This document shows, piece by piece, positions 1 to 64,000 of a stretch of 64,000 nucleotides of DNA; positions within the stretch are counted from its first letter, which is position 1, and every line of letters begins with the position of its first letter. This DNA is from Symbiodinium natans. Its lineage: Eukaryota > Sar > Dinophyceae > Suessiales > Symbiodiniaceae. Position numbers and translations under genes: made by a program. The stretch spans positions 534,492-598,491 of the forward strand of contig CAJNDS010000058.1 of assembly GCA_905221605.1 (NCBI GenBank), given 5' to 3'. Below the pieces are notes generated by a model. The model saw nothing but the letters and a program-made list of their open reading frames with translations. It did not search any database and was not told where the DNA came from.

Positions 1-250
1 AACCCCCAAACCCTAACCCCTCCTTCTGTTCATAAAGCCTCCAAACCCTAAACCCTAAACCCTAAACCCCAAAACCCCAAAACCCCAAAACCCCAAACCC
101 TAACCCCCCAAACCCTGAACCCTAAACCCTAAACCCCCAACACCCCCAAACCCCAAAATCCCAAAACCCATAAAACCCCAAACCCTAACCCCCTAAACCC
201 TAAACCCTAAACCCTGAACCCTAAACCCTAAACCCCCAAAACCCCCAAAC
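1..250. repeat. Degenerate CCCTAAA / CCCCAAA tract
   Basis: Telomere-type units (complement of TTTAGGG) with frequent CCCCAAA variants. It runs into the donor side of exon 251-323 on the minus strand. Confidence 0.85.
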
Positions 251-323
251 TCTTCCGGCAAGGTGCGGAGTTGGCCCACTCGTCGTTGGCGCACCGGGGG
301 TCTTCCTTCCACCACATGTAGGC
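251..323 (-). CDS. Candidate exon
   Basis: Acceptor GGGAG|GCC, donor GTTTGG. Reads AYMWWKEDPRCAND, then EWANSAPCRKS; aromatic and Cys-rich. The last exon visible at this end; function unknown. Confidence 0.55.
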
Positions 324-330
324 CTCCCTT

Positions 331-731
331 GGCGGGGGGGGGGGGGGGGGGGAAAAGGGGGGGGAAGGGGGGAGGGGGGGGTGGAGGGGGGGCGGCGGTG
401 GTGGGGGGGTGAAGGGGGGGGGGGAGGGTGGGGGGGGAGGGTGGGGGGGGGGGGGGGAGGTGGGGTGGGTGGGGGATTGGGTGGAAGGGGGGGGGGAGGG
501 GGGAGGGAGTTTCAGAGAGGCTGAAGGGCCAGGGTTTTGGAGCTTTGGTGTTTTGGAGTTTTGGGGTTTTGGGGCTTTGGGGCTTTGGAGTTTTGGGGCT
601 TTGGGGCTTTGGGGTTTTGGAGTTTTGGGGTTTTGGAGTTTTGGAGCTTTGGGGTTTTGGGGTTTTTGGGTTTTGGGATTTGGGGGTTTTGGGGTTTTGG
701 GGTTTCGGATGATTAGGGTTTAGGGTTTGGT
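331..731. repeat. G-run followed by TTTTGGGG-type repeat
   Basis: About 180 bp of G with A/T breaks, then GGTTTTGGGGCTTTGG-type units ending in TTTAGGG. On the minus strand the C-run precedes the acceptor of exon 251-323, so it may act as its pyrimidine tract. Confidence 0.7.
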
Positions 732-1040
732 GGGCAAGAGAGGGGCTGAAGGTCCAGGATTTTAGGGCCCTGAGAGTCGCCCTGCTATTACTCTTGTCAC
801 TGCCAGGGTTTAGGGTTTAGGGTTTAGGGTTTAGGGTTTAGGGTTGAGGGTTTAGGGTTGAGGGTTTAGGGTTTAGGGTTTAGGGGCCCAAAACCCTGAA
901 CCCGAAAACCTCAACCTTAGTTCCCCCTATCTTTCTCGCTCCCATAGCCCTGTGCTCTGGCTTAGTCTGGAAGCCTGTTGGGGGGTTCGAGCTCCTAGCC
1001 CATCCTTGCTTCTAAGGTTTAGGGGTTGGGGTTTAGGGTT

Positions 1041-1135
1041 ACATGGCCACTTGGTATGGGCCCTTAGAAGGGCCCCTTTGAGGGCCCATACATCAGAACC
1101 CGTTAGGGACCATATGAAGGGCCCATGAAACTACC
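1041..1135. repeat. Dispersed element F1
   Basis: Shares TATGGGCCCTT, CATCAGAACCC and AAGGGCCCNNGAAACTACC with F2 at 54.8 kb. GGGCCC-rich and partly palindromic. Confidence 0.5.
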
Positions 1136-1397
1136 CTAAACCAAAACCCTAAACCCCAAACCCTAAACCCCAAACCTCAACCCCCAAACCATCCTAAACC
1201 CTAGCTGCAATGTTAAGGGACCATGAAAAGCCCACACTTGCTGCAGCCGGCTGACCAGTAGGGTGGCGGACCCTTTCTGGCTCCCTGGAGCAAGGGCCGA
1301 AGGTTTAGGGTTTAGGGTTTAGGGTTTAGGGTTTAGGGGTTAGGGTTTGGGGTTTAGGGTTTAGGGTTTAGGTTTAGGGTTTCGGGTGTGGAGAAAC

Positions 1398-1445
1398 TCT
1401 GCAGAGGTTCCGGAGTTGTTGGGGGGTGGGGACGTCTGCAGCCAT
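1398..1445 (-). CDS. Candidate exon or gene start
   Basis: Opens with ATG: MAADVPTPQQLRNLCR, then donor GTTTCT. Could be a first exon; without an upstream AG this is more likely than an internal one. Confidence 0.4.
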
Positions 1446-1500
1446 GAAAACCCTAATTAAACTCTGACTCCGAAACCCTAAACCCTAAACCCCCAATCCG

Positions 1501-1545
1501 CAGCAGGTCAGCAACCAGTCGTGCCACGTTGGAGAAAACTCTTGC
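1501..1545 (-). CDS. Candidate exon
   Basis: Acceptor GTGCAG|GCA; reads ARVFSNVARLVADLL. Donor unclear (GATTGG). Confidence 0.45.
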
Positions 1546-1728
1546 CTGCACCCAAGCCTTAAAGACCCCAAACATGTGGCGCGGGTAGTGTTGTTAGCAG
1601 CCCCAGTCCCTCCCTAAACCCCAAAACTGGAAAAAAAAGAACTAAGTCTAAACTCCAAACCCTAGCCTATAAACCTTAAACCCGAAACCCCAAACCCCAA
1701 ACCCCAAACCCTAAACCCTAAACCAAAC

Positions 1729-1768
1729 CCTCAGAGGCACCAAGGAAGCAGACTGTGTCGACTCATAC
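1729..1768 (-). CDS. Candidate exon
   Basis: Acceptor GCTCAG|G, donor GTTTGG from telomere-like repeat; reads YESTQSASLVPLR. Confidence 0.35.
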
Positions 1769-1907
1769 CTGAGCAAACCCTAAACCGTAAACCCTAAACC
1801 CCAAACGCAAAACCCTAAACCCCTCAAAAACCTAAATCCCCCTAAGCCCAATCTCCTCCCCGGACAAAAAAAACCTAAAACAAATCCTAGCCTGAAACCC
1901 GAAACTT

Positions 1908-2003
1908 GGGATGTTCCCCCTTATACCAAAACAGTCCTTCCTAGGCGTTAGAGTAGGGGGTACTCTAATCCCTACTAACAGTTAGGAACAGGGGGAACAT
2001 CCC
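1908..2003. mobile_element. Inverted-repeat element B1
   Basis: A 96-bp element with a perfect 13-bp inverted end (GGGATGTTCCCCC / GGGGGAACATCCC) and an inner GGGGTACTCTAATCCC block. Three family B copies are present; no exon junction was resolved here. Confidence 0.6.
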
Positions 2004-3023
2004 GAACACGAAACGCTTACACCCCCTAAGATCCTAAACCCGAAGCCCTTGAAGCCGAGAGCCCAAAAACCAGGACCTCCTCAACCCTCCAACCCTAAAC
2101 CCTCCAACCCTTAAAGCCTAACCCGACCCTCCCCCCCCCCCCCCCCCCCAAAAAAAAAAAAAAAAAAAAGTTTAACAAAAAACTTCTGAACACCCCACCA
2201 AAAAACACAATACAAGAAAACAACAAGAATAAACAACGAGGCCCTGAACTCTATACAGCCCTAAGCCCCTCCATACAAAGCCTAAGGCCAAAAAACCCTA
2301 AACCCCAAGTCCCTAAACCCTAAACCCTAAAACCTAAACCCTAAACCCTGAGCCCTAAAACCCTAAACCCTAAACCCTAAACCCTATCCCCATAACGCCC
2401 AAGAAACCCTGAGCCCCAAAACCCGCCGAGGATCCTCCGACTCGCTGAAGCTTCCTGCAATTGTCAAGAGCTGCGGTTGAGAGTTTAGGGTTTAGTGTTT
2501 AGGGTTCAGGGTTTAGGGTTCAGGGTTTAGGGTTTAGGGTTTAGGGTTTGGGGTTTAGGGTTTAGGATTTAGGGTTCTGGGTTTAGGGTTTAAGGTTTCA
2601 GCTCTTCTGGGTTTTGTGTAAGGGTCGAGGGTATGGGGAGTTTCGGGATTAGGGCTTAGGGTTGAGTGTTTAGGGTTGAGTGCTTAGGGAGTTTAGGGAG
2701 CTTAGGGTTTGGGCTTGAGGGTTCTTAAGCTTTGAGGGATTCAGTTCCGAGCCGTGCTTGCGACTTCTTTGTGGTTTAGGGTTTAGGGTTTAGGGTTTAG
2801 GGTTTAGGGTTTAGGGTTTCGGGTTTAGGGTTATGGAGTTCGGCACCTCAATCTCCCCCTGTATCAGCCAGAAAGGGAATCGATAGCTGGATGCGCGATT
2901 GGGACTCTCCCGCAAACAGCATGGAGCTGGACGTCCCTGATATCGGAGTGCTTGGCTTAGGGTCAGGGTTTTAGGGCTTTAGGGTTCTAGGGTTTAGGGT
3001 TTAGGGTTAGTAGTTCCCAAAAC

Positions 3024-3132
3024 GCATTCTGCTATATACGACCTTTGCGCGAACGCTAAGTTGAACCGCCGTCGCGAGAGACATCGCCACTGGGGAGCCG
3101 GAGGGGACGCCGCGAACTGGCAGTTGAAAGCC
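3024..3132 (-). CDS. Candidate exon, two frames open
   Basis: Acceptor TGGAAG|GGC, donor GTTTTG. Two frames are open across 109 nt (VPSGSPVAMSLATAVQL, or QWRCLSRRRFNLAFAQR). Either can be joined in phase to the neighbours at 3458 and 2938, so the frame is unsettled. Confidence 0.4.
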
Positions 3133-3457
3133 CTTCCACGTAACGTTAACAGGTTTATAGGGTTTAGGGTTCAGGGTTTCGGGTTTATGTGCGCATGCAG
3201 ATAGGCTCAGATAGGGAGTCCAAAACCCAGATATTCCCTTCTAGGAGCTTAGAGGTTTACAAGCTTCGGGTCTTAAGGATTGGGCTGACTTGCAGCTTGC
3301 GTTTGGGCGGGGGGGGGGGGAAGGTGGGAAGGTAGCTTAAGGTTCTTGGCTTTTGGAGGGGAGGTTTAGGGGTTGGGGCACTTTTCCTGAATAAGGAAAC
3401 CCAAAAAGTTTACAGTGCAACTATTGGCTAGGCAAGTCATAGGCTGACGGGTGAAAC

Positions 3458-3610
3458 TGACACGCGGCCAGTTCGCTCGAAATTGCCATTGAATTGCGCG
3501 TGCTCCTAGACCCTAAACTCCTTCCGAAATTTCTGTAACAGACAGATTCTCTTCAGCAAGGACGAAGGGAATCCTACCTGAGACACGAATGACTTCGCAC
3601 AACAAAGCAC
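3458..3610 (-). CDS. Two candidate exons (3578-3610 and 3458-3505)
   Basis: First: AG|GTG..CAG|GTAGGA, 33 nt (VLCCAKSFVSQ). Second: CTAG|GAG..GTTTCA, 48 nt (EHAQFNGNFERTGRVS). Both junctions fit phase 0, but another frame is open too. Confidence 0.4.
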
Positions 3611-4538
3611 CTAAATACCCGTCACACACCGCACAAATTCTAGACCCGAGAGTAACCTAGGAACACAAAAGGGTGCGCTTTTTGGATTAAGTGGGCTTAG
3701 AACGGAGCATAAACCCTAAGCCCTAAGCCCTAAGCCCTAAGCCCTAAGCCCTAAACCCTAAACCCTAAACCCCAAACCCCAAACCCCAAACCCCCCAAAA
3801 AAGGAATAACGGCCGACTCTGGGTCCCAGACTTCGAGTTCCTGAAGCCCCCTAGGCCCTAGGCCTCAAAGCCCTCTAAACCCTCAACCTTAAATCCTAAA
3901 CCCTAAACCCTAAACCCTAAACCCTAAACCCTAAACCCTAAACCCTAAACCCTAAACCCTAAACCCTTTGGGGTTGAAAGTGAGGAGGGCCTATGAACTG
4001 CAGGCCCAGAGGTAACAGGAAGGACATGAGGATGGCACCTGGACAGGGTTTGCAGGAGTCTGGGTTTTAGGGTTTAGGGTTTAGGGTTTAGGGTTTAGGG
4101 TTTAGGGTTTAGGGTTTAGGGTTTAGGGTTTAGGATTAAAATGTAGGGTTTTCGGGATTCAGGGGTGCTAAGTATCCGTAGGGTTTTGGGGCTGTTGGGG
4201 GAGGAGGCTTCGGGGGCTTGCCTAGGAAGCTGCAACAAACCCTTGAAATCATCCCGGCCCCCCTTTCCCCGTAATAGTGAAGATATACTATTGGGCATGG
4301 GAGTATTTAAAATCAAAGAGGGTAGGGGAGGGGTTTAATCTTAGGGGGGAAGGGACTAACCATGAATCTAAGGAGGGTTCAGGGCTCAGAGCTCTGAGTT
4401 CAGGGATTACCTAAACCCTAAACCTCAAACCTGAGTTCAGGGAATACCTAAACCCTAAACCTCAAACCCCAAACCCCAAATCCCCAAACCCTAAACCCTA
4501 AACCCTAAACCCCAAACCCCAAACCCTAAACCCTAAAC

Positions 4539-4617
4539 CGGCTTGGGGCTTGCAATTTTGCCCAAGGGGCAAGGCAGGCTTCCTATCTCCTGCCAAGTCT
4601 TCTGGATGTAGTAAGGC
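4539..4617 (-). CDS. Candidate exon with telomeric donor
   Basis: Acceptor GCCGAG|GCC; reads ALLHPEDLAGDRKP, then ALPLGQNCK. The donor is GTTTAGGG, the first unit of the following tract. Confidence 0.55.
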
Positions 4618-4807
4618 CTCGGCAAGGGTTGACAGTTTAGGTCTTGGGTTACGCAGCCCTCAACCCTCAACCCTAAACCCTCAACCCTAAACCCTAAACC
4701 CTAATAACCCGAAACCCTAAACCCTGAACCGAAACCCAGACTCTGGCTCTGGTTGCGGTTCAGGGAATTAGGTTCAGGGTTAGGGTATCATGTAGGGGTT
4801 TAGGGTT

Positions 4808-5118
4808 TAATGTTGGACCCTCTTTACTGTGTAGGGCCCCCCCCCCCCCCCCCCCCCCCCTGAACAGTCGAGGCGTGGATGGGAGCCTGATTACACGGCC
4901 CCGGGGGCTTATATGATTTCAATAGGGAGGAGTTTAGATAGGTTTAAAAGGGGCAGCGATGCCCGGTTATCTTTTTTAAAGGCGCGCCACGTGGAATTTT
5001 CTTACGGCGCCCGGACGGTTTGACTTTAAAGAGGACCCCGCAAACAATCAGGGGGTCCTGAATAATTCGGCCAAATTGACTTTAAAGAGGAGGCCCTACT
5101 AAAGAGGGTCCAACATTA
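4808..5118. mobile_element. 311-bp element with 30-bp terminal inverted repeats
   Basis: Left end TAATGTTGGACCCTCTTTAC and right end GTAAAGAGGGTCCAACATTA pair over about 30 bp with a few changes. Inside are a C-run of about 24 and two GACTTTAAAGAGGA units. It sits directly between TTTAGGG repeats, in the intron after exon 5197-5370. Confidence 0.6.
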
Positions 5119-5196
5119 GGGTTTAGTGGTTTAGGGTTTAGGGTTCAAGGGTGGTGTAGGGGGCTTAGGGTGTCTGTGCAGGGTTCCAAACCTTAC

Positions 5197-5370
5197 AGTA
5201 GGGCTGGAGGACTCTTCTGCGCCGCGATTCGCTGGTCAATCGCCTGATTCAACAGGTCTTCAGGGGATGAGGCCAGTAACTTTTGCAACGCTTTGTTCTT
5301 GGACTTTGCATCTGAGGCTTGCTTGTCGCGCTTCTTGTGGATAGCAAGTGCAGCAGATTGGACATCAAGA
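5197..5370 (-). CDS. Candidate exon, charged helix
   Basis: 174 nt (58 codons), donor GTAAGG. Reads LDVQSAALAIHKKRDKQASD, then SSPEDLLNQAIDQRIAAQK; strongly helical and charged. The acceptor AG is not followed by G. Confidence 0.6.
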
Positions 5371-5933
5371 CTACCCCAACCCCAAACCCTAAACCCCAAA
5401 CCCCAAACCCCAAACCCCAAACCCCAAACCCCAAACCTGAAACCCCAAACCCCAAACCCTCAACCCTCAACCCCAAACCCTGAACGCCAAACCCTAAACC
5501 CCAAATCACAAAAACCCAAAACCCAAACCCTAAACCCCGTAACCCCAAACTCTAAACCCCTAAAACCCTAAACCCTAAACCCCAAGACCCCAACCCTAAA
5601 GCCCTAAAACCCCAAACCCAAAACCCTCAACCCTAAAACCTTGAAACCCTAAACCCCTAAACCCAAAACCCTAAAGCCTAAACCCCAAACCCTAAACCCT
5701 ATAAAAACCCTATAAGCCCTAGAAAAACCTGATAAACCCTATAGGAACCTTATAAACCCTTTCAAAACCTTATAAACCCTATTAAAAAGAAAAAAACCTT
5801 ATAAACCCTACAAAAAGCAAAAACACCTTATAAACCCCAATTAAAAAAAAACCTTATAAACCCTATCAAAAAGAAAAAAACCTTAGAACCCCTGTAAAAA
5901 AAAAAAAAACCTTATAAACCCTCAATAGGAAAC

Positions 5934-5983
5934 CGCGTGCCGACTCCGAGAGGCGTGTCCGCCTCGTCCTTGAACTGCCGCTC
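5934..5983 (-). CDS. Candidate exon
   Basis: Acceptor CAAG|GAG, donor GTTTCC; reads ERQFKDEADTPLGVGT. Clear coding composition. Confidence 0.6.
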
Positions 5984-5984
5984 C

Positions 5985-6650
5985 TTGGGGTTTGGGGTTT
6001 GAGGGTTTTGGGGGTTTGGGGTTTAGGGTTTGGGGGTTTGGGGTTTAGGGTTTAGGGTTTAGGGTTTGGGGTTTAGGGTTTAGGGTTTGGGGTTTGGGGT
6101 TTGGAGTTTGGGGGTTTGGGGGTTTGGGGGTTTAGGGTTTAGGGTTTAGGGTTTGGGGTTTCAGGTTTGGTTTCAGGTTTGGGGGTTTGGGGGTTTGGGG
6201 TTTGGGGTTTTTGGGGGTTTAGGGTTTAGGGTTTGGGGTTTGGGGGGTTTGGGGGTTTGAGGTTTGGGGTTTCAGGTTTGGGGTTTCAGGTTTGGGGTTT
6301 AGGGTTTAGGGTTTGGGGTTTAGGGTTTAGGGTTTGGGGTTTGGGGTTTAGGGTTTAGGGTTTGAGGGTTTGGGGGTTTGGGGTTTGGGGTTTGGGGTTT
6401 AGGGTTTAGGGTTTGGGGTTTAGGGTTTGGGGTTTGGGTTTTGGGTTTGGGGTTTGGGGTTTAGGGTTTGGGGTTTGGGGTTTGGGGTTTAGGGTTTGGG
6501 GTGTTTGTTTTGGGGTTTAGGAATTAGGGTTTTGGGTTTCAGGTTTGGGGTTTTGGGTTTGGGGTTTTCGGTTTGGGGTTCGGGTTTAGGGTTTGTGGTT
6601 TAGGGTTTCAGGTTTGGGGTTTGGGGTTTAGGGTTTTGGGTTTAGGGTTA
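5985..6650 (+). repeat. Long mixed TTTAGGG / TTTGGGG tract
   Basis: About 665 bp of interleaved TTTAGGG, TTTGGGG and TTTCAGG units, the longest such block. No coding segment inside. Confidence 0.85.
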
Positions 6651-6681
6651 TAGACCTTAGTTGAAGGCTTTTGGGGTCTTG

Positions 6682-6775
6682 TAGGGCGTAGTTCTTTTGC
6701 CACACTGTCTTTGAAGATTAAGCCCCATGTCCAAAAAACACAATGCAGAGGGAATGCGCAACATTAAGCCGCCAC
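6682..6775 (-). CDS. Candidate exon
   Basis: Acceptor ACCAG|GT; reads GGLMLRIPSALCFLDMG, then LNLQRQCGKRTTPYK; donor uncertain (GC). Confidence 0.4.
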
Positions 6776-6937
6776 CTGGTCGTTTAGGGGTTCGGGGTTT
6801 AGGATCGGCACACCTAGATGCCAAACCCTACGCCCTGAACCCTCAATCCTGAACCCTAAACCCTAAACCCTAAACCCCAAACCCTAAACCCCAAACCCTA
6901 AACCCTAAACCCTAAACCCTAAGCCTCTGAGCTAAGG

Positions 6938-7256
6938 TTGAGGGCTTTGGGCTTTCAGGCATCCTTTGGCAATTGGGATTGTTGGGTTCGATATTTCAGC
7001 TTTCCACTCCAGCATCCCGAAGAATTATCAATACATTCCTTTATGGGATGCACTGGAAACGACAGCAGAATTCACACTCTTATTGAAGAGGCTTCTATGT
7101 CAGGTGTGCGAGGCGTGGGCGGCGGGGTCAGAGTCACGGGGACACAGTGTAAGGGCCGTGCACCTATACCCAAAACCCTCTCAACTTCAACAGGAGACGG
7201 CCCTGTGCGCTGTTTGGTCTTGCCTATCAGACATGCTTGGCAACCCTAAACCCTAG
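6938..7256. CDS. Open segment between two tracts, strand uncertain
   Basis: A 96-codon plus-strand frame (IPKNYQYIPLWDALETTAEF) begins after CTTTCAG|G and has a GTAAGG donor at 7149. The minus strand offers only a shorter proline-rich frame (PPPTPRTPDIEASSIR). Neighbours are on minus, so the strand is open. Confidence 0.35.
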
Positions 7257-7409
7257 ACCCTAGACCCTAGACCCTAAACCCTAAACCCTAAACTCTGAAG
7301 ATCTTAACCATTCAGCCAGCAGCCTGGATCATCTCGCGTCTCAGAGAAGAGTCGGCCCATTCAAGCCGAAGATATCAAAGCAAGAAACTTGATATATAAT
7401 GCATTTAGG

Positions 7410-7505
7410 AGTACATATATATATATATGTATATATATGTATATATATATACACATATATATATATGCATACACACAAATGTATATGTGTATATATATAT
7501 ATATA
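7410..7505. repeat. AT-type microsatellite
   Basis: (AT)n with GTAT and ACAC interruptions, flanked by a possible minus-strand coding bit (about 7520-7610). Confidence 0.9.
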
Positions 7506-8102
7506 ATAACTTTGTTTGTTTTCGTGGGAGAGCAAGAAAAAGTTGAGATGGGCGTCGCACACGATCGAGCCGAAGTCACTGAGGACCAGGTAGATGAAGA
7601 CCTCCCAGATCCCGTGCTACTGGGTGGCCCTAAACCCTAAACCCTAAACCCTAAACTCTAAACCCTCAACCCTCCCTGTTTCCTAAACCCTAAACCCATT
7701 AGCCTAGGAGCAAAAGGGTGTCCCCTGCTTTGCTGAATTGGGAGGAACCCGAACCTTGAAAAAAACGGCTTCAGGGCCCTTGGCTTCGAAGGGGGGGGCG
7801 GAGTTAGGGTTAAGGGTTTAGGGTTTAGGGTTAAGGGTTAAGGGTTAAGGGTTAAGGGTTTAGGGTTTGGGGGTTTAGGGTTAAGGGTTTCGGGGTTTAG
7901 GGTTTGGGGTGGACCCCAAGAACCCATAGGCCTAATCCAGCCTCCACCCCTGCACTCGAGGCCCTGAGAGTTTTGCGCCCTGAGCCCTAACCCCTAGACC
8001 CAAGAGTGGCCTAACGAAGAATAAAACAGAGTTTAGGGTTTGGGGTTTAGGGTTATAGTTTATGGTTTTTTGAGTTTACGTTTTCGGGGTTCAGGGTGAC
8101 GC

Positions 8103-8300
8103 AAGAGAAACCTCGGAATAAACAGGGTGCCCGTTTGGTTTAAGGGCTTGTAAGGAAACCTACACCCGGCAAGAAGAGTCAAAATGATAATCCCTGTTGG
8201 GGCACTCTACGTATTAGGTGCTGTGTTATAATAGGGATCCAAAAAGGGACCGCAATCTTGACAACAACTCAATAAGAGCCCACTCTAGGTCCTCGACCCT
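8103..8300. repeat. Dispersed element G5 with insert
   Basis: Left part CTCGGAATAAACAGGGTGCC and right part GCCCACTCTAGGTCCTCG match family G. About 90 bp of unrelated sequence lies between. Confidence 0.4.
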
Positions 8301-8544
8301 TATGGGCTGCAACATGGCCCCAAAAACTTTGCTTAGCATGGATGTTAGAGGATGCACAAAGACCTTTAAACAAAGCCCCCCTTGAGAGTTTAGGGGGTTA
8401 GGGCTTCAGGGGATTAGGGGTTTAGGGCTTTAGGGGATTAGGGGTTTAGGGTTTAGGGCTTTAGGGTTTTGGGGGTTTAGGGGTTTAGGGCTTTAGGGGT
8501 TTAGGGTTTAGGGTCTAGGGTTTAAGGGTTTAAGGGTTTAGGCC

Positions 8545-8645
8545 GAGCAGCATATATCATGCCCTTGAACATGTCACTGTTCTCGCTCGTCTCGCTCTCG
8601 GCGTCAGAGCCCATGACGCAGGCCTCACGGCATTCGGGGATGTCT
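8545..8645 (-). CDS. Candidate exon, acidic
   Basis: Reads DIPECREACVMGSDAESE, then TSENSDMFKGMIYAAR; the donor is probably GC (GCCTAA). Among the most clearly coding segments. Confidence 0.65.
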
Positions 8646-8648
8646 GAC

Positions 8649-8800
8649 TAGGGTTTAGGGTTTAGGGTTTAGGGTTTAGGGTTTAGGGTTTAGGGTTTAG
8701 GGTTTAGGGTTTAGGGTTTAGGGTTTAGGGTTTAGGGTTTAGGGTTTGGGGTTTAGGGTTTAGGGTCTAGGGGTTAGGGTTTAGGGTTGAGGGTTTGGGG
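8649..8800 (+). repeat. TTTAGGG tract
   Basis: About 14 perfect units, then degenerate ones. It lies at the acceptor side of exon 8545-8645. Confidence 0.9.
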
Positions 8801-9035
8801 TGCAGGGGTTTCCGGATTGTGGCTAGGGTTTCGGATTTGGGGTTTACAGCTTTGCGGTTTATCGGGTTAAACAGGAAAAGCCGTAGAAAGGTACAGGGTG
8901 CAGGCTAGGTGTTGGGGCTACTCAGGGGTTTATGGCTTTAAGGCTTCAAGGATTTAGGGTTTAGGGTAGGCCACGTGCGAGTGCTTGACTGGGCCCCAAA
9001 GCCCTTCATGCCTTCACGCAGCCAAGCTCAGCAAC

Positions 9036-9095
9036 TTAAAGCCAAGCCCAGCATGACGCGCCTGCGGCAAGGTGTAGTTTGTGGCCTTGCGCACA
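9036..9095 (-). CDS. Candidate exon
   Basis: Reads ADVRKATNYTLPQARHAGLG around a CGCAAG|GCC acceptor; donor GTTGCT or GC. Confidence 0.5.
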   Translation of the reverse strand, partial: CAQGHKLHLAAGASCWAWL

Positions 9096-9645
9096 TCAGC
9101 CCTAAACCCTAACCCAATGACTCAAGAGTTGCCATGCTGAAAAATATGGCCGAGAAAACCCTAAACCACCAAACCCCTAAAACCCTAAAACCCTTAAACC
9201 CTAAACCCTAAACCCTAAACCCCTAAAGCACAAAGGAAAACAAAAGGCTACCACGGGGTCCTAGACCTGTAGGAGCCAAGTCCACAGCTACCTGCTACTT
9301 TTGGCGTTGCTGGCTAGAGAAGGTTTAGGGTTTAGGGTTTAGGGTTTAGGGTTTAGGGTTTAGGGTTTAGGGTTTAGGGTTTAGGGTTCGGAGTTGCAGG
9401 CAGGGCTTACAGGCAACGGAGTATTTGCACGGGCCTGGCCTTTGACGGAAGACCGGAAGCTTTAGTGTGTATGTTGGGTTTATCTAAGTCCAGGTTGTAT
9501 GGGCCAAGGCTGTAAACTCAAATCAAACCCTGAACCCATTGCCAAAGGACTGTTCACAGAGACACTCACCAAACACTCAAGGAACCCAATTCATACCAAC
9601 AAAAACCAAGCAAAACCTAAACCCTAAACCCTAAGCCCTAAAAAC

Positions 9646-9712
9646 GCCAAGCGGCAGTCATGTACTGCAGGTTGGAGTAGCAGTCCCAATGGGTCTTGTC
9701 CTCCATCTTGGC
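9646..9712 (-). CDS. Candidate exon
   Basis: Acceptor GTGAG|GCC; reads AKMEDKTHWDCYSNLQYMTA. Donor probably GC. Confidence 0.6.
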
Positions 9713-9721
9713 CTCACCTCA

Positions 9722-9841
9722 ACTAGACCCAGCAGTAGCCTAGGGATAAAAAGGGGGAGCCTTTTTGGTTTTAAGGGGATTGCAAGGGACCCCGACCCTT
9801 AAAAAAATTAAATACGCTCCCACTCTGATTCCTGAGACCTT
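9722..9841. repeat. Dispersed element G3
   Basis: Family G consensus: AGTAGCCTAGGGATAAAAAG, then TTTTTGGTTTTAAGGGGATT, then CCCGACCCTTAAAAAA. Other copies at 3646-3710, 7699-7790, 8103-8300 and 13650-13735. Confidence 0.5.
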
Positions 9842-9905
9842 CTTTTGCGCAACAGTCCGGGATGAAACTCGGGCTTAGGGGTTCGGGGTCTAAGCGGTGC
9901 CGCAC

Positions 9906-9959
9906 TTGACTCAGCTCCGGGCAGAAGATGCCAGCAGCCATCACGATCATCGAAATGAC
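9906..9959 (-). CDS. Candidate exon, membrane segment
   Basis: Acceptor CCTCAG|GTC, donor GTGCGG, 54 nt. Reads VISMIVMAAGIFCPELSQ; hydrophobic, probably part of a membrane helix. Confidence 0.6.
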
Positions 9960-9992
9960 CTGAGGGTTCGGGGCTACCCTAAACCCCGAAGC

Positions 9993-10226
9993 CTACTTGA
10001 ACCCTAGACTCTGGGCCCTAAGTAGCACTAACACCCAAAGCCCAAGTTTTTGCAGCCCATAAACAAAGATGCGACAATCCCTAATTGTCCAGTATCGTAT
10101 GCTAGGGGAACCGAAGGTTAACCTGCGGGATCGTGATGGCGTTCTCATAACCTCAAAAGGTTCAAGCGCGCCATGTGCAAAGCGAAGTTCCCAGCAAGTA
10201 GGCGCGAGACCTGCTACAAAAATCAA
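9993..10226 (-). CDS. Candidate exon(s) in a 77-codon frame
   Basis: The frame is open throughout. The best exon is about 10155-10211 (AG|GT..GAG|GTTATG, LAPTCWELRFAHGALEPFE). The rest ends with a hydrophobic LQKLGLWVLVLLRA. Confidence 0.45.
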   Translation of the reverse strand: MIFVAGLAPTCWELRFAHGALEPFEVMRTPSRSRRLTFGSPSIRYWTIRDCRIFVYGLQKLGLWVLVLLRAQSLGFK

Positions 10227-10271
10227 ATAATAGGACTCGGAAATCCGGCGTGGAAAGTTGGGGGAAGGGGT

Positions 10272-10378
10272 GGGTTTAGGGTTTAGGGTTTAGGGTTTAG
10301 GGTTTAGGGTTTAGGGTTTAGGGTTTAGGGTTTAGGGTTTAGGGTTTAGGGTTTAGGGTTTAGGGTTTAGGGTTTAGG
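10272..10378 (+). repeat. TTTAGGG tract
   Basis: About 15 perfect units. Confidence 0.9.
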
Positions 10379-10420
10379 GCGTCCAGGGCTTCGGGCTCTG
10401 CTTAGGATGGCCCTTAAAAC

Positions 10421-10447
10421 CCTCGCAAGAAATTCAAACATGTAGTC
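10421..10447 (-). CDS. Candidate micro-exon
   Basis: 27 nt: AG|GAC TAC ATG..AGG|GTTTTA, DYMFEFLAR. The upstream AG is also usable, giving VEEDYMFEFLAR. A further possible exon is at about 10476-10516 (ALGIFRMFSSR). Confidence 0.5.
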
Positions 10448-10610
10448 CTCTTCAACGGTTTAGGGTGTGGGGTTTGCACGAGAAGAGAACATGCGAAATA
10501 TCCCGAGGGCCTACCTAGTAGGGTTTCCTAAACCCTAAACCCTAAACCCTAAACCCTAAACCCTAAACCCTAAACCCTAAACCCTGAACCCTACCAAGTA
10601 GGGTAAGAGC

Positions 10611-10695
10611 CTCTTTCAGCCTTTTTTAGGCAAAGGGCCAGCCACTGCGTCATGTCGTAGTTGCGGCCAAGAAGAAACTTCGAGAGCAGGGCAGT
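10611..10695 (-). CDS. Candidate exon, nucleotide-sugar-transporter-like
   Basis: A C-rich tract precedes CCAAG|G. Reads TALLSKFLLGRNYDMTQWLA, then LCLKKAERG. This resembles the conserved TALL..LGR....QWLAL segment of nucleotide-sugar transporters (a drug/metabolite transporter superfamily), which exchange nucleotide sugars across the Golgi or ER membrane. The donor is probably GC (GAG|GCTCTT). Segments at 12392-12499 and 13776-13907 would fit the same family in order, but several other candidate exons lie between, so the assignment is tentative. Confidence 0.55.
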
Positions 10696-10957
10696 CCTTG
10701 GGGGGGGCTTGCGACCGGTTTAGAGGGTTTCGGATTTAGGGTTTAGGGTTTGGGGTTTAGGGTTTGGGGTTTGGGTTTAGGGTTTGGGGTTCAGGGTTCT
10801 TGGGCTTAGGCTTTAGGGCTTCTTGGGTTGGGGGTACCTTGGGCTTAGGGCTTCTGCCCTAAAGGTCTGTGCGTTGTAGGGTTTAAGTAGAGAACATTAG
10901 GGTTTGAGATTTCGTTGCTGGCTGAGCTGTCGAGGGGACGTAGATTCTGTCAACAAC

Positions 10958-11032
10958 CGTCGGCAAAGAGACAGGACAGCAAATAAGAGGCTATGTTTCT
11001 CGCAGCAATGTACAGTTCATGCAAAAGTAGTC
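10958..11032 (-). CDS. Candidate exon
   Basis: Acceptor GTAG|GA, donor GTTGTT; reads LLLHELYIAARNIASYLL. In phase with 11107-11203. Confidence 0.55.
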
Positions 11033-11106
11033 CTACTCCTCAAGAACTAGAAGAGCAAAACTTCATACTCCGGCTTTGTACATCCAGAAAAGATGCATGC
11101 AGGCAC

Positions 11107-11203
11107 CTGCGGCAAGTGCGTTTGAGACGTTCCCTCGGTGAACTAAGCATGTAAAGAGGTACTCGCTGATTTCATGCCGGTGCTGCGATGTTTCATGACA
11201 AGC
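11107..11203 (-). CDS. Candidate exon after introner C1
   Basis: Acceptor GGGACAG|GCT, donor GCAG|GTGCCT, 97 nt. Reads ACHETSQHRHEISEYLFTC, then LVHRGNVSNALAA. Confidence 0.6.
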
Positions 11204-11207
11204 CTGT

Positions 11208-11320
11208 CCCAGAGGGTCCCTTTGTAGTACCATTATGGAATTAGGTACCCCCGAAACCCTATTTAGTATGGTTTTTGGTGTATCGAATTCCACAATAGTA
11301 GTAGAAATGGACCCTCTGGG
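11208..11320 (-). mobile_element. Introner C1
   Basis: A 113-bp element with near-perfect inverted ends (CCCAGAGGGTCCATTT type). On the minus strand it separates exons 11317-11400 and 11107-11203. The donor is best read as GA (CCA|GAGGGT) and the acceptor as GGGACAG|G; both flanking junctions are then phase 0. A second copy, C2, lies 84 bp away. Confidence 0.65.
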
Positions 11321-11400
11321 TGTCTTCTGTGCACTGTCCGCATCAACTTTGTTGCGCACGTTGACTGAATGTCGGCTTTGCGATGTTGAGCTTGTGTGAA
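11317..11400 (-). CDS. Candidate exon between introners C2 and C1
   Basis: 84 nt, phase 0 at both ends if the GA donor is used; reads FTQAQHRKADIQSTCATKLM. Another frame is also open. Confidence 0.55.
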
Positions 11401-11404
11401 CTAT

Positions 11405-11513
11405 CCCAGAGGGTCCATTTGTAGTACCATTATGGATTTATAGGGACCTCAAAACCGTATTTAGTATGGTTTTTTGTGAATGCCATAATAGTGCTACAAA
11501 TGGACCCTCTGGG
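11405..11513 (-). mobile_element. Introner C2
   Basis: Sister copy of C1 with the same ends and TGGTACTACAAATGG core. It separates exons 11510-11575 and 11317-11400, with donor CCA|GAGGGT and acceptor GGGATAG. Two adjacent copies around an 84-nt exon argue for independent insertion of mobile introns. Confidence 0.65.
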
Positions 11514-11575
11514 CTATTCGGTCGCTGTTGCATCACAAGCCTTTGATTTCGTGTCCCGGAAAAGTCCGACAGTAC
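11510..11575 (-). CDS. Candidate exon before introner C2
   Basis: 66 nt, acceptor GCTAAG|GTA, GA donor. Reads VLSDFSGTRNQRLVMQQRPN. Confidence 0.6.
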
Positions 11576-11653
11576 CTTAGCGGATGCCGGCACCCTACGC
11601 TCTAAAGCCTAAACTCTAAATTCTAAACCCTAAACCCTGAACCCTGCTGAGCC

Positions 11654-11745
11654 TTCGATTTCACAACATGAGGCGTCAAGTAGGCACCCCATACTTGGGA
11701 TTTCATCAGCAGGTGAACCGTTGAGTACCGAGCGATTTAGCAATT
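11654..11745 (-). CDS. Candidate exon, two frames open
   Basis: Ends CAGCAG|GGTTCAGG. Either STVHLLMKSQVWGAYLTPHV or SVLNGSPADEIPSMGCLLDA can be read; boundaries unresolved. A micro-exon may lie at 11799-11826 (VRLLQQPGF, AG|GTG..GTTTAT). Confidence 0.35.
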
Positions 11746-11884
11746 AGTCCTCTAGGCTCGTCCTCCGAAACCTTTTAGGCCCTCCAAAGACCATAAACGA
11801 AAGCCGGGCTGCTGCAGCAAGCGCACCTGAACGGAAAGGCGCTCCCCCCCCCCCCCCCCCCCCGCGTCCCGGTTGTGCTCACAT

Positions 11885-12057
11885 TCCTACCCTGCACGTG
11901 GAACCACAGATTATGATAATATGTTGCCAGATTTTCTTGGGCTTAACTCCGTTTCGCCATCCACAGACCTCAACTGCGTAGCTTCATATTTGGTATTTGT
12001 CCGTCTTTCCGGTCTTGCCCAGCTGTTCCCGGGCCTCCCAAATTCTGTAGGGTCTAG
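11885..12057 (-). CDS. Candidate exon with one in-frame TGA
   Basis: A single frame reads RIWEAREQLGKTGKTDKYQI, stop TGA, then SYAVEVCGWRNGVKPKK and IWQHIIIICGSTC. Either two exons in the same frame with a very short intron, or a disabled copy. A 110-codon plus-strand frame covers the same DNA. Confidence 0.4.
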
Positions 12058-12060
12058 AGA

Positions 12061-12180
12061 CTTTGCTGCCTTAGGATGTAGTGCTTTCCCTCACGCCAGT
12101 TATTGGTTTCAGGTTGCGTTGATTCCATTGGTTGTTGCAGGATTTGGCCCAATCCGGGTTGCTGCCGATGAGGCCCTAAC
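12061..12180 (-). CDS. Candidate exon
   Basis: Reads LGQILQQPMESTQPETNNWR, then EGKHYILRQQ; polar. Boundaries uncertain. Confidence 0.4.
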
Positions 12181-12391
12181 CCGTTTAGGGTTATGTCACA
12201 CCTAATAATATACCTAAAGTTAGGAGACCCTTCCAAGCCTAACCCTGGTCTTTTCTCACGGCTTCCGGTCCTGTGGGGGTTTAGGGAGGGGTCCTCTAAA
12301 CCCTAAACCCTAAACCCTAAACCCAAAACCCAAAACCCAAAACCCTAAACCGTAAACCCTAAACCCTAAACCCTAAACGCTAAACCCGAAA

Positions 12392-12499
12392 CCTACTTCC
12401 TAAGGCCAAAGCCTGCCCCAAGATCTTGATGGTGCCGCCGCTGATCACCGTGTAGGCAAGGGCCTTGGATCTTACTGGTGCGAAACGGGCGTTGAAGGA
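12392..12499 (-). CDS. Candidate exon, membrane segment
   Basis: 108 nt, acceptor ATCCAG, donor GTTTCG from telomere-like repeat. Reads SFNARFAPVRSKALAYTVIS, then GGTIKILGQALALGS. The GTIKILGQ part would suit a nucleotide-sugar transporter, which is inference. Confidence 0.6.
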
Positions 12500-12747
12500 C
12501 TGGATCCAATTAGGGTGTAGGGTTTATAGGGCTTTGGTGATCCTTTCGTAGGCTTGTACTTTCCTTGGGCTTGGGGCCAAGCAACCCCAAAAGCGTTTAT
12601 GGTTCATATGCCTTAGTAGGAATTATAACCGTATAGGGGGCATGGCCCCAAAACCTGAATCCTAAACCTGAACCCCTGATTCCCAAACCCTAAACCTGTG
12701 GTCACCCAAGGTTAGACCCCATGGTGTGTTGGCTTACGTTTTTCGGG

Positions 12748-12813
12748 CTTAAGTTGAAGCTGCCAAGCTCCTGGCTCCTTTCTCTCCCCTCAGCCCCAAG
12801 CACGCAAACCCGA
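12748..12813 (-). CDS. Candidate exon
   Basis: Reads ERPRVCVLGAEGRERSQELG, ending SFNLS before a GA donor. Confidence 0.5.
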
Positions 12814-12883
12814 GGGCGCTCAAGGGTTTAGGGTTTAGGGTTTAGGGTTTAGGGTTTAGGGTTTAGGGTTTAGGGTTTAGGCC

Positions 12884-13177
12884 CCGAAGCCCCGGAGCCT
12901 GTGAACTGGCCCTCTGCTTTCCCCAAGAGCTGGGGAATATCATGGTCAACTTCCTGTTCCCACACTGGAATTCCAGCAAACGGCAGTTCTCTAAATTCGG
13001 GTCCCAGTCTGGGTCATTACTATCAGGGGTTCCTAGGATCCCAAAAGGGACACTCATGTAGAGAACTCGCCCAATATCAGGCTGGCCTTCAACACCTATA
13101 ACACTTTCCGAGATATTCCGAAGTAAAGCCTCCTGAGACACGACGAAGGGGAAAGGCACATATCCCGGGAGTCCTTC
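12884..13177 (-). CDS. Longest candidate exon, unknown protein
   Basis: About 294 nt. Acceptor GACTAG|GAA gives phase 0. Reads VPFPFVVSQEALLRNISESV, later DIGRVLYMSVPFGILGTPDS and NCRLLEFQCGNRKLTMIFPS. The donor is one of several GC/GT sites near the GGCCTAAACC edge. Composition is convincingly coding; I do not recognise the family. Confidence 0.7.
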
Positions 13178-13353
13178 CTAGTCAGCCAGATGCGCAGCAA
13201 GACACCCTTGACCCTGAAGAGTCTCTTCACAATCCCACCCCCACCCCCCAACCCCCACCCCCCAAACCCCCTAAACCCTAAACCCTAAACCCCAAACCCT
13301 AATACAGATTGGGGTTTAGGATTAGGGTTTCGGTTTGGGGGTGTTGGGTTTCC

Positions 13354-13410
13354 TGAAGAGAATCGGCTCACAGAAGGGTAGGTCAACTGCCGCGAGTTTC
13401 GGAGGCGCCA
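13354..13410 (-). CDS. Candidate exon
   Basis: A C-run precedes KLAAVDLPFCEPILFR; acceptor uncertain (GCAG). Confidence 0.4.
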
Positions 13411-13546
13411 ACCCCCCCCCCCCCCACCCACCCCACCCCTCCCCCCCCCGAAAACCCCCCCCCCCGCCTGCGCTAAGGACCTTCTGAGAAGGTTTAGGGT
13501 TTAGGGTATCGGGTTTAGGGTTTAGGGTTTAGGGCTTAGGGTTTAC

Positions 13547-13609
13547 CATCTTCAGGGCAAGGTTGGAGAGTAAGCTCTCATGTGGACGACCGCGAGGGCG
13601 CAACAAGAC
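13547..13609 (-). CDS. Candidate exon
   Basis: TTTTTGTTCAG|GTC acceptor, donor ATG|GTAAAC, 63 nt. Reads VLLRPRGRPHESLLSNLALK. In phase with 13776-13907 through a GC donor. Confidence 0.65.
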
Positions 13610-13775
13610 CTGAACAAAAACTGTGGGGCTTGAGCTCTACTAAGTTGCCCAGGAACCTAGGCTAAAAAAAGCGCCATTGTTGGCACGAAGGGATTATAAG
13701 GGAACCTAAATCCCCCAAAAAAGAGTATAAGACCACAAACCCTTAAGTAAGGGCAACCCAAAGCTAAAGTAATTG

Positions 13776-13907
13776 CACGGAAAGTGGCTTGAAAGGCTTG
13801 GGCGGACGCGAAAATGAGCGAGATAGGCAGGAACTTGAGGATTTTCCGCACGTCGAACACCTCACTGCTGCTGCCAAGCTCCGACGACGGAGCAGTCGCC
13901 ACAAACT
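13776..13907 (-). CDS. Candidate exon, membrane segment
   Basis: Acceptor TTTGTAG|AG, donor CGT|GCAATT. Reads EFVATAPSSELGSSSEVFDV, then RKILKFLPISLIFASAQAFQ. The KFLPISLIFA part suits a transporter helix. Element G7 lies in the following intron. Confidence 0.6.
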
Positions 13908-14087
13908 CTACAAACCCACTTAACCCTAAACGCTAAACACTACACAATAAACCCTAAAGACTCTGAAACCCTACATAAACAAAGTTTAAGCCCTCAACCC
14001 TACCGGAGCTGGGGTTCCTGTTAGCCTCTGGTCTGCATTGCTTTACAGCCTAAGTCTTATGCGCCCCAAAAGATAGGGGTTGATCTT

Positions 14088-14179
14088 GGGATGTTCACTC
14101 TTATACTCGCAGCCCTTAGGGGTTTTAATAGAGGGTACTATAATCCCGATTAAGGACTGATAGTATAAGGGGGAACATC
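14088..14179. mobile_element. Inverted-repeat element B2
   Basis: Starts GGGATGTTCACTCTTATAC and ends TATAAGGGGGAACATC, with the B core GGGTACTATAATCCC. It lies between candidate exons at 14.38 kb and 14.0 kb. Confidence 0.55.
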
Positions 14180-14376
14180 GAAAAGTTGATCTAAGGTAAG
14201 CGCAGCTGTTGGGGCGTCTGTTACAGTACTGGGACCCTCTTTACGTTTTATGGGTCATACCTGTTATTTAAGGGTGGTTGCTACTAAATTGTAGGTAAAT
14301 AGAGCCCCAGGTATATTCGCATCTGCTTTAGGGTCGCTCAAACATGGCCTGTATGAACAACCCCTAGCCCTAACAC

Positions 14377-14449
14377 GCACAGCCGAGGCACATCAGCCAT
14401 GGACTCCTTTCCAAGAAAGAAGTAGGCAGATCCGATTCCCAATACCACC
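14377..14449 (-). CDS. Candidate exon, membrane segment
   Basis: Acceptor CACTCAG|G, donor GTGTTA. Reads VVLGIGSAYFFLGKESMADV, then PRLC; hydrophobic. Confidence 0.6.
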
Positions 14450-14582
14450 CTGAGTGGAATAGGGTTTAGGGTTTAGGGTTTAGGGTTTAGGGTTTAGGGT
14501 ACTCCAGGATTTGTCTGGTGCCTTCCGTCATGGGCTCTTCTTTCTTTGCATGGCTTGCGGTTTGTGACTTACAGGGGTTGTT

Positions 14583-14685
14583 GGTGCTGAGATCTTTGTT
14601 TCGTGGAGGGCTTTCTATGCCCTCGAAATTTTGGCTGTATCGCCATGTCCGGAAAAATCAGGCGTGCACCGCACCTTCGAGAACC
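14583..14685 (-). CDS. Candidate exon
   Basis: Acceptor GCTGCAG|GGT, canonical donor GTAAGTC, 103 nt. Reads GSRRCGARLIFPDMAIQPKF, then RGHRKPSTKQRSQHQQP. Confidence 0.65.
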
Positions 14686-14756
14686 CTGCAGCTTGGCAAA
14701 GCTTAGGCATGCAAGCTTGCAAACACCTCGCAGCCCGAAGCGTCAAAAGCTTAAAC

Positions 14757-14871
14757 TCTCCACCATAGGAAAGCCGTTGCCCCCAACCAGCAGAAGCCAG
14801 GATATCCAGTATGTAGTCAACAAAACAATCCTGCCTGCATGTCCGGAAGTTGCGACAGCTGTCTTTTTCGC
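14757..14871 (-). CDS. Candidate exon, membrane segment
   Basis: Acceptor GGGTCAG|GCG. Reads AKKTAVATSGHAGRIVLLTT, then YWISWLLLVGGNGFPMV. A GA donor three bases before the GT site puts it in phase with 14583-14685. Confidence 0.65.
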
Positions 14872-15150
14872 CTGACCCTGAACCCTAAACCCAGAACTTC
14901 CTATCCCCAAACTGCAGCCAAAAGTCTGCAAAGCCGCCTGGCAGATCCTGGACGGGAAGCTCCGAGGACACGACCCTGAACCCTGAAGCGTTGAAATCGT
15001 AAAGTAAAGGGTGTAGGGTTTGGGGTTTAGAGCTTAGGGCGTAGGGTTTAGGGCCGTGGGCTTGGGGTTGTTTAGGGCTCTAGGGATTTACGCTTTGGGC
15101 TTGCTGGCACAGGGGAGTCTCAAGAAGAGACCCTTAGCTGAGGTACCTCA

Positions 15151-15199
15151 ATGTTTCCGTCAAACTCATTTCTAGCAGAGCTTCTCTGTGGGTCTTTCC
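15151..15199 (-). CDS. Candidate exon after introner A1
   Basis: Reads THREALLEMSLTETL, donor GTACCT. Confidence 0.5.
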
Positions 15200-15241
15200 G
15201 AAGCTAGGGTTCCTGTCTAGGGGTTCCTGATTTCAAGAAGA

Positions 15242-15350
15242 CCCTAAGGGTCCATGTACCGAATTATCGAATACTTGGGCCTTAAAGTACTTCCTATATA
15301 AGGACTTTTGGGTCTAAGTACATAATAATAAGGTACATGGACCCTTAGGG
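15242..15350 (-). mobile_element. Introner-like element A1
   Basis: A 109-bp element with perfect 19-bp inverted ends (CCCTAAGGGTCCATGTACC). A1, A4 and A6 are nearly identical through the interior (GAATACTTGGGCCTTAAAG and onward). Family A has six copies in the window. It lies between candidate exons 15400-15515 and 15151-15199. Confidence 0.65.
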
Positions 15351-15399
15351 AGATTCTACGTATAGACAGCCCCTATTTTGGAAGTACCCTTGCGAAATT

Positions 15400-15628
15400 G
15401 GACTGCCTTCATGTGACGTAGCGTCGTTGCTGCTAGTGCTACGGACGCAATGTCGTGGATCAGATCACGGTGAGACAGTGCAGATGTGTTCTTGGCTTTC
15501 ACAATATCAAGTACGGAGGACGAGAGTCAGAGAGTCTGTCAATCAGTGGGCCAGCGGGCGAGCTTGGCAAGAATGGCGGAGATAGCGCCAATGGTGTCTT
15601 CAAAGTGTTGATTCCAGTCAGAAACAGT
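15400..15628 (-). CDS. Candidate exon pair
   Basis: One frame reads TVSDWNQHFEDTIGAISAIL (from TTCACAG at 15628), meets two stops near 15545, then continues VLDIVKAKNTSALSHRDLIH and DIASVALAATTLRHMKAVQF to a GTACTT donor at about 15400. The short stop-containing stretch may be an unseen intron. Confidence 0.55.
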
Positions 15629-16101
15629 CTGTGAACCAAGTTGCCACTATTTTCCCAACACGCACTAGCCCACATACCTCACCTCGAAACACAAAACATC
15701 ACCCGATACTTCAAGTCAAAGGAGACAAACCTGGACTACTCAGGATGTACCCCCGGGGGTTCCCTGAATACACTGCGGCCCTTACATTCCATTGGAGGAT
15801 CTTTAAGTAGGGGGCCCCTAAGGTACAACCTCAGGGGTCCAAACCTCAGGGAAGCTTAGGGAGCCTTGGGGGGAGTAGTAGGGAGCATCAGGGAACCTTT
15901 GGTTACATAACCCCTTCACCCCCCTCCCCCCCCCACCCTCACACCGTCCACTAGTAAACCCTACATCGTGCAAAGCCCTTAACCTGCACCCTAAACGTCC
16001 TTAAACGCAAAACCCCCTTGGGCCCCTAAACCACACTCAACCTAAACCCCCCCTAAACTAACCCAAAACCCAAAACCGTAAACCCGACCTCAACCCCAAA
16101 C

Positions 16102-16161
16102 GCAGCCAAAGTAGCGAGATGCTCTGCGGGACGATGGCCAACTTGCCTTTCAAGGCCATAC
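16102..16161 (-). CDS. Candidate exon
   Basis: Acceptor TTGGAAG|GT, donor GTTTGG, 60 nt. Reads MALKGKLAIVPQSISLLWL. Confidence 0.65.
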
Positions 16162-16484
16162 CTTCCAAAGATCAAGAGTTTCGGGTTTGGGCTTTAGGGT
16201 TTAGGGTTTCGGGTTTAGGGCTTAGGGTTTTGGGGAGGGTTTAGGGTTTCGTGTTTAGGGTTTCAGGCTTTAGGGCGTAAGGGGTTTAAGCGTTGGTGTT
16301 CGGGGTTTGGTGTTTGGGGTGCAGGGCGGTTGTTGAGACCCTAAACCCTAAACCCTTATTGAACTTTACGGGTCTTAGCCTTAGGGTTTGAGTTCAGGGT
16401 CTTTGGGTCATCTTACAGCAGGGCCTAAAAGGCCATCTTTGGGTGAATCGGGGTCGTAGGGTATAGGAAGCAAAACCCTAAACC

Positions 16485-16676
16485 CTAAACCCTCAACCCG
16501 GCTGCTGGTAGGGCCGCTCTGCCAGATGCCGCATGGCTTAGCCATGTGTAGGTTCTTGGAGATCCATCCCATACTCCACCACGGGGTTTTAGGGTTTTGG
16601 GTTTAGGGTTACTCAACCACGATGCTCCCGTATCGTAAGGAGGAGGGTCAGGAAACACAGCGCCACTTTCGCGCAC
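16485..16676 (-). CDS. Coding segment with an in-frame telomere-like stretch
   Basis: Reads VRESGAVFPDPPPYDTGASW, then a telomere-derived SNPKPKTLKP, then GVWDGSPRTYTWLSHAASGR. The acceptor is TTTAG|GG. Either the repeat is translated or it marks a tiny intron. Confidence 0.5.
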   Translation of the reverse strand: MRESGAVFPDPPPYDTGASWLSNPKPKTLKPRGGVWDGSPRTYTWLSHAASGRAALPAAGLRV

Positions 16677-16887
16677 CCTAAACCTAAACCCTAAAACCCG
16701 AAAACACTAAAACTCTAAACCCTAAACCCTATTTACCCCCCCCCCAAAAAAAAAAAACAAACAAAAACCTTGAATCCGTTTGCAGAAGCCATGGCCTGCC
16801 ATCCCGACCTCAAAAAAAAGGTTTTAATTAGGGTTTAGGGTTTAGGGGGATCCAATAGGGGATCCACCCCCCCCTCAACACACATGG

Positions 16888-16974
16888 AATCGCCCGAAGC
16901 GTCTCAAGCGCAGACGTGGCGCTGTTGAAGATGGTCTTGCCGCAGTCAAGGCCGACATAGATCGTGAAGAGCCT
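16888..16974 (-). CDS. Candidate exon after introner H1
   Basis: Acceptor CCCAAG|G. Reads LFTIYVGLDCGKTIFNSATS, then ALETLRAIPCVL. GLDCGKT recalls a nucleotide-binding loop but is too short to rely on. Confidence 0.6.
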
Positions 16975-17002
16975 TGGGGCACACCCAGTGTCCCCCTCTG
17001 AC

Positions 17003-17158
17003 CAAGAGAACAAAGAACCCCCCCCCGGCAAGAACCAAAACAGAAAACATGACACATATTCTTCCTTATAAGAAACAATATAGGGATTATTTATCTCTCT
17101 TATTTATTTTATTTTGTTTTTTTTGGGGGGGAGGGGGGGTTCTTGAGCAAATGGTAGC
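17003..17158 (-). mobile_element. Introner H1
   Basis: Family H has ends of the type CTACTATTTGCTCAAGAACCCC. H1 lies between candidate exons 17155-17227 and 16888-16974 and ends TTGGTCAG on the minus strand. The centre is AT-rich. The donor looks like GC (TTT|GCTCAAG). Confidence 0.55.
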
Positions 17159-17227
17159 ATAGGGTGTAGGGCTCAGGGATGATGTGGAATGGCTGGTTTG
17201 GCCAGTCGCTTGCCGGTATGCCCTCTG
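17155..17227 (-). CDS. Candidate exon before introner H1
   Basis: Acceptor CCCAGAG|GGC. Reads GIPASDWPNQPFHIIPEPYT, then LCYH; GC donor. Confidence 0.6.
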
Positions 17228-17295
17228 GGATTTACACGAGCATCTCTAGGTCCCTAAACCCTAAACCCTAAACCCTAAACCCTAAACCCTAAACC

Positions 17296-17423
17296 AGGCG
17301 CCTAGGCCAGTATGAAGTCCTTGTGCACGTCTTAGGGGGACGAGCAGAAAGGCAACGGCACTGCCTGCATGCCAGCACGCCTTGCACATGCACGCATGAG
17401 CAGGCTGCTGATGCAGGATCCCT
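17296..17423 (-). CDS. Candidate exon with telomeric donor
   Basis: Acceptor GACACAG|GG, donor GTTTAGGG. Reads ILHQQPAHACMCKACWHAGS or a Cys-rich alternative frame. Confidence 0.45.
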
Positions 17424-17509
17424 GTGTCAGTGCTCGTTTTTGATTTTCCCTCAACCCTATACTCTCTAAACCCCGAACCCTGAACCCTAAACCCTGAAGC
17501 CTCAACGTT

Positions 17510-17555
17510 TTTGATGCCAAGCCCCCAGTCTATGGTGAAAGCGTGGCCACCTACT
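17510..17555 (-). CDS. Candidate exon
   Basis: Acceptor GAAGTAG|G, donor GTTGAG; reads GHAFTIDWGLGIKN. Confidence 0.5.
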
Positions 17556-17612
17556 TCTGTCATAGGGCGGTTGAGCGTTTAGAGTTACTGGCTCCGAATT
17601 TGAGGAATTTTA

Positions 17613-17690
17613 GGGATTTATACAGGCCCCAGCAAAAACTCCATAAAGGGCACTCTTGGGATCCAGTATAATGTGGTAGAAGGTACTGTG
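17613..17690 (-). CDS. Candidate exon
   Basis: Reads TFYHIILDPKSALYGVFAGA; hydrophobic end, donor uncertain. Confidence 0.5.
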
Positions 17691-17794
17691 CCCTAAACCC
17701 CTAAACCCCTAAACCCCTAAACCCCTAAACCCTAAACCCTAAACCCTAAACCCTAAACCCGAAACCCTAAACCCTAAACCCTTATAAGGTACTG

Positions 17795-17875
17795 TGCTCC
17801 TAATAAGCCAAGCCGCACGAGCTGCACGATCAAGCCCCAGGAAGATCGCAGCCATAGTAGGCGAGTGGGCTCCTT
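17795..17875 (-). CDS. Candidate exon, two frames open
   Basis: Acceptor CGGAAG|GA. Reads AHSPTMAAIFLGLDRAARAA; another frame gives EPTRLLWLRSSWGLIVQLV. Confidence 0.4.
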
Positions 17876-18316
17876 CCGTAGGGTTTAGGGTTTAGGGTTT
17901 AGGGTTTAGGGTTTAGGGCTTAGGGTTTAGGGTTTATAGGCTCTGGGTCTTAAGAAGTCGGTCACGCAGGCTAACAGTCGCAGAAACAGGGTTCAGTGAG
18001 CCCTAAACCCTAAACTCTAAACCCTATGCTAAGGTTTATGGGGCTTAGGGATTAGGTTTAGGGAAAAGATAGCTTGGGCCTACCCAGGTCTCACCCTCAG
18101 ACCTATGATACAAGCCCCCCCCCCCCAACCCTAAACCCTAACCCTAACCCTAAACCCAAACCCGAAACCCGAAATCCGAAACCCTAAACCATAAACCCTA
18201 AACCCTATTCTGAACCCTACACCCTAAACCCTCAACCCTACAACAGCTGGCGGTCCTGGTGTCTTAGGGTTTAGGGTATCGGGATCTCTGGTCTACAGGG
18301 CTCAGTGGGTTTAACT

Positions 18317-18427
18317 CCCTAAGGGTCCATGTACCTCTGTTATCACATACTTGGGCCCCAAAGGCCCTATGTAGGAAGTACGTTAAGGCCCAAGTATTCC
18401 CTACTTAGGTACACGGACACTGATAGG
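18317..18427 (-). mobile_element. Introner-like element A2
   Basis: Diverged family A copy: left end CCCTAAGGGTCCATGTACC intact, right end changed to GGTACACGGACACTGATAGG. Confidence 0.55.
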
Positions 18428-18596
18428 AATTAGGGTTCAAAAATTTGCGCCCCGGAAGAACAGCCGAGCCGCACGTAAGGACATCTCATGTTAGGGTTTA
18501 GGGTTTGGGTTTAGGGTTTAGGGTTTAGGATTTAGGGTTTAGGGTTTAGGGTTTAGGGTTTCGGGGGAAAGGTGTGGTGATCTTCATGATTTAGAC

Positions 18597-18745
18597 CTTC
18601 TGGGTTTGATGTTTTGCGGGAGTTCCCTGCATCTTAGACCCTCTTGCCTGCTAGTTTACACCCTAAACCCTAAACCCTAAGCCCTGCCTCTTCCTGCAGC
18701 TCTTGCACAAAACCCGGGTCAAGAAGCGTCTCCCGCCGCCTCACG
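18597..18745 (-). CDS. Two candidate exons (18681-18745 and 18597-18626)
   Basis: First: GTGAG|G, reads RRRETLLDPGFVQELQEEA, donor GC. Second: 30 nt, GATGCAG|GGA..AAG|GTCTAA, GTPAKHQTQK. Confidence 0.55.
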
Positions 18746-19219
18746 ATGCGTAAGGATTTATTTGGGCTTACATTGCCCGGGCCTCAATTTTAAGGGGTTT
18801 GTAGGGTTCAGGGTTTTGGGTTTAAGGTTTAGCGTTTAGGGGATCGGGTTTCTAGGGCTTATTTAGAAGGCTCATATAAGGATTTGGGCAAAAGGGCTCA
18901 GGCTTGAAGCTATTGCAGGTTTTGCTTGGAGCGTTATGGATTTATGGCTTCAAGCTCAGAAAGGCCCTAGGGAATGAGGTCGTAGGGCTTTGAGGGCTTG
19001 TGGGGTTTAGGGCTTTCAGAGTTTAAATTAGGTTTGCAAGCTGATAAAGTCTCTTAGGGTTCATAGGCTTACAGGATTTAGAAGTTTTGCAGGGTTTCTA
19101 GGTGGGCTGCAGGCTTGAAGGTGTATGGAGATTATAGGCTTTATAGGGTTTACAGGGCGATAAGTTCTTTTAGTGCTTGGATTTATAGGTGTTTTCGGGG
19201 TTTTTATACATAGGCATAC

Positions 19220-19285
19220 CCGGATACTCATTGCAGCCAACAGCTGAGCGCCCCTTCCCCCCGAGTACTCCAAGATGCCGAAAGA
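19220..19285 (-). CDS. Candidate exon
   Basis: Reads GILEYSGGRGAQLLAAMSIR, donor GTATGC. Confidence 0.55.
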
Positions 19286-19306
19286 TTTTTTTAAAACTTG
19301 TTTTGA

Positions 19307-19421
19307 CCTAACTGGTCCATGTACCTAGATTGGGAATACTTGGGCCTTAAAGTACTTCGTACATAGGGCCTTTGGGGCCCAAGTGTGTGATCATGATAAT
19401 GAGGTACATGGACTTTTAGGG
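19307..19421 (-). mobile_element. Introner-like element A3
   Basis: Diverged family A copy with ends CCTAACTGGTCCATGTACC and GGTACATGGACTTTTAGGG. It lies between candidate exons 19435-19530 and 19220-19285. Confidence 0.55.
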
Positions 19422-19434
19422 AAATAGGCTCAAA

Positions 19435-19530
19435 AATGAGGCCATATCCCTTGTTCGAAGACAGGTCCTCGACTCATGTGTTCGGGATTTGTAAAGGGGT
19501 TCGTGCTATGCCGGTGCTTCATGACAACAC
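19435..19530 (-). CDS. Candidate exon before introner A3
   Basis: Acceptor CATTGAG|GT. Reads VVMKHRHSTNPFTNPEHMSR, then GPVFEQGIWPHF; donor possibly GA. Confidence 0.6.
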
Positions 19531-19576
19531 CTCAATGAGCCCTCAAGTCTTCAACCCGTAAAGCCACAAATACGTA

Positions 19577-19672
19577 CTTGGAGGTTCATGGGTACTTAGA
19601 ACCTCGTAAGACCCCAAGTCCGCTAAGAAGGCTATAAATAGACTTATACTTGGGGTTAGTAAACTCCAACGA
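19577..19672. mobile_element. Inverted-repeat element K1 (diverged)
   Basis: Carries ACTTGGAGGTTCATGGGTACTT on the left, as in K2, and a weaker right arm ending near AACTCCAACG. Confidence 0.4.
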
Positions 19673-19776
19673 AGGCAAGCGGCCCTCTGCCCTAAACCCT
19701 ACATTCCCACTTTCGGGCCGCTGGGCCATAGCCCCAGTGCAAAGGCGGTCAGGAACTGCTGATGCTCAATGCTCAC

Positions 19777-40400: not shown

Positions 40401-43400
40401 TGCAAAAGGTGGCCGGGAGTCGAGTCTCCTGAAAGGCTGCCACATGAATGTTGAGCTCATCAGCCTGCTGTTGCAAAGCTGGCAGTTTGCCCCTGGCGGT
40501 ACACAGATTGGCGGTAAGGACCCGCAGGTCACAAGTATGCACTGGTCCGTGAACAGGGACCTGGGAGTCGTCCAAAACGGCTTTGATGTGGGAAGGGGAA
40601 ACAGTGTCAGCTTGTTCATACTGGCCAGCGCAAAGCTGCTCCAGAGGAGGGAGGTCGTTCGCAGGACTAGCACACCACGCCCAGGGGAGCAGAGGATGGG
40701 CTACAACTCTCCACAAAGTGGTGGGCACAGGAGAGGCGATGACACCTCGACAACCCATGTCCGCAGCTCTGTCTGCCATTTCGTTCCAGAGGTGTCCTTG
40801 GTGGCTCCTGATCCATGCGTGGTGGAGGCGAGGGTCACAGGCATGTCGGAACAAAGTTAGCTGACGGAGGCAGGTATGGACATCAGGCTGCCCTGACGTA
40901 GCATCGTCGCCTGACTGGATCGGTGCTGACCAACCTGCAGCCTCACCTATGGCCAGCCTGGAGTCACTGTGCAACCAAACCGGAATGTGTTGCGCAGAGA
41001 GGGAAAAGGCAGTGGCGACTAGTAACGCGCAAGCCTCAGCAGCATTGTTTGTTTTTGACGTAAAGGGCGAGTCGGGTGCTCCCACGGGGCCTGCTGCGAA
41101 ACCGACCCAGTGGAGTTGCTCCGAAGTGTAGCCAGCATGCTCCGCGCATAAAATCACACCCCAGCCAGCTTTGCCCGAGGTGGCTGAGCCGTCGGTGAAA
41201 ATATGAAAAGCAACGATGGGCCCTTCGGCAACAGTAGATGGGAAGATCTTCTGCCTGAGCTTGCAAGGGAAAGCGTCGAAGTCAGGGCACCAGAAGCCCA
41301 GCCAAGGACTTGCGAGTGCCTTCAAATCAACCCGCATGCGTTGGAGCGAGTCAGGAGTCTCGCTATGCTGTGAAATGGCTTCACTCAGAGGCAAAGAGGG
41401 CGCTTGGACACTTATACCTGGAACCTGGGCACCTAAACCAGCGCCTTGAGCCTGGGCACCTAGGCCTGCGCCTTGAGCCTGTGCACCTGAACCTGTGCCG
41501 AAACCGTCACCTTGCGTCTGGGCAGTTAGGCCTGTGCCTTGAGCCTGTGCACCTACACCTGCGCCTTGAGCCTGGGCACCTGAGCTTGCACCTTCAGCCT
41601 GGGCACATGAACCTGAGCCTGCGCCTTGAGCCTGGGCACCTCGGCCTGCGCCTTGAGCCTGTGCACCTAAGCTTGCGCCTCCAGCCTGGGCACCTGCACC
41701 TTCAGCCTGTGCACCTGAGCCTGCGCCTTGAGCCTGGGCACCCAGGCCTTGAGCCTGTGCACCTTGAGCCTGGGCACCTAGGCCTGCGCCTTGAGCCTGT
41801 GCACCTGAGCCTGTGCCGAAAGCGTCGCCTTGAGTCTGGGCAGCCAGGCCTGCGCCCTGTGCACGTACACCTGCGCCTTGAGCCTGGGCACCTGAGCTTG
41901 CGCCTGGGCCTGTGCCTTGAACCTGTGCGCCTGTGTGAGGGTGCTGGGCACCTGAGCTTGCGCCTTGAGCCTGGGCACCTAAGCCTGCACCTTCAGCCTG
42001 GGCACATGAACCTGAGCCTGCGCCTTGAGCCTGGGCTGGGCCTGCGCCTTGAGCCTGTGCACCTAAGCTTGCGCCTCCAACCTGGGCACCTGCACCTTCA
42101 GCCTGTGCACCTGAGCCTGCGCCTTGAGCCTGGGCACCTAGGCCTTGAGCCTGTGCACCTTGAGCCTGGGCACCTAGGCCTGCGCCTTGAGCCTGTGCAC
42201 CTGAGCCTGTGCCGAAAGCGTCGCCTTGAGTCTGGGCAGCCAGGCCTGCGCCCTGTGCACCTACACCTGCGCCTTGAGCCTGGGCACCTGAGCTTGCGCC
42301 TAGGCCTGTGCCTTGAACCTGTGCGCCTGTGCCTTGAGGGTGCTGGGCACCTGAGCTTGCGCCTTGAGCCTGGGCACCTAAGGCTGCACCTTCAGCCTGG
42401 GCACATGAACCTGAGCCTGCGCCTTGAGCCTGGGCTCGGCCTGCGCCTTGAGCCTGTGCACCTAAGCTTGCGCCTCCAGCCTGGGCGCCTGCACCTTCAG
42501 CCTGTGCACCTGAGCCTGCGCCTTGAGCCTGGGCACCTAGGCCTGCGTCTTCAGCCTGTGCACCTAAGCCTGCACCTTTAGCCTGTGCACCTGAGCCTGC
42601 GCCTTGAGGCTGGGCACCGGGGCCTTGAGCCTGTGCACCTGAGTCTGCGCCTTGAGCATGGGCACCTAAGCCTTGAGCCTGTGCGCCTGCACCTTCAGCC
42701 TGTGCACCTGAGCCTGCGCCTTGAGCCTGGGCACCTAGGCCTTGCGCCTGTGCACCTGAGCCTGCGCCTTGAACCTGCGCACCTAGGCCTTGAGCCTGCG
42801 CACCTGGGCCTTGAGCCCGTGCACCTGGGCCTGCGCCTTGAGCCGGGGCACCTTGGCCTTGAGCCTGTGCACCTGAGCATGCGCCTTGAGCCTGGGCACC
42901 TAGGCCTACAGAGCCTGCGCCTTGCGCCTGGGCACCTGAGGTAGCATGTACAGAGCGTGTACGTCTGGCAGCGTCTTGCGTGCGTGGACAAGAACCTCTG
43001 CATGGAGCCTGGGCACCTAAGCTTGCTTGAGCCTGTGCGTCTGCGCCTGTGCTTTGAGCCTGGGCACCGAAGCCTCGAGCCTGCACACCTGAGCCAGCGT
43101 CTGCATCTGCATTATGAGCGTGGGCACCTGAGCCTTGAGCCTGTACAGCCGAGCCTGTGCCTTGAGCCTGGGCACCTGAACTTGCACCTAGGCCTGTGCC
43201 TTGTGCCTGGGCGCCTTTCTGAGCCCCTGAGCCTGCGCCTCCTGCGTCTCGAGCCTGGACACCTGAGCTTGCACCTAGGTCTGAGCCGAAGGCGAACTTG
43301 GTGAGGGCACTGAGGGATGCATGTTGGCGCCCCGGCAAGACAGGTAAGCGCTGGCACACCGGGGCGGGCTCGCAAGAAGGTCCAGCGCGGGACCGCCCCG

Positions 43401-45723
43401 GTAAAGGACCCGTTACCGGGGCGTGGACACCCGAGCTTGCGCCTGAAGCCTGGGCACCTGACCTGCCTTGAGCCTGAGCACATAAGCCCGCGGCTGGAGC
43501 GTGGGTACGTCGGCTTGTGCCTTGAGCCTGGGCCGCACCTGCAAGCTGAGCACCAAAACCAGCGCCTTGGCCCTCACTTGGAGCCTGCACACCTAAGCCT
43601 GTGCCTGGAGCCTCAGCAAAGCCTGCGCGTTGAGCCTGTGCATGGGCGCCTGGGGCCTGGGCACCTGAGTCTTTGCCTGGAGCCTGGCCACCTAAGCTGT
43701 CTGGCACTGCGCCTTGAACCTGTGCAGCAGCCTGGACACCTAAGCCTGTGCGCTGTGCCTGAGTGTGTGAACCTGTGGCTGCAGAGCACATACCTGTGAC
43801 CTGAACCTGGGCACCTAAGCCTGTGCCTTGAGCCTGGCCACCTTGAGCTTGAGCACCCAAGTCTGCGCCATGAGCCTGGGCACCTAAACCTGTGCCTGGA
43901 GGTTGCCCGCCTTGAACCTGGGCACCTGAACCTGTGCCTGAAGCCTGCGCACCAAAGCCTGCGCCTGCAGCCTGGGCACCTAAGCCTGCGCCTGGAGTCT
44001 GGGCACCTGAGCCTATGCCTGGAGCCTGAACACCTAGGGTATGTTCTGAAAGAAACAGATTCCGGTTCGCAAACGAAAAACTATGTACAAATGGCGCGGT
44101 TGCGTCACGAAACTCAGCAACATGGGGCCAAGCCTCGCGGCAAAGCTTTCTGTAGGCGTCGTCCGTACATGGCACGCCTCGCAGCTGGAAAGCTACCCTA
44201 CATCGAAAAAGCGGCGCGCCCTTTTTAAAACAAGAGCTCAGCCCTACCTTACAGTGCAACTCAGATGATACAACCAACCTTGATGCAGGGCCATCAGACT
44301 CATCCGCAAGAGGATCTAGGAGGCTACCGCTGTACACTGTGTCACCCCCGCCGTACACAGAGTCATCGGTTCCTCCGATCCGTCTCAGGTCGCCGGATGG
44401 CGCTGCGTCAGAGTTGGAAATGAGGTCATCGTCAACGCGAGGGTCAACCCAGGTGTCTGTACCACATAGCACATCACCCCGAAGAGCTATCGCTTGACGG
44501 AACGCATCGAGCTCGCTCACAAAGTCCGCCTCATGCGTGACGCTGTGTGCGGCTGTGTGCCTGAGGGGTCCCCGAAGGCTCGTCCCCAGGCCATTCAAAA
44601 AGGCTGACGTCCAGCCTCCTTGGGTGCCTTGGCAGCAGAGGAGTGCAAGGGCTTTTCCGAATCCTTGGACCCTCTCCCGTTCCCCGGCAACGGCGCCCAT
44701 GTCCGCTGCAGCCTTGACATTTGCCAGAGCCTCTTGCAGCTTCCGGTGGCATGAAGAGAGCTCCTCCCGCTTGGCCTCCACTTTTGCGTCGGTCTCGGCT
44801 GCACGATCCGTCTCCATGTCTGACATCTGGTCGCTGTCGGTGGCCTCCCCACCTTTTTCGCTGTCCTTGGCGGCCAGCTTCAGCTCCTTCGTCGCCTCGG
44901 CAAGTTGCATTGCCCATTCTTGTTCCTTCTTGTCCAAGCTGGAGAGCGTGACTTCCCGTTGTTCCCACTGCTCCTGCAGAGTTCGCATAAGGTCGCTGGC
45001 ATAGCGGCTCCATGACTGCTCGAACGCCATGCGCTCCTCCCGGATAGACGACAGGTGCCGCTTCGCCTCGCTGCGCCGCGCAACCAAGCGATGAAGGTGC
45101 TTGGCATCCGACTTCACATTGAGCTGCTCTTTCTGCTTCAGAAGGCCGCGGATTGCATCTGGAAGTTCGTCTTGGCGAATATGCGGGATGAGTGCCTCCA
45201 ACAACTTGCTGTCCTCTGCTGCGTCCGACACTGCTAGCAGGGCCGGTTCCTTGGGCGCAGGTGGTTCCTTTGCAGAAGGCGGCTTGGGCAACTGTCTTGT
45301 TGCAGGCACCTTTGGGGTCTGCTGCTTTCCCTTGCCTTTGCCCTTTTCCTTCTCTCCCTGCTCTGAAGCACGGGCATTGTTGCTTGGCTGTCTCCTTCGC
45401 CGGGGTGAAGCACGACGCCGTGGGCTCTCCCAACGTTCTGACCTCCAGGGCGCCGAAATCGCCGCCACTGTATAGCTGCTCGCGTTGCTCGCTGGCACGG
45501 TGTAGGTCTGAAGTTGTCCACCACAGACTTGGCAGAAAGCCGCTCTGCTCGACCTGTTGGCGTAGCACTTGTCGCACCAGGAGTGCGTTGTCATAGCTTC
45601 CGTTGGCGGACTCGCCGCTAACTTCTGTAGGGCTTGTCGGGGTAACGAAGACTTGGCGTGGTGACCTTGAAGTCGATGGATAGATGCCAAAATTCGCGGC
45701 CGAGGGACTTTCACCCCAACCAC
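37384..45723 (-). CDS. LINE polyprotein: zinc ribbon, coiled coil, GAQ repeat, RNase H, endonuclease, reverse transcriptase
   Basis: A 2779-codon frame; Met44 (position 45594) is a likely start just before a zinc ribbon with Cys50, Cys53, Cys64 and Cys67. A Lys/Arg-rich stretch and a charged, probably coiled-coil region follow (about 100-370). Next come about 880 residues of Gly/Ala/Gln repeat (about 562-1441). RNase H spans about 1500-1655 (FTDGSA, NNAAEA, HSDSR, NEMADRAAD give the acidic residues). The endonuclease/exonuclease/phosphatase domain spans about 1732-1970 (QETRL, GDANAK, RLDYI, HHDDH). The reverse transcriptase spans about 2280-2520 (LLFVDTRAAF, RPGDTVSDALF, WADD). Having RNase H ahead of the endonuclease is unusual, since LINE RNase H normally follows the RT. 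The frame stops at 37384, but coding potential continues in another frame, so this copy looks frameshifted. Confidence 0.85.
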   Translation of the reverse strand: MVGVKVPRPRILASIHRLQGHHAKSSLPRQALQKLAASPPTEAMTTHSWCDKCYANRSSRAAFCQVCGGQLQTYTVPASNASSYTVAAISAPWRSERWESPRRRASPRRRRQPSNNARASEQGEKEKGKGKGKQQTPKVPATRQLPKPPSAKEPPAPKEPALLAVSDAAEDSKLLEALIPHIRQDELPDAIRGLLKQKEQLNVKSDAKHLHRLVARRSEAKRHLSSIREERMAFEQSWSRYASDLMRTLQEQWEQREVTLSSLDKKEQEWAMQLAEATKELKLAAKDSEKGGEATDSDQMSDMETDRAAETDAKVEAKREELSSCHRKLQEALANVKAAADMGAVAGERERVQGFGKALALLCCQGTQGGWTSAFLNGLGTSLRGPLRHTAAHSVTHEADFVSELDAFRQAIALRGDVLCGTDTWVDPRVDDDLISNSDAAPSGDLRRIGGTDDSVYGGGDTVYSGSLLDPLADESDGPASRLVVSSELHCKVGLSSCFKKGAPLFRCRVAFQLRGVPCTDDAYRKLCREAWPHVAEFRDATAPFVHSFSFANRNLFLSEHTLGVQAPGIGSGAQTPGAGLGAQAAGAGFGAQASGTGSGAQVQGGQPPGTGLGAQAHGADLGAQAQGGQAQGTGLGAQVQVTGMCSAATGSHTQAQRTGLGVQAAAQVQGAVPDSLGGQAPGKDSGAQAPGAHAQAQRAGFAEAPGTGLGVQAPSEGQGAGFGAQLAGAAQAQGTSRRTHAPAAGLCAQAQGRSGAQASGASSGVHAPVTGPLPGRSRAGPSCEPAPVCQRLPVLPGRQHASLSALTKFAFGSDLGASSGVQARDAGGAGSGAQKGAQAQGTGLGASSGAQAQGTGSAVQAQGSGAHAHNADADAGSGVQARGFGAQAQSTGADAQAQASLGAQAPCRGSCPRTQDAARRTRSVHATSGAQAQGAGSVGLGAQAQGACSGAQAQGQGAPAQGAGPGARAQGPGAQAQGLGAQVQGAGSGAQAQGLGAQAQGAGSGAQAEGAGAQAQGLGAHAQGADSGAQAQGPGAQPQGAGSGAQAKGAGLGAQAEDAGLGAQAQGAGSGAQAEGAGAQAGGASLGAQAQGAGRAQAQGAGSGSCAQAEGAALGAQAQGASSGAQHPQGTGAQVQGTGLGASSGAQAQGAGVGAQGAGLAAQTQGDAFGTGSGAQAQGAGLGAQAQGAQAQGLGAQAQGAGSGAQAEGAGAQVGGASLGAQAQGAGPAQAQGAGSGSCAQAEGAGLGAQAQGASSGAQHPHTGAQVQGTGPGASSGAQAQGAGVRAQGAGLAAQTQGDAFGTGSGAQAQGAGLGAQAQGAQAQGLGAQAQGAGSGAQAEGAGAQAGGASLGAQAQGAGRGAQAQGAGSGSCAQAEGASSGAQAQGAGVGAQAQGTGLTAQTQGDGFGTGSGAQAQGAGLGAQAQGAGLGAQVPGISVQAPSLPLSEAISQHSETPDSLQRMRVDLKALASPWLGFWCPDFDAFPCKLRQKIFPSTVAEGPIVAFHIFTDGSATSGKAGWGVILCAEHAGYTSEQLHWVGFAAGPVGAPDSPFTSKTNNAAEACALLVATAFSLSAQHIPVWLHSDSRLAIGEAAGWSAPIQSGDDATSGQPDVHTCLRQLTLFRHACDPRLHHAWIRSHQGHLWNEMADRAADMGCRGVIASPVPTTLWRVVAHPLLPWAWCASPANDLPPLEQLCAGQYEQADTVSPSHIKAVLDDSQVPVHGPVHTCDLRVLTANLCTARGKLPALQQQADELNIHVAAFQETRLPATFCKGTWLRFHSAAAAGHEGCALWFRSSVPWVSGQLGSCVSHEHFSVLHSSPTCLAVSHSSPWCRALFTTFHAPHSLSPLEVREAWWNDFDHKLQRWARNWPIVLLGDANAKISIESQPHVGTVAVGAQDWAGERISQLCARFGLALLNTHAHILQGADPFTWRQSRLDYIAAPLAHFTQAKVVPEHGFDLLNHHDDHKALVMDISLFSKGSSAATPPRNTFRSLAPEAYAAVAASVCANSIPWQCDVHSHAETLLKAARNRLFHHQAEQKASPARKAYVSEAALQSLRARKTAKKQLVLAEKRCRTLQLKRAIARWHRPGRPVPPDLRPPKMDRWCVALWQHTVSLTILTVRLQLNMDRVAYATNIAQKLKEGTIDRDSKAVYRALRCLRPASKNVQKPWGPLPVVTDASGYTAQCFAEAQDIRAKHFGALEVADPLNARELAEMVQPTPKPSEPFDIKELPTLLMLETALRKLAPGKASGLSGVPNELWRANAPACARHWFPLLVKQQVRITEPVRFSTSMLLTLLKKGAEASISGHRAIYLFEGIGKVFRRLHRSALVEELNCLRPTCLQGSVPGSDSSQLTHYLCTLLRIAADTSTSLALLFVDTRAAFYRVIRQCLATQQLDDEALCQILARMQVKPTTVHTVLEWIQGKALTAGMSAHNQAIVNSWFAHAGFVARGQKVVHRTQVGTRPGDTVSDALFGFVMCDALVEIRERMHSEGLLSGPGEGPLVQPAWADDLCVPVHATRCSELRPRLIRACAIVHSAYVRRAMDPNYNRGKTEAICALHGEGAKCAKTRLLQDEHVVSVPDAHGPPVHLSVVHRYVHLGTTLDAQADPAPDLDRKAAQALSATRPLGRHVFRNSAIPLSGRWTLFQEVPLAMAVHNVGVWIPTAPALHAWESKICSALRYLLPEDRRTHHPAYPNMPELCGILRAYCPAALLLMQRMRLLVRIFRSDNQSLWDLLCTHARCSADTWLAQIQRDLAFAMEWAPALFDRPLLPALSTTC
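41400..44040 (-). repeat. Coding minisatellite, 27-nt (and 21-nt) units encoding Gly-Ala-Gln repeats in the LINE
   Basis: About 2.6 kb of near-perfect repeats. On the minus strand the common unit encodes nine residues of the type GAQAQGAGL or GAQAQGAGS; shorter seven-residue GLGAQAQ units and larger duplicated blocks (about 560 nt, around 41.6-42.5 kb) also occur. The frame stays open throughout, so the tract is kept as protein. A long frame on the plus strand over the same DNA (41310-42581) is a by-product of the repeat. A role as a flexible or condensing linker is possible but inferred. Confidence 0.85.
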
Positions 45724-46182
45724 AAAGTTTCGCAGAGTTGTACGAGCCTGACACCTGCGCTTTCTCAGCTGTCTGTGCCAAGCTGGTTCTGGCCTCGCCG
45801 TTGTTGAACAGGAGCTCCGCGCCGAAGTGCGTGCCCACGGGGACGGTCAGGAAGATGAAGAGGAAAAAGGCTGATGCAATGGGCCTCAAAAGTCCACAAC
45901 GCATGCACTGTCCTGTCCTCGCCGTCGTATCGCCACAATTCCGGTTGGGGCGCCACCCCCAAAAGAAAAGGCTTTGGCACTAAATGGATCGTTGGCCGAA
46001 AGAAAGGCAGCAAGTCACACAGATAGTCCACGAGGTCAACCCTCAAGCCACACGCAGTTGGCTGATCAAACAGCAGCAGTGCGGAATGGCAGAGGGCGCG
46101 GTGATCGTTCACACGCTAGGGTATGGCCCGGTGGTGGATCCCAGCAAAGGGGGAAAACTACACACACCTGAAGCCAAACACC
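45724..46182 (-). other. 5' region of the LINE; alternative upstream frame
   Basis: This stretch lies between the telomere-like flank and the main frame. A 457-codon frame starts at 45904 on the same strand and begins with a hydrophobic, signal-like segment (FFLFIFLTVPVG). It overlaps the main frame in another register, and beyond about 45600 it is probably a shadow. It may be the 5' UTR with an internal promoter or a short upstream ORF; nothing decisive is visible. Confidence 0.35.
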
Positions 46183-46415
46183 TTTAGGGTTTAGGGTTTA
46201 GGGTTTCGGGTAAGGAACGGCGGTATGAGGCACATAAGCCCTGTCACATCTTCGACACGCGAGTTTGGCTCATTCACAGCGACATAGTTGTGAGTACAGA
46301 TCAACAAGGATCAGAAACAAGAACCATACACACATGTGTACCATCTCGGCTGTAGTACTTATGACGACTTTAGGGTCCACATGGTTCTACTCTTCTTTTG
46401 CTAGGGGCCCCTCAC

Positions 46416-46454
46416 TGAAGGTTTCATACGGCTCAAAGTTCTTTCTAGAAGCTC
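46416..46454 (-). CDS. Candidate exon upstream of the LINE
   Basis: 39 nt, CTGAG|GAG..TCA|GTGAGG; ELLERTLSRMKPS. Confidence 0.6.
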
Positions 46455-46683
46455 CTCAGCAGTAATTGGGCGTTCTCAAAAACGGTTCGGAAGAGACTGC
46501 AAGCGTCCCAAGCAAAATCCCCTGTCTGGGTTTAGGGTTTCGGGTTTGGGATTTAGGATTTAGGGTTTAGGTTAGGGTTGAGTCTACAAGTCAGCCACTC
46601 TAAGCCCTAGACTAGGTTGCCCCAGTACTGGGCGCACACCAAATAGGGAGGCTCTAAACGCAGCCATACCAGAAACCCTAAAC

Positions 46684-46726
46684 CTGGAGCTCCAAATCCG
46701 ACATCAGTTTCGCAGAAGTTCGCGTC
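46684..46726 (-). CDS. Candidate exon with telomeric donor
   Basis: CTGCCAG|GAC..CAG|GTTTAGGG; DANFCETDVGFGAP. Confidence 0.6.
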
Positions 46727-47178
46727 CTGGCAGCCACACACCTTTGTCATTTGTTGGTTGCAAGCAAATACAAAGAAGGGTTTAGGTTTAGGTGAAGACT
46801 TGCAATTTACTTGCAGTCACACTTCACGAGGGATTGAAGCATAACTATACGCCATTAAACCCTACACCCTAAACCCTAAACTTACCCTAAACCCTGAACC
46901 CTAAACCCTAAACCCTAAACTTACCCTAAACCCTAAACCCTAAACCCCAAACCCTAAACCCTAAACCCTAAACCCTAAGCCCTAAACCCTTCAAGTTGGC
47001 CAGAGGCACCCCAGAGTGGCAGCCCTGCACCCCTGAGTCGCAGCCGCGCGCCGCATGGTGCACGTGGTGGCAACCTGCAGGGAAGTTAGGGTTTAGGGTT
47101 TAGGGTTTAGGGTTTAGGGTTTAGGGTTTAGGGTTTAGGGTTTAGGGTCTAGGGTCACACAACACCCCTAACTCCTAC

Positions 47179-47223
47179 GGAACAAGAACTCTCGGAGTGG
47201 TCCGGTCCAATGTGTATCCAGAC
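47179..47223 (-). CDS. Candidate exon
   Basis: 45 nt, CCACAAG|GTC..TCC|GTAGGA; VWIHIGPDHSESSCS. Confidence 0.6.
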
Positions 47224-47263
47224 CTTGTGGGGCTGAGGATATGAATATATTAGTAGATGAGTA

Positions 47264-47369
47264 TATGGGAGTTTACGAAAATCAGGGGCCCTTAATATAG
47301 ACCCAAATAGTAAGATTCCCTTAGAATAAGCTCTCCCAAAGCCACCCCTATGTTCGGAAACCCCCCATA
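47264..47369 (-). mobile_element. Introner-like element D1
   Basis: About 106 bp with imperfect inverted ends of about 27 bp: TATGGGAGTTTACGAAAATC on the left, TTCGGAAACCCCCCATA on the right. It lies just upstream (minus sense) of candidate exon 47179-47223. Confidence 0.5.
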
Positions 47370-47891
47370 GTAGCATATATTCGTATATGACTATGCGAGT
47401 ATATTTGCCTGTGGTTCTTAGAGTCTTGCATGATTAGACTGCTTCATGATGATAGGATTATATTTCTAGACTACACCATTAAGTTCTGCTTAGTAGCCCT
47501 GTAGCAATCTCCTAATAAAGGGGACCCCTTTTGTGATTGGCGACCTTTGCCATGAGAACCTAGAACCCAGATAGGCCAAAGGGCAGTACCTGGCTACTTA
47601 CCAAGTATACTTGGAGGTTCATGGTACTTATTTACAAATTATAATTGTACTTCGAAATATACATATGACCATATTAGTGCACTTAAGTGGCTTGTAAGTG
47701 GGCGATAAGTACAGCTATAATTGGTTAATAAGTACCATGCCTTGCAATGTACGATCCCCACGGCCGAGTCCTTCGTTTTCCTAGAGCTTCCGAGACCCTA
47801 CAAAAGCCTGAGCTTTAACTCAGACTTTGCAGGTTTTACAACCCTAAACCCGAAGCCCTAAACCCTAAACCCTAAACCCTAAACCCTAAAC
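47370..47891. other. Intron-like stretch
   Basis: AT-rich sequence, element K2 and a CCCTAAA tract (47838-47896). No coding segment supported. Confidence 0.5.
47608..47751. mobile_element. Inverted-repeat element K2
   Basis: Ends CATGGTACTTATTTAC and its complement GTTAATAAGTACCATG match over about 33 bp. The outer TACTTGGAGGTT motif is shared with K1 and K3. Confidence 0.55.
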
Positions 47892-48028
47892 CCTAAAATA
47901 TCCATCAGCTCCCAAACATCCGCCTTGAGAGCCAGACTTGTAGTTGCTGTGGCAGCCGCGTGCGCCGCTCGAATGGTGCTGGTGGCATCCCCGCGTTCCC
48001 GTTGAGGACTTGCTGCAACCCTTGCTGC
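47892..48028 (-). CDS. Candidate exon, Ala-rich helix
   Basis: 137 nt, AAGCAG|GCA; AARVAASPQRERGDATSTIR, then LALKADVWELMDIL; donor GTTTAGGG. Confidence 0.7.
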
Positions 48029-48117
48029 CTGCTTGGCCCGGTTTAGGGTGCTTAGGGCTTAGGGCTTAGGCTTTAGGGTTTAGGGTTTAGGGTTTAGGGT
48101 TTAGGGGTTAGCCTCCG

Positions 48118-48205
48118 GTTCTTAGTAGGGAAGGAGGGAATTAGGGCTCTAATACCTTTAAGGGATTATACAGCACCCTAATTCCCTCATTCCCTACTAA
48201 GAACC
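48118..48205 (-). mobile_element. Introner I1
   Basis: An 88-bp element with about 27-bp inverted ends (GGTTCTTAGTAGGGAATGAG type). On the minus strand exon 48205-48436 ends CTG|GTTCTTAG, so the left repeat supplies the donor. Confidence 0.6.
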
Positions 48206-48436
48206 AGCCTGTTTGAAGCGCTTGAGGGTCTTCGGGATGGGCGCTTCTTGGGGCTTTGGGCTTTCTGGGGCACTAAGAGGGTCTACCCAGCCAGAGCCCT
48301 CTAGCACGCGCAATATAGCACTGGCGGAGCAAGGAAGTCCAGCTTGCTTGAGAGCCTGGACTAGCCTGGATTTGCGGCTTCGGTTCGAACATGTCAGGGA
48401 GGCTTCGCAATAACCTTGATATTGGATTGCCACACT
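48205..48436 (-). CDS. Long candidate exon before introner I1
   Basis: 232 nt, acceptor GAAGCAG. Reads VAIQYQGYCEASLTCSNRSR, then KSRLVQALKQAGLPCSASAI and APIPKTLKRFKQAG; donor in I1. Unknown family. Confidence 0.7.
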
Positions 48437-48529
48437 CTGCTTCGTGCAGAAGACAACTGGGAAGACACATGTCAGATTTCTGCCTCAAAGCCTTGAACCT
48501 TCTTGAGGAGCATGTTTCCTAAAGGCAAT

Positions 48530-48622
48530 GGCAAATAGCAATAATCATAACAGTAGAAATAATAATAGTGATAATAATAACAATAACAATAATAATCATC
48601 ATAATAATAACACTAATAAGAA
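48530..48622. repeat. AAT/ATA-rich simple repeat
   Basis: Imperfect AATAATAAC-type repeat, A+T rich. Confidence 0.8.
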
Positions 48623-48793
48623 GAAGCAGCTACACTGGCCACAGCAGCGCGGTCCTGTGTGAAGACCCCGATGGTGTTCCTGAGCCCCCTCAGTGCAGCC
48701 GCTGCTTCCGGTGTGAAAGCTCGCGTCTCCTTAGTTGGGTTTAGGGCTTAGGGTTTAGGGTTTCGGGTTTAGGGTCTAGGGTTTAGGGTCTAG

Positions 48794-48846
48794 AGGGGAT
48801 TATAGTATCCCCAAAAAGTGTAGAGTGTACTCACTCAGCAACTAAG
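48794..48846 (-). mobile_element. Half element E3 joined to telomere-like repeat
   Basis: Only the right half of family E (TTATAGTATCCCC to CTCACTCAGCAACTAAG) is present; TTTAGGG repeat directly replaces the left half. Its end supplies the donor GTTGCTGAG for exon 48843-48994. Confidence 0.55.
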
Positions 48847-48994
48847 TCTCCATCGTCCCTTGTGCCATCGCCCTCCTCTGCGCATCCGCTTGTTCCGCTT
48901 GACAGCCGACGCAGGGGCGTCCAAGACAGGGCCTCCACTTTGGAGGAAGTCTGCACTTTGGACGAGATGATCTCAGCTGGCCCTTCATCAATTC
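48843..48994 (-). CDS. Candidate exon after introner S2
   Basis: 152 nt. Reads ELMKGQLRSSRPKCRLPPKW, then RPCLGRPCVGCQAEQADAQR; basic and Cys-rich. Follows the SAM-like exon in phase 0. The donor GTTGCTGAG lies at the E3 edge. Confidence 0.65.
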
Positions 48995-49113
48995 CTTGGT
49001 AGCCCTATGTAACCAGATTACAATAAGGGCACCCTGTTTGGGTTGGCTATTTTTTAATAAGGGAACCCAATAAACCAACAAAAAGGGTAAAGGGTAACCA
49101 CTGCGCTACCAAG
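48994..49113 (-). mobile_element. Introner S2
   Basis: About 120 bp with inverted ends (CTTGGTAGCNCAGTGGTTACC type). On the minus strand it splits a SAM-like coding region: exon 49110-49196 ends ATCTTG|GTAGCG, and exon 48843-48994 follows CTACCAAG|G. Both junctions are phase 0. Confidence 0.65.
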
Positions 49114-49196
49114 ATTCCGTACGCCATGAGCTGCCAGGGCGACAGGCTTACCAGAGCTTCACCATTGACGTGATGCTTCTCGAGGGCTGCGGTAGC
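49110..49196 (-). CDS. Candidate exon, SAM-domain-like
   Basis: 87 nt, phase 0, CATGTGAG|GCT..TTG|GTAGCG. Reads ATAALEKHHVNGEALVSLSP, then WQLMAYGIL. This matches the idG-aLL-Lt-edL--lGI core of sterile alpha motif domains, which mediate protein-protein (sometimes RNA) binding. Domain call by eye only. Confidence 0.65.
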
Positions 49197-49365
49197 CTCA
49201 CATGGAAACAGGCGCTGGAACTTTCACCGATATGGAGCTTAGGATTTTCAGGGTCAACGGTCTATGTCCGCATGAATAGAAGGCACGCCCTAAACCCTAA
49301 ACCCTAAACCCTAAACCCTAAACCCTAAACCCTAAACCCTAAACCCTAAACCCGAAGTAGCTAGC

Positions 49366-49469
49366 TTGAGAAGGCATGGTCACTATGGAGTCCTCTAAGC
49401 CCCAAGCCATCTTGCACAGCCCCGACCATCTCGGCATCCTCAACACACCCCCTCGCGGCTTCTTCAAGC
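49366..49469 (-). CDS. Candidate exon
   Basis: TTCATAG|G; LEEAARGCVEDAEMVGAVQD, then GLGLRGLHSDHAF. May hold the start of the SAM-like domain. Confidence 0.6.
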
Positions 49470-49544
49470 CTATGAACATGAAGCCCTAAACCCTAAATCC
49501 TAAACCCTAAACCCCAAACCCTAAACCCTAAACCCCAAGCCCGA

Positions 49545-49641
49545 CATTCTAGAATGAAAGGGTGTAAGATCCCAGATCTTCCGGCGTGGTGCTTGAGGTA
49601 CGCTTCCATCGTACCCGGCTTCTGTCAAGACTTCCTTAGGC
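49545..49641 (-). CDS. Candidate exon
   Basis: CCTAAG|GAA; EVLTEAGYDGSVPQAPRRKI, then WDLTPFHSRMSG. Confidence 0.55.
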
Positions 49642-49793
49642 ACCACATGCACCGCAGAAAAGGGCATCGTCTATCCTATACTACTGGAATCCCTGTTCGG
49701 GGGAAAAAGAAAAAAAGCTTCTGCATGGTTCCCTCAAAGTCCCTACACCCTAACCCTAATTAAACCCTAAACCCTAAACCCTAAACCCTAAAC

Positions 49794-49878
49794 CCTCCCA
49801 AGATTCCGCGACCCATTTTTGGACGGCCGCCTCGTTAAACTGCGTGATGAGCCCTGGAGATACAAGCTCGGCTTGATC
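49794..49878 (-). CDS. Candidate exon with telomeric donor
   Basis: 85 nt, TTTTGCAG|GAT. Reads DQAELVSPGLITQFNEAAVQ, then KWVAESWE; donor GTTTAGGG. Confidence 0.7.
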
Positions 49879-49953
49879 CTGCAAAAGGACTCTGACACTT
49901 AGCTTTGGAGAACCCTGGAAAAAAGCATATACTTGTTAGGTATAAGTAGCTAT

Positions 49954-50062
49954 CCCTAAGGGTCCATGTACCTAATTATGGAATACTTGGGCCTTAAAGT
50001 ACTTCCTATATAAGGACTTTGGGGTCTAAGTATATAATAATAAGGTACATGGACCCTTAGGG
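49954..50062 (-). mobile_element. Introner-like element A4
   Basis: Near-identical to A1, with perfect ends. On the minus strand it directly follows the hydrophobic exon 50063-50135 and ends GGGATAG, the same acceptor style as C2. Confidence 0.65.
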
Positions 50063-50135
50063 TATAGTAGGAACCCAGAAGCAAAAACAAGTATCAAAGT
50101 GTAGTATTCCAAGACCCAGTACATTATGTGGAATC
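50063..50135 (-). CDS. Candidate exon, membrane helix
   Basis: ACCAAG|GA; FHIMYWVLEYYTLILVFASG, then FLLYP; A4 follows directly. Confidence 0.6.
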
Positions 50136-50425
50136 CTTGGTGCTATATCTACATGTATATATGTATATAGATACATCCACGAAATGATAGCTAGATGCAT
50201 ATGTATATTTGTATTATGTACTATGTGTATATCTTTGCGTATGCACCCATTCATGCTAATGTTCGTTCATGACTCTCCCTACTTTTGGGAGTTCGAGGTG
50301 CTGCTTGCGCGAGTCCGGTTTGAAGCTTTCCTTGTCTGTTTAGGGTTTAGGGTTTAGGGTTTAAGGTTTAGGGTTTAGGGTTTAGGGTTTAGGGTTTAGG
50401 GTTTAGGGTTTAGGGGTCTGTACGG

Positions 50426-50690
50426 CTATGGAAGGGCAACACTCAGCCGGTCCGACCGGTCCTCTTCATCGAACGTCTCGCAGAATAGGAGTCGGCCTCT
50501 GCTGGCGCCCTGCTCAAAATCGGGTGGTGCAGGTGTGGTCGTCTTCAGCACACAGGCGCCAGCGGTACCCGAAACCCACGCGTAGCCAGAGTCGCAACAG
50601 CAGTACTCTGCCAGCTGTGGCAGCCAATCTCCTGAACATCGGTGCATGTGTAGGCTACAGGACGACCACCAGTTGGACCCATCCTGGGTT
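50426..50690 (-). CDS. Candidate exon, Cys-rich extracellular-type
   Basis: Acceptor AACCCAG|GAT. Reads DGSNWWSSCSLHMHRCSGDW, then LAEYCCCDSGYAWVSGTAGA and a TTTPAPP linker. Cysteine spacing and the Thr/Pro linker suggest a secreted or luminal region. The frame ends at a TAG next to telomere-like repeat. Confidence 0.55.
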
Positions 50691-50789
50691 GGGCAGGCGG
50701 GGTTTAGGGTTTAGGATTTAGGAGTTTGGGGTTTAGGGTTTACGGTTTAGGGGGTTGCTGTTTTGAAGAAGACTATAAAAGCATGCTAA

Positions 50790-50945
50790 CACAAGAAAGC
50801 AGGTGAGAAGAACAAAGTGCGAGCATCTATTGCCGAGCTCAAGCCGATCCAGCTCATGTTCGAAACAGCCATCAGTCGCCTTGGAACTCGTGTTCCCTGC
50901 CTCCTTCTTGGGGACTCATCCACCTTAATCATGCACCCCCCTCCT
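50790..50945. CDS. Coding-like segment, strand uncertain
   Basis: Plus: KVRASIAELKPIQLMFETAI, then SRLGTRVPCLLLGDSS after GCAG|GTGAG. Minus: RLMAVSNMSWIGLSSAIDAR. Both look plausible. Confidence 0.35.
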
Positions 50946-50979
50946 CGCCCCTCTTGACCCCGTTTAGGAATGTGTATAG

Positions 50980-51023
50980 AAAGAGAGAGAGAGAGAGATA
51001 CATATACATATATGTGTGTATGT

Positions 51024-51064
<41 letters not shown>

Positions 51065-51067
51065 GAC
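50980..51067. repeat. GA microsatellite
   Basis: (GA)n split by an AT-rich TACATATACATATATG stretch. Confidence 0.85.
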
Positions 51068-51164
51068 TAAACCCTAAACCCTAAACCCTAGACCCTAGAC
51101 CCTAAACCCTAAACCCTAAACCCTAACCCTAAACCCTAAACTTAAGCCCTAAGCCCAAAACCCC

Positions 51165-51284
51165 AAGACGCCCAACTTCCCCACTAAGAACCAGAGAGGC
51201 ACTTCCGGGTTGATGTCCACCGCGATTAAGAACAAGACCACCACCAGCGCCACCCAAGAAACACGCACACCCGAAAGCCAGCCT
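51165..51284 (-). CDS. Candidate exon, membrane helix
   Basis: CCGGAG|GC. Reads WLSGVRVSWVALVVVLFLIA, then VDINPEVPLWFL; a clear transmembrane helix. Donor GTGGGG. Confidence 0.65.
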
Positions 51285-51400
51285 CCGGGGGTTTAGGGTT
51301 TAGGGTTTAGGGTTTAGGGTTTAGGGTTTAGGGTTTGGGGTTTGGGGTTTGGGGTTTGGGGTTTGGGGTTTGGGGTTTGGGGTTTGGGGTTTGGGTTTTG

Positions 51401-51667
51401 GGGTCCGCCGACCCTGGCGGCGTGTTGGATAGGCGTTTTCGCACAGGGCATAGGGGCTCTTTTGGAAAAAACCCCTGTTTTGGGGCTCCCCCGCTCCCCT
51501 ACCCCCCACTCCCCTACCCCCTACCCCCCCCCCCTTACCCCCCCCCTCCCCCCCCCCCACAAGCCCCCCCGCCCCCCCCTGAACCGCAAACAAAATCACC
51601 AAACCCCAAACCTTAAACTTGTTCTCCTGCGGGGTCGGCGGCTCGAGCCGGAGGCTCTTAAATTTGG
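51401..51667. mobile_element. Expanded element J2
   Basis: Same ends as J1, but 267 bp. It holds a C-rich run (51490-51580) and an extra telomere-like AACCCCAAACCTTAAAC where J1 has only AACTCC. Confidence 0.55.
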
Positions 51668-51684
51668 GGTTTTGGGACTAGAGG

Positions 51685-51799
51685 CCCTAAGGGCCCATGT
51701 ACCCACATAGTATATACTTGGGCCCTAAAGCTACAATATTAGATAGTTACCCCCTTTAAGGCCCAACAATATACTGTGTAGTTACATGGACCCTGTGGG
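51685..51799 (-). mobile_element. Introner-like element A5
   Basis: Diverged family A copy: left end CCCTAAGGGCCCATGTACCC, right end GTTACATGGACCCTGTGGGT. Confidence 0.5.
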
Positions 51800-52004
51800 T
51801 TCGGGGTTCTGAGGGTTTTTTTTGGATTTTAGGGGTTAGGGCTTTAGGGTGTCTAGGCTTCAGGCTTTTTGGGTGCTTAGGGTTAACAGGGCTTCTATAT
51901 TCGGGGCCAGGGGCTTTAGGGTTTTCGAGGTTTCAGGGTTCTTGCGGGGTGTTTAGGGTTTATAGGGTTTAGGGTTAAGGAATCCCGCCTCGCTTGGGCT
52001 CCTG

Positions 52005-52095
52005 CGCCATCTCAAGGTGCTGGAGGCTCGGGCACGGGAGGTCCACAGGCAGCCAAAACGGCTGCGGATGCGGCGCAGCTGCCGGCAACATGCCT
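52005..52095. CDS. Coding-like segment, strand uncertain
   Basis: Plus: RHLKVLEARAREVHRQPKRL. Minus after ATCAG|G: AASAAVLAACGPPVPEPPA. Confidence 0.35.
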
Positions 52096-52288
52096 GATTG
52101 ACCTTAAACCCCCTAAACCCGAAACTCCTAAACCCTAAACCCGAAACTCCTAAACCCTAAGACCTTGGAAGCCTAAGACCTTATAAGCCCCTATGCTTAA
52201 GTGTTTGGGCGCAAGCTCGCTGCTGGTCTGTCTAGGTGAGGTGTAGGGTCAGGGCCTAAACCCTGAAATTCCTGCGAGACCCCGGGAC

Positions 52289-52370
52289 CTCGCGTCTCTG
52301 GAGTGCCAGGGCTGCATGGCTGGTGCGGCCAAGCATGCTTTCAGGGGGGTGGAGACGACACTGGGGGGCC
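52289..52370 (-). CDS. Candidate exon
   Basis: ATGGCAG|G..GAG|GTCCCG; APQCRLHPPESMLGRTSHAA, then LALQRRE. Confidence 0.6.
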
Positions 52371-52739
52371 CTGCCATGTTAAGTGGTGTTGTATAGGGTT
52401 TAGGGTTTAGGGTTTAGGGTTTAGGCCTTCCTCAATTGGGTTTGTGAGTACCAGAACTTAGGTTCGAAGTCTCCCCAAACCTATGTATAGTTTGCTAGCA
52501 GCAGGAGGAACACGCACTGCAAAAGTCGCAGACTTTGGGAGTTGTGTTGGGGGTATACGGTGGAGTTGAGGGTTTGGGGTTTGGGGTTTGGGGTTTGGAC
52601 CCTAAAGCCTAAACCCTAAACCCTCTAAACTCTACACCCTAAACCCTTGAAACCCCTAAGTCCAAACCCCCCCCCCCCCAGGGTTTAGGGTTTAGGGTTT
52701 AGGGTTTAGGGTTTAGGGTTTAGGGTTTAATACGTGAAA

Positions 52740-52820
52740 ATACAAATGACTGCCCTGGGCCTGAATGGAGCAGGGAACTTGCTGAAGCAGCCGAAGCTCT
52801 GCGCAGGATCAATGACCCCT
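52740..52820. CDS. Coding-like segment, strand uncertain
   Basis: Plus after TTTAG|GGT: ENTNDCPGPEWSRELAEAAE, then ALRRINDP. Minus after GCTAG|GGG: GSLILRRASAASASSLLHSG, donor GTATTT. Confidence 0.4.
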
Positions 52821-53094
52821 AGCTTGGGGTTTAGGGTTTAGGGTTTAGGGTTTAGGGTTTAGGGTTTAGGGTTTAGGGTTTAGGGTTTAGGGTTTAAGGT
52901 TTAGGGTTTAGGGTTTAGGGTTTAGGGTTTAGGTCGTGACTCCCCCAAAGACCACACAATCTAAGGTTTAGGTTTAGGTTCTAGTTAGGGTTTAGGGCCG
53001 GGATCTTCCTTACCGTTGTTTTTCTGATGACAACCATCTCGTGCAGCAGGGCTTACTCAGCCGGTTGTCGACAGAGAGGCTTCTGACGTCGTCC

Positions 53095-53270
53095 AAACCC
53101 TATCGTTTTTTGAAGTTCCTACCGTATCGATTACAATGATGGTCAAAACATATCGGCCTGCCTTGTCTTGCGTGGGAATGCAAGGGTTTTGACTCCAGCC
53201 CACATCCCAAGCCTGAAGCCTAACAATTCGCTCACAGGTCCCCGACATGTGCAGCACACGAGTTTATGCC
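53095..53270 (-). CDS. Candidate exon
   Basis: Reads LHMSGTCERIVRLQAWDVGW, then CIPTQDKAGRYVLTIIVIDT; donor GTAGGA or GTTTGG. Good coding composition, family unknown. Confidence 0.6.
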
Positions 53271-53337
53271 CGACGTTTAGGGTCCACAGGGTTTGTACAT
53301 ATAACGTTCACAAGGGTTTAATCCCTAAACCCTAAAC

Positions 53338-53415
53338 CGGTTCTTTAGCGCGGCATTGAATCCGGCCAGCGTCAGCGTCGTTCCGGTCCAGGCAGTCGGG
53401 ACCAACGCGTGTGAA
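53338..53415 (-). CDS. Candidate exon with telomeric donor
   Basis: HALVPTAWTGTTLTLAGFNA, then ALKN; donor GTTTAGGG; acceptor unclear. Confidence 0.55.
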
Positions 53416-53508
53416 TAAGACCAAAGCAAGTGGTTGTCCCTTTTGGGGTTAAGGGGTTCAGGGTTCAGGGTTTAGGGTTTTAGTGTTCAGGGTTTAGCGG
53501 AAAGGTTA

Positions 53509-53969
53509 CGAAGTAAAGCTCGCGGATCATCTCGAGAACAGGGTTTAGGGATTCACCCCTATCCCCGCCTACGAAAGTTGAGTAAATACCCTAGAACCTA
53601 AACCCTAAACCCTAAACCCCCAACCCTAAACCCCAAACCCCAAACCCTAAACCCTAAACCCTAAACATAAACCCTAAACCCCCAACCCTAAACCCCAAAC
53701 CCCCCGCCAAAGCTCGGCTAAAGCCGTGAAAGCCTCACAAGAAGGAGCTCAGGTGCGTTGGGCCTGCGTCACTAGGGTCTAGTCTGAGGGTTTAGGGGTT
53801 AGGGTTTAGGGCTAGGGTTTAGGGTTGAGGGTTTAGGGTTAGGGTTTAGGGTCTAGGGCTAGGGTTTTAGTCTGGGATTTAGGGACCCAGATCTGCAAAA
53901 GCCCCACATGTTTTTGTTCAAGAGTAAGGCTCTAGGTCAGCATGTTTTCAGGATCCACAGATGCACCCT
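53509..53969 (-). CDS. Three candidate exons (53935-53969, 53709-53738, 53509-53541)
   Basis: CTCTGAG|GGT: GASVDPENML. CTTGTGAG|GCT: AFTALAELWR. CTCGAG: MIRELYF, donor GTAACC. Separated by CCCTAAA and TTTAGGG tracts. Confidence 0.45.
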
Positions 53970-54329
53970 CAGAGTTGGCAATGGTTGCCCCTAAACCCTA
54001 AACCCTAAACCCTAAACCCTAAACCCTAAACCCTAAACCCTAAACCAAAAACCCTAAACCCTAAACCCTAAACCCAAAACCCTAAACCCTAAACCCCGCC
54101 TAACGGCGCGCAAGCGTGCAAGGGGCTTAAGGGTCTAGAGTCTAGAGTTCAAGGTTCAGGGTTTAGGCCGAAACTCAATTTCTTCGGCAGTCTAACCCGA
54201 CAAAAATGGCTTTTGGGTTCTTACGGTGTACCAAGACCCCCTATCGCACCCTCCAAGCCCAAAACGTTTGGCAGTTTGGGGGGGGGGGGGGAGCCCAAAC
54301 GGAAACCCTAAACCCTAAACCCTAAACCC

Positions 54330-54401
54330 CGGGCGCCCAACAAAGAAAAAAGTATTGGCAGCCGGCTCGAACACCTCAGCAAGGCACTCCAAACCCTGAG
54401 C
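54330..54401 (-). CDS. Candidate exon
   Basis: GGCTCAG|GGT; LECLAEVFEPAANTFFFVGR; telomeric edge as donor. Confidence 0.55.
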
Positions 54402-54494
54402 CCTTATCTTCAAACCCTGGCCTTTGTGCCTAATCCCCCCCCCCAAAAAAAAAAACTCCAAACTCTACATTCTTCTCGTGAAACCCTATAGTTT

Positions 54495-54610
54495 GGGATG
54501 TTATCCGTTGTACAAACAGTTCTTAGCTTAGGGATTATCATGGCGGGGTACGATAATCCCTATATTAAGGAATCCTGTTAGTATAAGGGGGGGGGGGGGG
54601 GGAACAACCC
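54495..54610. mobile_element. Inverted-repeat element B3
   Basis: Starts GGGATGTTATCC and ends GGAACAACCC beside CCCTAAA repeat. It carries the B core GGGGTACGATAATCCC. A G-run of about 20 bases interrupts the right arm. Confidence 0.5.
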
Positions 54611-54692
54611 TAAACCCTAAACCCTAAACTCAGAACCCTTAAACCCCAAACCCCAAACCCCAAACCCTAAACCCTAAACCCTAAACCCTAAC

Positions 54693-54756
54693 CCGCACAC
54701 CCCTCCTCGCGGCGGGCCCTCGCGGCAGCGGGGCGGCGGCAGGAGCGCTAGGGGCC
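54693..54756 (-). CDS. Candidate exon, Pro/Ala-rich
   Basis: GTAAG|GC..CGG|GTTAGG; SMAPSAPAAAPLPRGPAARR. Confidence 0.4.
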
Positions 54757-54787
54757 ATGGAGCCTTACTTTGGCGGCTTGGGGTCGG

Positions 54788-54930
54788 TTACATGGGCCCT
54801 TACTATGGGCCCTTTAAAAGGGGACCCCTTACGTATCCCTTCTTGTCCTTGTACAACCCAAGGGCCCATATACTTCAGAACCCTCAAAAAAAAGGTAAAA
54901 GGGCCATGTTAAGGGCCCGAAGAACTACCT
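54788..54930. repeat. Dispersed element F2
   Basis: Longer copy of F1, with TTACATGGGCCCTTAC on the left and AAGGGCCCGAAGAACTACC on the right. Confidence 0.5.
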
Positions 54931-55299
54931 TACTCTTTGGAGGCTTGGGAAACTTTGAACCTGAAGAAATCCTTTATACAGACCCTCAAACACTCAAAAA
55001 CCTCGTGTAAATCTTACAGACCGTAAACCCTATGAACTATAAACGATAACCTCTGAACCCCTTGAACCCAGGCTAAACAGAATAACAATTAAAGAAAAAC
55101 CGGCCCTCTAAATCCTGAACCAAGCCCCACGAAACCTACCCTGAACCCTAAACCCTGAACCCTAAACCCTAAACCCTAAACCCGAAACCCTAAACCCTAA
55201 ACCCTAACCCGAAACCTCCGAGAGGACCTTAGCCAGCCTCCCCTCCTAGTCTAAAACACAGTATTGAAACTCTTCCCCTTGATCCCTAGGCTAAACATG

Positions 55300-55790
55300 T
55301 GGTAGTGCAATCCAAGACTCTTCACTGACAAGTCCAAGGATTTCCAAGCCCTAAACCCTAAACCCCCTACACCCTCCCCCCCCCTAAAACCCTCAACTCC
55401 CGAAACCCTGAGCCCTGTAGCATTGCTAGCCCGGCAAAAACCTCTCTTACAGCCAAAGCCTATAGCCCTGGAGCCCTAAATCCCTAAGCCCTCACACCCT
55501 AAACCCTGAAATCCTATGCCTGAAACAACCAAAAAGAAAACCCTAAGGAGCCTAAACCCATAAACGACCCTAAAGACCCTAAGGATCCTAAACCCTAAAC
55601 CCTAAACCCCAAACCCTGAACCCTAAACCCTGAACCCTAAACCCTAGCCCGAAACCCTAAACCCTAGCCCTAAACCCTAAACCCTAAACCCTAAACCCTA
55701 AACCCTAAACCCTAATTCCTAAACCCTAAACCCTAAACCCTAGCCCTAAACCCTAAACCCCCTGCAGAGAGACCCCGCATGCCCGGGCAC
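55300..55790. other. Intron-like stretch
   Basis: Mostly degenerate CCCTAAA repeat. A possible micro-exon lies at 55265-55293 (IKGKSFNT, donor GTGTTT). Confidence 0.45.
55566..55760 (-). repeat. CCCTAAA tract
   Basis: About 190 bp with CCCTGAA and CCCTAGC variants. Confidence 0.85.
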
Positions 55791-55841
55791 CCGCACCGCC
55801 GACTCGAGCCCTTGGGCCGCCTCTGCCTTCGCCACGTCGGC
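55791..55841 (-). CDS. Candidate exon
   Basis: 51 nt, CGGGAG|GCC..CGG|GTGCCC; ADVAKAEAAQGLESAVR. Confidence 0.65.
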
Positions 55842-55861
55842 CTCCCGAGATCCCCCACGTG

Positions 55862-56245
55862 AGGGTTTAGGGTTTAGGGTTTAGGGTTTAGGGTTTAGGG
55901 TGTTTAGGGTGTTTAGGGGGTTTAGGGGGTTTAGGGGGTTTAGGGGGTTTAGGGGGTTTAGGGCGTTTAGGGGGTTTAGGGGGTTTAGGGGGTTTAGGGG
56001 GTTTAGGGGGTTTAGGGGGTTTAAGGCGTTTAGGGTTTAGGGTTTGGGGTTTGGGGTTTAGGGTTGAGGGTTTAGGGTTTAGGGTTTAGGGTTTGGGGTT
56101 TAGGGTTTAGGGTTTGGGGTTTGGGGTTTGGCGTTTGGGGTTTGGGGTTTGGGGTTTGGGGTTTAGGGTTTGGGGTTTGGGGTTTAGGGTTTGGGGCTTA
56201 GGGAGTAGGGAGGGTTTCGGTTTAGGGTTTGGGGTTTGGGGTTTG
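55862..56245 (+). repeat. TTTAGGG, GTTTAGGGG and TTTGGGG tract
   Basis: Includes an octamer block (TTTAGGGG, about 55905-56030) within the heptamer array. Confidence 0.85.
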
Positions 56246-56340
56246 GGGGTTGAAGCATTGGCGGAGTGGGGGCCATGTGCCACTGTACGGGAAAAGGCTT
56301 AGGGAAGATGTCAAAACCCAAGCCTTGAACACTATACCCA

Positions 56341-56507
56341 ACTACTGCTTGCTTAAGGCCCCGCCCAAAAATATATTTATATACTAATATCTATTCTTTT
56401 ATAGAGAGACATTTATTTATTCATTATTTATTTATTTATTTAAGCCTGATAAGCGCAATATAAGGATAATCTTGTTTCTTGGGGGCTTGTTAAGCAGATA
56501 GTAGCCT
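56341..56507 (-). mobile_element. Introner H3
   Basis: Begins exactly at the GC donor of exon 56506-56579 (ATGAG|GCTACTATC). It runs through an AT-rich TTTATTTA centre and ends GCAGTAG on the minus strand. Left arm on plus: ACTACTGCTTGCTTAAGGCC. Confidence 0.6.
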
Positions 56508-56579
56508 CATGCCCAAGACGCGGCAGGGTGGTGCAGTGGACTCGAGATGGACGGAGTGGCCAAGTAGCTGGGCGATGAT
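56506..56579 (-). CDS. Candidate exon before introner H3
   Basis: AGCACAG; IIAQLLGHSVHLESTAPPCR, then VLGM; GC donor at the H3 edge. Confidence 0.65.
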
Positions 56580-56704
56580 CTGTGCTTGAGGGTTTAGGGC
56601 TCCAGGTGTAGGATTTGAGGGTTAAACCCTACACCCTAAACCCTAAACCCTAAACCCGCTTCAGGGTTAGTGTTTAGGGCTTTTGGAGCTTTAGTTTTTC
56701 GGGT

Positions 56705-56780
56705 TTCGAGGGTCGATGACACCCGAGCGCACAGCGAGTACAGTGTGGTCGCACATGGAAGGAAATGGAAATCAGTACCC
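56705..56780 (-). CDS. Candidate exon
   Basis: CCCTAG|G; GTDFHFLPCATTLYSLCARV; boundaries uncertain. Confidence 0.45.
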
Positions 56781-56861
56781 CTAGGGTTTAGGGTTTAGGG
56801 TGTAGGGTTTAGGGTTTAGGGTTTACTATAGACCCTAAACCCTCAACCCCAAACCCTACAC

Positions 56862-56962
56862 CCCGCAGAATCCGTGAAAATACGGTATTTTTGGGCATTC
56901 CCACGCGCCCCAAATGCAACCAACCCCACCCCATGGGCACCCAGGCGAAGAGTTACGTTGGC
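56862..56962 (-). CDS. Candidate exon
   Basis: 101 nt, CTTAAAG|GCC..GG|GTGTAG. Reads ANVTLRLGAHGVGLVAFGAR, then GNAQKYRIFTDSA. Confidence 0.7.
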
Positions 56963-57066
56963 CTTTAAGAGTCCTGAAGTATTAAGATATGTTGACACCA
57001 AAGAAGGGGAAAACTGAACTATACCCCAAGAGCTAGTACAACTACCCTAAACCCTAAACCCTAAAC

Positions 57067-57144
57067 CGATAGGAGATGCCATGGAGATGCCTGGGTTTGA
57101 TTCTCGATAGCGATGATGTCGTGCTGATCAAGGATGCGTCGGGC
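57067..57144 (-). CDS. Candidate exon with telomeric donor
   Basis: 78 nt, phase 0, TGCGCAG|GCC..TCG|GTTTAGGG. Reads ARRILDQHDIIAIENQTQAS, then PWHLLS. Among the cleanest. Confidence 0.7.
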
Positions 57145-57282
57145 CTGCGCACGCCCTAAACCCTAAACCCTAAACACTAAACCCTAAACATCCCTAAACC
57201 CTGTACCCTGTACCCTGAACCCTAAACCCTAGCCGTCAGCCCTGAGCCCGTCTACAAGCCCAGAGTCCTAGACCCCCTAAGC

Positions 57283-57376
57283 GGTACTTCAACACGCGTT
57301 TTCCTTCTGGCGGGGGGGCCTAAATCTGAGTAGCCCGGGAACCATCTGGTAAAGGGTACCACTGGGTTACCAAGAA
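57283..57376 (-). mobile_element. Diverged S-family element S3
   Basis: Shares GGTAAAGGGTACCACTGGGTTACCAAGAA with the S1/S2 right arm (shown here only as a short match block of about 30 bp). The left arm is poorly conserved. Confidence 0.4.
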
Positions 57377-57757
57377 ATGCACCCATGAATCTAGATCAAC
57401 CTCAAAATGGGTCCTAACTCGTCAATCCAAACCCGTGGACCCCCTAAACACGAAGCGGGCGGAATTGGAGTAGGGGTTTAGGGTTTAGGGTTTAGGGTTT
57501 AGGGTTTAGGGTTTAGGGTTTAGGGTTTAGGGTTTAGGGTTTAGGGTTTAGGGTTTAGGGGGTCATTCAGCTAGGCCTCCCACTTCGCACATCGGACCTT
57601 CCTACCGAAGCCCGCTCTCGGCACCCTTGTCTCGTGTGCAGATGACTTCAAGAAACGCACGGTTAAGGGTCTAGGGTTTAGGGTTTAGGGTTTAGGGTTT
57701 AGGGTTTAGAGTTTAGGGTTTAGGGTTTGGGGTTCAGGGTTCAGGGGGTTTAGGGTT

Positions 57758-57854
57758 CCCTAAGGGTCCATGTACCTAATTATGGAATACTTGGGCCTTA
57801 AAGTACTTCCTATATAAGGACTTTTGGGTCTAAGTATATAATACTAAGGTACAT
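57758..57854 (-). mobile_element. Introner-like element A6, truncated by telomere-like repeat
   Basis: Matches A1/A4 almost base for base up to AAGGTACAT; the expected GGACCCTTAGGG end is replaced by AGGGTTTAGGG. Telomere-like repeat also abuts its left side. Confidence 0.6.
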
Positions 57855-57989
57855 AGGGTTTAGGGCTTGGGGGTTTGGGGTTTAGGGTTTGGGGCTTGGG
57901 GTTGAGGGAATCGTGCTTTGTAGGGCCAGGGCTGCGTGGTGCGACATATTGTGCAGGCATTCCCACGACTCAAGACAAGCTTGCTCGCA

Positions 57990-58110
57990 GTACTGCGTCT
58001 AGGAACTTTGGGTCATGAAGCTGTCCGATTCCGAAATGTCCCATTTGCAGCAGCATCGTTCTTCAGACCCGGGGTCCACAATCATGTGTTGAAGTATCCA
58101 GTAAGTCATC
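57990..58110 (-). CDS. Candidate exon, Cys-rich
   Basis: MTYWILQHMIVDPGSEERCC, then CKWDISESDSFMTQ; donor GTTCCT. A run of 14 C on this strand lies just upstream. Confidence 0.55.
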
Positions 58111-58219
58111 ATAGGGGGGGGGGGGGGCGGTACCTACACCCATACACCCCATGAACCTCCCTCTCTTACAAACCCTACAAAGTAACTGTCATCAAAACCC
58201 CAGCACAAAGCCCGCTTAC

Positions 58220-58360
58220 TAGGACTCCTAGACCAAAAATGCTGGAATCTGACCGACTCAGCACGTCTCCTGCTCAGGGTGTATTTTACGCCCGAAGGAT
58301 CCCCGACCATACACAAGAGAGACACAATAGGGAAAAATACTGCTTCGAGGCCCCCAGGCC
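58220..58360 (-). CDS. Candidate exon
   Basis: 141 nt, TTGTCAG|GG..CTA|GTAAGC. Reads PGGLEAVFFPIVSLLCMVGD, then SGVKYTLSRRRAESVRFQHF. Confidence 0.7.
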
Positions 58361-58369
58361 CTGACAACT

Positions 58370-58884
58370 GCATGAAGCCTAGGGTTTAGGGTTTAACCCT
58401 TAACCCTACGCCCTTACCCCGCCACGCCTAAACAAAGAAACCCCGAAAACCCCAACAAAGACCTCAAACCCTCAACCCGGGTTGAAAAGAGCCAAATAAT
58501 AAGTCCTTTAAAGGGGCCCTTTTCATCTCCCTCAGTCGTGCGTTACGTTCACACACTATTAACACTATTCATGCACCAGTTTATAATCGTATTGCAGTAA
58601 TATTGTGCTCTCTTCGCTCTTTCTATTCTCACGGGCGTATATTTATAATGCAAAGGTAAGGCCGCTAGAACGCACGCTTTGCATCCCAAAACCCACAAGC
58701 CCTTCTTCAATACTCCCTGAGCCCCTATATAAAACCCTAAACCCTAATAAACCCTAAACCCTAAACCCCTAACCCCTTAACCCCTAAACCCTAAACCCTA
58801 AACCCAAAACCCAAAACCCAAAACCCTAAACCCAAAACCCTAAACCCTAAACCCTAGCCATCGTGGGGGCTGGGGGGGGGGTAG
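58370..58884. other. Intron-like stretch
   Basis: AT-rich sequence (58500-58680), CCCTAAA tracts, and a G-run at 58868-58885. No coding segment supported. Confidence 0.5.
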
Positions 58885-58889
58885 GGGGA

Positions 58890-58955
58890 AGCTTCCCAGA
58901 CCTCCATGGACTCATTGGCTGCTTCCAAGGCCGCCTTTTCAGAGCACAGCTTGCC
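58890..58955 (-). CDS. Candidate exon with telomeric acceptor
   Basis: TTTAG|GGC; GKLCSEKAALEAANESMEVW; donor GTCTGG or GC. Confidence 0.65.
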
Positions 58956-59112
58956 CTAAACCCTAAACCCTAAACCCTAAACCCCAAACCCTAAACCCTA
59001 AACCCTTGTAAATCCCTAAAAGTTTAATTTGAGGTTTCGGGTTTAGGGTTTAGCGTCTTGGTTTTTTTTTTTTTTTTTTAAAAAGGGTGTTGGGGTTTAG
59101 GGGCTCAGGAAC

Positions 59113-59218
59113 CAAGGGGCAAGGATAGGGAACCGAACTCCCGTTCCTGCTCGAAAGCATCGTGCGCAATACTATGTCTAAGGTTGGAACCACGGGCTCT
59201 AGGAAGGTCTTACTCTTG
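59113..59218 (-). CDS. Candidate exon
   Basis: 106 nt; TFLEPVVPTLDIVLRTMLSS, then RNGSSVPYPCP; donor GTTCCTG. Confidence 0.6.
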
Positions 59219-59239
59219 TTCAAAGGGATTTAGAGCGCT

Positions 59240-59290
59240 CCGAAGTATGGGTTATGAAACAGGGGACCCAATTGAGGTCCCATACTTCGG
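59240..59290. repeat. Short hairpin element L
   Basis: CCGAAGTATGGG and CCCATACTTCGG form a perfect 12-bp inverted repeat with a 27-bp loop. Confidence 0.5.
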
Positions 59291-59962
59291 ATCCCCTGCA
59301 ACCCTAAACCCTAAACCCTAAACCCTAAACCCTAAACCCTAAACCCTAAACCCTAAACCCTAAACCCTAAACCCCAAGCAAGCCCACCACTTCATACTGT
59401 GTAGGGCAAACACAAATAGATAAATAAATATAAACAAATAAATAAATAAATATATACATATATATATATACACACGCACATTTAAACTTATTAGTTTCTT
59501 CAAAAAAAGCCAAAGCCCTAAACTCTAACCAGTACAAACTACCGCTAAAGATAGTCTTGCAAACAAATGGGACCCCAAATCCTATTCAATCCTTCATCCT
59601 CTGCCCGAAAAACCCTCAGCTCCCCTAAACCCTAAGCCCTAAGCCCTAAACCCCAAACCCTATATAAACCCTAAACCCCAAACCCCAAACCCTAAACCCT
59701 AAACCCTATACCTTCTAAGTAGGGCTACAGCTTAGGTTTCGGCTTTGGGGGGCCTCTCCAACTTCAGCTTTTCAGGGTTTAGGGTCTTAAGCTCAGCAGA
59801 AACTCGGCTTCTGCAGGGCCTTGTGCTGGACAGCGGGTTTAGGGTTTAGGGTTTAAGGATAGGGTTAGGGTTTAGAGTTTAGGATCTAGGGTTTAGGGTT
59901 TAGGGTTCAGGGTCTGGGGTTTGGTTGTTGGTGGTTGGTGGTTTGGTGGTTGCTCAGATAGT
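59291..59962. other. Intron-like stretch
   Basis: CCCTAAA tract (59299-59375), AT microsatellite (59415-59475), then more tracts. No coding segment supported. Confidence 0.5.
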
Positions 59963-60066
59963 TAGGCGTCAGTGAGGAGCTTCTGTTGGCAAACCGATAA
60001 ACCTTGCACCATGTGCCTCTTCTCCACCCCGGGCCTGTTCAAGAACTCCAAACCCTGTGCCTTAAC
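59963..60066 (-). CDS. Candidate exon after introner D5, possible 3' end of a gene
   Basis: CTGGAG|GTT, phase 0. Reads VKAQGLEFLNRPGVEKRHMV, then QGLSVCQQKLLTDA and a TAA. Either a terminal exon, or it splices out earlier at TCG|GTTTGC. Confidence 0.65.
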
Positions 60067-60185
60067 CTCCAGAACCGTATGTCGGTTTTCGATATTAGGG
60101 TACGTTATCTGGGGGTCCTTATTATCAGAGGATCCCTGTCATTTGAGGTCTAGAGTAGGGGTCCTCATTTTCTTTCGCCCCCTAC
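60067..60185 (-). mobile_element. Introner D5, an inverted-repeat element acting as an intron
   Basis: Best-supported member of family D. On the minus strand the upstream exon (60186-60248, 21 codons) ends before GTAGGGGGCG. The element then carries the family core (a GGATCC-like centre and an ATTAGGGTAC block) and ends before GAG|GTT of the next exon (59963-60066). Both junctions are phase 0. Its ends match those of D1, D3 and D6 as inverted repeats with mismatches. Introners are transposon-derived introns known from dinoflagellates and other protists; assigning this family to them is inference. Confidence 0.65.
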
Positions 60186-60248
60186 AATCGCACGAGCCTC
60201 AGCGGATTCCTTTGAGAGCTCATTGGCCCTCTCGGCGTGCTTCCACGC
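60186..60248 (-). CDS. Candidate exon before introner D5
   Basis: 63 nt, GATGACAG|GCG..ATT|GTAGGG. Reads AWKHAERANELSKESAEARA; charged helix. Confidence 0.7.
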
Positions 60249-60317
60249 CTGTCATCTAAACGCTAAACCCTACACCCCACCCTAAAATTTAAGAAGCTGA
60301 ATATGACCAGCGGGGAC

Positions 60318-60430
60318 CCTGAGCATCCTGTAAACAAAGCCGAACATGTCTGAGCTCTGAGACTCTGGATTCATGTGCAGATAGATCCGCGCATTGGGGA
60401 AAGCGACCCACCACTTCGACCCCAAAGGAG
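60318..60430 (-). CDS. Candidate exon
   Basis: Pyrimidine-rich DNA precedes the acceptor. Reads LGSKWWVAFPNARIYLHMNP, then SSDMFGFVYRMLR; donor GTCCCC. Confidence 0.65.
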
Positions 60431-60861
60431 CTGCTTGGGGAGGGGGGGGGGGGAGGGGAAGGGGGGAAGGGGCGGGGGGGAAGGGGCGGGAGGGAGGGGA
60501 AGGGGCTCATAACCTAAACCTCCAGGATCCTACACCCCCACTAAAATTCAAAGTTTACGGTTTAGGGTTCTGGGTTGTCCGCCCAAACCCTAAACCCTCA
60601 ACCCTCAAGCCTGAACCCTGAGCCCTTCCTCACTATCGTCGACGCCAAGTCCTGCCTAACCCAAAGCCCTTGAAGCCCTTAGCCCCAAGCCCCAAACCCC
60701 AAACCCCAAACCCCAAACCCTAAACCCCAAACCCCAAACCCGAAACCCGAAACCCTAAACCCTAAACCCTAAACCCTAAGGCCCTAAACCCTAAACCCTC
60801 AATGGCCCCATAAAGCCCCCGAAGGCCATGAAGTCCCTGGCTTTGGCGACGCATTCCAAGG

Positions 60862-60905
60862 CACCTCGTGGATGGCATGCTCCCGGGCCTTAGTTTCGGT
60901 GGCCC
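60862..60905 (-). CDS. Candidate exon
   Basis: TCAAAG|G..GAG|GTGCCT; ATETKAREHAIHE. Confidence 0.6.
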
Positions 60906-60927
60906 TTTGAGGGTCGTTTGGTTTGGG

Positions 60928-61215
60928 GTTTAGGGTTTAGGGTTTAGGGTTTAGGGTTTAGGGTTTAGGGTTTAGGGTTTAGGGTTTAGGGTGTGGGTTT
61001 AGGGTTTAGGGTTTAGGGTTTAGGGTTTAGGGTTTTGGGTTTAGGGTTTAGGGTTCAGGGTTCAGGGTTTGGGGTTTGGGGTTTGGGGTTTAGCGTTTAG
61101 GGTGTAGGGTTTAGGGCTTAGGGTTTAGGGTTTAGGGTTTGGGGTTTGGGGTTTGGGGTTTAGGGTTTGGGGTTTGGGGTTTAGGGTTTTAGGGTTTTGG
61201 GTTTGGGGTGTAGGT
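60928..61215 (+). repeat. TTTAGGG / TTTGGGG tract
   Basis: About 285 bp; perfect TTTAGGG first, then TTTGGGG-rich. Confidence 0.85.
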
Positions 61216-61275
61216 TTTACAGAGGTGGAGGGAATGCAGCCAACGCGTTCGGGCTTCAGGGTTCAGGGCATAAAC

Positions 61276-61420
61276 CGCAAATCCTCCTCAAACAGGTACT
61301 AAAACCTAAACCCTCAACCCTCACCCCGAAGCCCCTTTTAACAAAGAGACGAGTCCTCCTCAAAAAGGTACTAAACCCGGACGGAACCCTCAACCCTCAC
61401 CCCTAAAGCCCCTTTTACCC
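61276..61420. repeat. Tandem duplication of about 73 bp
   Basis: TCCTCCTCAAANAGGTACTAAA and ACCCTCAACCCTCACCCC occur twice in the same order. Confidence 0.6.
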
Positions 61421-61454
61421 TAAACCCTTAACCCTAAACCCTAAACCCTAAACC

Positions 61455-61600
61455 CGCCCGCCACCCCACTCTCTGGTCTTTTGGGGTAGGCGGGCGCTGG
61501 TCGAGCGCTCAGTGAGACCCTGCGAGGGAGCCCCACCGAGCTGGCCTCCAGGCTGGCTTACCCTCCAGGCAGGCACAGGCCGAGTCAGCAGTTGTCACTG
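61455..61600 (-). CDS. Two candidate exons (61555-61600 and 61455-61549)
   Basis: First: TTTADSACACLE-like, donor GTAAGC. Second: CTGGAG|GCC, ASSVGLPRRVSLSARPAPAY, donor GTTTAGGG. Confidence 0.5.
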
Positions 61601-61634
61601 TATTTTCTTAAATTACCCTAAACCCCGCTGTCCG

Positions 61635-61975
61635 CGCACCTTGGCCCTGGCCCTGGCCCTGGCCCCTGGCCCTGGGTCTGGCCCTGGCCCTGGCCCTGGC
61701 CCTGGCCCTGGCCTGGCCTTGACCTAATTCTGCCCTCTGGCCCTGACCCTGGCCCTCTGACCCTAGCCCTGGCCCTGCACCCTGAAATCGGCCCTGGCCC
61801 TGGCTGGCCCCTGGCCTGGCCCTGGCCCTGGCCCTGGCCCTGGCCCTGGCCCTGGCCCTGGCCCTGGCCCTGGCCCTGGCCCTGGCCCTGGCCCTGGCCC
61901 TGGCCCGGCCCTGGCGCTGCCCTCTGGCCCTGGCCTGGCCCTGGCCTGGCCCTGGCTCTGCCTGTCCTCCTGACC
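61635..61975. repeat. CCCTGG hexamer array
   Basis: About 340 bp, mostly perfect CCCTGG. On the minus strand it would encode Gly-Gln repeats in an open frame (61618-62061); a coding role is not shown. Confidence 0.85.
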
Positions 61976-61999
61976 GTGCGCCAGTTTTGCGGCTCTGGC

Positions 62000-62330
62000 C
62001 CTGGCCTCTGGCCTGTTCGAGTCATCTTACCCCCTTGCGCCAAGCCAAGCTGTCCGCGCACCAGTTTGTGTCCTGTTTCGGGGCGCTCTCCCTCTGGCTC
62101 CAGCCCTGCTTCCGTGGCGCTCTGCCCAACCCAAGCTGTTCACTGTGTGTTCTTCCTGGCTGGAGCCCCTTCGCGCCATCGCTGCCTCTCTTCTGTTCCT
62201 GGCCCATCCCTTAGCCCCTTCGCGCCAGCCCAAGCTGTCTTCACGGACCCTGCCTCGTTTCCGTCTGCTGCAGCTTTGCGCCTGGTCCACGCACCTTGTG
62301 CAAATCCCCAGAAAGGGCGTGAGTGCTGAC
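62000..62330. repeat. Three degenerate units of about 90 bp
   Basis: CCCAAGCTGT-like motifs recur at about 62045, 62130 and 62232, each followed by similar sequence. Several frames are open on both strands; none stands out. Confidence 0.45.
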
Positions 62331-62414
62331 TCATGTGATGCTTTGTAAAAAAAATAAAAGGTCTTAACTCCTTGAGAGTTGTAAGTGGGCGGGGTGGGTA
62401 GGTCTGCAGACTAC

Positions 62415-62450
62415 CGCGCGCTCCCAAAGCGCGCTCCCGTCTGGCACGCC
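62415..62450 (-). CDS. Candidate exon with telomeric acceptor
   Basis: 36 nt, TTTAG|GGC..GCG|GTAGTC; GVPDGSALWERA. Confidence 0.6.
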
Positions 62451-62517
62451 CTAAACCCTAATCCCTAAACCCTAAACCCTAATCCCTAAACCCTAAAGCC
62501 CCCTTTAAGAAAGATAC

Positions 62518-62578
62518 CAGCCCATGAGGCCCTGGCGGAATAGGCGAGGACATCTGCTGATGACTCTTTCGACTCATC
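62518..62578 (-). CDS. Candidate exon
   Basis: GTGTGCAG|GAT..CTG|GTATCT; DESKESSADVLAYSARASW. Confidence 0.65.
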
Positions 62579-62814
62579 CTGCACACAAACCCTAAACCCT
62601 AAACCCTAAACCCTAAACCCTAAACCCTAAACCCTAAACCCTAAACCCTAAACCCTAAACCCTAAACCCAACTTCTTGTTACTGAGCTTGGAACCCTAGC
62701 AAAAACTATTTTTTGCTGTTTCTGAGGAATTGTAGTACCCAAAAGTTAAAAACTATTTCCAAGTCTCCCTAAGACGTGTCGGAAGGAGGAGCATTCTGAA
62801 GGAACTTCTTCGTG

Positions 62815-62952
62815 GGAAGCCCATATAGGACTTTGGGATTTGGGGTTCAGGCACGGTTTATTCAAGGGTTGACTTAGTGTGCTAGATGAGAAGGGAAGCC
62901 TAGATAGGATTTGGGATTATTTGGGGTTGATTCAGGGGTTGACCTAGGGCGT
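62815..62952. repeat. Tandem duplication of about 70 bp
   Basis: GGGAAGCCNANATAGGA, ATTTGGGGTT and AAGGGTTGACTTAG-type blocks appear twice. Confidence 0.55.
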
Positions 62953-62995
62953 AAACTAGCTAGCGCCTTGGGAATGTCCGGACTATCACAAACAC

Positions 62996-63105
62996 ATAGT
63001 TGCTGATTTCATAAGCCCCCCCAAAAGTGTACACTTTTGGTTTTGTAGAGATTATAGTATCCCGAAAAGTGTATAAAGTGTACTCACTCAGCTACTAAGA
63101 ACATG
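62996..63105. mobile_element. Inverted-repeat element E2
   Basis: Ends TAGTTGCTGATTTCAT and ACTCACTCAGCTACTAAG are imperfect inverted repeats. The centre has a TTATAGTATCCC block shared with E3. Confidence 0.5.
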
Positions 63106-63143
63106 TAGTTACCAGTGTCACTGTGGTCCGATTCGACGCTTAC

Positions 63144-63183
63144 CTGCATACACGAAGTTTCACAGACGTCGGATGAGATGGCG
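63144..63183 (-). CDS. Candidate exon after introner D4
   Basis: GGGACAG..CAG|GTAAGC; AISSDVCETSCMQ. Confidence 0.65.
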
Positions 63184-63297
63184 CTGTCCCAACATAATGG
63201 ACTCCGAATATAGGACTCCCCCCCAAATAGCAAGATTCTCTTATCATATGGACCCCAAGAAGGTACCCCTAATTTCGGAAACCCCCCAGATTAAGAC
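63184..63297 (-). mobile_element. Introner D4
   Basis: A 114-nt intron between exons 63298-63347 and 63144-63183. The donor is GTCTTA, the acceptor ends GGGACAG, and the junction is phase 2 with one codon split AA|C. Its body (plus strand AAGGTACCCCTAATTTCGG) is the family D right arm. Confidence 0.65.
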
Positions 63298-63347
63298 TTG
63301 CAATGCTGAGACCAGGCCTTCGCTGGATGGTCTCCCATCAAAACGCC
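63298..63347 (-). CDS. Candidate exon before introner D4
   Basis: TTTCTAG|GGC..CAA|GTCTTA; GVLMGDHPAKAWSQHC. Confidence 0.65.
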
Positions 63348-63441
63348 CTAGAAAATTTAACTTATCGTCCTTTACCCGTTTAGGGTTTAGGCATTTAGGG
63401 CTTTAGGGCTTTGGGGTTTTAAGGTTTTAAGGTTTTGGGGC

Positions 63442-63505
63442 CTAGGTATTGCACAGCTTCGTTGGCAATAGCTGGATCAGGTTTGACTTCTGCAGGTGCT
63501 GCACC
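63442..63505 (-). CDS. Candidate exon with telomeric acceptor
   Basis: TTTAG|GGT; GAAPAEVKPDPAIANEAVQY; GC donor. Confidence 0.65.
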
Positions 63506-63695
63506 CTAAACCCTAAACCCTAAACCCTAAACCCTAAACCCTAAACCCTAGTAAAATCACAAGAATCCTTTTGACACTGACAAAGATGCAAAAGCATAAG
63601 TTCCTAAATTCATGCTAGTAGTAGATTACCTTCTGTATAGCTAGTGCACATGCATAAAGAGTGCTTAAAAAATCCAATCCTGCAGATTTACTCAC

Positions 63696-63742
63696 TTTTC
63701 CGAGGCTTTGGAGACAGGAAGACTGCAAAAGCGACTTTTTTC
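63696..63742 (-). CDS. Candidate exon
   Basis: TTGCAAG|GAA..AA|GTGAGT (canonical); EKSRFCSLPVSKASE. First exon seen at this edge. Confidence 0.65.
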
Positions 63743-64000
63743 CTTGCAAGCCACCGTGGAGCGCAAGTTGGGGTTTAGGGTTTAGGGTTTAGGGTTTAGG
63801 GTTTATTGGGGTTCAGGGCTTGGGGCTTGGGGTCTGAGGTTTTTAGGGATCAAAGGGCGAAATAGCAAAGCCCCCTCAAGTAACCCCGAAAACAAGTAGA
63901 AAAGAACCTAGTTTCGTCAAAATCCCACCCGCCCACGCGCCCACCCACCTACCTCACCCACCCACCCACACACACACATGACAGCAAAAGAAAAGGGTGC

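Follow-up and report, generated by a model that had tools for sequence, protein, structure and literature searches.

Introners of family 1 in Symbiodinium microadriaticum, in the part of the published account that concerns their structure, have a 4-bp target duplication and terminal inverted repeats, the 3' splice site being supplied by the element itself and the 5' splice site by the duplication (Gozashti et al. 2022, PMC9860276). Dinoflagellates, among them Polarella glacialis, have been described as carrying several introner families per genome (Roy et al. 2023, as summarised in the review PMC11453091), and the introner elements of Amoebophrya are characterised, in the sections on their ends, by inverted repeats on both sides and short direct repeats at their borders (PMC7789003).

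The preliminary description of the DNA analysed here, a 64-kb stretch (the window) of a 759-Mb genome of dinoflagellate type, proposed that several families of inverted-repeat elements behave as introners, and this claim was tested on genome copies of families A, B, D and E. One of them, family E, shares all four features given for family 1 of S. microadriaticum, in a comparison of anatomy rather than of sequence, and by this analogy its mechanism appears to match that of the published Symbiodinium introners, with family E as an addition to a known type (PMC9860276). Relative to the account given in that study, the present material comprises many copies in and out of genes, together with further hairpin families, also from this genome, that do not fit the pattern. 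Whereas the review credits P. glacialis with several families, support is found here only for family E and perhaps for a second introner family represented by L075:2392-2539 (PMC11453091). Amoebophrya elements, according to the sections concerned, use mostly non-canonical splice sites, whereas family E fits GT-, GC- or GA-AG (PMC7789003).

Inverted-repeat elements in the window

Inverted repeats are well above chance in the window: 15 non-overlapping pairs of 16-base arms share 14 or more complementary bases, whereas each of the 10 Markov controls contained only 0-2 such pairs. Three of these pairs in the window (18671, 20190, 27250) look telomere-like, and one (38284) lies inside a retroelement. 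The short elements group into about ten families, in keeping with the earlier estimate of at least ten in one window, and relatives of most are present in contigs drawn for other purposes; no Rfam match was obtained in the window at gathering thresholds. Miniature elements of the MITE type are non-autonomous DNA transposons with terminal inverted repeats. All families here resemble them in being about 100 bp long, with terminal repeats, zero coding capacity and many copies, and families A, B and E combine short length, terminal inverted repeats, a target duplication and high copy number. Most of the repeats named in the preliminary description look like ordinary mobile DNA.

Six stretches had been named as inverted-repeat elements filling the gaps between coding segments. 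Those at 11208-11320 and 11405-11513 (family A) and at 31324-31436 and 48995-49113 (family E) are present as described, but the other two are not confirmed. At 60067-60185 a search for perfect arms of 7 or more bases separated by at least 40 revealed no inverted repeat, and this stretch had no match among the 88 loci compared; in the codon-score control its joined flanks rank at the 94th percentile. The stretch at 63184-63297 lacks the 5' terminal repeat seen in other family D copies, which have terminal repeats around TGGGGGTTT...AAACCCCCA, and corresponds to a truncated copy of that family (63172-63293). In eight further family D copies no consistent duplication or AG end was seen by eye, and no splice rule is visible for either family D or the 60067 stretch.

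The remaining families include G, with elements of the same general type as family E; the one at 62995-63099, a probable relative, has an AACA duplication on both sides and no donor on either strand, and in a further copy at 20835-20939 the matching duplication is absent. Family H is represented at 47610-47750 (with a TA duplication in other copies), family F at 1905-2003 and 14085-14180, and family J at 48121-48201.

Reading frames across the elements

Coding segments had been said to join in phase across the six named sites. When each join was compared with 3000 random deletions, no excess over chance was found: the frame running through the join was equally long or longer in 32-92% of the deletions, and the length on the shorter side was equal or greater in 12-83%. 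In-phase joins within the window, the very evidence first put forward, therefore do not discriminate, and the case for the six elements as introners on window evidence was rejected because the frame-join test performed no better than random deletions. More generally, in-phase joining across a repeat in one window is weak evidence. A six-frame Pfam scan of 10-34 kb and 46-64 kb, regions that include all six sites, gave no family at E 0.001; coverage of 36.7-46 kb was through four open frames only. The sequence behind a period-3 signal at 48451-48751 turned out, when read, to be a microsatellite of AAT type.

Families A and B

The family A element at 11208-11320 is bounded by a 3-bp duplication (TGT) and that at 11405-11513 has CTAT on both sides; neither is an introner by any rule tested. 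Family B is present at 49954-50062, with a 3-bp duplication (TAT), and at 15242-15350, and copies of both families elsewhere in the genome have exact 3-bp duplications. Although splice sites had been placed at or near the repeats, AG is absent from the element boundary in all 28 family A and all 30 family B copies. Nor are the flanks more coding or more open than those of matched controls (p 0.74 for A and 0.995 for B), and only 1 of the 28 family A copies, and none of the 30 family B copies, has a codon score above the 95% level. An enrichment in family A flanks in the first comparison (p 0.0017) vanished with the matched controls, and we discount that signal because the first controls included TTTAGGG-like arrays. 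The 19-base end of family B had no exact match in a scan of viral contigs. Families A and B show no sign of being introners.

Family E and its proposed splice rule

The terminal repeats of family E are CTTGGTAGC...GCTACCAAG, as seen at 48995-49113 on the minus strand and in a degraded relative at 31324-31436 (minus strand; 72% identity to the 48995 copy), for which no target duplication was found and the codon score is at the 62nd percentile. The 48995-49113 element has an AG end and an exact 4-bp duplication, reading GAAT on the minus strand. One copy of the latter (49114-49117) offers a potential GA donor for a putative intron at 48995-49117, and the other (48991-48994) would begin the downstream exon if the intron were spliced (AG|G). 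The joined minus-strand flanks reach the 97th percentile of the codon-score control, with p 0.32 for the through-frame, and neither a homologue nor a Pfam family was found for the joined protein. A probable relative on the same strand at 48730-48846, CTTAGTTG...CAACTAAG, contains TTTAGGG-like repeats and is flanked by TCTC duplications at 48726-48729 and 48847-48850 (GAGA on the minus strand, giving a GA donor); its minus-strand codon score is at the 90th percentile only.

Among 30 genome copies of family E, 15 have an exact 4-bp target duplication and 28 have the AG end. The AG of the 3' splice site lies at the end of the element, and a 5' splice site in the form of GT, GC or GA is drawn from the duplicated GNNN. 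The duplications are inexact at locus L080 and in the first element of L086. In copies with exact duplications, in-phase open flanks have a median of 129 nt on donor-offering strands (n = 9) versus 46 nt (n = 21; p 0.004), under a donor rule that was framed after sight of some of the copies later used to test it. In all five copies for which the strand of the gene is known by homology (L024, L065, L075 and L084 twice), the element is in sense orientation. In the codon-score control, only 3 of the 30 copies score above the 95% level, and at L062 and L067 a donor is lacking despite long open flanks. Some copies are outside genes, and by eye those at L063, L068, L069, L070 and L088 adjoin TTTAGGG-like arrays; because of such copies, family E is best described as a transposon with the capacity to turn into an intron, and not as an intron only. 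A possible autonomous transposon would be marked by CTTGGTAG ends and a 4-bp duplication.

The family E repeat is found at putative intron positions of unrelated genes, placed by homology in L084 (two sites), L024 and L065, and by frame only in L086 (five sites), L074 and L087. With its two family E-type elements removed, L084 encodes a protein that aligns to one from Symbiodinium sp. KB8, available as a protein record only; identity is 52%, 99% of the query is covered, and the alignment is gap-free at both junctions; searches of this protein against the PDB gave only weak unrelated matches. The joined protein of L024, for which the homologue search found none, contains a Decapeptide domain (a Pfam repeat domain; E 9.1e-33) whose best stretch, residues 2-70, spans the junction near residue 31. 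In both genes the ends of the element coincide with those of the putative intron and its removal leaves protein length unchanged, as seen in the gap-free junctions of L084 and the continuous domain match of L024. L065 encodes a PRMT-type protein with modest PDB matches (E 0.00066-0.0032) over residues 2-130 or 5-130, which include the junction near residue 37; a Pfam match (8.3e-5) that falls short of the curated cut-off is located to the right of that point. In L086, five family E copies in one orientation split two long frames, and their removal yields frames of 1140 and 981 nt, although the real joins rank only 9 of 243 in a frame-shift control because other frames are open too. Pfam gave no family for the proteins of L074, L080, L084, L086 and L087, and that of L074 had no PDB match. 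All homology-supported junctions fit GT-, GC- or GA-AG followed by G.

It is thus very probable that this genome contains introner-type mobile introns, among them the family named in the preliminary description at 31324 and 48994. Family E, as judged from its copies, very probably inserts into genes to give new introns, a kind already known from related algae. The introner proposal is supported for family E by protein homology and a splice rule in copies elsewhere, but its extension to some ten families is unsupported by the genome copies, which cover A, B, D and E.

Discussion

We consider it highly likely, on the basis of these sequence comparisons, that several sorts of MITE-like, hairpin-forming DNA transposons, all non-autonomous, are mixed in the window. 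Of these, the CTTRG...CYAAG type with its 4-bp target duplication (family E, with probable relatives at 48730-48846 and 62995-63099) would make spliceosomal introns, whereas families A and B would not be made for this. Because the terminal repeat of family E ends in AG, the element would bring a 3' splice site with it. Both the 5' splice site, as GT, GC or GA, and the G after the acceptor (AG|G) would come from the duplicated target, which is usually GNNN, and splicing would take out the element with one copy of the duplication, thereby restoring the old reading frame. Mobilisation would depend on an unseen transposase, and both the donor association and the sense orientation may be due to selection.

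That every family consists of introners, with A, B, D and the 60067 stretch also spliced out, seems very improbable. Families A, B and D are indeed short elements with terminal repeats and joinable frames on both sides, and the joined flanks at 60067 score highly, but the flanks and codon scores of A and B do not stand out, AG is missing from the boundary in all 58 of their copies, the joins in the window are at chance, and 60067 lacks an inverted repeat. It is likewise improbable that all families, including E, are MITEs that jumped into existing introns and created none. The presence of some family E copies outside genes and the full set of MITE marks on the element would suit such a history; in L084 and L024, however, the element and one copy of the duplication make up the entire coding gap with zero other intron sequence, which argues against insertion into an old intron, since the ends of that intron would have been left behind. 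Terminal inverted repeats with short direct repeats at the ends, as described for Amoebophrya (PMC7789003), could also point to removal as hairpin-type, non-canonical introns, for which splice dinucleotides would be irrelevant and A and B equally spliceable. We regard this, too, as very improbable: the homology-supported junctions of family E all fit GT-, GC- or GA-AG followed by G and not the non-canonical dinucleotides of Amoebophrya, strands that bear a donor have the more open flanks, and coding enrichment is absent from families A and B.

For the preferred reading, in which family E makes introns and A and B do not, comparable hairpin transposons able and unable to become introns would coexist in one genome, and the ingredients may be an AG-ended terminal repeat, a G-initial 4-bp duplication and an interior suited to the sense strand. 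Tentatively, and only if the CTTRG...CYAAG type gives a large share of all introns here, the relaxed donors of these algae (GT, GC and GA) and their AG|G acceptors might be the footprint of its duplication. Rules of this kind, checkable with existing transcript data, set intron-making transposons apart from similar-looking hairpin repeats that share their genome; full-length cDNA is described for Symbiodinium natans (PMC8045281). A donor borrowed from a duplicated G-initial target would produce exactly the pattern of GT, GC or GA donors with AG|G acceptors, and a transposon of this kind suggests a simple reason for these splice sites in dinoflagellates.

Inverted-repeat elements in the window

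We identified 15 inverted-repeat elements in the window (positions 534492-598491 of one contig in an assembly of 759,417,921 bases and 2543 contigs; G+C content, 52%), whereas each of 10 Markov controls gave 0-2. This number is far over chance, although three of the 15 still look telomere-like and one lies inside a retroelement. The elements fall into about ten families, and relatives of most of these families were found in contigs fetched for other purposes. TTTAGGG-like arrays in both orientations (for example, 3889-4140 and 10272-10598) make up ~24% of the window according to the mask. In addition, an open frame of 2820 residues is present on the minus strand at 37387-45846, in a wider region spanning 36711-46115. 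By eye, this frame resembles RNase H followed by endonuclease and reverse transcriptase, like a non-LTR retrotransposon with RNase H before endonuclease; it has no Pfam match at 0.001.

The elements had been read as mobile introns (introners) because six of them (60067-60185, 63184-63297, 11405-11513, 11208-11320, 31324-31436 and 48994-49113) seemed to separate coding segments that join in phase. Such joining is not over chance, given that 32-92% of 3000 random 115-base deletions yield a through-frame equal to or longer than that observed. Openness alone cannot bear the introner inference because the median best-of-six-frames in these controls is already 222 nt. At 60067 no inverted repeat is found by the criterion used, and the 63184 copy does belong to a repeated family but is without the 5' terminal repeat present in the other copies.

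MITE-like character of families A and B

Families A and B, which have the terminal repeats CCCAGAGGGTCC and CCCTAAGGGTCC, respectively, are MITE-like transposons. Exact 3-bp duplications accompany 24 of 28 family A copies and 24 of 30 family B copies, and the element boundary carries GGG in 25/28 and 30/30 copies and AG in none (0/28 and 0/30). Flank openness shows no excess relative to matched non-telomeric controls (p 0.74 for A and 0.995 for B). A codon score, trained on 658 codons drawn mainly from coding-looking family E loci, with each locus left out when scored, exceeds the 95% control level for none of the 30 B copies and for one of the 28 A copies, which lies in a gene-containing locus (L024). 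The sole GT...AG pair noticed near family B ends (CCCTAAGG/GTCC...CTTAG/GG, slashes marking the cuts) would leave 13 surplus bases and therefore shift the frame, as reasoned from sequence. Given these boundaries, flanks and codon scores, the family A elements at 11208 and 11405 fail every rule tested and are not introners by those rules. Identity to the query is 98-100% throughout the listed family B copies (40 scored among 1727 candidates), implying recent spread. A family B copy apparently nested in a family H element (L054, ~1501-1609) is consistent with recent B activity.

Family E, a probable introner family

Family E, to which the elements at 31324 and 48994 belong, is where the introner reading is supported, by homology and the splice rule; for A and B it is not supported. 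The 30 copies fetched, of 40 scored among 1451 candidates, have CTTGGTAGC...GCTACCAAG in common, 28/30 end in AG, and 15/30 have an exact 4-bp duplication. The sense reading, GNNN-CTTGG...CCAAG/GNNN, is that of an intron with a GT, GC or GA donor and an AG acceptor, G being the next base. Such donors are in use in dinoflagellates; Table 2 of PMC10666404 gives S. natans donors as GT 23.6%, GC 58% and GA 18.4%, with acceptor AGG at 97.1%. Family E very probably behaves as an introner.

Genes with homologues provide support among loci fetched from the same genome. Locus L084 carries a pair of family E-type elements, at 1502-1612 and 2182-2288, and excising both gives a protein with 52% identity to its best match, from Symbiodinium sp. 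KB8, and zero gaps at either junction. Away from the junctions the alignment has two gaps, one of a single residue in GWWG and one of nine residues at the place where two exon pieces were joined end to end over another, undefined intron. In L024, fetched for family A, a family E copy lies within a Decapeptide-repeat gene (E 9.1e-33), the best stretch, residues 2-70, crossing the junction near 31. A PRMT-type gene is interrupted by a family E copy in L065, a locus contributing only 8 codons to the codon-score training; PDB matches that cover residues 2-130 or 5-130 cross the junction near 37 with E of only 0.00066-0.0032, and a Pfam match under the curated cut-off lies right of it. At the family E junction of a sushi-like gene (L075), the Pfam match (0.00047) is on the left side only. 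Element orientation equals the gene strand in all five cases stranded by homology (two in L084 and one each in L024, L065 and L075). The same holds where the strand was judged from the frame alone, in L086 (five times), L074 (twice), L087 and the window copy, but these cases are weaker because the frame was picked with the donor in mind.

L075:2392-2539 belongs to another terminal-repeat family, CTTGGGGAGC...GTCCCCAAG, and a weak sushi match (0.0062, under the cut-off) spans the junction there, making a second splice-ready family possible. Exact 4-bp duplications, all donor-compatible on the presumed gene strand, are seen at this element and at L065:100-246, L075:1948-2049 and L074:755-929, which are of several terminal-repeat types in gene-bearing loci.

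Evidence independent of homology comes from L086, where five family E copies share one orientation within 2.5 kb, four with exact duplications (GTGC, GAAT, GCTG and GCTC) and one with an inexact duplication (GCAG/GCCA). When each is cut out, starting with the duplication's first base and ending with AG, two frames result, one of 1140 nt with three introns and one of 981 nt with two. A frame-shift control, which places the actual joins at rank 9 of 243, is only moderately favourable. A donor was defined as G then T/C/A, AGG then T/C/A, or NAGG. For copies with exact duplications, in-phase open flanks have a median of 129 nt on donor-offering strands (9 strand cases) vs 46 nt otherwise (21 strand cases; p 0.004), and 55 vs 39 nt when inexact duplications are added (17 and 43 cases; p 0.043), these p-values being guides, as the rule was set after some copies had been seen and one copy was counted on both strands. 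At L062 and L067 the open flanks are long but a donor is lacking.

Copies of families E, G and H in the window

The family E element at 48995-49113 (minus strand) has the duplication GAAT and the end CCAAG/GAATTG, and, if spliced, would be an intron of the GA-AG type. Against 317 controls, the codon score of its flanks joined on the minus strand lies at the 97th percentile. A neighbouring element on the same strand, CTTAGTTG...CAACTAAG (48730-48846), has a donor-compatible duplication, GAGA, and 144 bases separate these two putative introns. A TTTAGGG-like array apparently lies within this neighbour. A working gene at 48995-49113 is only a candidate, because a search with the joined protein found no homologue, Pfam scans of the region gave no match, and other reading frames appear equally plausible. 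The degraded family E relative at 31324-31436 has no duplication, and the family G element at 62995-63099 has the duplication AACA, which offers a donor on neither strand. Family H (CTTGGAGGTTCATG...; 47610-47750 in the window, and L012, L033, L048, L066 and L072) has several copies flanked by a TA duplication, even though the ends of the family read CT...AG as well; this duplication provides no donor.

Relation to known introners and spread of family E

Introners are established in dinoflagellates; the review PMC11453091 reports the work of Roy et al., and introns with inverted repeats are described for several dinoflagellates in PMC10666404. Family E has the same anatomy, compared by description only, as the Symbiodinium microadriaticum introners of Gozashti et al. 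(PMC9860276). Amoebophrya introners differ, having non-canonical splice sites (PMC7789003), whereas family E fits GT/GC/GA-AG.

Two near-full family E copies (L021 and L024) and one 31-base fragment (L017) occur in 56 family A or B loci (174,146 bases), which suggests, very roughly, thousands of copies per genome. Genes are not the only places where family E occurs: by eye, the copies in L063, L068, L069, L070 and L088 adjoin TTTAGGG-like arrays. Family E emerges as a transposon that inserts widely and whose copies would be retained in exons when they can be spliced.
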